From assembly GCA_945643635.1 (NCBI GenBank), contig CALZFC010000135.1, positions 352,501-416,500 of the forward strand: a DNA stretch of 64,000 nt, in the 5' to 3' direction. Positions within the stretch are counted from its first letter, which is position 1. Each line of letters begins with the position of its first letter. Position numbers and translations under genes: made by a program. The DNA comes from Allodiplogaster sudhausi. Lineage: Eukaryota > Nematoda > Chromadorea > Rhabditida > Diplogasteridae. The notes under the pieces are model-generated. The model saw only the letters and a program-made list of their open reading frames with translations, ran no database searches and was not told where the DNA came from. Positions 1 to 64,000 of this stretch are shown here, one piece after another.

Positions 1-684
1 ATCCATGCCGTGCAAAGCCATAAAGAATATTATTAACTGCAAAGAGCGTGGCTCGTGCGCCCTCTTTCTTCCTTTTGCACCCAATTTTCTTATCTTTTCT
101 ATCAATAAATGCACCTACCCTTTAGTTTCAACACACGAAAGGTGTAAATTTCATTGTAAGAACCTGAGTTCTTCTGTAACACTTACATAGGCATTTTGTT
201 GTTTTAAGCGATTTGCGGTACAAAATGACAAAGTAAACTGTGCATTGTGGGTAAAGTGTGGGCGCTCAGATTTTCGAAATCTTACATTACATTTAAGTGA
301 AGATATGCATTAGAAAAAAGGGCTGAAATCCAAACCGGAAACCAAGCAGTGCAACTTCCTTGTAAGTTAAGAATGTGGAACATCATTGCAATTATAAAAG
401 AAATGATATGTACCGCTCTGATATGAATTGGCGGGGAGAAGAACTTGTGTCTCGAGTGGATCTTATCGTGAATTGACCGCAGGAGGTGTATTTCAGGAGG
501 TCAAATGCGTGGATTGCGCAAATGAGGTCACTCACCCAATTTTCTTTAGCACCAAGTGATTGCGAGTGTTGAGAGAACAAGAAAGAAAGGAAGCCTTGAA
601 ATGAAGACTAAAAGTTGTGGAGAAGAGAAACCTGCTTCATCTGCTCTGTTACCTATTCAGTCTTCCTTTTGCGTCAGTTGAATC
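1..684. other. Upstream region, no gene recognised
   Basis: I see no reading frame with recognisable protein similarity, no tRNA-like or rRNA-like sequence and no tandem repeat here. It is AT-rich and lies directly upstream of the EF-hand gene, so it presumably holds that gene's promoter or 5' untranslated region. Confidence 0.4.
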
Positions 685-2357
685 ATGATCAGTCAACTCG
701 GAATCTTCCATGTTGTCTTAACATGTCTTTCTTCACTTTCCTACGCACAGACGGGTTATTTATACTTCATGGCTTTCTTTAATCAGAATAATGGATTTAG
801 TGTTAAAATAATGTCCGAAACAGTAATCTTTCACTATAGCATTCATACTGAATTGATTCTTTTTTTTATCCGTTGAAATAAAAATTTTATAAAAGTAATT
901 TTTCGCTTTAATTTTTATGCTTTGAAAGAACATGAAAATTGTTTTGATCGGATAAAATGATTTGTAGATCATTATGACTTGGATCAAGACGGAATAGTGG
1001 CTGTAGATGAATTCGTCGCAGTGGCCTACACAGAATATGGACTGGAGAAGGAGGACTTGGAAGCAGTAATGGAAGAAGTGAACCGGGACAAGGACGGCGA
1101 ACTCCAGGAAGAGCAGCTCCGACTGGCGAAGCGAAGACTGAGAGAGATCCAACAGAAAAGAGCTGCTACTTGGATCGAGGTTATCGAAGCTCCTCTCAAT
1201 CGCACTCTACCAAATATTCTGTTATTAACTACATAAACACTATTTCATGGGTTTTCTAGCAATTATTCCTGTAAAGAACACTGACATGAATTTCCTGTAC
1301 TCGCATAGGAAAACGACACGAATGAGGACAACGTTTTGTCGTTCTCTGAATTAGCTTCTTTCGTGACGAAGGAAGTGAGTGCGAGATCCAAGGAAGTCAG
1401 TGAGATCTTCCGAATGGCAGACCGAGACGCAGACGGATTCCTCTCTCTTCCTGAGGCGCCCTTCGCTCTCGCGCTCATCCGTACCAAGATTCTTCTTGAT
1501 GCCAACGACTTCATTCATGCACGTTGACATTTAACATCTTTCCTGTCACAAATAAATTACGAATAGAGCGGCAGATTTGCAAGACTGGAGTTGGCTCATC
1601 CTGTTTTACCTTTCAGTCTTTGCAGAAGTTCGATAGTGACGGAAACGGGAGACTGTCCGAGGAGGAGGCGATTCTGCTGGCAGATGTGGCCTTCGATGTG
1701 GGGACAGAAGAAGCCTTGGACGCCTTCGAGAGAGTGGCTGCCAATGAAGTGGACATTGGCCGGTTGCTCGTGGACGGATTCATTCTCAGTCTCAGAGAAA
1801 GCGCAATCTTCAAGACTCAGGAAACCATGAAGGCAAGACTTCTCCCTTTGCTATCTCATCTTCCTCATCAATACAGGAAGTTGACAAGGACGGCGATGGA
1901 TCGGTCAACTTCCATGAGCTACTCGCGAAATTTCCTATGAAGAAAGTTCCATTGTTGAAGAGGCTATTCAAGCGTGTGGATATCAACAATGCGAGTTTTC
2001 TTTAACATGGTTTGTTGATCGTAACCGGCAATGATATTTTTAGGACTTGACGCTGGACGCACCAGAATGGGTACAACTCATTGGAGAAATGAGTCGAATC
2101 AAGAAGAAGGGAAGGAAATCCATCAGAAACGGAGAAAAGAAGGTTTCACGGATCTCACAGTCAGGTTTCCCGTTACTTTTATACAACGCTATCTTGGCAG
2201 ATAATTCATGTTCGGCCGAGAACTTCTCATGCCTTCGAAGGAGTGGCGCGAGAGGAAGAGAACAAGGAAGGGAGAAAGAAGAGAAGCAGTGGAGTTGAGG
2301 AAGAGATCATCCCGTTCCTGGCCAGCAACAGTCTTCTTACTCAAAACAATCAAATGA
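685..2357 (+). CDS. Secreted multi-EF-hand calcium-binding protein (7 exons)
   Basis: Exon 1 (from ATG 685) encodes a hydrophobic signal peptide ending near SLSYAQ. Further exons are 968-1179, 1309-1518, 1617-1832, 1877-1990, 2044-2142 and 2241-2357 (TGA). EF-hand loops seen in order are DLDQDGIVAVDEF, NRDKDGELQEEQ, DTNEDNVLSFSE, DRDADGFLSLPE, DSDGNGRLSEEE and DKDGDGSVNFHE, so about six loops, with a basic Arg/Lys-rich C-terminus. The layout (signal peptide, many EF hands, no other domain) resembles calumenin/reticulocalbin-type or other secretory-pathway Ca2+ binders, but I see no HDEL-like retention signal and the family assignment is inference. Three of its six introns (1519, 1833 and 1991) start with GC rather than GT; each joins the flanking exons in phase. 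Confidence 0.8.
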
Positions 2358-4712
2358 GAACATTCTTACTCTTCAAGTTTCGTATTTCTCAAGTTTAATT
2401 TTAATTTTTTATTATTAATAGTTTGAGAAAAAGAACCATTTTCTTTTTATTCCGCCCTATTTATTTAAATATAAAATTATATGCGCATGCAGAAAGGAGC
2501 TGCGGGGCACTGGGAAGAGCGACGAGAATCTCTCTGCATTCCTGTCAAGGAACTTGTGAAAGGCATCTCTTATCAAGACTTGGCTACATTCTGCTCATCT
2601 ATTTTACGAGTACTGTCCCGGCTTAATTCGCATTAATAAATAATTTTTTTTATTAAATCTTATTGAATATGCAGTGTGGAAGATGTCGTTCTCTCCATTT
2701 GTACAGTGAAAGTACTCCTGTTTGGAGATCTTAGTGGATGGGAGAGCGTGAGAGACAAAGCGAAAGAGTGAGAGAGAGAGAAAGAGTGAGAGAGAGAGAG
2801 AAAGAGAAGGAAGCTGCAGTGTTGGTGAGTAAGCATTTGGATAGGAAGTGGACATAACGGGCAGAGGCCAACTGCCTTCTCATCTCACACGTGGGACAAT
2901 CATTTCACGCTACCTGCCACACTTGCCGTCTCTTTCTCTTTGCTCTCTCCCTTCTCTGCACTCTCTCGCCCTGTTTGTCTCTTTCCATCTCGTGCTTCGC
3001 TACCCTTGGGAAACTGCTGAAGCTTCACTACTCGATCCAGGTGCTCTGCTAACAAATTATGTTCCATTTTATTTAACAATGTATAGTCCATAAAAACAAT
3101 CATTTGGCTTGAAGTTCTAGAAATATTTGTATTTAATAAGCGGTACTAATTGCAAGACAATAAATCAATGACACCACGTTTGTGAACGTACATATGTATT
3201 TAGTATATCAAGTAAGATAGAAGGAATAGATTACGATCTTAAACTCTCGCATTTACAGAAATGTTTTTTTTTCTGCATGCTGACCTTAGATATTTCAGAG
3301 AAGAACTCAGTAAATGAAAACAGGCCGACGGAAGGATTGTAAGCATAAGAAAGTAACATAAGTTAAAGGAGCTCCCCGGGGAATTTACTTATATATGGTC
3401 TTTTCTTCATGAATGAATTCGCTTTGGTCGAAAACGTCGGCCTCGAAAGTTTTTGTTCACTCGTTTTATAAGCAAGAGAAATTCGACAGGGCGCAATTTG
3501 ACTACAGTCATCATGAGCCGCCCTCCTCTTTCTTTCTCTATCTTAACGGGCGCGTAACAATCGCATACTTTTCCTGCTATATAGAAAGATTTCCCGGACG
3601 GCTCCTTTAAGAAAGAAGATGGTAACAGTACATCCAGCTGAAAGTAGCAATGGCTGACTGGCCCTTCTCTCCCTGCTCTTGGCGGGTCCTTTGAGGAGTC
3701 TCCACAGCTCTTTCTCTCCTCTCCCACTTGGAACCACTCGACCTCTCACATCCACAACGTGTACCCTTCTCAGTCAACGGATTAGGGATGAACAACTGCA
3801 ACAGAGAGAGAGAGAGAGAGAGATATAGGAGGAGGGATTTGGAAAACGGTAGCCTTGATGAGAGAGCGAAAGAAGCCCGAGGTAATAGTGGGCGGGCTGC
3901 CAATGTTGCAGTAGAAAAATAGCAACTGAATAGAGAGGTAGAGAATGAGAACAAGGTAGCGATAGAAGAAAGAGACTGGGAAAGGGAAAGAGCGTGATAG
4001 AGAATAAGAAAGAGGGTGAAAGATAGTGAGTAAAGAGAGTGGGAGCGCGATATAAAGATATTGTGAGAAAGAGAGGAATAGGGAAGTAAACGCTGAAGAA
4101 TAGGCATCTCGAAGCAGAAGCATCTGGGGTCTCCTCTCCTTTTATTCTTCTCTTTCAGTCATAGTTGCCCCCTTCGAAGTAACGGGCTACTGCTCTTGCT
4201 GCAATCAACAACAAAGTCGTCCCTCATTTGCATAAGGGACGCCCATGCGTAGGAAAGGGTGTAGAGTGCAAAGTTGTAGAATGATTAGGACGAGATGGAA
4301 GGAGGAGAGTGAGAGAGAGAGACAGTGAGAGAGAGGGCGAGAGAGAGAGAGCGAGATAGAGAGAGAGAGAGAGGAAGAAAGGAGGCGGGAATGTGGAAGT
4401 CCCTCCAGCGCTGACCTTTGAGACTGGGCCAGAAATGGGTGCTGTCTTGACTTTGTCTCGCTCTTGACAACCCTCAATCAAAGTATGAGTAAGAGTCATG
4501 AGAGCAAGAATGCTCGAGCTGCTCTTTAATGCCCCTTTTCACTTCTGCGCGGTTCTTACCAAAGCAGGCGAGTGATCCTATTTCCTCTGAAGAAGCCGCT
4601 AGCAATGCTCCCTCCTCTCCCTAATTGCCCTCTCATTCATCCACTCATATGTATATGGTTAGCACCAGTCATCAACCGTTCCATCACTTTCCCATGCCGC
4701 TTAGCTTTTCTC

Positions 4713-4750
<38 letters not shown>

Positions 4751-5350
4751 GTCTCTCTCTAGCCCTCTTTCATATTCACTCTCCATAACCACTTTCGGTT
4801 GTCTCTTCCTTGAGTGGCAGCTAAATGTTCCACTCCCTTTGCTTGAGGAGATCCAGTCTCTCTCTCCTCTATCTCTCTCTCTGCCTGAGAATGGTTGACT
4901 TCGACTGTAACTCCGCTATGCCTGCCTGTCTCCTCGTGTCTTTCCTCATCACTCTCTCCTTTACTCTTTACTTATCTGATTCGCCCATTCCTTCTTGAGA
5001 TTTCTTAGAATCTCTGACTTGATGAGTTGGAAGGATGATCCTCTCTTGTCCTTGACTCTCCTTGACTCTTCTGTCGTCTACATTCTTTTCCTTTCCTCTA
5101 TCAATCGTCTTCTCTCATTGTACTGCAGATCATCCCTCGTCCCTTCCTCTCTCATTTTCACTATTTGACTTTCACTGCTTTTCTCTGGCTCAGGGCATGA
5201 ACTGGTTTTTTGATCGCGGTCCGACTGGATGTGTGAATCCATCCCTCTTTAGCTTGCGGTCACTTCTGTTGTTTTTATTGAGAAATGTTTTCCTTTGCAG
5301 TTAAATATTTGAAAAGGTTGAACGGAAGAAGTTGGAATGAATCAGCTGGA
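2358..5350. other. Intergenic region with purine/pyrimidine microsatellites
   Basis: No recognisable gene lies between the EF-hand gene and the cadherin. The stretch holds (GA)n-rich tracts near 2770-2810, 3798-3825 and 4308-4378, and (CT)n tracts near 4713-4745 and 4855-4880. Long Ser-Leu or Arg-Glu reading frames here are translations of these repeats. A pyrimidine-rich splice-acceptor-like site ends at 5300, just upstream of the cadherin start. Confidence 0.5.
5288..5301 (+). promoter_or_regulatory. Possible trans-splice or 5'UTR splice acceptor
   Basis: A polypyrimidine run followed by TTTGCAG ends at 5300, 50 bases before the cadherin start codon at 5351, with no upstream coding exon visible. 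In a nematode this could be a spliced-leader acceptor, or an ordinary 5'UTR intron end. A short out-of-frame ATG at 5337 (five codons and a stop) lies between the site and the start codon. Confidence 0.3.
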
Positions 5351-6339
5351 ATGAAAAGAAGTCTTAGCTGGTTGTTGTCCCTCGTCTGTTGGCTGTCGCA
5401 GGCCGATTCAGTCCAGTTCCGTGTTCTCGAAGGTGCTCCTCGCGGATTCCTCCTCGGCCACGTCCTCTCCCCTCCTGCTCCTTCCAACCAAGTCAACTTC
5501 TTCGTTGCATACTCGGATTCCACTGCTGAAGAGGTTCCTCCCATTCTATTTCCATCTATCCCCTTATATCATGAAAAAATGGTGGCATCACAAATAACAT
5601 TTATATGCCCTTCATACACATTTATTTCTGTTGTATTCGCAATTGCTATATAATTTGTCGATCAAGAATTCTTGGCCCCGAGCAGAGGGATCAAGGAACT
5701 TTCGGCCGGCTTTTGGGCTCTCAAAATAGCAGGGTGTGAAAAAGCGGGCCGAGTCAGAGTGGTCACATTATTCAATAATGTAATAAATTATCATTATTAT
5801 TAAGAAGAATTAATGTCTGCTGTCCGAAGAACGCGGTGAGAGGGCAAAAAGCCGCGCCTTTGTTTAGCCTCCATTTACTGCACCAAACCCAGTTGGAATG
5901 GCCGAGATGCTCGAGGTCGTCCTTCCTTCCCTGCTGCCTTTGCTCTTTCATATATATTTCTCTCTGCCTAGCTCCCTCTTTATCGCTCTCTCTCTCTCTC
6001 ACTGTCGCTCTCTCTCCCTCATCGTCTCTCTCTTTCCTTTACTTCCCCACTGTTCACATCACCCAACGCGCCACGTTCCTCTCTATCCACTTATTGTCCA
6101 TGTGCAAGGAAGTCTTCTGAGCCGGACAGTCTCGCGGTGAGAGTAAAGAAGGGAGTGGAGAGGCAGGAAGAGAAGAAGGAAGAGGGGAGAGAGAGCGAGA
6201 GGGAGAAGGACAGAGATAAAAGGGTAGGATTGCGGCTAGTTGCAGCTGAAATCTGGGTGTTGTCGACATGCTGATCTAATGTTGTCCACCAGATTGGCAT
6301 GGTCCGTCATAACCCCCTGGGGCATCTCTTTTCTATCTG

Positions 6340-6375
<36 letters not shown>

Positions 6376-8577
6376 GCTCCGCTCACCCTCTCTCACGCCC
6401 TTTCTGGTGACCTTCTTTCCTCTGCCAGAATTGCATTGAGTTGGGGGTGTCACCCTCCCGCAATCGAAGGCGGAAACATAATGAAATCTTACGTCTTACT
6501 CAGTCTGCTTTCGCCTCTCCCTTCTTTTGGTTCGAAAGAGAATGCAACAATCGAGTTGTAATGATTGTTAGAACAGAACAGGAGATTATGATGAATTAAA
6601 GAGCTTTTGCAGGCCCTTCATGTGGACGAGCACACTGGAGAAGTTCGTGTGGTGGGGGAAATCGACTTCGAGGAGCAGCGTCGCTTCGAACTCCTCGCCG
6701 TTCCTCTTGCAGGCGGAGAGGGAATTCCTGTCTCAGTCATTGTTGAGGATCTCAATGACAATGCTCCCGAATTCCCGAAGAAGTCTATGATTGTAAGAAG
6801 AAAACGGTAATGAATGGATAGAGGAGGCCTTCTTTCAGCTGCAAATCTCAGAAGTGGCCCGCCGCGGCTCCCGCTTCGCCCTTCCCTCAGCTGTGGATGG
6901 AGACTCCCCTCCCCTCGATGTCCAGAGCTATCGCATTGTGCGGGGGAATCTCAACAATGTCTTCCGACTGCAGACGAGAAGGGTGGAGGGAGGAGGATAA
7001 GAGGGAGGGGGGCATCTACTTCTTGAACTGGAAGTTATCGGGATGCTTGACCGCGAGTTCCGCGACCACTACGAACTCGTGATCGAGGCTCGCGATGGAG
7101 GAGATCCTGCTAAGTTTGAGCACTTTTATATCAGAGAGATTCACTCATTTTAATTATTCAATTTTTAAACATCATAATACTTTTCTATAATCATATTTTG
7201 TAGAACTACATACATACATATGTACATATGTACTAAATAATCTTCCAACATATGTTCAGGGCGGGGGAACTGCGGGTGGAAATAGTTGTGCTGGACGTGA
7301 ACGACAATGCTCCAGTGTGGACAGAGAAGAGCGGGAAGTACTCGATCCTCCTGTCGCCCACCTCCATGGCTCTTCTTTCTCAGCCAATTCTATCTCTCTC
7401 TGCTACCGATTCGGACGACGGTGACAATGGAAGAGTCTCCTTCAGACTGGCAAATGTTGGTTTCTCTTTCCCGGCAGATCATCCGTCCATCACTCTGCTT
7501 ATAGACCCGTGCAGATGTTTCATCCTTCTTCTCGCTCTCTCCGAATGGTTCTCTCTATGCCTCCCCATCAGTGCCGGAAGGTGATTTCGAGTTGGTAGTG
7601 GTAGCTTGTGATGCTGGTCAGCCGTCCCTGGAGACGTCGGCTACGGTGTCAGTGGTGGTGGAGAGGGCGGCCAGAGAAGTTCCTTGTCTTGACATTGTGT
7701 GGCTGACTCCGTCGGCAGAGGCAGCCATCTCGGAGAACGCGACTCTCGCTGCAGTCGTCGCCCGTATCAGCCTCACTCCTACTGACGACTCTCTGTTAGA
7801 CATCAACTACTTTTTAAATTTAGTTTGTTCAATTCTTATTTTTCAGTTGCTATTTAATTTAGCCTTGACATTTTGCCTTTCTTAGACAAGTGGAGATGAG
7901 TGGCTGCAGCAGTTTGTGCCTGCGAGAATCGGATCACACGAACGTGTTCCTCTTGTCACTCTGCGCCCCACTCGATCGAGAAGCCGTAGCCGAGTACCAA
8001 CTCGTGTTCGCTCTCAAGGAAGGCTCCCATCTTCTTCTCGAGCACCCTCAGCTCCTTCAGGTGCCTCCACATCATTTATACCCATCTGAAAGTGGTTGCT
8101 TCCCAATAGATTCTGGATGTTAACGACCAACGGCCGTCATGGCCATCTCGGGCAGTGCGGATCTCGTTGAATCGGTCAGCAGATGAGGATGTCGATTTGT
8201 CCGCGATAGACGCGGATGAGGGGGAGAATGGCCGTCTCTCCTATTCCATCCACGGCACAAACCTCGTGTTCATCGACCAGGAGAGCGGCCGCATCAGACT
8301 CGCTGAAAATGTTGGTCTTGAATCTCTTTGAGCAAGAAGTTTAAATAGATCATTTAATTGTCCCTTGTTTCTTTGTGCTGTTTTGCAGGAATGTCCGAGA
8401 GATTCCCCGCTCGAGTTTGAAGTGGAAGCCAGAGATGGAGGTTCCCCTCCACTGAGTTCTCGCCTCTCAGTCACCGCTGACATTATCGGCCTCCCTGGCT
8501 GGGAACCCCGTTGTTCTTTCCCGCTCTACGAAACCACAGTTCGAGAGGACATCGCCGTTGGTAGTTGTCTTCTTGAG
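5351..8577 (+). CDS. Dachsous-like giant cadherin, exon block 1 (signal peptide and first cadherin repeats)
   Basis: ATG 5351 opens a clear signal peptide (MKRSLSWLLSLVCWLSQADS), followed by the first ectodomain. Exon 1 ends at 5533 and exon 2 starts at 6613. Cadherin calcium-binding motifs follow: VEDLNDNAPEF near 6745, LDREF near 7055, VLDVNDNAPVW near 7290, DSDDGDNGRVSF near 7405 and DADEGENGRLSY near 8208. The block ends at 8577 with a GT donor. The protein is an adhesion receptor; tandem cadherin repeats bind Ca2+ at their junctions. An in-frame TAA lies at 6998-7000 in a GGA-rich stretch just before a well conserved repeat, so it is an error, a lesion or a tiny unseen intron. The intron at 7445-7570 could not be resolved cleanly. 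Blocks 2 and 3 are the same gene. Confidence 0.88.
5534..6612 (+). other. Cadherin intron 1
   Basis: The intron begins GT after GAAGAG and ends TTTTGCAG before the exon encoding ALHVDEHTGEV. It contains (CT)n tracts near 5985-6030 and 6338-6372 and a GA-rich tract near 6180-6215. No other gene is seen in it. Confidence 0.6.
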
Positions 8578-8670
8578 GTAAATATCTATATATTTTATCA
8601 TCACATTTTCATCGCAATTACTACTACACAATGTTCCGTTTCTCGTTCAGTGAAAAGTAGAGCAATAATT

Positions 8671-11600
8671 CTATGTTGCCTTCTTCTTTACACTGGCTGA
8701 TCTTGCTCTCTCTGTGGTTGAATCTCGTGAGACTGGCCTCCCCTTCGATGGTGGTCTAGCAGAGGCATCTTTAGCTGAGGGGGGCCTTGTCTCTTTGGAA
8801 GGAGAGCGACCCCTCGAGGGTGGTCGATCCTTGGAAGAGGGTCTTGTTGCCTGCTTGGAAGAGGGTCTGGACTGGCTGGGGGTAACGGTCTCGATAGTCT
8901 TCTCCTTTCCCTTGCTGCTTGGCCTCTTCTTTGGCTGCCCCGTTGCTGGTCTGGCCACTGCCTCGTCAAACATCTCCAAGAGATCATCTCCTTTTGCTTT
9001 CTTCTTTGTCGATTCTCCACTGCTCGTTTTCAACTGCAACATCCAGAGAATTGTCTCTTTCTATCGCTCTTTCTATATCTCTCTACTCTCTCGCACTCTC
9101 TCTCTCTCGCGCTCTCTCTACTCTCTCTCTCTCTCTCTCGCTCTCTCTCTCTACTCTCTCTCTCTCTCTTTCCCTCTCTCTTAATCTTCATTCGTATCGA
9201 TTACACTGTTCGTAAGAATCCTTCAAATGACAGGATTCATAGTGCTCGAGACTAAGAATAGTTTGCATCTGAATTCACTCGCATTCGTCACTGCCAATGG
9301 CACCCAGGATTTCCCAGAGGAGACATCCAATGAATTTTTGAGCTCGAAGCACTTGGCCAGAAGATTCAGCTGTTTCTTTGGCAGTGAGAGGGAAGGGGCT
9401 GACATGGCGGTTGATAACCTCGGATAACTTTGAGCTCAGACTCTTCTTGTTGGCCGCCGCGTCAATGCTCGTCACGGAATCCGCATTCTCCTTCTCAAAT
9501 TACAACTATCGATTAGCTAAACAAATATAGCTTATTTCAGTCATTTTCCATCATTTATAATACTGCACTTAAGAATAATTCAGTTCAGTCACTGAAAAGA
9601 ATTGCTCTTTTCTTGTCTCTTGGCAGGACGCTTCGAAGTTCGAGAGCTTATTCCAATCTTTTTTTGTAGTAACCTATTTGATAAAAATAAAAATAAGATG
9701 AAGGATGCCTTAGCTGCGTCTTGGTATTCCTTCATCTCGCTCTCGTCGTCAAAGAGGGCGAGCTGGAACTCCTCGACATTCTCCCTTGCGACAACGGAAG
9801 AGAGTAATGCCATTTCATCCCCTTTGTCCTCGACTCCTCCCTCTCCCCCTCCTCCGCCGTGTCCCTTTCTTCCTCCAGCTCGGAAGATGTTCTTCCCCAG
9901 ATCAGTCTTGCGATCTCGGCCTCCGAGCGAGAGATCGTCCTTCTACATCAATTATGTAGAAAAGAAATGAAGTTGTGAAATGTTCTTTTGAACCTCGATC
10001 TCAATTCGCTTTGAGGGCGGCCGCGTGGAGAATTCAGAACTTCTGGCGAGAATTCCGTCCTCGAAGTATTTGATGCAGCCGGGCGAGTCCGTTCTCTCAC
10101 TCACAACCAATTCTTCAGTCGACAGAATGAGATGACCATTCTCTGCCTGTTTCTTCTCTCGGATTAGAATCGACACTTTTATTCGACAATCCTGTAAATG
10201 GTCTGAATACGATCCCATGGCTTTCCTCTCAAAGGACTGCTCCTTTAGACGTACACAATTATATTAAATCTAAATATGTACATCTAACAAATATGCAGTT
10301 GAAAATGAACCTGGAAATAGGAGAGTAGCGTTGCGCGCATCACATAAAATTCCCACAGCTGGCAGCGACGATACGCTGATATCATCTGAGGAGAGGGAGG
10401 GTCATTGAGAGGGGAGGAGAGAGGGGGAGTGGGAGGGTCATTGAGAGGGGAGGCGAGAGGAGGAGAGGGAGCGTCATTGAGAGGGGAGGAGAGGGAGGGT
10501 CATTGTAAGAGGGGGTGGGGAGAGATGAGGAGTGGGAGGGTCATTGAGAGGGGAGGCGAGAGGAGGAGAGGGGGGTGCATTGAGAGGGGAGGAGAGCGGG
10601 GGAGAGGGAGCGTCATTGAGAGGGGAGGAGAGGGAGGGTCATTGTGAGGGGGGGGGGGAGAGATGAGGAGAGGGAGGGTCATTGAGAGGGGAGTCGAGAG
10701 GAGGAGAGGGAGGTGCATTGAGAGGGGAGGAGAGCGGGGGAGAGGGAGGGTCATTGAGAGGGGAGGAGAGGGGACGAGAGGGAGGTGCATTGAGAGGGGA
10801 GGAGAGCGGGGGAGAGGGAGGGTCATTGAGAGGGGAGGAGAGGGGACGAGAGGGAGGGTCATTGAGAGGGAAGGCGAGAGGAGGAGAGGGAGGTGCATTG
10901 AGAGGGGAGGAGAGAGGGGAGTGGGAGGGTCATTGAGAGGGGAGGAGAGCGGGGGAGAGGGAGGGTCATTTAGAGGGGAGGAGAGAGAGGGAGTGGGAGG
11001 GTCATTGAGAGGGGAGGCGAGAGGGGGAGTGGGACGGTCATTGAGAGGATAGGAGAGAGGAGGAGAGGGAGGTGCATTGAGACGGGAGGCGAGTGTCGGG
11101 GTTGTTTCTGAACCGGCCGGCAATGGGGAAGCTACCGTTGCCATGACGAGAATGGCAGCTTACGCATTGCCAGCCAGTCTCTCAGAGAACAGCCCAGGCT
11201 GGGAGAAGACAATCTAAAAAGATTCATCTATTCTGTGCGCACCATTTTGTGGGCCTTGTCGAGGAGAGAGTGGATGGAGTTGTCATCCGAGGAGAACAGA
11301 GCAGAGATACCATCCAGATGGTTTGCCGTTAGAGTTAGGAGCTGCAAGTCTTTTCCTATACAATCACATTTCAGATAGAAAAATACTTACATGTTCCGGA
11401 GAAACAAGGTTTTGCAACTGGTATTTAAATATCATCATCATCAAGTCGAACAGCTTATCCATGCTGAAATGGAATAGATCACCAGTTTATTCGCACATAC
11501 TCATTCTTATTTTTAGTAAATGACTTTGTTTGAAACGAATCACATCCTGGAGAATTAGCAGAGAAGAGAAAAAGAAAGAGAGAAAAAGAAAGAGAGAGAC

Positions 11601-12247
11601 AGAGAGAGAGAGGGGGAGAGAGAGAGAGAAAGGGAGAGAGCGAGAGAGATAGAAGGGGATAGAGCGAGAGAGAGAGATAGCGAAAGAGAGAGAGAGCGAG
11701 AAAGGGAGAGAGCGAGAAGAGAGAGAGAGGGAGAGAGAGAGAGAGAGAGTGATTGCTAACCTCGTGTCATTAAGTCGCATTATGGAAGAGTGGGCCAGTT
11801 GAGTAAAGATTTCCTTGAGTTTGCTCTTGGATATAATTGTATTCATTCGGAAATAGACACTGAATGCATCCTCACTGAACATGGCACACGCAATTTCAGA
11901 GAGAACTTTGTCCGCTTTCTTCTCTCCGACGCTCTAAACACAACATTTGTACTCTTAACTTTGCTAGTGGTGTTGAAATTGAGACGGGGGGGGGCTGGAT
12001 ACTTTCCTTCTTGAAGTTCCTATTTTCTCGCATGAATTCGAAATAATATCAATAATTACATTAAATCGACAGCCTTCATGGATGTCTTTCAGACGTTGAA
12101 TATAAGAAGAAGAAAATAGTGCGAAAAGATACTTAACTGTGATATGGCGAGAGAATGGGAACTGACGACGAGTCGCTGCTCCAGGATGTAGAGCATCTCC
12201 GCCCCCATGTTGATGTACAACAAGGGAAGCACTCGTTGCGTTGCCAT
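8671..12247 (-). CDS. OSCP1: OSCP1-like protein, nested antisense inside a cadherin intron
   Basis: The start (12247) reads MATQRVLPLLYINMGAEMLY, the conserved N-terminus of organic solute carrier partner 1. Approximate exons: 12138-12247, 11761-11933 (KLKEIFTQLAHSSIMRLN), 11391-11463 (MDKLFDLMMMIFKYQLQN), 11243-11341 (TANHLDGISALFSSDDN), 10311-10385 (MRATLLSYFQ), 9994-10191 (DCRIKVSILIREKK), 9709-9942, about 9600-9670, about 9235-9480 and 8671-9033. The last exon carries the family's C-terminal KGDDLLEMFDE motif, extended by a basic Ser/Pro/Lys-rich tail of about 90 residues; vertebrate OSCP1 ends soon after this motif. OSCP1 family proteins are intracellular and linked to organic-solute transport and to cilia. 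The whole gene lies in the cadherin intron 8578-12806 on the opposite strand. A one-base frame change is needed near 9380, and the junction of exons 1 and 2 is out of phase as I assigned it. Confidence 0.86.
9050..9182. repeat. (CT)n-rich microsatellite
   Basis: Imperfect CT/TCTA-rich run directly upstream, in OSCP1 sense, of its last exon. It is also within the cadherin intron. Confidence 0.8.
10384..11095. repeat. Purine-only minisatellite in an OSCP1 intron
   Basis: About twenty degenerate copies of a roughly 36-38 bp unit built from GAGAGGGGAGGAGAG-type purine blocks separated by a TCATTGAGAG or TGCATTGAGAG spacer. It fills nearly the whole OSCP1 intron 10386-11242. Long open frames on both strands here (Arg-Gly-Glu or Pro-Leu-Ser repeats) are by-products of the repeat. 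Confidence 0.85.
11560..11752. repeat. (GA)n-rich tract in an OSCP1 intron
   Basis: Interrupted GAGAGA/GAAAGA repeat between OSCP1 exons 2 and 3. On the OSCP1 coding strand it is pyrimidine-rich. Confidence 0.8.
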
Positions 12248-12534
12248 CAAGCAAAAGGACAGCAACTTACTAAGCACCGTTTCACGCCTGCCGCTGCTCC
12301 TTCTCTAGCCACTCTCCTCTTTCCGAACACTATCTCGTCTCTCTCCACTTCATCCACCTTGTTCACATGGCAACGGCAGTCTGGAGACGGCTGCCCTGAA
12401 ATCTCTTCTCTCGTCCGAATTCTAACACTCCTTTTGATAAGATAGCTCATTTGTATTCATCCAAGTATAACAGAAGACATCCATTTATATCCTCATTTGA
12501 AGAACATCCACCCACCTCCCGCAAAACTGCTTAC

Positions 12535-12612
12535 TTACATACATATGTATGTACATTCATATGTACGTATGTACATATGTATGGATGTAAATATAAACAG
12601 GCATATGTGTAA
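12535..12612. repeat. ACAT/GTAT palindromic repeat
   Basis: Alternating TACATA and TATGTA units, including TACATATGTATG, that can fold back on themselves. Similar short clusters occur at 7200-7235, 31360-31375 and 55062-55115. Confidence 0.6.
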
Positions 12613-12806
12613 ATAAATACATTGGATGTCCGATGAAAAGTTTTCTAAAACAGGGAAGATATAGAACGAAACTCTTGGAATTAGATAAGAGAATAGGGGG
12701 AGCAAGTCAAATGGGAAGAAAGAAATAGAGAACTGAATATAAAATTGGAGTCCTTTCAAGATAAAGATATCGCTTTTTCGTTGGAAACGCCCATTTTTTA
12801 TTACAG

Positions 12807-15800
12807 GTGTCTGCTTGGAAGGACGAGAAGACATGTGAAGAAGGAGAAGAGCGAGGGAGAATTCGCTACTCCTTGAGAGAGTCCACGAAGTCCTTCTCTG
12901 TGGACCCAGCGACCGGACGTCTTTGTGTGGAAAGATCTCTCGACTACGAAGAAAAAAGAATTCATCGGCTCTCTGTTCTTCTTTCTCGCGAGGGTACAAC
13001 TCCAGTCAAACTTATGCGAAAGCAATGAAATAATGGCAGGATTCAACGAGACTGCAACTTGCGGAGTGAGTGTTCGAGTAGAGGATGTCAACGACAACTC
13101 GCCCGTCTTCTCTCCACTCCTCTACAACGCCTCCTTCCTGGAATCCGAAGTGACTGAGTCCTCGATTCTTCTCCTTCGTCTGGCTGCCTTCGATGCTGAT
13201 CACGGCGCTTTTGGAATGGTTCTCTATTTCACAATCTCACGCTCTCTGCCTGCCTCAAACTCCGTCAATTTCCTGTGATTGCAGGTGAAGTACCGTCTCG
13301 GGTCCCCCTCAGAGTTCTTTGAGGTGGATGAAAAGACTGGAGCTGTCCGCAACCGTCGCCGTCTCCCCCTGGGCGTGCACCACTTCGAAGTCGCAGCCCT
13401 GGATGGAGGCGGGAGACAGAGCGCAGAAACTGTCAGAATTATTGGTTGCACTTCAGGATCTTGTTTATCCCTGTGGTCGATTTACTATCTTTTGAAGAAC
13501 AGAGAGTGAGTACGCGTTAAGGCGGTGGTGAACGTGGCGGTGGAGAAGTCGAGCGAGCCGCTGCCTCGCTTTGTCTCCTCTTCTCCGAAGCGAGTCACGA
13601 CTTCTGAAGATATGCTGCCAGGTATTGCCATCGGATCCGTCGAGGCTATGGCCACTGGAGGAGATCTCTGCTGTACTCGATCTACTCGGGAGACCCTCAC
13701 CATCTCTTCGCCATTCATCCTCTTTCTGCCAAGATCACTGTCGCCAAGTATTTGGATTCCGACAAACACCAGGATCTTCTCATCAATGTTAAGGTCTTTA
13801 ATGCCCACGTCTGCATGAAGAATAGAATTGTATAAGATTTCCTTCAGGCGTATTCCAAGAAGGGAGTGGCTGGGTACTCTCAACTGCTAATTCACATCGA
13901 GGACCACAACGACAACTCGCCCACCTTCCCCTCTGACTCGGTTGATGTCCATTTGCGAGAGGATCATCCCCTTGACAAACCTTTCTACGCTCTAGATGCC
14001 ATGGATCGCGACCGTGGCAAAGTTTGATACCTTTTCCACGTTTAAATACATCTTATCGTTGTTTGATGAAGATGAACAATTGAGAATGGAGAGATTTCGT
14101 ACTCGCTGCTGTCTTCTTCTCCGCCGGGTCCCTTCATAGTCCACCCTCTGCTCGGCCAGCTCCGCCTCTCTGCCCCCCTCGACTACGAGACAACCCGAGT
14201 GTACCGCCTTCTCCTTCGTGCTGAGGATGGCGGAGTCCCTCCAAAGAGAGCCAACATCACTGTGATCGTCCATCTCATCGATGTCAATGACAACCGTCCA
14301 CTCTTCGAAAAGGATCAATACCATACCATGGTCTTTTCCTTTGTTTGGACTCAAGTTGTAAGAATGGAAGAGTTGAGGTGGTCGAGAACTGTGTGCAAGG
14401 GACGAGCTTGGCGAGAGTGGCAGCGACGGACGCGGACTCGCGTACCGGAGGAAGAGTGGAGTTCTCACTCGACAACTCGCAGCAGACTCTTCCTTTCTCC
14501 ATCGACTCTCGCTCCGGACTCATCTTCACTCGACTTCCAATCGATCGGGAGAAGAATCCCTTCTTCAATTTCACTGTCATTGCAAGCGACAAAGGAATGG
14601 TGAGAATGAAGAGTCGATGATGTGAGAAGGAATGTCTGATTCAGCCAAGACAGTCTTCTTCTGTCCCAGTGAGAGTGACTGTGCTGGATGTGAATGACAA
14701 TACTCCCTCTTGCTCTTCCATCATTCCTCTCACAGTTACGAGCAATGCTGACCTTCGACAGTCAATTGGCACGTCCTATCCACTTTTTCACGTCGTACTT
14801 ACCATTCGTCTATATGCATATTTCCTGTTTGAATTGACAATTCCTAATAGAGAGAGATATATAGGAACAATAGTTGCACTGGATCCGGATGACGGAGAGA
14901 ACGGAACTCTCATTTATCGACCGCAGCAACACAATTCATTCTTCCTCGTCAAGACAAACGGTCCGCTGAGAGAAGTCTTCAACTCTATTTCGAAGACTTG
15001 TTCAGGGGAAGTGTTAATTCGTCGCCAGCTGGCACAGGAGGAGGGTCATCATCTCCAGATGGCCGTCGTTGTTTCCGATGGGGGAACTCCTCCCAAGTCT
15101 ACTGTGTGCCAAGTAAGGACACATATCAGCCACTAAGCGATGCAGACTCGGAATGTACAGATTTCCATTAACATCTCGGAAGGCGAGTCTGCAGTTTTGA
15201 TTGGAGATATTAGCCCCCTGGACATTGACATCCCAACCCACTGTTCTCCTCCTTGTCCCCTTCGACAATTGAATGCCACGGGAGTGGTTGAGAGGAGACA
15301 GCAGAGCAGCGGTACGATTCTTCTGGCAGAACCATCTACTATTATTTTCCAGTAGAACGGTCACCCCATGTATTTTAAGATGTTTCGCCTCATTTCTCTA
15401 TCTCTTCAAATGGAATGATCTCTCTCGCATCTCCATTGTCACTGAGAAGTGTGCGGAAGCTGACAGTCGTTTTGGTGGATGGAGAGGGACGCCAGAAGAG
15501 GATGACTTTCCGTCTCCACCCTGCCACGACAAATGTAAGAGTTGGCACTGTCTTTCGATCGACATGAGTGGATTACAGAAGGAAGCAACTCGAGTTGTGC
15601 GAGTTCCCGTGTCCACTCCGGTCGGCTCTTCTATTCTGGACCTGAGCCAAGGCCAACGGAACAGCGGAACACTAAACGATGATAATGACTTGGTTTTCTA
15701 CTCCCTTCTAAATCATGTGAGATACTCCATACTTTGTCGCAGAATGAAGCATTGTAGTGCTCCTCAGATCGATTGAAATATGTTTGCAGACGGAGATCTT

Positions 15801-17816
15801 CGAGATAGACTTAGGCGAGGCACTGTCCATGTCATCCACAACCTCGCTTTCTTCACTGAAGACATCGACGAGGCCATTGAACTCCGCTTCCGCCGCACGA
15901 ATGTGTCTTCCATGGCGAGCAGCGAGCAGTCCGTCTGGGTCGAGTTCGAGCGAGATCTTCCACTCAGACCAGTCTTCGACCTTCCTTTCACGCAGATTCA
16001 ACTGCAGGAAGACACCTCAATAGGTCAATACACTTCTCTTTTTTAATTCAATTCAATTTTTTGGTTTGCTTGTAACAATATTATCACATGGCGTAATATG
16101 AGCTGTCGAAGCACAAATAAAAGACTTATAGGATCCATAGTGGGAAAGGTGGAAGCGAAGACACCCGAGAAAGCCGCAGCAATTCTCTATCGCATAGTCG
16201 ATGAGAATGCGATCTTCTCTGCAGATCCAGCCACAGGACAAATTGCTCTCCAGAAATCTATCGATTCCTCAATGGTTAAATACAACTTTCTCATATTGTC
16301 TGATGTGAACTCGAGGTCTTGTCCAGACTCCGCGAATCACAGCAGTGGTTGTGGCCGAAGTGGAGAGTATTGAAGCTACTTCGGCTGTTCTCTTCCTGGT
16401 CAACGACACAAACAACCACGCCCCTGTAATTATCAGGTGCAGCCAATCTTCTCTTCTTCTCCAATTCTTCCTTTCTCAGTTCTCAAACAATCCGTCTTCG
16501 TGAAGAGGGCGCAGCTGGTGCTCCGTTTCACTACGTCGTGGCAAGGGATAACGATGTGGGGGACAACGGGCGCATTCGATACTTCATCCAGAGCAACCAT
16601 TCCGAGATGTTCGCTATGGATGAGAATACAGGTCACCACTACTGTTTCTCTTCTTTATCCTCCTCTGCACACGAGAAATACGATGGCAATAGCGAAGTCG
16701 CAATATCATAAAGTTTAAGTGGGTGCTTACCGTCTATCATAGGGTTGGAGTGAGTGGTACTTACCCTCTGACCTGTGGCGACGACAGAAAATACCGGCGC
16801 TATCGCCACTTTCTCTGACACAACGAAAGAAACTCACTGTGTATCTCATGGTCAGATCACTCACATCTACTTCCACTTTTGTCATTGGTGGTAGATGTAA
16901 GTGTTATGAGTTGCTTACATGTGGTTGAGATGGGCGTGGCTTAAGCCCAGTGCTGAATGTTCTAGTACCTTGAAGGAGCGCTGTCTCTGCTGTCCCGTGT
17001 TTCATCAGACCTTTCTATTGTCGTTCGAGCTGAAGATTGCGGGACTCCGTCCCTTTCCACCCAACAAACCTTGTTAATACAGGCGAGTCATCGCAACTAT
17101 AAATAAAGAAAAGAAAACTTAGAGTTCAGGTGGAACATGCGAATTGGCATTTCTTTGACCGCGCCACTCACTGGGTTCGACTGCATTCGTCTCATCCCAA
17201 GCATATTCTCTATACTTTTCCTACAAACAGTCAGTGGCTTATTTAAAAGGAAATTATTAATATGAAAAGCTATGATCTATTTTTCATCGTTAAGAATCTG
17301 TTCGTCTTTCTGTGCAGCCGGAAAATATCCCATTTCGTCTGTTGGATGGAGAACTCAAAGTGGATGGAGCATTATCCGAGAATAAATACATCATAACCGG
17401 TAGCTAAAAAAAATTGAATGCCAAAACTAGAAGAACAATTTCAGTGCTGGCAGAAGAAAAAGGGAGCGGAGAAAGTGACTGGATGGCCCTGACTGTCACA
17501 GTGGGGGACACTAAGCCCCCGCAACCGAAGGTCTCCTCGATGTCTTGTCATTCCATCGCTATTCCGGAAAATAAGAAGATGTCAAATATCAAGCAAATTG
17601 TAGCGGTCGGACCGAAAATGAATGCAACTTTTCAAATCGAAGGTATTTTAAAATTCTTTTCCAAACATGTAGAACCATTACCTCTTTTCAGGCGGAAATG
17701 AGTTGAACCTTTTTCGAATCGACGAACAATCAGGAGTCATCTCTTGTGATGAACTGGACAGAGAGAAGAAGTCTCATCATCTTCTTGTCATTACGCTCAC
17801 TGATAGAATTAATACC
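12807..17816 (+). CDS. Dachsous-like giant cadherin, exon block 2 (middle cadherin repeats)
   Basis: Starts after TTACAG at 12806, in phase with block 1. Calcium-site motifs in order: VEDVNDNSPVF (13080), IEDHNDNSPTF (13900), LIDVNDNRPLF (14275), VLDVNDNTPSC (14680), DPDDGENGTL (14885), NDTNNHAPVI (16402), DNDVGDNGRIRYF (16550) and LDREKKSHHLLV (17755). About 11-12 repeats are present, some degenerate. Introns are tiny: 15113-15145 is 33 bp, and one near 14334-14365 is about 32 bp. The intron 17083-17129 starts GC. The block ends at 17816 before an 8.3-kb intron. Frame must change by one base near 13660 (between MATGG and LLYSIYSG) and near 15813 (between IFEIDL and RGTVHVIHN); both flanks are well conserved, so these are lesions or assembly errors. 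Confidence 0.88.
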
Positions 17817-18289
17817 GTTAGCACCATGTGTTGAAGCCCACAGAGGCGAGTATTAGTAAAGGGAAGAATTATTTGGACCTCACTCCACATTACACTATGG
17901 CGCCAGTTTAAAAAATGAAATTGATCAGCAGTGGATGCTGACAAATGGCTTCAGATTACTTTGAATCTGATTCCTCGCGTAACTTTTTGTTATTATTCTT
18001 CATAAATTTGTCGTTAAATATTCGAATTGATGTCCGTAGATGATTTGGAGCGTGTTTCTGACGAGAGCGAGTAGAATTAGACTGGATAAGAGCGCCGTGC
18101 TCATGTCGAATGATTTCGTCCTGTTGTTTGCAAATCTGAATGAGATTGACGTTTGAATGTTCTTTCAAGTTATTTTACGATGAACATAGTTCGTGATGCG
18201 AAGTGTTGCATTGAATGTACTTTAACCATATCATTGAAGTCTCATTTGTCAGGTTCTTCGCCTTCTTTTCGCCTTCTACGCTGTGAGAA

Positions 18290-19080
18290 GAGTTGCTCTC
18301 AGCTCGAGCTGGAGAAGCCAGTCGTCAGGTTGAGCGTGGTATGTGTTACTCATACCATTTAGTTTCATTAAAATTTTGTTGTGCACAAAGACTAGATAGG
18401 AGTGCTACATCATTTTGAAGAAAACTTTATTGTAACCCTATGAATGGCTCACGTTGAATTTGGTCGTTGTGTTTCCAAATCTGAATGAAAATGGAATGCT
18501 TTAAAGTAAAAGTATGATTTGCATAGTTTGTGAGGAGCACTGTTCGATATGCAATGAATGCACATTTCGTAATATGAGTTTCTTTTCATTTTGCAGAAGC
18601 TTCATTAGTCGATCGAGCAGTCGGTCGCCGAACACTGCGAAAGTGGGAAGAGGTGAGCATCTATTATATAACTTGTTGCCAGTTTGTTATAATAACAATA
18701 ACCTATTTTTTGTGAGCTACGGTTTTATTAATTCCTACATCATTTTGAAGAAAAGTTTGTTGTAAGCCACAAATGAAAGGCTTTTGTTCACTATTGCTGG
18801 TTTAGTCGTTTATCTACGCATTTCAAGGGTCGTGCACACTTCTATTTTAAAACGTCACGACTCTTGTATTAAACTGTTTCTACAAGAGCCATATTTTATT
18901 AGTTATAAGCCGCAAATGACTGGGTTTTTTTGCCTATTCTTAATGTTTTCCTTAGAATTTTTTCAAGCGAATACGAGTTTCGTCATATTTGACAGGAACA
19001 ACGTGTAGAGAGGGAAGCTGGAGAAGGGAGCGAATCGTCTGCTGGTGGAAGAATGAGCAGCCCGACCACCACGAGGAAGC
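18290..19080 (+). pseudogene. Candidate upstream exons of the host transposon
   Basis: Three short open segments with plausible splice sites: 18250-18330; about 18599-18652 (after TTTTGCAG, reading EASLVDRAVGRRTLRKWEE, before GTGAGC); and about 18997-19082 (after GACAG, reading EQRVEREAGEGSESSAGG, before GTGCGT). They lead toward the open frame at 19381. I do not recognise a domain. They may belong to the older transposon in this intron; the link is inference. Confidence 0.3.
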
Positions 19081-19569
19081 AAGGTGCGTATTTCTTTACT
19101 TTTCAGCAATCGTTACAACAGAACTCCAACGTTTTCTTCTTCTTTTTCTCAAACTTGGCCCAGGGGTTATTTGGCACGGGGGAACAAGAATTTAACATTC
19201 ATTTTTTAAAAAAAGTTGCAGTACCTTTTGAGGAAATATATTTTTGGCTTAGATTGCGTTGTAAATCTCGCTAAGGGGGATATTTGGCACGAGGAAAAAA
19301 TTTATAAAACATTTGGGGTTACATATTGGCTGTAATTTATTTAACTTTTTTTTGCAGAAATCACACTCTAATACATAAACATGAATCAGATTTATAGTTG
19401 GATCGGGCAGGGTTGTGGTTTGTGTGCTCATCACGAGCAAAGAAATGCAGCTCTTCTTAGACATGTCGAGAGCCTGAATGCAACATTGGAATCCAAAGAG
19501 CGGGAAATTGAGAAACTAAACACAACAGTCTCGTCATTGAAGGGTAGATTAAAGAAAAAGATGGAACAT

Positions 19570-19572
19570 CTG
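19570..19572. repeat. CTG target-site duplication, left flank of Harbinger copy 1
   Basis: CTG directly precedes the terminal inverted repeat and recurs at 23951-23953 directly after the other end. Confidence 0.75.
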
Positions 19573-20011
19573 CCGTGCTATTAATCTAGGAAGAAAACTG
19601 AAAACAGAGCTGAGTGAAATATGAACGAGCATATGTAAAAAGATCATGCAGGTTATGCACCGGTTTACTATGGAAAATGGCTGAGTTCAGTCACATTTAC
19701 CCTTATCCTTTGCGTATCTTGGTATATGTTTCAAACTGCGCTTACCAAGAAAGTTCGCTAAAGTTTGTGACTCTGACACGAGAGAGTAAGCAAAAGTGAG
19801 AGAAGAAAACATTCTAAAAAATTCTACTCACTTTTGCTCTCTCAGTTTTGCACACTATTTCGGGTCAGAAAAGTGACACAACTAAACGTCCAAGTTAACG
19901 ACAGGATTTTTTACGGTACTTGATCAGAGTGCAAAGATATGATTGTTGCTATTCACTATCCGTTGCCGCTTTGTATCCTCGTATAATATATCTCAATTTT
20001 TGTTTCAGAAC

Positions 20012-22259
20012 ATGCCGAAGCATCTCTCCTCAGATGAGAAAGAAGTCGTCTTAGAAGAAATAGCGCGCTTCCGAGAATACCTCATCGAAGGAAACAGCAA
20101 CCGACGTCCTGGCGCCAATTCGGCAAGAGACGGCGCATGGCAAACAGTGGTCGATCGTGCGCGAGATCGGCTTGGGAATAGCGAGATAACAGTGACTCGC
20201 TGCCAAAGGATCCTGCGCGACTCCCTTGCCACCACCAAGCAGTACTCAGTGGACGAAAGCCGGTTGAATTTTACTCTGCTGCGTTAAAATGTCATATATA
20301 TAATTCGGCTGATTTTAGTTACAGAGGAGCAACAGGTGGAGGCAGGTCGCTGGATGTTGAGAAGAATCTTGAAGCTAGATTTAATGCGCTAATTCCTGCT
20401 GAGAGGGAAATTATTGGTCTGTATGGCAAAACAGCCGCCTTTTGTGGAATCACTCCTTATGGTGAAAGTATTGTTCCGCTCTCTCAGGTTGGTAAATCTC
20501 GTGTGTTCATGTTTAACTAAATTTGGTTCGTTATTTCAAGGAGAAGGTGGCGAAACAAGCGATAAGAAAGCAGCGCACACGCCCCTTGCAAGATGAGCAT
20601 AGCTCGGATGCCGTCGAGAATAGCGGAACAAGTACTGTTGCCTTCAACTCTCAGGTTTTATGTCTCAATTACACTTTTTTGGTCGGATTTCATGCTAAAT
20701 AATCTAACTTATCGTCAATTACTTTCTTTTTGCGATTGTTGTCGAAATATCTCGAGAAACTTGGCTCTTCTAGAATCATTTCCTGGGAAGTGCGGCAAGG
20801 AGGCAGCGAAAACGCACGTGGGAAGAAGACGATATGTTCCTTGCCGTTGAAGATCACGTGGAAAGCTCGTTGGCTCGATCTCAGGTTTTTATTTACCCAT
20901 GTTTTTCGTTGGATGTCAAAGAAATAATGGAACATTTCCTGCACTTGCTTTCTTGTTTGGTTCTTTTCGAAATATGCCAAGAAAAATGGATATTTCCAGA
21001 TGAATTTGCTGGGAAACACGAGAAAGCAACGAAGGCGCACTTTGGATGATCACGAGGATTTGTGTGGCGGCGATGATGAATTGGAAAGCTCTTTAACTGG
21101 ATCACAGGAGGTTCTTATATACTCATGTTCTTTCTTCGTTATCATTGGGAATGATGGAACTTGGTTGGTTGTCATTGAAGTTCCCTTAATTGTTCGGTGG
21201 ATTTGGAAGGATGTTTAGAAACGTGGTAATTTCAAGAACTAGTTGCAGAAAAATACACTGAGAAAGAAGCGCACGTTCTCTTTGGAAGATGACAATGTTT
21301 TCCCAGCCGGCGACATGGAAAGTGCGGTGGTGAAAACTTGTTTTCTAAGTTCTGTTGCCTCCTTTTTTAACAGATTATTTCCCATTTATTTAGGATAACG
21401 AGGGATTTCACGAACCAGGCGTGACGGATTCCTCCAGTCACAACCCGAGAAGAACCGCAGCATCGGAACGCATGGTGCGTGAAAAGACCTTCGAAATGCT
21501 GGAGGTGTGTTTATTCTTTTACTTAAAAAAGAACATCTTGCGATTAGTCTTATAATTTTGACGTTGAAAACTTAAAATGCTTCTGTAGGCACAACGGAAA
21601 GCAGCCGTGGCGACTCAGTCCTTGGCGAAAGATGGTTCGGTGTACTTGCGAAATGCTTCAGCAACAGTTCGTGAGATGGGAAAGGATTTCAAAAGGGTAA
21701 GAAAACCTTTCACTGATAACTTGTTCGTAATCATGCATTTGATTTAGTCTCTGCGAATGGAGCGAGAGTGCTTCATTCAGTCGATGAACACCATTGTAAG
21801 CTCGCTCGCCGGGCGAAACTTTGTTAGTTCTGTTTTTTATATAGATTTCAATGGCGGCCTTGTTATAACAGCAGTTATTAACAGTTTTAATGTCCTTTTC
21901 CAGTCTTCCATTGCTGACACAACACAGGGTGTTGAGAATGATCAGCAGGCATCTCACGATAATACGGTTGCACTTTCATTTCATTTTATTTTATTTCCTT
22001 TTTCTATCCTTGATTATTCCTTGATTTTAAGTTTGTTTCTTTTAATTAAGTTGAAATATTAAACTGTGGCTTAACATCGTAGGTACTCCTCAATCGTGAA
22101 GTAAAGCGAGAGGTGATCGCGCCCGATGAATCAGCGGAAGACGCTAACTCCTTCGTCGACGTTGTGGGAATGTCCTCTGTCTCGGACATGCTGGAGTTGC
22201 AGAATGGCAATCGTAACACTTCAGACCGGGCTGCTTCGAGCCCTTCAACTCTCCTGTAG
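20012..22259 (+). CDS. Harbinger accessory Myb/SANT-like protein, copy 1
   Basis: ATG 20012 (MPKHLSSDEKEVVLEEIARF) opens a Myb/SANT-like helical DNA-binding domain with W in GAWQTVVDRARDRLG and a following RCQRILRD. Approximate exons: 20012-20262, 20319-20487, 20541-20654, 20774-20884, 21000-21110, 21249-21329 and several more to TAG 22259. In known Harbingers this partner binds the transposon ends and brings the transposase into the nucleus. Exons 3 to 6 are related to one another: each has an Arg/Lys cluster (RKQRTR, RRQRKRT, RKQRRRT, RKKRT) followed by acidic residues, and two end ESSL..SQ. The C-terminal part includes a mixed-charge segment near MERECFIQSMNTI. Confidence 0.85.
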
Positions 22260-22522
22260 CTAATTTTTATCTATTTTTGCGTTTCTTGCTACTTCCGCTT
22301 TCTTTCTTTAGAATATAGGTTGTATGCTTTTTTCTTCCCCTTTGACAGTTTCCACTGACATTCTTCATTTTCTCCCTATTCTTCTTTTTATCACAGAATC
22401 ACAGATTCAGCTAGGTTTTTTCAATTATATCTTATCTGATCACAGAGACAACTAGAAATTGTTTATCAAAATTAGGAAGTTATTTTGAGAAAAAATGGCG
22501 TAATAAGAATAATATAATAGAT

Positions 22523-23786
22523 TTACAGGTTGGTAGTCATGTGAGTTCGGGGGTCCATTCCGGGTGGAGGATGTGCCATTGTAGCAAGGCGGGGTCGTGG
22601 GATGGGGTATCCGCCCGTCACCTTCTCAATGATGTAGTTGTGTAAGATGACGGAGGCCATGATGTACTTGATGGCAGATTGTGGTTGCACACGAAGTTGG
22701 CTGCGCAGACACCCGAACCTTCGCTTCAACATTCCGATTGCCTGTTCCACAAGGACCCTTGTGTGACGGTGCTCTCGGTTAAATTCCTCCTCGGCTGGGG
22801 TTTGTGGATTTCTATATGGGGTGACAACAAAACCATTGCATGCGAATCCAGAATCACCAAGTATGACATATCCGGGAGGAATTGCTCCCTGCGCGAAGGC
22901 ATCAGCAAGTGATGACTGCCTGTAGATGTACGCATCATGGCAGCTTCCGGGGAATCGACAGTTACAGTATACGATGCGTCCGACCGCATCGCAAACAACT
23001 AGGACATTGATGGCAGTCCACCCTTTTCTTGTACGGTACTGCCAAGGGGAGTCCTCAGGAGCCATGATGGGGATCAGCGTCCCATCAATCAACCCGATGA
23101 CAATTAAAATTAACTATTATGAAGCTACCGCATTTCTTATTCTTGTTTCCTTGTTGTTCTATGAACATCTTACTTGCAAACCGAGTGCGCCTCGAGAATG
23201 CATCTGCTGCTCCAGCGCAGTAGAGTGGGCTCGTCAGTGGGAAGCGGACGTGTGTGTCCCAGAGCATCTGCATGCCATCCAGAGTTCGTGCAAGAACATT
23301 TACAACAGTAGATTGACAGCATCCAAACAGATCTGCCAACACCGACTGTGACGCATTCGTAAACAACGCCCGCAGAAGAATCAGAACCTGTTAAATCTAC
23401 TGTCTTTCTCTCTCTCTCTCTCTCTATTTCTGTCTGTCTGTCTCTCACTCTGTCTCTCTCCGTCCCTCTCTTTCTGTCTCTGTCTCTCTCTCTGTCTAGC
23501 AACAACTATCCCCTTTTCACTATTTCTGCCTCATTCGGAGTGCTCATCTTGCCTGGTTATCAACGGAGATCGCCCAATCGCCCATGGAGTAGTGGTTGAG
23601 TGCAGAAATAAGGTGGTTAACAAGCTGTCTCACACGGGCTGGCCTCATGCGAAATCGGTCATGGAGAAGCCTCTCGTTAGGCGCGAAGAAAACCATTGGA
23701 TGTATGCGGACATATGGGAGGTTCGGATGTCGACGCCGTATTGGAACCAATAAGTTGTTCATGTCTCTCAACAGTAATGTGTACAT
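22523..23786 (-). CDS. Harbinger DDE transposase (HARBI1-like), copy 1
   Basis: Three exons encode about 342 residues. The N-terminal exon (23553-23786) begins MYTLLLRDMNNL; the second carries a helix-turn-helix-like VLADLFGCCQSTVVNVLAR; the third carries the DDE_Tnp_4 core. Catalytic residues seen: first Asp in GLIDGTLIPI, second in ILGDSGF, Glu in VEQAIGMLKRRFG. The intron 23388-23552 starts with GC (CAG then GCAAGA) and contains the element's own CT microsatellite. The enzyme cuts and pastes the element together with the accessory protein. All frames are open, so the copy looks potentially functional. Confidence 0.92.
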
Positions 23787-24869
23787 GCATATTTCCTAAG
23801 GTTAAAGACAACAAACATTTTATAGAAAACATCAAAAAAATAAGGAAATGTCAAAGGTCTCTTCTCATTGAAATTTCACTCAGCTCAAAATGAAATCTTC
23901 ATTAACTTTTGGCCAAACTGGCGTCAGATTTCACTAGATTAATAGCACGGCTGAGCACATTGGAGGGGAAACAATCAAGCCAAGGAACTGCTGGACGAGT
24001 TTACAAGAAGGCACACGGTTCGTTGGGTATCAGCAGGCCCAGGTCAGAGTCGCGCAGGCGTCTGCTAGCATCGCCGTGGCAATCACAGGCCAGGAGGGTG
24101 TAGCTCCAACAGCATCCGATCCAAACAGATTCTTTAGGCGGGTATATCAGAATGTTGTGGGGAAGCCTGGGGCACCTGGGGGAATATCATGGACACACAA
24201 CGAACAATTGTCATTTATGAAAGACCAGGTAATGATATGGATGGAGATGGGCGCGGTGTCAACTTTGTTGAGGGAGAAGGGGATTTCGGTTGCCTCCATG
24301 AATGGGTTGCGTGCACTGGAGAAGAAAACCATTCAGGAGTTCAGTGAGCTCTACGAAGTCGAGATAATGGAGTTGTTCGTAGGGAAGGAGAAAGTGGACG
24401 TGCCAGTCTGTCGCGTGAAGAATGTTGGGGCATTCCTTACACGTATTTCAGCTGCACACAAGACACTGAGAGAGCTGCCAGAAGAATACAAAGAGGAAGC
24501 ATGGTACGGGCTAAGCATGGACACGGGAGCAGGGATTTGCAAGCTGACTTTGACAAGAATAGATGCAAACAAGGCCAACTCTCCACACTCACACTTCGCA
24601 CTGGAATACTTCAGAGGGGACGAAAACTATTTCAACATCCGAGCCGCTTTTCATGTAGTATTTCAAGGTTGTGAAGCCTTGGTGAAGCGTGTGGACAGGG
24701 GCGTCGAAAAGTACATGAGATGGTTTCTTGCGGCAGATTTGAAGGGGATGAGAATACTCTGTGGGCTAAAGGGGTGTGGGAGCAAGTCCTTCTGCTATCT
24801 TTGCACGGCCAGGTGGAATAAAGATGGGGGAGTTACGTTGGGATAAGCACGCACACTGGAAGGATTGCC

Positions 24870-25781
<912 letters not shown>

Positions 25782-26083
25782 TATATTTTGTGTTCAGTAT
25801 AAAGAACTTTTAACGTTGTCATGTGCAAAAAATGCGGCTGAAACATGCTGCCAATTCCCGCACTCTGATTTTTCTCCAACCCGCTCGCTCTGTTCGAGCT
25901 GGGCCCCGTTCTTGGCAAATTGCCAAGAACGGCCAAGGTTGGCAATCTGCCATCTTGGTGTGCCCGAAAGGGGCGGAGCTACGCAATTTCCTTTTGACAA
26001 CACATCGTGCGTTAGTTAAGAGTTCTTTTTTGGTTTTCGAAAGGCCTATGAATTGTGAAAGTAATGTGTCTTCTCTCTCCTAG

Positions 26084-29000
26084 GATACATGCACAGTTCA
26101 CATCCGGGTCCACGATGAGAACGATAACCCTCCCCGACTAACTTCCGTCTCTGATCTACACTTGAATGACACGGATGAAGACTCTGTTGTGATCTCCCTT
26201 CTGGCAGAAGACGAAGATGAGGGTGACAATGGACGAATCGCATTCGAGCTCATTGAAGATCCCAGTCAAGTACTCGACATTTCTTCTGATGGAAAACTCA
26301 TTCTAGCCAGGTTTCGCATTCACAAATGTCTATTCTTTGCCAAGTTTCGCATTCTAATGTCACATACATGTCACATGTCTGTTTCTAGGGATGTCGCCTA
26401 CGAGAAAAGAGAATGGGAGATCAAAGTGAGAATCTTCGATCACGGAATATCTCAGCAGCTGGAGAGTGTCTGGCCCCTTCGGGTGATTGACACTCGGAAT
26501 AGGAATGTGGGGGACGCGAAGAGACCCGCTTTCCTAAGGCAGTCATACGCTGCTTCGGTTGCAGAGGGACAAGGGAGGGGCATTGAGTTGGCCCGAGTCG
26601 AGACTTCTTCTGCTGGCCTTGCTCCCGTCACTTTCTCGATTGTCGAGGGGAACATCGACTTCGCTTTCGACGTGGACAACTACGGGAGGGTGCGGACTGC
26701 GGCGGAGTTGGACAGGGAGATCAGGGCCATGTATTCTCTGTCGATCCTGGCCACCTCCTCTGCCTTCTCCTCCCCTCTTCGAACAAGAGTCGTTGTCTCC
26801 GTCCTCAATGTCAACGACAACCCACCCACCGTTCAAGCACCAATCAGACGACGAATCAGTGAAGGTCCCTCTCTTCTTACTCTTCGCTCCCTCTCTCTTT
26901 CTGTTTTCTCACTCCTTTTCGAAGTGGATAATTGTTCAGCCACGCCTCCTGGCACTTTCATCTCGAGGATCTCAGCCACAGACGTCGATGAAGACACGAT
27001 TCTTGAGTATTCTCTCTCCTCCCCATCTTCCTTTTTCGCTATTGATCGTTTTACGGGTATTATCCACACCATCTCATCGATTGACCGCGAACTTTCCGAG
27101 CAAATAACATTATCAATCATTGTGAGCTATTATTTATGTTTATATCATATCTTATTATAATCCTTTTTTGTTTTTAAATTTGGATTTTATTTTTAATTCC
27201 TAATATAATTTAAGGTGAGCGATGGTTTGCATTGTGTAGAGAGTGAGCTGATTCTGTCTATCCTGGATGAGAATGACAACTCTCCACACTTCTCGACCCC
27301 TTTCTATGACATTCTCCTCCCGCCCTCCCTCCTTCCGAACTCCTCTTTGATTGCCCGCATCACTGCGACAGATGCGGATGCTGAAGAGAACAGGAAGATC
27401 GAGTACTCTCTGGATGGAGATGACTCTCTCTTCTTCACTCTTGACTCTCAGAATGGTCTCTCTCTCTCTCTATCTCTGTGTCTCACTCTCTTTTTCTTTT
27501 TCGGTCTCTTCTTTCTCTCTCCCTCTCCTTTAACTATTCCTTCTCTTGAGGTGAGTTGCGTGCGAAGAGCGGAGAAGCTCTGTCAACTCGTCGTCTGTTC
27601 TCAGTGGTGGCAACTGATCATGGCTCTCCCCGCAGATCTTCTTCAATCGGAGTCCGCACTCGTCCCGCTGCTTCCGCTGGAAGAACTCCTTGCTTCACTC
27701 AGTCGCTGTACAGGCGAGTCTCTACTCTCCTCTTCTCTTTCCTACTCTGAATCTATTAGCTTCTCGGTGAGTGAAGCGACTCCGGCCCAGCTCTCTCTCG
27801 GAGTCGTCTCCATGACTTCAACGAGACTTCTGCCTTTCCGTATCTCGGATGCTGCGATGGCCGCTCTCTTCCGCATCGACAACCACGGCCATCTCTACAG
27901 TCGACGGCCTTTCGACAGGGAGAGCAAGGCGTCCTATCGATTTGAGGCATGTTCATATCCCGATTTCCGCCAGTCTCACTCAAATCTTTTAGGTGGATGT
28001 TGGTGATGCTTGGAAAGGCTTATCCGCGAATTCGAGTGCCACCGTAGTGATCGAAGTGAGGGACGAGAACGACAACTCTCCAGTGTTCGAAAAGCCTCCT
28101 TCTCCAATCATTCTCTCGGATTCGATGAAGAAAGGCGACATCGTCTGTAGGTACAGAATGGGAAGACTCGTCTCGTATTGATGAAGTCCTTGCAGATTGA
28201 GTGCGAGAGATGCCGACGAGGGAGATAATGGCCGAGTGAGCTACCGTATTCTGGCAGGGAATGACGAGAGTGTTCTCTCCATTGATGAAGAGAGTGGAGT
28301 CATTCACTTCGTAGAGTGGACTGACGAGTTGCTGCAGCGGCCGAGTCTGCAGTGGACAATCGTTGTCAAGGCTGAGGACAACGGCCAGCCCCTCCCCCGC
28401 AGTGCGCTGCAACTCATTCAGCTGCAAGTGCAAGCTGAGGGCTCGGCCGCTGCTGCTCCCTTCTTCCCTCTACAGTCTTATGAACTCTTCGTTCTCGAAG
28501 ACACGAAGATCAACACAGTTAGGGTTTAAGGAGGAGACTAAAGGAGGAGACTCGTTTCCTGCAGACGCTTCATCAACTACGCGCCATCTCCCGACGGGGA
28601 CTGCCATTGCATCAACTGTTCTTCACTTTAACCGAAGAGAACTCGCACTTCGAGCTTGATCAACACTCTGGTCTGAATTCGTTGCGAGAGTCTCTGGACT
28701 ACGAGAAGAAGAAGAAGCATTAGATGACCGTGGCTGTCCATGACAAAACTGGACGGTTTGTAAGAGAAAAGACATGGGAGAATGGACGGGAAACAGGGAA
28801 AGAGGGGAGGTGGCAGAAGAGAGAAGAATTGCACATGAGATTTTGGAACCTGAAAGAATACTCGTGTTGGTTTCAGTTCTGCTGTCTCGCCAGTGACAGT
28901 CCACGTGCTGCCAGTCGACGAGTTCGCTCCAGTCTTCTCGCGAGCTTCTTACACTTTCCATGTAAAGCATGACTCTCCTCGCTGTTCATGCACCTTTCCC

Positions 29001-31924
29001 TTTGAAGTTGCCGCTGGATGCCTAGCTGGCTTCCTGATTGGCCGAGTGGAGGCGACGGATGGAGACGAGGGCCGAGACGGAGTCGTGCGATTCCGTCTCT
29101 CGCGTGCCAAACTCTCCGCCTCCAGCACGGCCGTCACTTCTTCCGTTCAGATCGACGAGAGCAGCGGAGAGCTTCGCTTAGCTCGCTCCCTCTCACTTCC
29201 CAAGGTGGCTGGGAATATCTCCCTCCATCAACTTAGTGTCATCGCTGCTAGTGGACCCATGCAGCAGACGTCCATTCTCGTCTATCTTGAGGTTTCTTTT
29301 ACTACAATTTAAGTTATCTTACTAATGGACTCGTTCAATACTTCACTCATCACAGCTTTCTTAACACAGGAAAATTTCGGATCGTTTGCTTCCGCCGTAC
29401 ACAGCTTTAAACGAATACGTTATTTCTCAGATCGGAACGCATCCGTCCCAGACATCGTCAACATCTTCATCTGGAGCTTCGCTTGCAACTTTGACCTTCC
29501 TTCTCGCCAGCGGAATTCTTCTCCTTCTCCCTTTCATTTTACTCATCTGTATCTGCATTAAATATCAAGCAAGAACTTCGGATGTCATTGACCACTCGAA
29601 GAAGAGGGTAATACACTTTAGATCATATTCAAGAGCAAAGTCATTCCTTTAGGTGTATTCTGTCAATCGACATGAACCGACTCAGCTCAGAGATGATGTA
29701 CAAAGTTCTCCTGCTTTTGTGCCCCTTCCAGCTTCCGTTCAGGTTCGGCAGTCCATATTCACCAGTGGACAAGAACGACAAGCCTGGGACAAACAACCGA
29801 TTCCGGTTTGGTTGTAAGAGAAATCAATTAAACTCATTTATTTACTTCGGGCGCGAGATATATTAGGCAAAAGAAAAGTATGAAGAGCTGAAGCTAAAGG
29901 CAAAGAAAAGTATGAAGAGCTGAAGCCAAAGGCAAACGACAATGACAGCAGAGAATGAGACACTGATTAGGACTGTCCCTTTGAAGGAGGATACAAATAG
30001 TTTCTTACATCAAAGTAATTTTGTGCAAGACACATGCGTCTACAAACATTCTCATCATGAAAAAGGGATAGGATAGCTGAAATAAATCCAAATTATGCAA
30101 AATCGTATGTACACGGAATATGACTTAAAGGAGGGCGAACACCGAAAAGTCGTTACAATATATGAAACATCTTAGGTATTTAAGAATAGTTTTGGGCATA
30201 TAGATAAAGAATATGCACATGAAATACCGCAAAAAAGTTTCAATTGAAAGTGCAACATTTGAACAAATTCTGAGTGGTTTGTCAGTGCAAACACGTGGTG
30301 CTACACTAACTTTGGGAATACACAACACCGCGAGGCAAGAAAATTTACAAAGATTTCACAAATTTGGCGTTTCAGTGAGCTTGTTAAGGTGTTTTTGATA
30401 GTTTATTTGGATAGTCTGTAACACGTTTTAAAAAGAACTAAACACATCAAGATAGCCAGCCATACGTGCTACGTGCACACCTTATCGAGAAGTCTAAAAG
30501 AATGTTTCATCTTTTGGGTATCTTAGGAAAGAAAACCCATCCATCGTATACATATCAGAGAGAAGTTATAATCAAATAACAAAAGATGTGATGAAGAACA
30601 AAAAGAAACGAAAGCAAAACAAACAACGGTTAAGAAGCATACAGGAACAACAATTTGGAAAAATAGAATTATGGAAAGTCAATTTGAGCAGAGAACGTCG
30701 CCTACGCCTTCATGGAAATCTTAGAGGACGAGAGTAGAGTGAATTGCCAATCTCCAGAGTTCCTGAATGAGAGAGGCCTAAGGACTTGGGCGGTGAATTC
30801 CTTTGCAAAAGTTGGATACAATCAACTGATTCTATTCTTCACGAGAAGGGAATTAGAAAAGAATGAAGATGAGGCTGCATCTCTGAGATCTCACAGTAAG
30901 AGATTCAGTCCAAGGCTCTCGTGATGACCGAGAGCGTCACTCTTTGCAAGTGTATTCTGGTGAATTCGTTAATTAGGGTCTAATTCAGTTTTGAGCCTCC
31001 TGTGAAGAGGATAGGAAATGAATGGGAGAAGAAGGAAGAACAAAGGAAGCGAAAGGATGAGAAAAGAAGAAAAGAAGAGAAGTTAAGCTGCATTTGATCG
31101 ACGTGTGCTCAGAACCATTCTTAGTTGAACAAGCATATCAACAGACAAGCTGAATAATGAAGATAATTAGAAGCTGTATAGTGAAGGATGGTTTACCGAG
31201 GGATTAGATACTGGGGTCTGCCGATTTTGGTAACAAATCAAAGGGAACGAAGTAGACGATTATATGGGTGTGCATTTAACATACACAACAAATAACAAAA
31301 AAAGGGCGAGAGAAGGAGAGAAAGCCTTGCAGTCGTCCTCACAATCAGCCCTAATGTCATAAGTACATACATATTTTGAGATGTCTTCCATGGATTCGTG
31401 CCTGGGTGGTCTGGTGTCTGGCAGATCTCAGCCAGACTCGGGCATAGATCCAGATGCCCTGTCACTTGGTGGCAGCTCAGTGAGTGCCTGGCTTCTCTTG
31501 GAGTCGGTCGGCTCCCTCCCGCTTCCTCTTCGACTCTCCGAGAGGTGGCGACTGATCCAGTGGAGAGGGAGCTGCTTTCTCTGATGCACGCGAGGGCGGA
31601 GGATCTGCTCCCTCCCGGCTCCGTCAACCTCGCTCGCTACTCACTCATCAACACTAACTCTATCTTTGTACGATTTCATTTTTAAAAATTTATAATATAG
31701 ATTTATAACTTCTGTTCAGCTTAATGCAAAAAAATGTTCCGTATTATTTCCAGAATTGTTCTAAAATTCTAAATAGGATGGCCCATTTTAACTCTCAGTT
31801 GCCATTCTACGTGGAGGAAGCTTCAACAGGGAAGCGATTGCCTCAACCACTCACCAACATTCTCAGCAGGAATTCCGCTGAAGAGAATGAAGAGAACTCG
31901 TCATGGAAAGAATCCAGAAAATAA
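26084..31924 (+). CDS. Dachsous-like giant cadherin, exon block 3 (last repeats, transmembrane segment, cytoplasmic tail)
   Basis: Motifs in order: VHDENDNPPRL (26107), DEDEGDNGRIAF (26213), ELDREIRAMY (26708), VLNVNDNPPTV (26805), ILDENDNSPHF (27265), VRDENDNSPVF (28055), DADEGDNGRVSY (28206), VLPVDEFAPVF (28908) and ATDGDEGRDGVVRF (29053). A single transmembrane helix (TLTFLLASGILLLLPFILLI, near 29488-29547) follows. The tail continues VYSVNRHEPTQLRDDVQSS to about 29810, then after a long intron the segments PDSGIDPDALSLGGSS (31435), PVERELLSLMHARAEDLLPP and a last exon ending TAA 31922-31924. No EGF or laminin-G domains are seen, and the repeat number (about 25 over the three blocks) fits Dachsous rather than Fat. 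Introns 27714-27759 and 27947-27992 start GC. An in-frame TAG at 28721-28723 follows LDYEKKKKH in a conserved repeat. Confidence 0.87.
29811..31378 (+). other. Cadherin tail intron
   Basis: AT-rich stretch between two tail-coding exons. I see no second gene, no transposon and no tandem repeat. A purine-rich patch lies at 31020-31085. The exact splice ends are uncertain. Confidence 0.4.
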
Positions 31925-32657
31925 AGTGTTGAGATTAACGTGTAGTTTTTATTACCAAAGATTCCCATTTATCTAAATTATTAGCTTTATGTCTTAATTT
32001 CTCCTTACTTCGTGTTGTACATCACCTTTTGCTCATTCATTTCTCTCTCCAAAAAACCGTTTTTTTTTTACATATCGCCATTCTTTTAGTATTCTCTTGC
32101 TAGAAAGTACAGGTCTCGGCAGTCTTTAAAGCTTCATCTGTTGACTCGTCCAATGTTACCGGTAATTCAATGTGTGTAACTGTATCTATGACATGTATTC
32201 AGGAATAGGTTATCTGTCGTATTTTTCCTTGTTTCATTGCACACAGGTAAAACAACATAAAGCTCTGCTCGAACGTTCAGAAAACAGTCGGTGTATGAAT
32301 GTATGTACATGCATATTCAATTCCAAATACAAAAGAAGACCAGAATGTCAAGAGCAACAATCGTGGCAAGAAGAGAGACAGGCAGGCAGAAGATCGGCCA
32401 ATTCAACCCAGAAACAACAGAAAGAAGTGGACAGCCAGCAGTCGGTGGTGGTCTCCGTGGAACAGGGCTGGAGACAGCAACCGCAGCACAGCTCCCTCGA
32501 CGACATCTTCAAGTCCGCCACTCGCTCCATCAGAACTCCCTCTTCTGCTTGCCAGCTTCCGTTCTGGCGTACTTCCAGCAAAGAATAATATGGAGAGCAT
32601 GTACGATTAAAAAACACACTAGGCATGATAACGGGAATGCTGAGAGAGGGAGACAGA

Positions 32658-32713
<56 letters not shown>

Positions 32714-33540
32714 TAGAGAGACAGATGGGTAGGAGATTTCTCAGCGATTATAACTTTAGCGCATTACTGTCACTTTTCTCGCAAACGCGAATTCGTAAGT
32801 TTCGAGCGGAGTGCCTTTGGAACACTGTTCAAAATACGCATTACCGCGCTCGGCAATTTTTTTTGGCACTAGTCCAACTCTTTAGTAAATGAAGGATGAG
32901 TGGGCAGTAAATGTGAACGAGGAAGGAAGAGTAGAAACCTCTTCTGTTGCATGAGCTGTTGGTTGAACATCGATGGGTTGAGTGGAAGAGAGAGTCGCTG
33001 TGGATTCTTCCGCCATTACTTAATCCAAGGGTGGCAAAATAGCAAAGGTTAAATCAAACATTTAAAACAGTTCAATAAGTCGCCTTGAAAGCCTTGCAAT
33101 TGCGTTCTAAAAGAGTAATTGCCTCACATACATACTTTCAAATTAAATGGATGATAATTTAACAGGAAGAAGGAACATTGTTTCCGGAAGCAACTGCATA
33201 TTCTGAGTCATTTTCAAAATCAATCGATGGTGGCCAACAATCCAAGCATGCTTAGAGGGAAGAGAGAATGAAGATACTAGAGAGAGGAGAGAAGCAGAGA
33301 AGACGCAGTGGAGCGAAGTAGAAGAAGGCAGGCAGAGAGGTCATCTGCCGTCTCTTCTACTCTCTCTCTCTCTCTCTCTCTCTCACGCTCTCTCTTTGTT
33401 TACCCGCTTGTTATGAATCGTCAATGATACATGACAACGAATTTGAAGGATGGCATTCCTAAACAAATAAAAGTAGAAGTAGGGTGTGGAGAGAGAGAGA
33501 TATGTAAGACGGAAGATTAAGAGAAAAGAGATAACGAGAG
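31925..33540. other. Intergenic region, with one possible exon
   Basis: The frame 32347-32588 on + (Gln-rich, with SSLDDIFKSATRSIRTPSS) lies after an AG acceptor-like site and could be an exon, but the opposite strand is also open and nothing is recognised. (GA)n runs at 32645-32725 and (CT)n at 33361-33385. Confidence 0.3.
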
Positions 33541-34850
33541 ATGGCGGATGAAATGAACTCAGAGGTTGGACCAGAGATTGACACAGAAGAGGCCGCACTC
33601 TCGCAGACAGCCACAACAGCTTCCTCTTGGCTTCTCTTCCTCTTTCTTCTCTTCCTCAACGGGAAACGTTCTTGATGGAAGAATTGGAGCGAAGAAATAG
33701 CCTGAGAATGACCTTTTTGTCTTGCTTCCGGAGAGAAGCGGGCGACCCTCCTCCTGATCGTGGAGTTGGCTGCTCAATGATCGGAGCAACTCTGTTTTGG
33801 CGTTTCGGCTTTGGTGAGGTCTAAGGTAAAAAAAAGCAAGACATATCCGCTCAAATGACTGTTTTCAAATTTGCTATTAATTCGGCAAGAAAACATATTT
33901 TTGATGAGTATTAAAGAAACGATGATAGGATACGAAAAATTCGAACATGAGTGGACGACGGATTTTGAATGGCGGAGCCACGAAGAGCGGTAATCGGCTG
34001 TGAAGATGAACGGCGGCCGGGCAGATCTGCAGCATTCATCAACTCTCACGGCTCTCTTTGGGGAGGACCAACTGGCTGGCAAGACGATCTCCTCCAGTCC
34101 TGAAGCTCTTCTGGAGGCGTTGTATCGGACTAGTTCCTCGTCTAAAACCATCGCTTTCATCATTTACTTAGGCCATTTATTTATGCGGAACGTAATCGAC
34201 ATTAAAGATCAAATGCCACTAAACAGTGCGGAAGAAATGTTGTGAAATATGTATCTTGATTCCATAAAACTGACCATTTGGCTGTGGCACGGGACAGCAA
34301 CTGCAGCGGCGGCCCATGAGGATCAGCAGCTCGTCCGAATTCTTGTTCTTCTTCTCGAAGACGAATTCGTGGTTCAAGGATAGATTTTTCGAAAAAAGCC
34401 TGAAATAGTGAACTAATTCGTGAAATGACGAATCAGTTAGGGTGGGCAGCATTTTCTGTGGTCGTAGCGTCAATCAGTTGATAATTTTATTACTTTGGCT
34501 TGCGGAATGGTAGATTTGAAGGGATATACAACTTGCACTGATTGTGAATTGAAAGCAGCCTCTCTACACACGAAATTGAGAGAAGTGCACAACTTCACAG
34601 CTAATGGTAAATCGAATGGCTCCCAGCCGACATCTCGGAGAGTGACAAAGAGAGAAAGACTGACCATTTGATGACCTTCTCGCGGAGTTCTTCTTCATTC
34701 AGCGAGTCAGGATTCCGCTGTGGGCCAGAGAGAGTGGCGGCCACTCTCAGCTCCTTCTCCTGCATGTCCAAGACGCGGCGGGTGAAGCGAGAGGAAGGAG
34801 GCATTCTCGAACCACTCACTCCACTCAAACAACCCGCACCTGCCAACTCT
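33541..34850 (-). CDS. Possible unrecognised multi-exon gene
   Basis: Several short open segments on - have plausible splice sites and ordinary amino-acid composition: about 34672-34810 (DMQEKELRVAATLSG), about 34500-34625 (GWEPFDLPLAVKLCTSLNF), about 34285-34405, about 33990-34163 (EEIVLPASWSSPKRAVR) and about 33555-33825. I recognise no domain and cannot prove they join in one frame. It may be a real nematode-specific gene or chance open stretches. Confidence 0.25.
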
Positions 34851-34880
34851 TAATACCGTGCGGAAAGTTGAATAGAACAG

Positions 34881-35005
34881 AGTGAGCGGGAGAGAGAGGG
34901 AGAGAAAGAGAAAGAAAGGAAGAGGAAGAGAAAGAGAGGAAGAGGAAGAGATAGAGAAAGAGAGCGAGAGGAAGAGGAAGAGAGGGAGGGCAAGAGAAAG
35001 AGTCC
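34881..35005. repeat. (GA)n/GAAGAG-rich tract
   Basis: Interrupted purine run of GAGAGA, GAAAGA and GAAGAG units, in the upstream region of the weak gene candidate on -. Confidence 0.8.
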
Positions 35006-36139
35006 TCGCATTCCATTGCATCAAACCGCCCCCTCAACGTCATTCCACATCGGTCTACTGCCTGAGTCTGAAAGGGAAAAAGAGAAAGAGTCATGGCCAG
35101 CTGAGACTGAACAATAATGCAGAGGTAATCCGCATCGGGACCATCCCTTTCTATTATTCAGAGAAATCTCTCTCGTTTTTCATAAGCCCAAAATGCTATG
35201 CAAAACACTTGGAGAGCGTTTATCTTTACATACATTCAAATATTGTAATGCATTCTAATGTCAATTGTTTTAGAAGAATAAAGAAGAAGAAACTTCAAGC
35301 GCATCGAAGGCTGCATTTTATCGATGTATTCCTGAATTCATTCAACACAAGCATGCATATTTTTGTAATAAAAAAACTAACTGTTGGAACGTATGAAGCC
35401 ATACGTCAGGTTTCTGTTCTAGTGTTAAGAGGCTGCTAGTATCTCTATTTTTACACTTACAATTAGCGATATTAAAGGCTATTTTGCTGTTATGAGTGAA
35501 AAAGTGAAACACGTATACAAAGAAGTAAACTTGAAGATCATGTTCACTTTGATGCCATTTTCCGCTTTAATGGTGAGAAGGAAGACAAGATTGACCACGA
35601 ATAAGAGAGGGAAGTACTCTCGCTTCTTCACCACCCTTTCATCTCATCCCCTCACTCTCCCAAGACCCGGCTCGCTCAGATTGTCTTATCAAACACTTAT
35701 TCAAAGTCCACTAGGCCAACCATTCAATGTGTCTTCATCGACATCCACGAGTGGCAGCAGAAAAACCTGCTGCCCTGGGGGAGAGGCAAGGACAATGCCG
35801 TTTTATCACCGTCCCACTGCCAATCGCGCCTCTCCTATACGTTGCCATTTGCCCTTTTCAGTCATTGCTCATGAGATCTCATATTCATATCATGACGGAG
35901 TAGGGATGTCGATTCCCTCCTTCATATTCCATCCGCTTTCATACAACTCTTGTGCGCGTTAACAAACATTTTTCAGATACAAAAATTCCTTATCGCTTTC
36001 GAAACAAAATCTACAAAATCTATCATCATCTCTGTCATCCATTGATATCTCGCGCAAGCTTCCTTTTTATACAAAACTTTCATAGTTAGGCATTCCAGGA
36101 AACATTTACTTTCTAATTGCTCAAGAATGTCCCGTACCT

Positions 36140-37575
36140 GTGCTTATTCGCCACCTCTATCTTGAATTGACTGCATATTTCCTTCTCTTTTTAATCTGCT
36201 GGGGATTGATCAAGCTGGAATGGGCAGACGGGGCACTCTCACTACACGCGCCACGCGAGATCTCGTTTCAGGCCATTGATAGTGTTGTGGCCTTCACTCT
36301 TCCTGCTCCCTTTCACTCTCGGTCTTGCTATCACTTCCACGACCTTACCATCTCATGCCCAGATCATACCTTCTTAGACACCGAAGTAGAGTCCCTTTAA
36401 TCCTGAGCTACTGCATTGAGATATCTGACTTTCCCTTTCAATCCATTGCATTTTTGCCCTGCCCATTCTTTCCTCCCTTGCAGTCCTGGAATGCGAGTGC
36501 GGCGAAGGCCATTGGCCGGCAGCCGCCAGTTGCTTCCTTCTCTGCTTCAGTTGGCTGTCAGTTCACTCTACCCTTTCTCTTCTTATCACTTCCTTACAGC
36601 TCCTGATGTTTTCTCTGGAGAGTGTACATGGCGATGGCTACGACATGGACCCGCTTCCAGTGGAGATGGCCCGCCCGGTCCCTCTCGGCTACCAGCCCCC
36701 TCCGTCTCCTCTCCTCTACAATGAGCCCTATGGGCTGCGTCGTCCACAGCCCGTTCCTTCTCACAGACAATCTGCTCAGCCTGGGCAGACTAGATTGCCT
36801 GGAGGACCGCCTGCCATTCAACCCTCGGTCACTTTTATGCCCGCCGTTCGTCCCTTCCTCAAGGTTTCCGTCTTTATGCAACTACATATGTTTATTGAGT
36901 ATTCATTATTCCTCAGGCAGTGCCCGAACCCGTGAATGTTGTCCTCCATGTGTTCCTCAGCGACAAGTCAAAAAGTACTCCCGAACACGTAGGAACCACT
37001 GAAATATCAGAAGACGCACTCAGGTTTCACTTTCCTTCGGAGAAAAAGAGGAAAGTTTTCATTTCAGGTCTCACTTCCCTCATGGCAAGATGCCTCTTAC
37101 GTTTAGCAGAGATTTTGACAGAAGAAAAAACAAATTTGTTGACGAAGAGGATGAAAATGAAAACGTTAGTCCTTTGCGGGTTTTTTTTACAGTATATTTC
37201 AGAGTGACATATTTCTTTTTCTGAATGATATTTTCTTTTTTCACTACACTTTCAAACAGAGCCTTTATTTTTGTTTAGTTGCTGATCCCATTAGTACCGC
37301 AGCTATTGAATTTTGTTTTTTTCCATTGAACGCTTCCAACAAATCTAATATTATGACGCAATGATCGTTTACATTTTTATATTAGGAAGGAAATTTTTCA
37401 GTAATTAAAAAAACAGTGGCAATGTGTGCTTAAGAAAATCGAAAATGTTCAGGAAGGACCCGCTAACATCGTCGAAGTCAAAGCAATCGTTGACAGTTCG
37501 GACTCCTCAATGGACATGAAGATAGGACGAGCCATGGCGACCGAGCTGGACAGAGCAGTGCCAGTCGTCTTGGCC
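36140..37575 (+). CDS. Probable 5' exons of the vWA-ZP protein gene
   Basis: Segments that splice in phase: about 36160-36280 (hydrophobic leader LELTAYFLLFLICWGLIKLE, likely a signal peptide), 36483-36540 (SWNASAAKAIGRQPP), 36600-36861 (SVHGDGYDMDPLPVEMARP, a Pro-rich stretch), 36917-37021, 37067-37162 (FPHGKMPLTFSRDFD, acidic end) and about 37452-37575 (EGPANIVEVKAIVDSSDS). Splice junctions such as CTCAAG/GTTTCC to CTCAG/GCAGTG are clean. They lie on the same strand just upstream of the Pro-rich exon at 38.6 kb and supply the signal peptide that gene otherwise lacks. The junction to the next exon is not resolved, so they could also be a separate gene. No start codon was fixed with certainty. 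Confidence 0.5.
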
Positions 37576-37632
37576 AAGTCTGATGATACCGCTTTGCCTT
37601 TTTTTCTTTCCTCCAATTCTTCAAAGATATCT

Positions 37633-38121
37633 GAATCTCCCAGAATGCTTTAGCTAGTGAGCGCATTAGAAACTTTGGCCCTATCTGAAATGAATGGTGA
37701 CTTACTTGATAACAAATTGAATTTTGGGATATTTTCCAGAGCGCATAAGTCATATTAAACAACTTGTAAATACAATTCCATCTTGCGGAAGATAAATGAT
37801 CGATGGTCCCTAGGATCATGTTTTCTTAATGAAAAATTTTAACATAGTAATTAATCATTTCAATTAATTAATTCTTCTAGTTTACAATTAGTTATATCGT
37901 CTAATTATTCAATTTCCACACCTTAAAACAACTTTTCGGTTGATGTAAACGTCACAAAAAAGGGCCATTTTGGAAAACTGTACATGAAATCTATCGATGT
38001 TTAGATCAAGAGAAAAGAGAGAGAGAAAGGCGAGAGAGAGAGAGACAGAGAGAGAGACAGAGAGAGGGAGAGGGAGAGAAAGGAGAGAGAGAGATACAGA
38101 GAGAGTGAGAGGGAAACAAAG

Positions 38122-38172
<51 letters not shown>

Positions 38173-38482
38173 TGGGAGAGAGGAACGAGGAAGGATAGGA
38201 TGGGAGAAGAGGGGAGGAGAGAAGCGAGGAGAGAAAGAGACAGAGGGGATAGTGTTCTCAATATTATTTTAGGGTTTGTCAACCCATGATGCTGTTGAAT
38301 TAAACTTAAAATAAATAATTAATCTATAAAACACTCGCAAGATATCTTTCTTACTTGTATTTATAAATTGTTTAAACTGACTCTGCACTCATGAAAATAT
38401 CCAAAATACAATTTGTTTACAAGTAAGTCATCATCTATTTCATAAAGGATGCACACACTAACTAGAGCATTCTGGGAGATTC
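37633..38482. mobile_element. Candidate MITE-like inverted-repeat element
   Basis: Arms of about 145-155 bp (37633-37790 and, inverted, 38338-38482) are clearly related. Both contain CATTCTGGGAGATTC, CAAGTAAGTCA and a GAAAATATCC/CAATTTG block in the same order, with scattered substitutions and small gaps. The 550-bp centre includes a (GA)n tract (about 38010-38170). It sits in an intron of the vWA-ZP gene. I find no clear target duplication. Confidence 0.5.
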
Positions 38483-38631
38483 GAAACAAAATATCTTGGA
38501 ATAATTGCGCATACAGGAGCGAATCCGTCATGATAAGGTCTCTTGCTGTATATCGATCACTTGATAGGTGCAATATTGGACGAAGTACTTTGGCAGCAAA
38601 GAACCGTTCCAGTTCCTTCGATTTTAGAATG

Positions 38632-41600
38632 GCAGACAAGCAGAAAGTGCTGAACGAGGATCTTCGAGGGCAGCTGGAGCTGGCGTTGATTCAGGAGATC
38701 TCGAAGAATCTCGGAGATCATCTTGAGGAGATGCCAGATGAAGAAGATGAATTAAGTAAACTCATCGAAGAGGGACTGGCAGAAGTGGGAAAAGAAACGC
38801 CAACTCTGCACAAAGAAATGCCTCCTCGACGGCCTGCCAGTCATGCTCCCTTTTCTCCAACACTTTCTACACCATTCCCTCCAGCTCCCGCCAAAAGTAT
38901 CGAAGAGGACCTTGACAAACTCATCGAGGAAGGTCTCGAGGAACTTGAGACGCCATCGATGAAGCCTCATCTCCATTCACAGCCTGAAACTATGCTGGAG
39001 GGAGAACTCGGCAAACTCATTGAAGAAGGATTGAATGTGTTGAACACAATGAGGGGACAAGCCGGAAAGCCACTCCCTGGAGAACCACTGCCAGCACACA
39101 AAGGAACTAGTCCTCCACCTACTCAGATGCCATTTCCACTGGGCCCAACCCAGCCAGAAAGGACTCCGTCTACAGAGAAAGCACTTCCAGCGAGACCACA
39201 TCCTGAAGAAATTCCTTCTGAACTTCCAAATATAGAAAAACAGAAACCGATTCCTGGAAGTCCGGCTCATATAGAAATGCCAGAAAGACCCCTTCCATCT
39301 ACTGAGCTTATGAGGCCCGCCACTCCACCGATTGACCACCATCCACTCACGGAGAAACCGGCTCCGGTCAAACCTACCACTGGCGCTCCCCGTACTGAGG
39401 GACCAATTCCTGAGAGAACTCCACCCGGCCCTCCACCAAATGAGAGACCGATTCCTGAGAGGCCAACTCCTGAGAGACCTCCAACCGGCCCTCCATCAAC
39501 TGAGAGACCGATTCCTGAGAGACCGACTCCTGAAGGACCTTTACCTGGCCCTCCATCAACTGAGAGACCGATTCCTGAGAGACCGACTCCTGAGAGACCT
39601 CCACCCGGCTCTCCACTAACTGAGAGACCGATTCCTGAGACACCGACTCCTGAGACACCGACTCCTGAAAGAGCTCTACCTGGCCCTCCATCAACTGAGA
39701 GACCGATTCCTGTGAGACCGACTCCTGAAAGACCGACTCCTGAAAGACCTCCATCTGGCCCTCCAGCAACTGAGAGACCGATTCCAGAGAGACCGACTCC
39801 TGAGAGACCTCCACCCGGCTCTCCACTAACTGAGAGACCGATTCCTGACACACCGACTCCTGAAAGACCTCCACCCGGCCCTCCACCAAATGAGAGACCG
39901 ATTCCTGAGACACCGACTCCTGAAAGACCTCCATCTGGCCCTCCAGCAACTGAGAGACCGATTCCTGAGAGACCGATTACTGAGAGCCCGACTCCTGAAA
40001 GACCTCCATCTGGCTCTCCAGCAACTGAGAGACCGATTCCTGTGAGACCGACTCCTGAAAGACCGACTCCTGAAAGACCTCCATCTGGAACTCCAGCAAC
40101 TGAGAGACCGATTCCTGAGAGACCGATTACTGAGAGCCCGACTCCTGAAAGACCTCCACCCGGCCCTCCACCAAATGAGAGACCGATTCCTGGGAGACCG
40201 ATTCCTGAGAGACCGACTCCAGAAAGACCTCCACCTGGCCCTCCATCAACTGAGAGACCGATTCCTGTGAGACCGATTCCAGAGAGACCGACTCCTGAAA
40301 GACCTCCACCTGGCCCTCCACCAAATGAGAGACCGATTCCTGAGACACCGACTCCTGAAAGACCTCCATCTGGCCCTCCAGCAACTGAGAGACCGATTCC
40401 TGAGAGACCGATTACTGAGAGCCCGACTCCTGAAAGACCTCCATCTGGCTCTCCAGCAACTGAGAGACCGATTCCTGTGAGACCGACTCCTGAAAGACCG
40501 ACTCCTGAAAGACCTCCATCTGGCCCTCCAGCAACTGAGAGACCGATTCCTGAGAGACCGATTACTGAGAGCCCGATTCCTGAAAGACCTCCACCCGGCC
40601 CTCCACCAAATGAGAGACCGATTCCTGGGAGACCGATTCCTGAGAGACCGACTCCAGAAAGACCTCCACCTGGCCCTCCATCAACTGAGAGACCGATTCC
40701 TGTGAGACCGACTCCTGAGAGACCTAAACCCGGCCCTCCACAAAATGAGAGACCGATTCCAGAGAGACCGACTCCTGAAAGACCTCCACCTGGCCCTCCA
40801 TCAACTGAGAGACCGATTCCTGTGAGACCGACTCCTGAGAGACCTCCACCCGGTCCTCCACAAAATGAGAGACCGATTCCAGAGAGACCGACTCCTGAGA
40901 GACCTCCATCCGGCCCTCCACCAACTGAGCGACCTCATTCCTGTCCTCCAGTTACACAAAGACCGCCGGCTCCGCCACCTGACGAGCGCCCAATTCCAAG
41001 CAGACCGCCTCCGGGTGCCACTCTAACCGAGGGACCCCTTCCTGAGAGACCTCCTCCTGTTCCTCCGCTCACCGATGGACATGTAACGCCGCCTCGACCG
41101 CCAGGGAGACCACCGACTGGTCCTCCATCAATACCGCAACCTCCGAAGACGCCTGAGCAAACAATGAAGACGCTTCCGTCTCCTCCTAAAGAGTGGCCAG
41201 GAATCGACGACTACGGTCCAGCAGCTCCTACACTTTTTCCTCAGAGCTCCACAACTGAATCGACCGTAGTCCCAGCTGTTAGTCTGTCTGTCGATCCATG
41301 TGTCTTGTACTTGTTGGGAGGAATTATTGTATTCTGCTGAAAATATTAGTAATTCTTATTTGTATTTCGAGACAACGCAATCCGTGGCCAGCACCCAAAC
41401 TCTTTCGTTGTCCGCCAAGAACCCCGCAAGGCCCGCTCCAGCTCCCCCTCTTCTTTCACCAACGCCACAGGAGACTACACAGGGCCCACCACTTCACACC
41501 ATGGCTGCTTTCTCGTCAGAAATCCTAGCACCGAAAACGCCAGAAGAGCCTTTGCAATATTATTCAGAGGAAACCCCTCTTCTTCCTCCTGATTTGATCA

Positions 41601-44600
41601 CGGAGAGTAGCATGGAGGTCACTGCAATATTTCAATACATAATTAGTAAATTAATTATATAACTTTTTATATTAAAATTCAGCCGTTCCCTGATATCACT
41701 GGGCCTACGGACGCAGCAGAATTGCCCGTGACAGCAATGACTGTTGCACCCCCTAGCGAAGTCTCTCTGGATGATCTCATCAAGATCATTGAAGAAGGAA
41801 TCGAACCAAATCGCGGCAACAACACTGAAGGGAGCGGCCAAAAGGGTCAGCCTGCGAAGGAGGGCCCGATAGGCACCCCTCCAGGCACCCCTTCCGGCAC
41901 CCCTTCAGGCACCCCTCTAGGCACCCCTTCCGGCACCCCTTCAGGCACCCCTCCAGGCACTCCAGCCACGACTGAGTTGCCATTCATAGCTGGACAGGAT
42001 ATCTGGCATACGACTACCACTGCGCCTCCTTCAACATCCACTTATCACCTTAAGGTCGGCTGCACATATTTAAGCACTTCCCCTTTCCCGCTATAAATCT
42101 ACTATTTACCTTATCAACAGAAACCAGTCGAATCTGAGATGACAGTAACAACAACACTGACAGGTTTCATTCCTCTATAATTCTCTTCCTTTTAAACATA
42201 CAATAATCAGGAAACAATTTGTTAGGAGCTTGTGCACAACCGAGGAACGAATCCGACAAGGCAGAGGCCGATGTCCTTTTCCTTGTGGACTCCAGCAACA
42301 AATCAACTGAGACTAAGTTTATGAAGGCCATAGAACTGATTGCGGAGACGGTCGCTCTCTTCACCAACATTGGACCCGACGGAGTCCAGGTTCATTCGAA
42401 TATCGATTTCAGAAGAGATTGTTAGCCTTCCAGGTCTCGCTCGTGCAATACTCGGATGAGCCACAGCTGGAGTTCTCTTTGAGAAAACACAACTGTCTGC
42501 CATGGCTGCTGCAGAACATCCGAGAGACTCGCTACATGGCAGGCCGCAACATGCTCGGCAAGGCTGTCGAGAAGATCATCCGACTTGGATTCACTCGCGA
42601 ACGAGTCTCTTCACTTTATTTCATACTCTTCTATTCGAAAGTCAGGCATCCAAATCATAATTGAAGGGTGATCGTCCTGGCGTGGAGAATGTGTTGGTGA
42701 TCGTGAGCGATGGAGCAGCTGAAGACCGTCTTCAGCTTCCTCTTCAGGTCTTTCTGTGAATGAGAAAAGCTTCCCTGCAATGTGAATCCTCTCAGCTGGC
42801 ACACAAACACGGGACTTCGGTGTTGGTGGTGGCATCCCTCGAGGCAAGGCCCGAGCTCGTGATGGACTTGGCTGGACACGAGGATAACGTCTTCCGATTC
42901 TCTCCTCTCGACTCGTCTCTCCCTTCCAGACTCGCAGAGCGCATTCGAATCGCTTCTGGAGGTTTTCTACTTTCTTCTTGCCACTCGATGACATTCGATT
43001 TGCCTGGATTACTTTCTAATTATTAAAGATCTTAAGACAAGACCGCCTTCGTTGGTGGTGGATTCGAGCCATCTGAAGAAGTAGAAGAGGAATCGGCTGA
43101 AGAGCACCACTATTCGACCTCCCTTTATTCTTCTCCCAAACACTTTGAAACAACTCGGCCATCAGTGGCGACTCCAGCAACCTCTCACTTACCACCGAGC
43201 AACAAATTGACACTTTCTCCGCTGGCTTCGGAGAGTTCTTTCCATCTCTCGTGCTCTCTTCACAACATCGGCCTCTCAGCCATTGTGCAAGGCAACTTTG
43301 GCGGATTTCTTGCTGTCGAAGGCCAACGAGAGAATCCGAATTGTTCGAAGGTCGGTTCAATAGAAAAATGGGAAAATTTTAAAATAGCCTAAGTTGCAGA
43401 TAATCGAAAAGTCTTCAGAGTCAACTCGAAGAGTAAACTGGACGATCGACTTCGAAGCCTGCGTCGTCGCTCGCGTGGAATCGGTTTCTTTCTGCATTGC
43501 TCATTCCTTGTCAGTTCCGTGTTCTTGCTTGAAGATGTCTCCTCGTGGATTGAATGCTTCTGTTGTCGTGAGTCTCGTCCGCCATCTCAAGGCCGTCTCA
43601 GTGGATGACAGGGCCTTCCTCCTCGAATGTTTCATTCCCACTCTTATTAACGAGACTGTCTCCACTCATCTTCAGATTCTCAAGTTAGACAATTATATAC
43701 TTCTGGTTTTGCGACAACAAGAACTCTAAATTCCCAGCACGACGAAGACACTGGCTGAGACGGTGTCACTCTCAGTCGTTCCTCCCCGGTGCAGTTACAC
43801 AATTAGAAAGGAATCGCCAGAGGGAGAACTACTTGAGAGAGCTGCCATTGGTGATGTCGTCTTCCATCGATGGGACTGTGATGGAGGAGATGGTTAGAGA
43901 GGGAGAGAAGCATGGGAGAGGAAGGACGGAGAGAATGAAAGTAAGGTGAGAGGAAGAGAGAGTACGGAGACGGTGAGTTGGACGAGAAAAATTATTAGGT
44001 GTTAAGATGCATATGACGCGTATGGAATGCGAGTGCACAACTGCAAGGTTCACAACGATGCGGACCAAGAGATCTTGATCATCGACGAAGAAGGGTGGGC
44101 CTTGGCCCTCCCCTTTGCCCTTCTCATCAGATTCCCTTTGAGATGCTCGATAGATCAGTCTTTGGTGACGTCACCAGCGTACGCAGAAGGAGCGCTGTCC
44201 GCGTACGCCCAGAGTCGTGCCTTCGGACTGGAGAAGCCGGGAATCAGGGGCTTGCTGTCCTTCCAGTGCAAAGTGACTCTCTGCACACGAGATGGAGATG
44301 GCTGCGAGGGAATCACAGTGAGTCCTTCCTTGCCCTTCTTTCTCCACAGATCTGATTCAGCCGCCGCTCTGCTCTGAGAACGGCACGGAGTTCATGCTGA
44401 CGCGGCGTCTGCGCCATGGCTCTCGTGCGACGGACTCCGCCCTGACGTCGGCCGTGTCCACCTCAGTGGGCGTGTTCTCCTCCCCCTCACATGCATCGGC
44501 TGTCTTCCTCATCGCTGCCGCAGCTTCTCTGGCTGTGATCCTTGGCCTGTTCACTGCTCTCCGTCTGAATCGATGTCGTCCCTTCTCAGCTTCTTCCTCT

Positions 44601-44708
44601 CTTCCTCCTCTCGTATCTTCTCCTTCATTCGAACACATTCACTCCTCCCTCAGGGCTGCTCGTCTCTCTCAGTTCATGCGTTCCTTTGACAGAGATCGCT
44701 ACGTGTAA
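38632..44708 (+). CDS. Cuticlin-like vWA + ZP domain transmembrane protein with Pro-rich repeat array (CUT-6-like)
   Basis: A long exon (38632 to about 41277) starts with KVLNEDLRGQLELALIQEI, then acidic KLIEEGL motifs, then about 500 residues of Pro/Glu/Arg/Thr repeats. Further exons add Thr/Pro-rich sequence and a GTPSGTPPGTP array (41874-41967). A vWA domain follows (42230-42960): ADVLFLVDSSNKS carries the MIDAS-type DxS pattern, then VSLVQYSDEP and NVLVIVSDGA. The ZP domain (43230-44310) has SCSLHNIGLSAIVQGNF, a Cys-bearing WTIDFEACVVA, IGDVVFHRWDCD, YGMRVHNCKV, IIDEEG joined in phase to CSIDQ, and LLSFQCKVTLC. A transmembrane helix (AVFLIAAAASLAVILGLFTA) and a short tail end at TAA 44708. 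ZP proteins polymerise in apical extracellular matrix; nematode cuticlins build cuticle alae. vWA+ZP is the CUT-6 architecture. Confidence 0.85.
39400..40930 (+). repeat. Coding repeat array, Pro-rich
   Basis: Tandem copies of an about 20-residue unit of the type ERPIPERPTPERPPPGPP, with variants (ETPTPE, ITESPTPE, PVRPTPE). Nested higher-order duplication is visible: 39901-40140 resembles 40321-40580. It stays in one frame throughout, which argues it is translated. Confidence 0.9.
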
Positions 44709-45303
44709 CTCTCTTTTTCGAATACTGCACCTCTCACTGTGCATTTCCAATAGCATTCAGAGAAGATTCGAAGTGTGAAACTAGTTCTTCTTTGAAATAG
44801 GAATAATATGTGTATCACATTTATTATGTTCTAGCTAGAATGATAGTTGTAATGATAGTTGTGCATTTAGCGACTTTCCTTTGCTCTCATTCGATCTCTA
44901 ATTAGTTTTTGAACTATTTTTCTCGTTAGCTATGGATTAGATAAGTCTCAGAACATTTCTCATTGTTTTGCTGAAAGGGTCCATGTCTTATCTCACTTTA
45001 TTGAATGAACATTTCAATCTCTCTCTCTCTCTCTCTCTCTCGCTAATCTTATTATGTTTCTTTCTTTACCCCTTTCTCTCTCTCTCTCTCTAAGTTCCTC
45101 ATCTCTCTTTCGCTGCATCTGATCCCTCATACATCATAATAATGAAAACAGACAGTGTAATACATATAAAGTATTGTTGCTATTGTTTCCATGGATGAAT
45201 CAAAATTGAAAACGGAGAGGCCAGAGCTGTCTGTGAGATGGACAGTGCATGTATTCCGTGAAGAGACGAATAGGGCGAGAGAATTGGAGCGAGCAATATG
45301 GAG

Positions 45304-45373
<70 letters not shown>

Positions 45374-45555
45374 AAGAAAGAAAGGAGAGAGAGAGAGAGA
45401 AAGAGACAGAGGAGAGAGAGAGAAAGAGCTACACAATGAGAGAGGAGAGGTGGCTCCAAATGGAGGAAGGAACGAGAGAAGCATGCCATGACTCATTGCA
45501 AGGGAGAAAGGGGAGAACACTTCTTGAAGGAGCCATTTCATCGTTCCTTTCACAG
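44709..45555. other. Intergenic region with CT and GA tracts
   Basis: (CT)n near 45019-45042 and 45076-45093, and a (GA)n-rich tract at 45304-45428. No gene is recognised. Confidence 0.5.
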
Positions 45556-46141
45556 AGAATAGCCGGAATGGTTGGCAGCGATGAAGTAGCTGAGGCCATC
45601 GCCTTCTTCGACTCCAATGGGGATCAAACCATCTCTGTGAAGCAAGTCAGATTATATCTTGCTTTAACTCATTCCTAATCAATAACTCAGAATAGTTTTG
45701 AAGGTCGGTTCGTGCCTACGTGCACTTGGTCTGATTCCGACGGAAGCAGCAGTGTAGAAGCTGAGCAGTTCATTTTCCGAAGGTTTCCCACTTCCAGTGT
45801 CTGTGATCTGAAGAGAGAATCCCCTATCAGATGCCCGCCTTGGAGTGGCTGAGTTGACTCCGATGGCTCGCGAAGTGGCCTCTCAACCTAAGCCAGCTGA
45901 CCCCGCCCTCCTCCTCGAGCACTTCGATGATGGAGACGGCTCAATGCAACTCGTGCAACTTCGCTCCCTTCTCGAGAACATGGCTGAGAAGATGAGTGCC
46001 AAGGAGGTCGACGTCATCCTCCAAGGGGTCACTCTTGTCGATGGCAAGGTTGGAAAGGAGTCTATTCTCTTCCAGAGAAGGCGATGGCTCATCTTACAGG
46101 TTACCATTGCCGAACTCATCGACCACATCTCTTCCATTTAA
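45556..46141 (+). CDS. EF-hand protein, myosin essential-light-chain-like; possibly damaged
   Basis: Exon 1 (from an acceptor at 45555; ATG at 45568 is a possible start) reads DEVAEAIAFFDSNGDQTISVKQ. After a 58-bp intron, VGSCLRALGLIPTEAAV follows, then an in-frame TAG at 45755-45757 where this family usually has Gln before the KL pair, and then FPLPV. Later segments LLEHFDDGDGSMQLVQLRSLL and AEKMSAKEVDVIL, then GKVTIAELIDHISSI after the intron 46049-46099, complete the C-terminal lobe. The layout, one lobe ending xxALGxxPTEAxV and the second xxLxxxxEKMxxxEVDxIL, matches essential light chains better than calmodulin. Loop acidic residues are partly lost, as is common in light chains. The TAG and a frame change near 45830 suggest a decaying copy or sequence errors. 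Confidence 0.6.
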
Positions 46142-46365
46142 ATTACTACGGATTTAGACCGAGCGAAAATGTTATATTGTCTAGTATCTTCACATTTATT
46201 TGCGAGTTGAAATAAAAACCTTTATGTAGATAGGGAAAGCGAATCTGAATAGGAAAAGTAAATACAAGATAACCACGAGAAGGAAAGCCATTCGGTGGAA
46301 GTAAAGAAGACAAGTGTTGGAACGCAGAAGGACATCATTGGAGGGTGTGTGCCAGTCAGAGAAAG

Positions 46366-47125
46366 CAGACACATGGCGAGAGAGCACAGGGAAATGAGAG
46401 ATGACAGAGAAGCAGACACATGGCGAGAGAGCACAGGGAAATGAGAGATGACAGAGAAAGCAGACACATGGCGAGAGAGCACAGGGAAATGAGAGATGAC
46501 AGAGAAAGCAGACACATGGCAAGAGAGCACAGGGAAATGAGAGATGACAGAGAAAGCAGACACATGGCGAGAGAGCACAGGGAAATGAGAGATGACAGAG
46601 AAAGCAGACACATGGCGAGAGAGCACAGGGAAATGAGAGATGACAGAGAAAGCAGACACATGGCGAGAGAGCACAGGGAAATGAGAGATGACAGAGAAAG
46701 CAGACACATGGCGAGAGAGCACAGGGAAATGAGAGATGACAGAGAAAGCAGACACATGGCGAGAGAGCACAGGGAAATGAGAGATGACAGAGAAAGCAGA
46801 CACATGGCGAGAGAGCACAGGGAAATGAGAGATGACAGAGAAAGCAGACACATGACGAGAGAGCACAGGGAAATGAGAGATGACAGAGAAAGCAGACACA
46901 TGGCGAGAGAGCACAGGGAAATGAGAGATGACAGAGAAAGCAGACACATGGCGAGAGAGCACAGGGAAATGACAGATGACAGAGAAAGCAGACACATGGC
47001 GAGAGAGCACAGGGAAATGAGAGATGACAGAGAAAGCAGACTCATGGCGAGAGAGCACAGAAAAATGAGAGATGACAGAGAAAGCAGACACATGGCGAGA
47101 GAGCACAGGGAAATGAGAGATGAAC
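46366..47125. repeat. 48-bp minisatellite, about 16 copies
   Basis: Unit of 48 bp containing GCAGACACATGGCGAGAGAG, almost perfectly repeated. Because 48 is divisible by three and the unit has few stops, open frames of up to 345 codons exist on both strands. Neither has start, splice or domain context, so I treat this as non-coding tandem repeat. Confidence 0.92.
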
Positions 47126-47279
47126 AGACATTCAGAAAGATCGTTTTGGAAGCGTACTGGCTGCGTCTGGAAGTGTTGGAGACAGAACCAGACAAGATTG
47201 GAACAGGCAATTGGAGACGCTAACCAGGCAATATCACATGCATGGAAGTGTATGTACACTACAGATTGAGAGATAGAGG

Positions 47280-47280
<1 letters not shown>

Positions 47281-47327
<47 letters not shown>

Positions 47328-47442
47328 AGAGAGAGGGATGAGTTGGAGAAGGAGGTAGAAGGAGGATGGATAGAGAGAGAGGGAGAGAGAGCGCGCGAGG
47401 GAGAGAGAGAGCGCGAGGGAGAGAGAGAGAGAGAGATGATTT
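47281..47442. repeat. (GA)n microsatellite cluster
   Basis: Perfect GA run at 47283-47322 followed by interrupted GA/GC-containing runs to 47437, with a duplicated GATTTGGAGAAGGAGGTAGA-type segment. Confidence 0.85.
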
Positions 47443-47610
47443 GGAGAAGGAGGTAGAAGGAGGCTGGCTAGGGGAGCGGAGGGATCCATGTTGTCGTCAC
47501 CTAGTATTCATGTTGCATGTACATAGTTATCAAAGAGTATCACGGTATGTACAAAATAGAAGAGGAGAAAGCGAATGATACAAGGCGAGAGGAGAAGAAA
47601 GAGTTGTCCC

Positions 47611-48317
47611 TCACAAAAGAGAGCGGAGTTTCTTATCATTCGAAACATCATTCCATCCGTTGTCCTTGACCATATGGGCCAGTTCAATGATGAACTTTCC
47701 CTCCTTGTACTTCTGACTCAGTTCGTACGCGTACTCCTGAAAGTCTTCTCTCTTGCATGGAAAGTAAAGAGAGATGGAAGAGAACAGCTAACATATTTCC
47801 ATCCGAGAGTGGTTTTGCAGCAATCGCAGAAGATGTCCGCGACAGTGTGCTGGCCAGTCAGGAGGACGCGCTCCTCCGAGGGGCCACAGCCAATGTTCAC
47901 TCTGCATAGATTCTCTCTTCCTTTTCCGTGCCAGTCACCAGATGACAACTCGCCTTTGGTAGCATTCATTTATTCCCCTCGTTATATGTATTCCCTCTGT
48001 CATTCTCGTTTCCTATTCCTCTTTCTAATTGTCTCTCTCTCCCATTCTCTTTGCCTATTCGCTCTCTCATTCCCTCTCTCCCTCTCTCATTCTCTTTTCC
48101 TACCCCTCTCTCTCCATCTCTCTTTCCTTCCGTCACTATCTCTGATTCGGCCATCCACTCCTCGACACGTGTTAAAATAGGCGACTCGTCTTGAGCGGAT
48201 AAGGCCATCCAGAGCAAGGTTGGGAAAACACTTTGAAACAAGCGATAGATCTCTTATCCAATAACGTTCCCCTTCACTCTTCATCCATTTCACTATCTCA
48301 TTTTCTCTCTCTCCCTC

Positions 48318-48355
<38 letters not shown>

Positions 48356-48794
48356 GGTCCCTGGTTAATATTTACACGAAATCCTTCACTGTCCTATGTA
48401 CATCTACGCATTCCTTATCTTCCGTTTTCGCTGCTTCACCAAAGAGTTCAAAAGTTTGGTCAGCTGGTTCCTAATATTCACATGATACTTCATCTCTCTT
48501 TAAAATTCTCTCATCTGCTCTCTTTGTTCGAATTTTCGCAGAACATAAATAGAGAACATTACGGATAGCATAATCAGAATGCAAGTAAAAAGAAAGACTT
48601 ACACGGAGTTGAAGAGATAGGCCTTGCCCTGGCTGCCTTGGAAGGACTTGGAGATGAGTTGGTCATGGTGGGCCAGGTTGGCTCGGCAATGAACACACGA
48701 GTATACTCGCTCCCCTAAGGGCAGGTAGGCCTGGAAACAAGGCAATCAATCAATTCTCATTCTTCTTTTCCCTGCCTGCCAATTTATATCCTCC

Positions 48795-48843
<49 letters not shown>

Positions 48844-49058
48844 ACTTTCCATTCTTCTCTCTGACCGTAATTCCTCTCCACAGCTACCTTGTAAGTCTCA
48901 GCACCCAAGAGTTGAAAGGTCTCCCGTTCGGAGTATGTGTTATTTAGGCATACAAGAGAACATGATGTAGCGAGAGAGAAAGGAGAAAGAGGGGAAAGCC
49001 GTGATATTCGAACCTGGAAGGTTTTTGCCTTCTCCTTGTTGACAGCGTCCACCCGCAT
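47611..49058 (-). CDS. Yippee-like zinc-binding protein (YPEL family), complete
   Basis: Four exons: 49014-49058 ([15 protein letters not shown]), 48603-48730 ([36 protein letters not shown]), 47793-47901 ([35 protein letters not shown]) and 47611-47736 ([25 protein letters not shown]), ending TGA. All junctions are in phase and give about 135 residues, the normal YPEL length. The two zinc-binding CxxC pairs (CVHC, CDCC) and the SKSFQGSQG signature are intact. Yippee proteins are small, highly conserved, cereblon-fold-like zinc proteins linked to the centrosome and spindle, and YPEL5 to the CTLH ubiquitin ligase. This copy is closer to YPEL1-4 by its KAKTFQAYLP start. Introns carry long CT and GA microsatellites (48300-48355 and 48796-48839). 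Confidence 0.94.
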
Positions 49059-49577
49059 CTTTGGAGAGAAGTAGCGACGGAGGAGATAGAGACACGTGGT
49101 TAGCGGAGGAAGAAGCTGGAATAGAAGAAGGGAGGGGAATGGGAATGGGAGAGGAAGACACGACTATGGAAGGAGAGGACCAAGAGGACATTCGCACTCT
49201 TAGTGCACTCTCGTACTCAGCAGTCCACGCAGAAGGGGAGTGAGAAGAAGGGCGACCGAGAAGACAAATCAAAGAGGGTAGAAGAAACGTGACAAGGACA
49301 CAAATCGTTAGAATCATTATATGAATGAAACTAACCATAAGAAAAGATTGCCGAGGACATATCACAGATGAGAAAGGGAGGGAGTCAGAGGGAGAAAGAG
49401 CGAGAGTGGGTGAAGAGAGATGGAGAGAAGTCAGGAGAGGGGAGAAAGGAAGAAAGAGCGAGAGTGGACGAAGAGAGATCGAGAGAAGTCAGGAGAGGGG
49501 GAAAGAGATTAAAAGAGGACCAGCTCGTGAGAGGAACAAAAATGATGGAGAGCCAGAAAATCACGTGCTAATAGCTG

Positions 49578-49627
<50 letters not shown>

Positions 49628-49778
49628 AGATACCGAAAGATACCAGAAGAAAAAGGGCACAAGCGAAGAGCCAACGGAAAGGAAAAATCCGGACACTCCA
49701 ATACGCATCAGCAGATACTTTCAATCGAGTCTGCGATGCTCTGGTCAATGAAGGGAAGCAAGAGAAAGAGAGAGAGAT

Positions 49779-49823
<45 letters not shown>

Positions 49824-49824
49824 T

Positions 49825-49862
<38 letters not shown>

Positions 49863-49886
49863 TGCAGAGAGCGAGAGAGAGGGCGA

Positions 49887-49952
<66 letters not shown>

Positions 49953-50568
49953 CGTACAGAGAAAGAGTGGAGGGAGAGTGAAAAGGAGAACAGAGGAGGC
50001 AGACGAAAAGCAGGAGGAGCTGCACCCCTTACAAGGGTGCCTTCTGCTGCCCAGCACTCCTCCCCTGGCCACCCGCAGGAACACTTCCTCCCCTCTCTCC
50101 CACTTCATCTCTTCTAGAAAGGATCGATGGGTGGAGAGAAGGCATAGGAATCCGTGGAGACGCCATGCAGAAATCATGCAGATGACAATATGGATAAAGA
50201 GAAGAAAGTCGGAGCAACGGAAAAACTACGGAAAGAAGAATCCGTGCATGGCACGAGGCAAACCGACAGCTGATACTAGACCATCGAGGTCGCCCTCTCA
50301 CCCCCACTCTCTCTCTCTGTCTCTGTCTCTCTCTCTCTCTGTCTCTGTCTCTCTCTGTCTCTGTCTCGCTCTCTCTCTCTTTTCCTCACACTCCTTCCAT
50401 CCGACTTTCCTCCTCACTCACTTCTACAAGCTTTTTCCACCTTCTTGCTCCCTCACCATCTCCCTCCACATCTCCCAGTCTACACCTTCCACTCAGTCTC
50501 TTTTGCCTGATCCCTCTCTGCTCTCCTTTTCACCTCCTCGTTTTGTTCTATTTTGGGGAATCCTTTGC
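49059..50568. other. Intergenic purine-rich region
   Basis: Contains GA-rich blocks (49376-49510, 49580-49632, 49758-49962) and a CT block (50310-50382). Open frames here translate repeats. No gene is recognised. Confidence 0.5.
49886..49937. repeat. (TA)n tract flanked by (GA)n
   Basis: About 50 bp of alternating AT, interrupted once by TGTA, between two GA tracts. It is self-complementary and could extrude as a cruciform. Confidence 0.85.
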
Positions 50569-50735
50569 CTGCCGTGCTATTAATCTAGTGAAAACTGACG
50601 CCAGTTTGGCCAAAAGTTAATGAAGATTTCATTTTGAGCTGAGTGAAATTTCAATGAGAAGAGACCTTTGACATTTCCTTATTTTTTTGATGTTTTCTAT
50701 AAAATGTTTGTTGTCTTTAACCTTAGGAAATATGC

Positions 50736-52004
50736 ATGTACACATTACTGTTGAGAGACATGAACAACTTATTGGTTCTAATACGGCGTCGACATCCGAA
50801 CCTCCCATATGTCCGCATACATCCAATGGTTTTCTTCGCGCCTAACGAGAGGCTTCTCCATGACCGATTTCGCATGAGGCCAGCCCGTGTGAGACAGCTT
50901 GTTAACCACCTTATTTCTGCACTCAACCACTACTCCATGGGCGATTGGGCGATCTCCGTTGATAACCAGGCAAGATGAGCACTCCGAATGAGGCAGAAAT
51001 AGTGAAAAGGGGATAGTTGTTGCTAGACAGAGAGAGAGACAGAGACAGAAAGAGAGGGACGGAGAGAGACAGAGTGAGAGACAGACAGACAGAAATAGAG
51101 AGAGAGAGAGAGAGAAAGACAGTAGATTTAACAGGTTCTGATTCTTCTGCGGGCGTTGTTTACGAATGCGTCACAGTCGGTGTTGGCAGATCTGTTTGGA
51201 TGCTGTCAATCTACTGTTGTAAATGTTCTTGCACGAACTCTGGATGGCATGCAGATGCTCTGGGACACACACGTCCGCTTCCCACTGACGAGCCCACTCT
51301 ACTGCGCTGGAGCAGCAGATGCATTCTCGAGGCGCACTCGGTTTGCAAGTAAGATGTTCATAGAACAACAAGGAAACAAGAATAAGAAATGCGGTAGCTT
51401 CATAATAGTTAATTTTAATTGAGATGTCATCGGGTTGATTGATGGGACGCTGATCCCCATCATGGCTCCTGAGGACTCCCCTTGGCAGTACCGTACAAGA
51501 AAAGGGTGGACTGCCATCAATGTCCTAGTTGTTTGCGATGCGGTCGGACGCATCGTATACTGTAACTGTCGATTCCCCGGAAGCTGCCATGATGCGTACA
51601 TCTACAGGCAGTCATCACTTGCTGATGCCTTCGCGCAGGGAGCAATTCCTCCCGGATATGTCATACTTGGTGATTCTGGATTCGCATGCAATGGTTTTGT
51701 TGTCACCCCATATAGAAATCCACAAACCCCAGCCGAGGAGGAATTTAACCGAGAGCACCGTCACACAAGGGTCCTTGTGGAACAGGCAATCGGAATGTTG
51801 AAGCGAAGGTTCGGGTGTCTGCGCAGCCAACTTCGTGTGCAACCACAATCTGCCATCAAGTACATCATGGCCTCCGTCATCTTACACAACTACATCATTG
51901 AGAAGGTGACGGGCGGATACCCCATCCCACGACCCCGCCTTGCTACAATGGCACATCCTCCACCCGGAATGGACCCCCGAACTCACATGACTACCAACCT
52001 GTAA
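50736..52004 (+). CDS. Harbinger DDE transposase (HARBI1-like), copy 2
   Basis: Exons 50736-50969, 51135-51348 and 51424-52004 join in phase to 342 residues. The first intron begins GCAAGA after CAG and ends TTAACAG; the second begins GTAAG. The DDE triad is present as in copy 1 (GLIDGT, GDSGF, VEQAIG). The final exon ends THMTTNL then TAA. No frameshift or stop is seen. Confidence 0.93.
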
Positions 52005-52267
52005 ATCTATTATATTATTCTTATTACGCCATTTTTTCTCAAAATAACTTCCTAATTTTGATAAACAATTTCTAGTTGTCTCTGTGATCAGATAAGATAT
52101 AATTGAAAAAACCTAGCTGAATCTGTGATTCTGTGATAAAAAGAAGAATAGGGAGAAAATGAAGAATGTCAGTGGAAACTGTCAAAGGGGAAGAAAAAAG
52201 CATACAACCTATATTCTAAAGAAAGAAAGCGGAAGTAGCAAGAAACGCAAAAATAGATAAAAATTAG

Positions 52268-54515
52268 CTACAGGAGAGTTGAAGGGCTCGAAGCAGCCCG
52301 GTCTGAAGTGTTACGATTGCCATTCTGCAACTCCAGCATGTCCGAGACAGAGGACATTCCCACAACGTCGACGAAGGAGTTAGCGTCTTCCGCTGATTCA
52401 TCGGGCGCGATCACCTCTCGCTTTACTTCACGATTGAGGAGTACCTACGATGTTAAGCCACAGTTTAATATTTCAACTTAATTAAAAGAAACAAACTTAA
52501 AATCAAGGAATAATCAAGGATAGAAAAAGGAAATAAAATAAAATGAAATGTAAGTGCAACCGTATTATCGTGAGATGCCTGCTGATCATTCTCAACACCC
52601 TGTGTTGTGTCAGCAATGGAAGACTGGAAAAGGACATTAAAACTGTTAATAACTGCTGTTATAACAAGGCCGCCATTGAAATCTATATAAAAAACAGAAC
52701 TAACAAAGTTTCGCCCGGCGAGCGAGCTTACAATGGTGTTCATCGACTGAATGAAGCACTCTCGCTCCATTCGCAGAGACTAAATCAAATGCATGATTAC
52801 GAACAAGTTATCAGTGAAAGGTTTTCTTACCCTTTTGAAATCCTTTCCCATCTCACGAACTGTTGCTGAAGCATTTCGCAAGTACACCGAACCATCTTTC
52901 GCCAAGGACTGAGTCGCCACGGCTGCTTTCCGTTGTGCCTACAGAAGCATTTTAAGTTTTCAACGTCAAAATTATAAGACTAATCGCAAGATGTTCTTTT
53001 TTAAGTAAAAGAATAAACACACCTCCAGCATTTCGAAGGTCTTTTCACGCACCATGCGTTCCGATGCTGCGGTTCTTCTCGGGTTGTGACTGGAGGAATC
53101 CGTCACGCCTGGTTCGTGAAATCCCTCGTTATCCTAAATAAATGGGAAATAATCTGTTAAAAAAGGAGGCAACAGAACTTAGAAAACAAGTTTTCACCAC
53201 CGCACTTTCCATGTCGCCGGCTGGGAAAACATTGTCATCTTCCAAAGAGAACGTGCGCTTCTTTCTCAGTGTATTTTTCTGCAACTAGTTCTTGAAATTA
53301 CCACGTTTCTAAACATCCTTCCAAATCCACCGAACAATTAAGGGAACTTCAATGACAACCAACCAAGTTCCATCATTCCCAATGATAACGAAGAAAGAAC
53401 ATGAGTATATAAGAACCTCCTGTGATCCAGTTAAAGAGCTTTCCAATTCATCATCGCCGCCACACAAATCCTCGTGATCATCCAAAGTGCGCCTTCGTTG
53501 CTTTCTCGTGTTTCCCAGCAAATTCATCTGGAAATATCCATTTTTCTTGGCATATTTCGAAAAGAACCAAACAAGAAAGCAAGTGCAGGAAATGTTCCAT
53601 TATTTCTTTGACATCCAACGAAAAACATGGGTAAATAAAAACCTGAGATCGAGCCAACGAGCTTTCCACGTGATCTTCAACGGCAAGGAACATATCGTCT
53701 TCTTCCCACGTGCGTTTTCGCTGCCTCCTTGCCGCACTTCCCAGGAAATGATTCTAGAAGAGCCAAGTTTCTCGAGATATTTCGACAACAATCGCAAAAA
53801 GAAAGTAATTGACGATAAGTTAGATTATTTAGCATGAAATCCGACCAAAAAAGTGTAATTGAGACATAAAACCTGAGAGTTGAAGGCAACAGTACTTGTT
53901 CCGCTATTCTCGACGGCATCCGAGCTATGCTCATCTTGCAAGGGGCGTGTGCGCTGCTTTCTTATCGCTTGTTTCGCCACCTTCTCCTTGAAATAACGAA
54001 CCAAATTTAGTTAAACATGAACACACGAGATTTACCAACCTGAGAGAGCGGAACAATACTTTCACCATAAGGAGTGATTCCACAAAAGGCGGCTGTTTTG
54101 CCATACAGACCAATAATTTCCCTCTCAGCAGGAATTAGCGCATTAAATCTAGCTTCAAGATTCTTCTCAACATCCAGCGACCTGCCTCCACCTGTTGCTC
54201 CTCTGTAACTAAAATCAGCCGAATTATATATATGACATTTTAACGCAGCAGAGTAAAATTCAACCGGCTTTCGTCCACTGAGTACTGCTTGGTGGTGGCA
54301 AGGGAGTCGCGCAGGATCCTTTGGCAGCGAGTCACTGTTATCTCGCTATTCCCAAGCCGATCTCGCGCACGATCGACCACTGTTTGCCATGCGCCGTCTC
54401 TTGCCGAATTGGCGCCAGGACGTCGGTTGCTGTTTCCTTCGATGAGGTATTCTCGGAAGCGCGCTATTTCTTCTAAGACGACTTCTTTCTCATCTGAGGA
54501 GAGATGCTTCGGCAT
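52268..54515 (-). CDS. Harbinger accessory Myb/SANT-like protein, copy 2
   Basis: Same exon structure and sequence as copy 1, on the opposite strand: Myb/SANT-like N-terminus at 54515 downward, four related Arg-cluster exons (about 53197-53986), and a C-terminal exon ending TAG at 52268. The two genes of the element converge, with about 260 bp between their stop codons. Confidence 0.85.
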
Positions 54516-54958
54516 GTTCTGAAACAAAAATTGAGATATATTATACGAGGATACAAAGCGGCAACGGATAGTGAATAGCAACAATCATATCTTTGCACTC
54601 TGATCAAGTACCGTAAAAAATCCTGTCGTTAACTTGGACGTTTAGTTGTGTCACTTTTCTGACTCGAAATAGTGTGCAAAACTGAGAGAGCAAAAGTGAG
54701 TAGAAATTTTTTAGAATGTTTTCTTCTCTCACTTTTGCTTACTCTCTCGTGTCAGAGTCACAAACTTTAGCGAACTTTCTTGGTAAGCGCAGTTTGAAAC
54801 ATATACCAAGATACGCAAAGGATAAGGGTAAATGTGACTGAACTCAGCCATTTTCCATAGTAAACCGGTGCATAACCTGCATGATCTTTTTACATATGCT
54901 CGTTCATATTTCACTCAGCTCTGTTTTCAGTTTTCTTCCTAGATTAATAGCACGGCTG

Positions 54959-56224
54959 ACCTCCTTTTTGTACTTCATTGTATATGCACTTTTCTTTAGC
55001 TATTCGATTCGGAACTTTGAGATCTAATCTTTATTCCGGATTCCATGTTGACCTATGGACATGTACATACATACATACATACATACAGACATATATGTAT
55101 GTACTTATGTATGTAATTCAATTCAAATCGACTGGACAGGAGGACGAATTTGTATGCTATACAGCCATAAGGGAACTTTTTTTGGGATTCCCAGATTTTG
55201 GTGGGAAGAAGCAAGTGAACTTCTCCATGCGTTCCACTCACCCTAATATTGGGTCAGCTATGGGGAGTACCATTACTGCTAGTACAGGAAAGAAGAGAGG
55301 TCAGAAGAGGCTCATTCTTCTCTCTTTTAGTGTGCAAATGTTGTACGAGCCGATAGCGGAAGTATGGAGAGACAGCAAAAGAAATAGAACAAGAGAGATG
55401 GAAATGTGCAGAGAGATAGAGAGAGAGAAACAGAGTTACAAGAACGAGAGAGATGGAAATGTGCAGAGAGATAGAGAGAGAGAAACAGAGTTACAAGAAC
55501 GAGAGAGATGGAAATGTGCAGAGAGATAGAGAGAGAGAAACAGAGTTACAAGAACGAGAGAGATGGAAATGTGCAGAGAGATAGAGAGAGAGAAACAGAG
55601 TTACAAGAACGAGAGAGATGGAAATGTGCAGAGAGATAGAGAGAGAGAAACAGAGTTACAAGAACGAGAGAGATGGAAATGTGCAGAGAGATAGCGAGAG
55701 AGAAACAGAGTTACAAGAACGAGAGAGATGGAAATGTGCAGAATGATAGAGAGAGAGAGAAGCAGAGTAACAAGAACGAAAGGAATGGAATCAAGGTTAA
55801 TTTCGTCGGTGTCTTTCCTGCAGAATCCGCAGCCATTCTCGCTCCCTTCCTACACTTCTCTCTTCTCCAGATAACAACAGTTCATCCGCAAGCGAACTGG
55901 CTGGACTGAGAAGAGAAAAGAAAGAAGAATAAAAGAGAAAGCAGCTGGGGCTCAGGCCTCCTCGCACGGCTTTCTTGACAAGCTCCAGGGCTGGACAGGA
56001 CAAGGACGGGAAACCGCTCCATGCATCCACCATCTCTTCTCCATCTCCTCCTCCCCCTCTGCTTCTCTGCTTCTCTCTCCTTGCCCCTCTCTCTCATCAT
56101 GAGTAGCCCCGTCCGCAACGCGTTCCTGCGCGCTGCGGCAGTCAGCTGAGACAGGGGGGAGGAGAGCAGGGGATGTCTGGCGGAGGTGAAGAAGACGCAG
56201 CCTTTGCACTTCCAACCCCTGCTC

Positions 56225-56275
<51 letters not shown>

Positions 56276-56844
56276 TATGAAGAGGTTCGTAAGCAAGTGG
56301 AAAGAGTATAAACATGCACTTGTGCATGAGAAGCAATGATAACAGGAATGCGAGATGAAGCGGAAAAAAGGTAGGAATAGGGAGGGATACGTAGAGAGAA
56401 AGAGAGAAGCGAGAGAGAAATAGAGATAAAGAGAGAAAGAGAGAGAAGACCATGTGATGGGAGTGCAAAAGGACTGTCGCATGACCTGCCCAGCCTCTTC
56501 TCTCCCCCCCCCCTTCTTCCTTCCCACACCTGACTCAGTCACGTAACATCAACAATGTGTGGCGTCACCACTCGAAATCAGGGAACTAAAGAAGACGCGA
56601 AAATCTTACTCGAAAATAGAGAAAATAAGTAGAATCGAGAAAAAAGACAACAAGCCTTTCCTCGAATTTCTACTTTTCCGCACAATTTCCTACTGAACAA
56701 TAAACTACAACCAGTGAATGTCAACACGAAAGGGCTGACATGACGAAGCCTCATGAGGAAGATGACAGCCATGCAGAGAAAACAGAGAGATTGGGCAACA
56801 AGGACGGAGAAAAGTAAGCAGCTATTATGATATATAGAGCATAA

Positions 56845-56894
<50 letters not shown>

Positions 56895-57117
56895 AGAGAG
56901 CGAGAGAGCACTTCTTCAGGAAAATAATGCGCAGTTGCCCTCTGGCACCCACTTGTTCAGTGCAAATCGTGTTCACGATTAATGTTAACTCGTTAATGTA
57001 TTCATTATATATGTACACTACAGTTCTTTATCGGATGGAGTCAGTGCAGGCGGGAAGTGAAAGCCGGAGGAGAGCGAATGTAAGGAGTGTGAGCTGGCGC
57101 GAGGTTCACATATATGT
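54959..57117. other. Intergenic region with minisatellite and GA/CT tracts
   Basis: Holds an ACAT/GTAT cluster (55062-55115), the 53-bp minisatellite below, a (CT)n tract (56227-56272) and a (GA)n tract (56848-56884). A short frame MSSPVRNAFLRAAA (56100) has no context. No gene is recognised. Confidence 0.45.
55390..55770. repeat. 53-bp minisatellite, about 7 copies
   Basis: Unit of 53 bp including GGAAATGTGCAGAGAGATAG and GAAACAGAGTTACAAGAAC, nearly identical between copies, with the last copy diverging. Confidence 0.9.
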
Positions 57118-57148
57118 ACAATAAATACGGAAATAAAACTGCTGACCT

Positions 57149-58249
57149 GGACGAGTTCCTTCTCCTCGTCTTCAACCACCATGACCAGCATGAGGGAGTC
57201 AAGGTTGGAGGGGGATTTAGACCCAGTGACACAGCAGAAGTCTCTGCAGAGATGAATAAGAATTAATAAGTTAAGTAAATGCATGAGAAACTTTTTTGTT
57301 GGGTTCTTCGTCTCTGAGAGCAGCAGATGTGGAGGAAGTGCTGAGCTCTCAGTAGGTCGCCGAGCCAACTAAGGCCGCGGCCTCCACGAGACAGGCAAAG
57401 ACTGGTCGAGTCCCCTCTCCCCCGCCTCGAGCAGCAGCTTCATCATCTCTGCAGCCACTTCGAAGTCGGCCGAGAAGACCCAGAGAGAGCGCAGACATTC
57501 CGCATACTTCTGCCGTCATGCCTGGGTCATTTAGTATCTGGAAGAGAGGAACGAGAGGTGAGAGGGAGAAGGAGATAGAGAGAGAAGAAAGAGAGAAAGG
57601 GAAGGGGTGAGGTTTCCAATCATTCACGAGTTCATCAATGATTCCTCTCTTCTTGACGACGCTGTCCCTCTGGGCATATGCGAGACTGAATCCAAGAATG
57701 CTTCCAACGCGAACGACGGAACAATCCGAGCTCGAGAAGGATGTTAGTCTCCAGGTCAAGATCATCACGCAGTAGGAAGCAGAAGATTCCAATTCCAAGC
57801 AGAGTTCCAGCCTAGAATTGGAGTCCATTAGAACGAGAGAGAGAATGTGTGCGAGAGTGCGAGAGAGCAGAGAGAAAGAGAGAGAGATTGATGTAGTCGT
57901 TTTCGACCCGCAGGAACGTGTCAGACATGGCGAGCTCTCCATGGACATCCCTCTAGTGGATGAGTCCCATGCTTGACGTGGCAGACATTAAGCCTGCCAA
58001 GAAGCACAAACTGATTGAAGAAATCTTCCACCTCTTACTTACCGTACTCCTTGTTCCGATGTATCCATTTGCTTGCTTCATCGAACTCCCTCAAGAACAT
58101 CTCCGCTTCGAATCCACAGTTCACAAATCCATTGACGAAGGCAGCAGTCAGGTTTGCACGAGAAGACGGAGCTACGGCAAGACGGCCGAACAGCTCTGAA
58201 AAGGGGAGATGAGGGGAGAGGGAGTGAAGGGAGTGAGTGGAGTGAGGGA

Positions 58250-58292
<43 letters not shown>

Positions 58293-58464
58293 GAGAGAGG
58301 GAGAGAAAGGGAGCAGAGGGAGGGAGCAAGAGACATGCTTGAGAAGATAGAGACAGACTCGGCGATAGTCAGACTCCTCTACGTATTCAAATAGAAGATC
58401 AAGGCGGTGGATCTCGATAAGGACATCCACTAATTTTGTTTTCCTTAGCTTCCATTTCCGAACC
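57149..58464 (-). pseudogene. 26S proteasome subunit Rpn1 (PSMD2)-like gene, partial or degraded
   Basis: Conserved Rpn1 segments appear in order on -: DVLIEIHRLDLLFEYVEES and YRRVCLYLL (58361-58455), ANLTAAFVNGFVNCGF and ASKWIHRNKEYG (58044-58196), SSMGLIH then DVHGELAMSDTFL (57896-57995), AGTLLGIGI...LLRDDLDLE (57737-57822), RVGSILGFSLAYAQRD (about 57660-57740), GMTAEVCGMSALSLGLL (about 57480-57540) and DSLMLVMVVEDEEKELVQ (57149-57210). Rpn1 is the proteasome base scaffold that binds ubiquitin-like receptors. Large parts are absent: the N-terminal region, roughly 150 residues between VCLYLL and the FVNGF segment, and part of the toroid. There is a TAG at 57953-57955 where the family has Trp, a frameshift near 57735, and a missing donor after NDYI where a CT tract begins. 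This looks like a broken copy, or a badly assembled gene. Confidence 0.65.
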
Positions 58465-58724
58465 GTGGCTGACGTTGTGGGAGACGATGGAACGTGCGAT
58501 CGACAGCAGTCCTCCTGTCTACTGAACGTATCTACATAGATGTGTATATCTCATATCCTGACGTATCTATGCACATATTCACATTGAAATACCTTATTTC
58601 ATGTACGATAAATATATACATATTGTCGTATTAATTTCTTTTGTTCGGTTAGGATGGATAATTCATTTCATCTTCGATGTATGTACTTCGTTGAGAGAAA
58701 GAAAGTAATAGAGAGCGGGCAAGA

Positions 58725-58772
<48 letters not shown>

Positions 58773-59181
58773 GGCATGAGAAAAAAGAGAGAGAGAGAGA
58801 GAGAGAGGAGAGAAGGCATGAGAAAAAAAGAGAGATATATAAGACCCCTAGAAAAGGAAAGAGAAGAAGAGATGAGGAGGGAAGAGAAAGGCAAGGATGG
58901 TGGAGAAGTAGATGAGTTTGTCATGATGGAAGTTGGCGCTCTCGCTCCCCTTCACTGCTCCCCTCTCGTGTCTTCTTCTTCAATTTGCTACTTTGACCAC
59001 GACCATTCTCCCCACCCCCTCCCTCTCCAATTCTCATCCCCTTCAACTCATTGGAGGGGAGTCATCGCCGTCATCCATTAGACCTCCCTATATTCTATGT
59101 CATGGCCACTAGTTAATTCACGTCACTCTTCCAATGACAAGCTGCGTTTCAATGCATATAACTAGTAAAACACAGAGAGAT

Positions 59182-59220
<39 letters not shown>

Positions 59221-60887
59221 CTTCCCTTTTGGAAGTGGAGGCAAAATAGAACGAGGTGGCTTCTGCGATCACGAGCAGCTCCGACTTGCGCATGGCTTTC
59301 CACTATTTCGCATGTATTCTGCCCACCACGGAAATGGATGGATATCTTGCAAGGACATGAACCCTGCGTCGAGGGTGCGAGGGAGTGATTAATCAGTCAT
59401 TTCTCCTTCTTCTCCTCTTCTGCATGCGTCGACAAATAATGCAATGCTGATTAGATGATGATGAATGCCTTTGTCCCCAGGCTTTCTCACATATTCCTCC
59501 TTCACTTCTTGGTCTACATTTGCCGCACGCCTGCGGAACTTCCTCCTCTCTCCGTCTTCCTTCTTCACTCTATCCTTTGTATGTCCCTCGCTCCCTCCCT
59601 CTCTCTCTCTCGCTCTCTCTCCCTCTCTCTCTCTCCTCTCTCTATCTCTATCTGTTATGACATTCTCTTGATGTTCCCTTAGGTCATCGGATGTCGGAAT
59701 TGTCAGAATGGGAGTTTGGACTTCTTGATAAATATGTATCTGCTGTGCTATACTCGCACCTGTAGCCAGATCCGTGCAATGGTTAAGGTTCTCCTTGTTG
59801 ATGCGTTCGCCCTGGTCATTTGCGGGTTTGAGGGAAATGCTCGGATTGTTCCCAGAGCAAACAATTCAAGAAATGAACAGAAAGAGACAAAGAGAGAGAG
59901 TGACAGAGAGAGCGAGAGAGAGAGAAAGAGAGCGAGAAAGAAAGGAGAAAACGGGATAATGAGATGGAAAGAGACGTCGAGATTCCGCATTTTCAGTGCC
60001 CGTGAATGAAGCTGGCTCACGCGATAGAGCAGTGAAAGAGCGGTTTCAATACCCTATTCTCCATTATTCTTTCTCTCTCTTCTTCTCGCACTCTCTCTCT
60101 CTCTTTCTTTGTCTCTCTCTTTCTCTTTCCCTCTCCATCATTCTCTCTATCTTCACGCTCTCTCCAACCCTAGCGCTCTCTCTCCCTTTGCCATTTCCTT
60201 CCATCCTAAACGCCCTCCATGTATCCGGGAGAAAATAATATACTTTTACCAACTTTTACATCACTTCTTTGTTAACTCTATTTTTATAGCGTTTTTATGT
60301 TTTCTTCCACTCTACTTGATCACATTTTTTATGAGCATTGAACGTATACGAAAAGCATTGAACAACCTTTCAAGTACAGTACTCCTTCTCTCCAAATGGC
60401 TTGTCTTCTCTTCTTCTCAAACTTTCGCTTTGTTTCTCCTCCCCCTTCCGATTATTCAATTCCATTCGAGACCTCAACTTCTTCTACTGCAGCACTCTAT
60501 ATTTCCGTAACTATAAAAAAAAAACTCATGAGTTTGCAAGCTTCTTAGATTCTCCTTCTGTTGTCAATGAAAAGGCGTGTTCTCTTGTGTCCAAGTATTC
60601 TTTTTTCAATAACACGTTAATATATACCTGGGTTAGCAGTCCTGGTTAAAGAAGCAGCGTCTTATAATGCATCTGCAGCCCTCTTCATCATTTTTTATGT
60701 CTCTTTTTGGCTTCTTTTACCATTTGGTGTTTTCGCAATTAGACATAGAAGAGTGGTGAACGAGTAATGGACACCAACTCACGTCATCTTCATTATTATT
60801 AATAATAACCGACTTATTGTGCTTATACATATATGTGTGTACACTGTCTTTTTCCCCATCTGGCGTTTTAAAACCATGTCTCTATCT

Positions 60888-60947
<60 letters not shown>

Positions 60948-61980
60948 CTAGCTCTTTTTCATCGATGTTGCTGTACATATATTGATACAATTGTACATAC
61001 TCGTATCGGTAGAAGTCAAGAAGTACTGAGGATGCTACCATAGCTGATTAACTGCGAGTTTAAATTGCACGGCTCGAGCCGGCTTGTGGGCGGAACTGTA
61101 CATATATGTTTGTATGCCCCAACTGTCGCGGAACGGTAGCAATGGATTTAATTTGCTCGCCTATTATCACTGGTAAAAGCTCTTTTAGACGGTGATAGGA
61201 AGACAGAGAGTTGGAATAGAAGAGGTTTATTTCACACGCATCAATCGAGAACAATCGGTAAGAAGAGAAAAGCACAAAATCGAGAAAGTGATAGTAAAGC
61301 TGGATATACTTAAGGCACTGAGGCAATGGGAGACAATGGGAGACACAAATATTCATCAATCGTCGCCTTCTTTTAAATGAAATAATGGAGAGGGGCTTGT
61401 CTTCGTTTCGCATCCTGATCCACGATATTTCGTCTTGACGGAATTCTTCTGCTTCTTTACCTAACAGTATTTCTCAGTGAAGATATTCGTTTAATTGTCT
61501 GACAGTTTACCGGAAACGAAAGATTCCATTAGAATCCTGTCAACAAGTGCCCAGCGGCGATATCTATGCATTAGATCAACTGCTAGAATGTCAGAAGTGT
61601 CAAAGTACACTTCACAGAATTAGTAGCGAATTATGTACATTTATATATTTCGCGACATTCCCGACAAGAGCAAGAAGGACAAAATGCGAAAAGCATTTTT
61701 CACAACACTCGACGTCTTACTCGCCTGATCGTGACCGTTGTCCATGAGAAGCTTCTTGCTGTAAGTCATCTCTCGTTGTCGTGAAACACAATCGAATCGT
61801 GATTATTATGCGATTAGGATACTGTAAAACATACAGTAATATGTACGTACTTAGGTACACAAAATCTGTCCTGGTTTTACAACTGATAGAATTATCTCAA
61901 ACAGAGAATCGTTTCAAAATAGACAATTGACAAGGGATTAGAATTAATGAAATTGTCCCTGGTCCTTTAATCTTACTCTT
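58465..61980. other. Intergenic region, no gene recognised
   Basis: GA tracts at 58723-58765, 58787-58810 and 59177-59218; CT tracts at 59598-59650, 60090-60125 and 60887-60945. Otherwise AT-rich. The part just below 61980 would hold the long terminal repeat of the retroelement to its right, but I could not fix LTR ends. Confidence 0.4.
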
Positions 61981-61982
61981 TC

Positions 61983-64000
61983 TTAGAGAGTCTTCATATG
62001 TACCTTCCGGCACATATATCTTCCGATGACCATCGGTCCAAAGGTGACTGTCAGCCACATGGCTGTCACTGCGGCCATGCCCGCTCCACACATGAGCTTC
62101 CAATGACGAATAGTGGTTTCCACTACTTCTTCCATCTTCGTCCAGAGGTTTTCTGCCTCTCCTTCTGCTATTCTGGCAGCTTCTATCAATTGTGTTAAAG
62201 TCACGCCTTCCGCTCTCAATACTCCTTTCACATGTACTGCTGATCCACAACTGAGGCTGCAATTCTCATTTACCTCCTTATTTTCAAAGTGCAGTGACAC
62301 CTCGGTCTGTTCACCATCTTTCTTGCACTTGAAAACTGCCGCGTCTCCTGCACACTGCAAGATAGCGTACTTCTCTTTCTCTGCTCTGCATGTCACGTTC
62401 ATTCTTGCGCCTTTTCGGCATGAGAAGCATCCTTCCAATTCTGTTGCTCTCACTTCGCACCTTTCAGTGTCCACGATCATGCTTGAGAAAGAAAGATTGG
62501 TGAGAGACTACTATCTCTGCTGCCATCCCACTTTGTATCTCTGTGTGGAGATATCCTTCTGTCTCTCCTATCTCTACTTGTCCTTCTCGGAGTGGGAGAC
62601 TGTTCTCGACTTGGAAGTTCTTTTCCAGATCCACTTGCTTGCATGAACAGTTCGGTTTGTCGACTGCTGCATGGCATTCGCATTCTTCTTCGAGCATACA
62701 TTCCAGCTCTCTTGCCTTCTCTTCGCTTTCACAGCTGATTAGCGGCTTTCCTTTCTCTTCAAGGACTGCTGTTCTTTTGCCATCTGTTATGAATTTTCTC
62801 TCCGTCTTTATCGGGGGGATTTGCAATCCCGTGAGAGAGATCTTGTGCCCAGCCTGGCACAAATGTTGTGAAGCCGATTCTCATGTATCGCTTCGTGCTG
62901 AACTTCTCGAGCTGGTTAGCCACTTGCCACTCTAGATGTGCATATACTTCCCACTCTGCACACTCGAAAGACATGTACAGTTTCTCACTGGTGGGCATGG
63001 CATAAGTTCTCCAGAAGAGACAACCAGCTCTGCCGAGCAGACAAAGGCACTGAAGTCCTCCACAACTCTCAGAACAGTATGAATGTCCCGGGTATCTATC
63101 GACTACTTGCAGTTCGTCGATCTTCTGCTCTCTCTTTACTTTCGCACAGAAGTCTCCTGAGCAACTTCCAGCCAGGAAACATCTTTTAGAAGACATCACC
63201 TTCACTTCAACATTCCGGTGGTAGGCGAGCGTTCTCTTGCTGCATCGGGCTGATACTCCGAGCAAATTCACTCTTATTTGGCCCACTGTCTCCTTCTCCT
63301 TCTTCACTGACACACAAGCTGTGCGCTTGAGCCAGTTCATCTTCAGAATGACTTGCTGCATCTCTTCGCAGTGCGTTGCGTTGCAGTATCTGTCTTCTTC
63401 TTGAATGTATGTCACTTCTTGACATCCAATTACTCCTGTTGCATTCACAGCGACTGTGAGAATCACAATTCCCAGCAGAAATTCTTGTGATTTAGCTTTC
63501 GCCCATCTACTTCTTTCTTTCTCCTTTCTTCGTTGGGACGCTTGCGTCTGCTGCCAAACAGGCGAGAGAAAAAGCAGCAGCATTTGAAGATGACTCGCCC
63601 TGTCTTTCTTATGATCCACAGATTCACGCGGATGAACATCTTGCATGGCACGGCTAGCTTGAACGGCGTGGTGCACATAGTGTAGAACACTAGCAAGGTT
63701 GACATGCCGATGGCATAGAGTAGCAAGAGCCAGGTCAGCGCGGCTTCAATCGGCGCGCAATCCGGCGCGAATAGATGAGCAAGAGTTAACTGCCCTCTGA
63801 TTGCTTCACAAATGTCCGTTGGTGGACAAATTACTGACTTCTGAATGGTCTCTGATTCGGTGATCATCTTGGCCTTCACTTCATATTCATGCAGTGCTGT
63901 TGTTTCTTTGAATTTCACGTGGCTGTAGTTGCCTTGCACACGTGTTGTGATAAATTCTCCGATATCTGTGCACACTTGCACTTTCACTCCTTCTTGTGCT
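61983..64000 (-). pseudogene. Retroelement envelope glycoprotein gene (phlebovirus G2-like), frameshifted and cut by window end
   Basis: Four overlapping frames on - follow one another: 63987-63463, 63676-62759, 62862-62464 and 62480-61983. The first has a membrane segment (LLLLYAIGMSTLLVF) and a basic stretch. The second begins with an internal hydrophobic signal (FLLGIVILTVAVNATG) and is very rich in Cys, with short clusters (SCSGDFC, SCGGLQC) resembling the fusion-loop region of class II phlebovirus-type Gc proteins. The third continues it; the fourth ends with a transmembrane helix near the C-terminus. Such envelopes are known from nematode BEL/Pao retroelements. Frame changes near 63527, 62850 and 62490 mean it cannot be translated as one protein here. 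Upstream gag-pol would lie beyond 64000. Confidence 0.72.

Follow-up and report, generated by a model that had tools for sequence, protein, structure and literature searches.

Frequent GC-AG introns and two classes of U1 snRNA genes in a diplogastrid-like nematode

Do introns that begin with GC instead of GT make up an unusual share of the introns in this nematode, and if so, what has changed at its 5' splice sites? On average, GC-AG introns are 0.98% of the introns in animals (PMC7072748), and C. elegans is at 0.6% (PMC5906903). In 2016, the 3.46% in Globodera was called the highest rate of any nematode (PMC4901422). The original prediction for the stretch of DNA that we analyzed (the 64-kb window) was that GC donors are present in an EF-hand gene, a cadherin gene, a Harbinger transposase, and OSCP1, that they account for roughly one intron in five, and that the requirements at the 5' splice site are relaxed. 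The letters GC are present at all nine of the proposed positions.

To place the introns, we used a spliced protein-to-genome aligner in which the permitted donor dinucleotides can be set freely and the flanks of the donor are not scored. The sample consists of three genes: the EF-hand gene and the cadherin gene, which were picked because GC donors had been noticed there, and PRP8, which lies away from the window and was not selected for GC. The genome assembly that we searched has 352 Mb in 382 contigs. The best matches for the EF-hand protein (49% identity) and for the cadherin (47% identity) are from the same two species, Pristionchus mayeri and P. fissidentatus. Judging by these nearest proteins, the source organism is a nematode and is diplogastrid-like.

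For the EF-hand gene, we aligned the genome to two Pristionchus proteins (P0001 and P0002; a slash marks the exon-intron boundary):

1180..1308, + strand: intron with a GT donor (gag/GTTATC), from the alignment to P0001 and P0002
1519..1625, + strand: GC-AG intron (cat/GCACGT ... TTGCAG), gapless at IH/KFDSD against P0001; forbidding it costs 17 half-bits
1833..1876, + strand: GC-AG intron (aag/GCAAGA ... ATACAG), gapless; forbidding it costs 28-30 half-bits
1991..2043, + strand: GC-AG intron (aat/GCGAGT ... TTTTAG) within a calcium loop, gapless; forbidding it costs 26 half-bits
2143..2200, + strand: intron with a GT donor (GTTTCA), from the spliced alignment

With GT as the only donor, the alignment to P0001 scored 648 half-bits and had a frameshift; with GC allowed as well, it scored 741 half-bits and had none. 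The three GC junctions, all of which had been predicted, are gapless against both of the Pristionchus proteins, and gaps appear only near 2121-2133 and 2293. As a control, we allowed other dinucleotides. The best of these was AA, which added 22 half-bits beyond GT and GC, and which gained 79 half-bits over GT alone (GC gained 93). So introns are required at these sites and GC fits them best, but the EF-hand gene by itself leaves room for other donors. It had also been claimed that any GT nearby would put the next exon out of frame. This is incorrect for 1991, which has an in-frame GT at 1976, and for the transposase donor at 50970, which has one at 50958; using either GT would delete conserved residues.

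For the cadherin gene, we used three templates (the proteins from P. fissidentatus and P. mayeri and a four-sequence profile):

5534..31380, + strand: cadherin (dachsous/Fat-like) gene, with 42 introns agreed by the three templates (36 GT, 6 GC)
14769..14864, + strand: GC-AG intron (ttg/GCACGT), three templates, 8-11 half-bits over the GT alternative at 14761
17083..17129, + strand: GC-AG intron (cag/GCGAGT), three templates, just 7 half-bits over the GT alternative at 17073
27714..27759, + strand: GC-AG intron (cag/GCGAGT); forbidding it costs 16-17 half-bits
27947..27992, + strand: GC-AG intron (gag/GCATGT); forbidding it costs 30-31 half-bits
28981..29025, + strand: doubtful GC-AG intron (ctc/GCTGTT), 8 half-bits; a GT at 28984 is also in phase
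29569..29652, + strand: probable GC-AG intron (caa/GCAAGA) past the membrane segment, 8-14 half-bits; GT alternative at 29584

Adding GC to GT gained 85, 96, and 95 half-bits with P. fissidentatus, P. mayeri, and the profile, respectively, whereas adding any other of the 14 dinucleotides on top of GT and GC gained at most 26 half-bits (for TT, as against 85 for GC). Because other dinucleotides can gain this much, single calls in the cadherin are somewhat noisy. If a GC site was forbidden, the aligner fell back on another GC site for 27947, 27714, and 28981, and on a GT site for 14769, 17083, and 29569. Overall, the alignment to orthologues backs four of the GC donors, including the predicted ones at 17083, 27714, and 27947, and it weakly backs two more (28981 and 29569).

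The sites at 14769 (supported) and at 28981 and 29569 (both weak) had not been noticed before. Three other GC calls were not kept and are outside the 93-intron set described below. We rejected two of them as alignment effects: 12988, which appeared with a Haemonchus template only, and 26204, which falls at a gap with both Pristionchus proteins and whose exclusion costs 1 half-bit. We dropped the third, 5256 (2 half-bits), as it was seen with one template only.

The remaining predicted donors are in the Harbinger transposase and OSCP1. The template for the transposase was HARBI1:

50970..51134, + strand: Harbinger transposase GC-AG intron (cag/GCAAGA ... TAACAG), gapless at AISVDNQ/VLILL against HARBI1
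23388..23552, - strand: the same intron in the inverted copy; the donor letters are GC and the end was set by mirroring
51349..51423, + strand: second Harbinger intron, with a GT donor (caa/GTAAGA), from the spliced alignment
9707..9708, - strand: proposed OSCP1 GC donor dinucleotide (aag/GCATCC), a candidate read from the letters

The two Harbinger copies are 99.75% identical, so the introns at 50970 and 23552 represent a single event. At 50970, GC gained just 3 half-bits and AT gained 8 more. As the score fails to single out GC, the gapless junction is what argues for this intron. Searching the PDB with the Harbinger protein gave zero matches.

How common are GC donors away from the window? 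We found PRP8 via PF08083, and the genome has two copies (on contigs C112 and C49). We aligned both to human PRP8. Each copy has 46 introns and is identical to the template at 1999 of 2305 aligned residues (87%). GC donors are found at 5 of 46 introns in the C112 copy and at 4 of 46 in the C49 copy, and allowing GC gained 119 and 85 half-bits in the two copies. Beyond GT and GC, 11 of the remaining 14 dinucleotides gained nothing in either copy. The exceptions were AT (1 half-bit in one copy), AA (1 half-bit in the other copy), and CG (12 half-bits in both copies). We trace the gain for CG to amino acid 216 and consider the GC junction there to be doubtful. GC junctions of PRP8 also lie at amino acids 525 and 1978. 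At amino acid 892, one copy has aag/GCACTG and the other has aag/GTACTG, which, as aligned, is a natural switch between GC and GT at a single junction.

In the window genes (EF-hand and cadherin), 9 of 47 introns have GC donors (7 of 47 without 28981 and 29569), which agrees with the predicted one in five, but the pooled rate is lower. For the C112 copy of PRP8, the cadherin, and the EF-hand gene together, we counted 14 GC donors among 93 introns (15%; 95% interval, 8.5-24%), or 11 of 93 (12%; interval, 6-20%) without amino acid 216, 28981, and 29569. Not counted here are OSCP1, the C49 copy of PRP8, and the two introns of Harbinger, of which one is GC and one is GT. The observed rates are above 1%, both for the pooled set (14/93, p = 7e-13) and for each copy of PRP8 (5/46, p = 1e-4; 4/46, p = 1e-3). 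Compared to a rate of 3.5%, the p values for PRP8 are 0.02 (5/46) and 0.08 (4/46). PRP8 by itself therefore exceeds 1% clearly but 3.5% with less certainty, and the rate given here is approximate. It seems that about one intron in eight in the source nematode begins with GC, and the GC donors are real to the extent that homology can tell. In a partial literature search on GC-AG introns in Pristionchus, we found nothing beyond the Heterorhabditis paper (PMC5906903) and a paper on cellulases of Pratylenchus.

The GC donors also differ from the GT donors in their flanks. A purine at +3 is present in 12 of 14 GC donors and in 32 of 79 GT donors (Fisher's exact test, p = 0.0027). The corresponding counts are 12/14 and 46/79 for G at +5 (p = 0.07), 12/14 and 44/79 for A at -2, and 10/14 and 31/79 for T at +6. 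Such compensation has been reported for GC-AG introns, and it points to recognition by the canonical U1. The prediction of a relaxed 5' splice site is borne out insofar as GC donors, in the window and in PRP8, are about ten times as frequent as the animal mean. However, position +2 is not simply relaxed, because the GC donors carry these extra contacts with U1. With GC and AG fixed by homology and a compensating match to U1, the GC introns fit the U2 type, although 28981, 29569, and amino acid 216 of PRP8 are doubtful. The donor consensus for U12-type introns is RTATCC. None of the 14 GC donors resembles it, and their flanks follow the U1 consensus. We saw nothing in favor of assigning any of them to the minor (U12-type) class, an idea to which we give virtually no credence.

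Could the GC donors be artefacts of alignment or annotation? There is a precedent in Heterorhabditis bacteriophora, where the first-published rate of 8.9% fell to 0.8% upon re-annotation (PMC5906903). In our own data, single homologues led to false GC calls (at 12988 with Haemonchus and at 26204 with Pristionchus), AA donors in the EF-hand gene made up 79 of the 93 half-bits that GC gained, and the junction at amino acid 216 of PRP8 fits a CG donor better by 12 half-bits. On the other hand, the EF-hand junctions are gapless and concordant between two orthologues; PRP8, being 87% identical to its template, offers few chances for misplacement and scarcely uses other dinucleotides; and the compensated pattern at the GC sites lies outside of the alignment score. 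We consider an artefact to be very unlikely. Nearly as unlikely, in our judgment, is that the window genes are pseudogenes or are badly assembled, with GC arising by T-to-C changes at dead donors. Relative to its orthologues, the window cadherin does have two in-frame stops and two frameshifts, which could reflect decay or an assembly error in part of the window. A nearby stretch, which we take to be RPN1-like, also appears to be broken. But the EF-hand model and both copies of PRP8 have no stops or frameshifts in their aligned codons, and they hold 3, 5, and 4 GC donors. Also, decay would yield other donors besides GC, and PRP8 scarcely needs any.

What about the GT donors? At +3, the 79 GT donors have A in 22 cases, C in 19, G in 10, and T in 28, which is indistinguishable from the interior of introns (p = 0.39). 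C at +3 is at least at the background level (19 observed and 14.2 expected). The bases at +6 likewise match background (p = 0.69), and those at +4 show a weak bias (p = 0.02). By contrast, the preference for G at +5 is strong (p = 9e-20), and 61 of the 79 donors have G at -1. Donors that begin with GTT are 35% of the GT donors, as compared to about 16% of donors in C. elegans and human (PMC8865678; p = 2e-5). In PRP8 alone, GTT accounts for 12 of 41 (p = 0.02 against the same 16%). Regardless of whether +3 is T, C, or a purine, the other contacts with U1 are alike (Mann-Whitney, p = 0.34-0.60). Among the acceptors, 20 of 93 have a purine at -3.

In the established pairing between U1 and the donor, C8 of U1 pairs with +1, A7 pairs with +2, and nucleotide 6 pairs with +3. 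The original prediction had named the 5' end of U1 as a place to look. With the Rfam model for U1 (RF00003), there are at least 42 matches in the genome: the best 42 of 3647 candidates were scored, all of these are over the cut-off, and the lowest has 98.8 bits (the gathering score is 69.5). Among these best 42 matches, nucleotide 6 is T in 20 genes (class AAACUUACCUG, starting with AAACTTACCTGG) and A in 22 genes (class AAACUAACCUG, starting with AAACTAACCTGG). A pattern search with AAACTNACCTGGCTG gave 52 matches, with T in 22, A in 29, C in one isolated case, and G in none; a reversed control pattern had one match. The 42 Rfam matches all lie within the 52, leaving ten (2 T, 7 A, 1 C) that we see through 15 bases only. 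The canonical recognition sequence ACUUACCUG is not present in the class with A at nucleotide 6 (A6). Since nucleotide 6 pairs with +3, it is +3 of the donor that the changed base faces. The 5' ends of U1 do fall into two classes, but A6 cannot pair with the C of a GC donor, and the split by itself leaves the GC donors unexplained. An Rfam scan of the 64-kb window at the gathering scores had zero matches, and a scan of ten flanking and PRP8 loci had a single tRNA and nothing else.

The A6 genes appear to be maintained as a set. We found 21 divergent pairs of U1 genes with 5' ends that are 259-637 bases apart, and all 21 pairs combine one T gene and one A gene (probability 4e-6 under shuffling); in 16 of the 21 pairs, both members are Rfam matches. 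The pairs look like copies of a single amplified unit, and because they share recent ancestry, they are not 21 independent events. We aligned the structures of 20 of the 42 copies, 12 of which are A6. In these 20 copies, 97.8% of the cells are paired, as against 40-47% in slid controls, and both sides changed at 7 base pairs; none of 500 shuffles reached the covariation score. As the two classes share ancestry, this covariation reflects few independent events. The A6 class keeps the stem-loops and the Sm site, and ATTTTTGAG is invariant in the 20 aligned copies. The Sm site is found in both classes, and so is, in the 42 copies that we read, an ATAGGRTGC-like element of similar form that lies about 37-45 bases upstream. 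At the level of titles and abstracts, a partial literature search showed no report of a U1 variant in diplogastrids.

We propose that the 5' splice site is permissive in this nematode, that roughly 10-15% of its introns are GC-AG introns of the major spliceosome, and that the dimorphism at nucleotide 6 of U1 frees position +3. We put the probability of this joint reading at about 0.6. What would make GC-AG introns tolerable is good pairing of the remaining donor bases with the canonical U1. With either U or A at nucleotide 6, the U1 pool could pair with three of the bases at +3 (A, G, and U). Pressure on +3 would then largely disappear, so that selection there would be lost and GUU donors would become common. 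GC donors lose the pair at +2 and hence would keep the purine at +3 and the G at +5. For this to work, the A6 class would need to be transcribed, to enter U1 snRNPs, and to serve donors with U at +3, and the relaxed background would need to let GC donors persist. The U1 split would bear on the rate of GC donors only indirectly, and this is the weakest step of the account; the co-occurrence of the two may be a coincidence.

A stronger version is that there are two parallel U1 snRNPs, that A6 reads GUU, and that the split freed +3 across the genome and let GC-AG introns rise about tenfold. We hold this version tentatively, as somewhat short of an even bet. C at +3 and any base at +6 are free, T and C donors are uncompensated, and the 3' sites are loose, all of which goes against an account by U1 alone. 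Indeed, because +6 and C at +3 are at background and +4 is weakly preferred, the looseness extends past the position that A6 faces. These same free positions and loose 3' sites would be expected if weak selection (from a small population and a recent whole-genome duplication) had passively led to both the GC donors and the free positions, with A6 as a minor side branch. The inability of A6 to pair with GC donors and the two diverged copies of PRP8 also fit with weak selection. A recent whole-genome duplication is reported for Allodiplogaster sudhausi (PMC12325724); the two copies of PRP8 would fit with it, which we take as a lead only. Yet there are at least as many A6 copies as U6 copies, their structure is kept, and 21 of 21 pairs are mixed, which argues for maintenance. 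Also, the strong preferences for G at +5 and G at -1 imply that selection on donors is not weak everywhere. We view weak selection as a serious but rather doubtful explanation.

The joint reading has partial parallels in other systems. As in this nematode, GC-AG introns in Globodera rostochiensis and other Heteroderidae are well above 1%, and the fit of their GC donors to the consensus equals or exceeds that of the GT donors (PMC4901422). But the rate in Globodera is 3.46%, as compared to 12-15% of 93 introns here, and the sections of that paper that we consulted mention no change in U1. In the copepod Eurytemora affinis, an altered recognition base in U1 was proposed to widen the use of donors (PMC7072748), so the idea that variant U1 genes do this is already known. 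In Eurytemora, one of five copies has U in place of C at position eight, a change proposed to serve GA-AG donors (PMC7072748), while in the source nematode, U6 is changed to A in about half of the at least 42-51 copies and faces +3. In the tunicate Fritillaria, splice sites are relaxed across the genome, as they may be here (PMC13326754). However, Fritillaria has a duplicated U2AF, its two versions of U1 share the same 5' end, and 95% of its introns escape GT/AG (PMC13326754). In the source nematode, GC is the sole added donor and the 5' ends of U1 differ. The authors of the Fritillaria study stated that a diverged 5' end of U1 was not the route followed there (PMC13326754); about half of the U1 genes in the source nematode seem to have taken that route. 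If two U1 types do read different donors, then the rules for splice sites would have been altered via the sequence of U1 itself, unlike in Fritillaria. U1 genes that are unlike the standard are also represented by the human variant U1 snRNAs and by sup-39 of C. elegans, but sup-39 is a suppressor that was selected in the laboratory, while here we see a balanced and natural gene set.

In a genome of this kind, annotation pipelines that expect GT will break many genes. A balanced, natural dimorphism at a recognition base of U1, alongside donors that have correspondingly lost constraint, would make the evolution of splicing rules directly testable, and the setting for such tests would be culturable worms with genetics, as relatives of Pristionchus. 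Finally, the orthologues of the EF-hand gene and the cadherin in P. mayeri have consecutive entry numbers (13106 and 13107), so these two genes are probably adjacent in that species as well.

Two classes of U1 snRNA gene are present in the nematode's assembly, with either U (canonical) or A at nucleotide 6, which faces donor position +3 (contigs C27, C35, C144, C283, C285, and C287). These genes are laid out in 21 divergent pairs, all of which are mixed, with one U and one A partner, and Rfam matches cover both partners in 16 of the 21. At the other end of the intron, 20 of the 93 introns from the three sampled genes (EF-hand, cadherin, and PRP8) have a purine at acceptor position -3 (AAG or GAG), so the 3' site seems to be loose as well as the donors. 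PRP8 itself is found as two diverged copies, each on a different contig (C112 and C49; loci L053-L058), which suggests either a genome duplication or separate haplotypes.

Other features of the window
6998-7000, 13661-13673, 15812, and 28721-28723: stops and frameshifts in the cadherin gene, from comparison with Pristionchus orthologues
8600-12300, minus strand: OSCP1-like gene, inside a 4.2-kb cadherin intron (8578-12806)
19572-23951 and 50571-54956: inverted pair of 4.4-kb copies, each with a Harbinger-type transposase (DDE_Tnp_4)
24870-25790: nearly pure GA/CT dinucleotide repeat, about 0.9 kb
57349-58550, minus strand: RPN1-like (proteasome) stretch
62759-63745, minus strand: ORF encoding a Phlebovirus_G2 fusion-glycoprotein domain (E = 2e-49)

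Relative to its Pristionchus orthologues, the cadherin has two in-frame stops (TAA and TAG) and two frameshifts; these may be due to decay, polymorphism, or assembly error. We take the nested gene to be OSCP1-like from the original prediction. Several reading frames of the GA/CT repeat translate to ER or LS.

The RPN1-like stretch is damaged as read: it has a stop and a frameshift, and its middle is absent. At one expected junction there is a CT repeat, with neither GT nor GC at that place. A Pfam search of part of this stretch (57349-57987) gave no match.

Because the two Harbinger-type copies are ~99.75% identical, this element has been active recently. The ORF with the Phlebovirus_G2 domain may be a retroelement's envelope gene.
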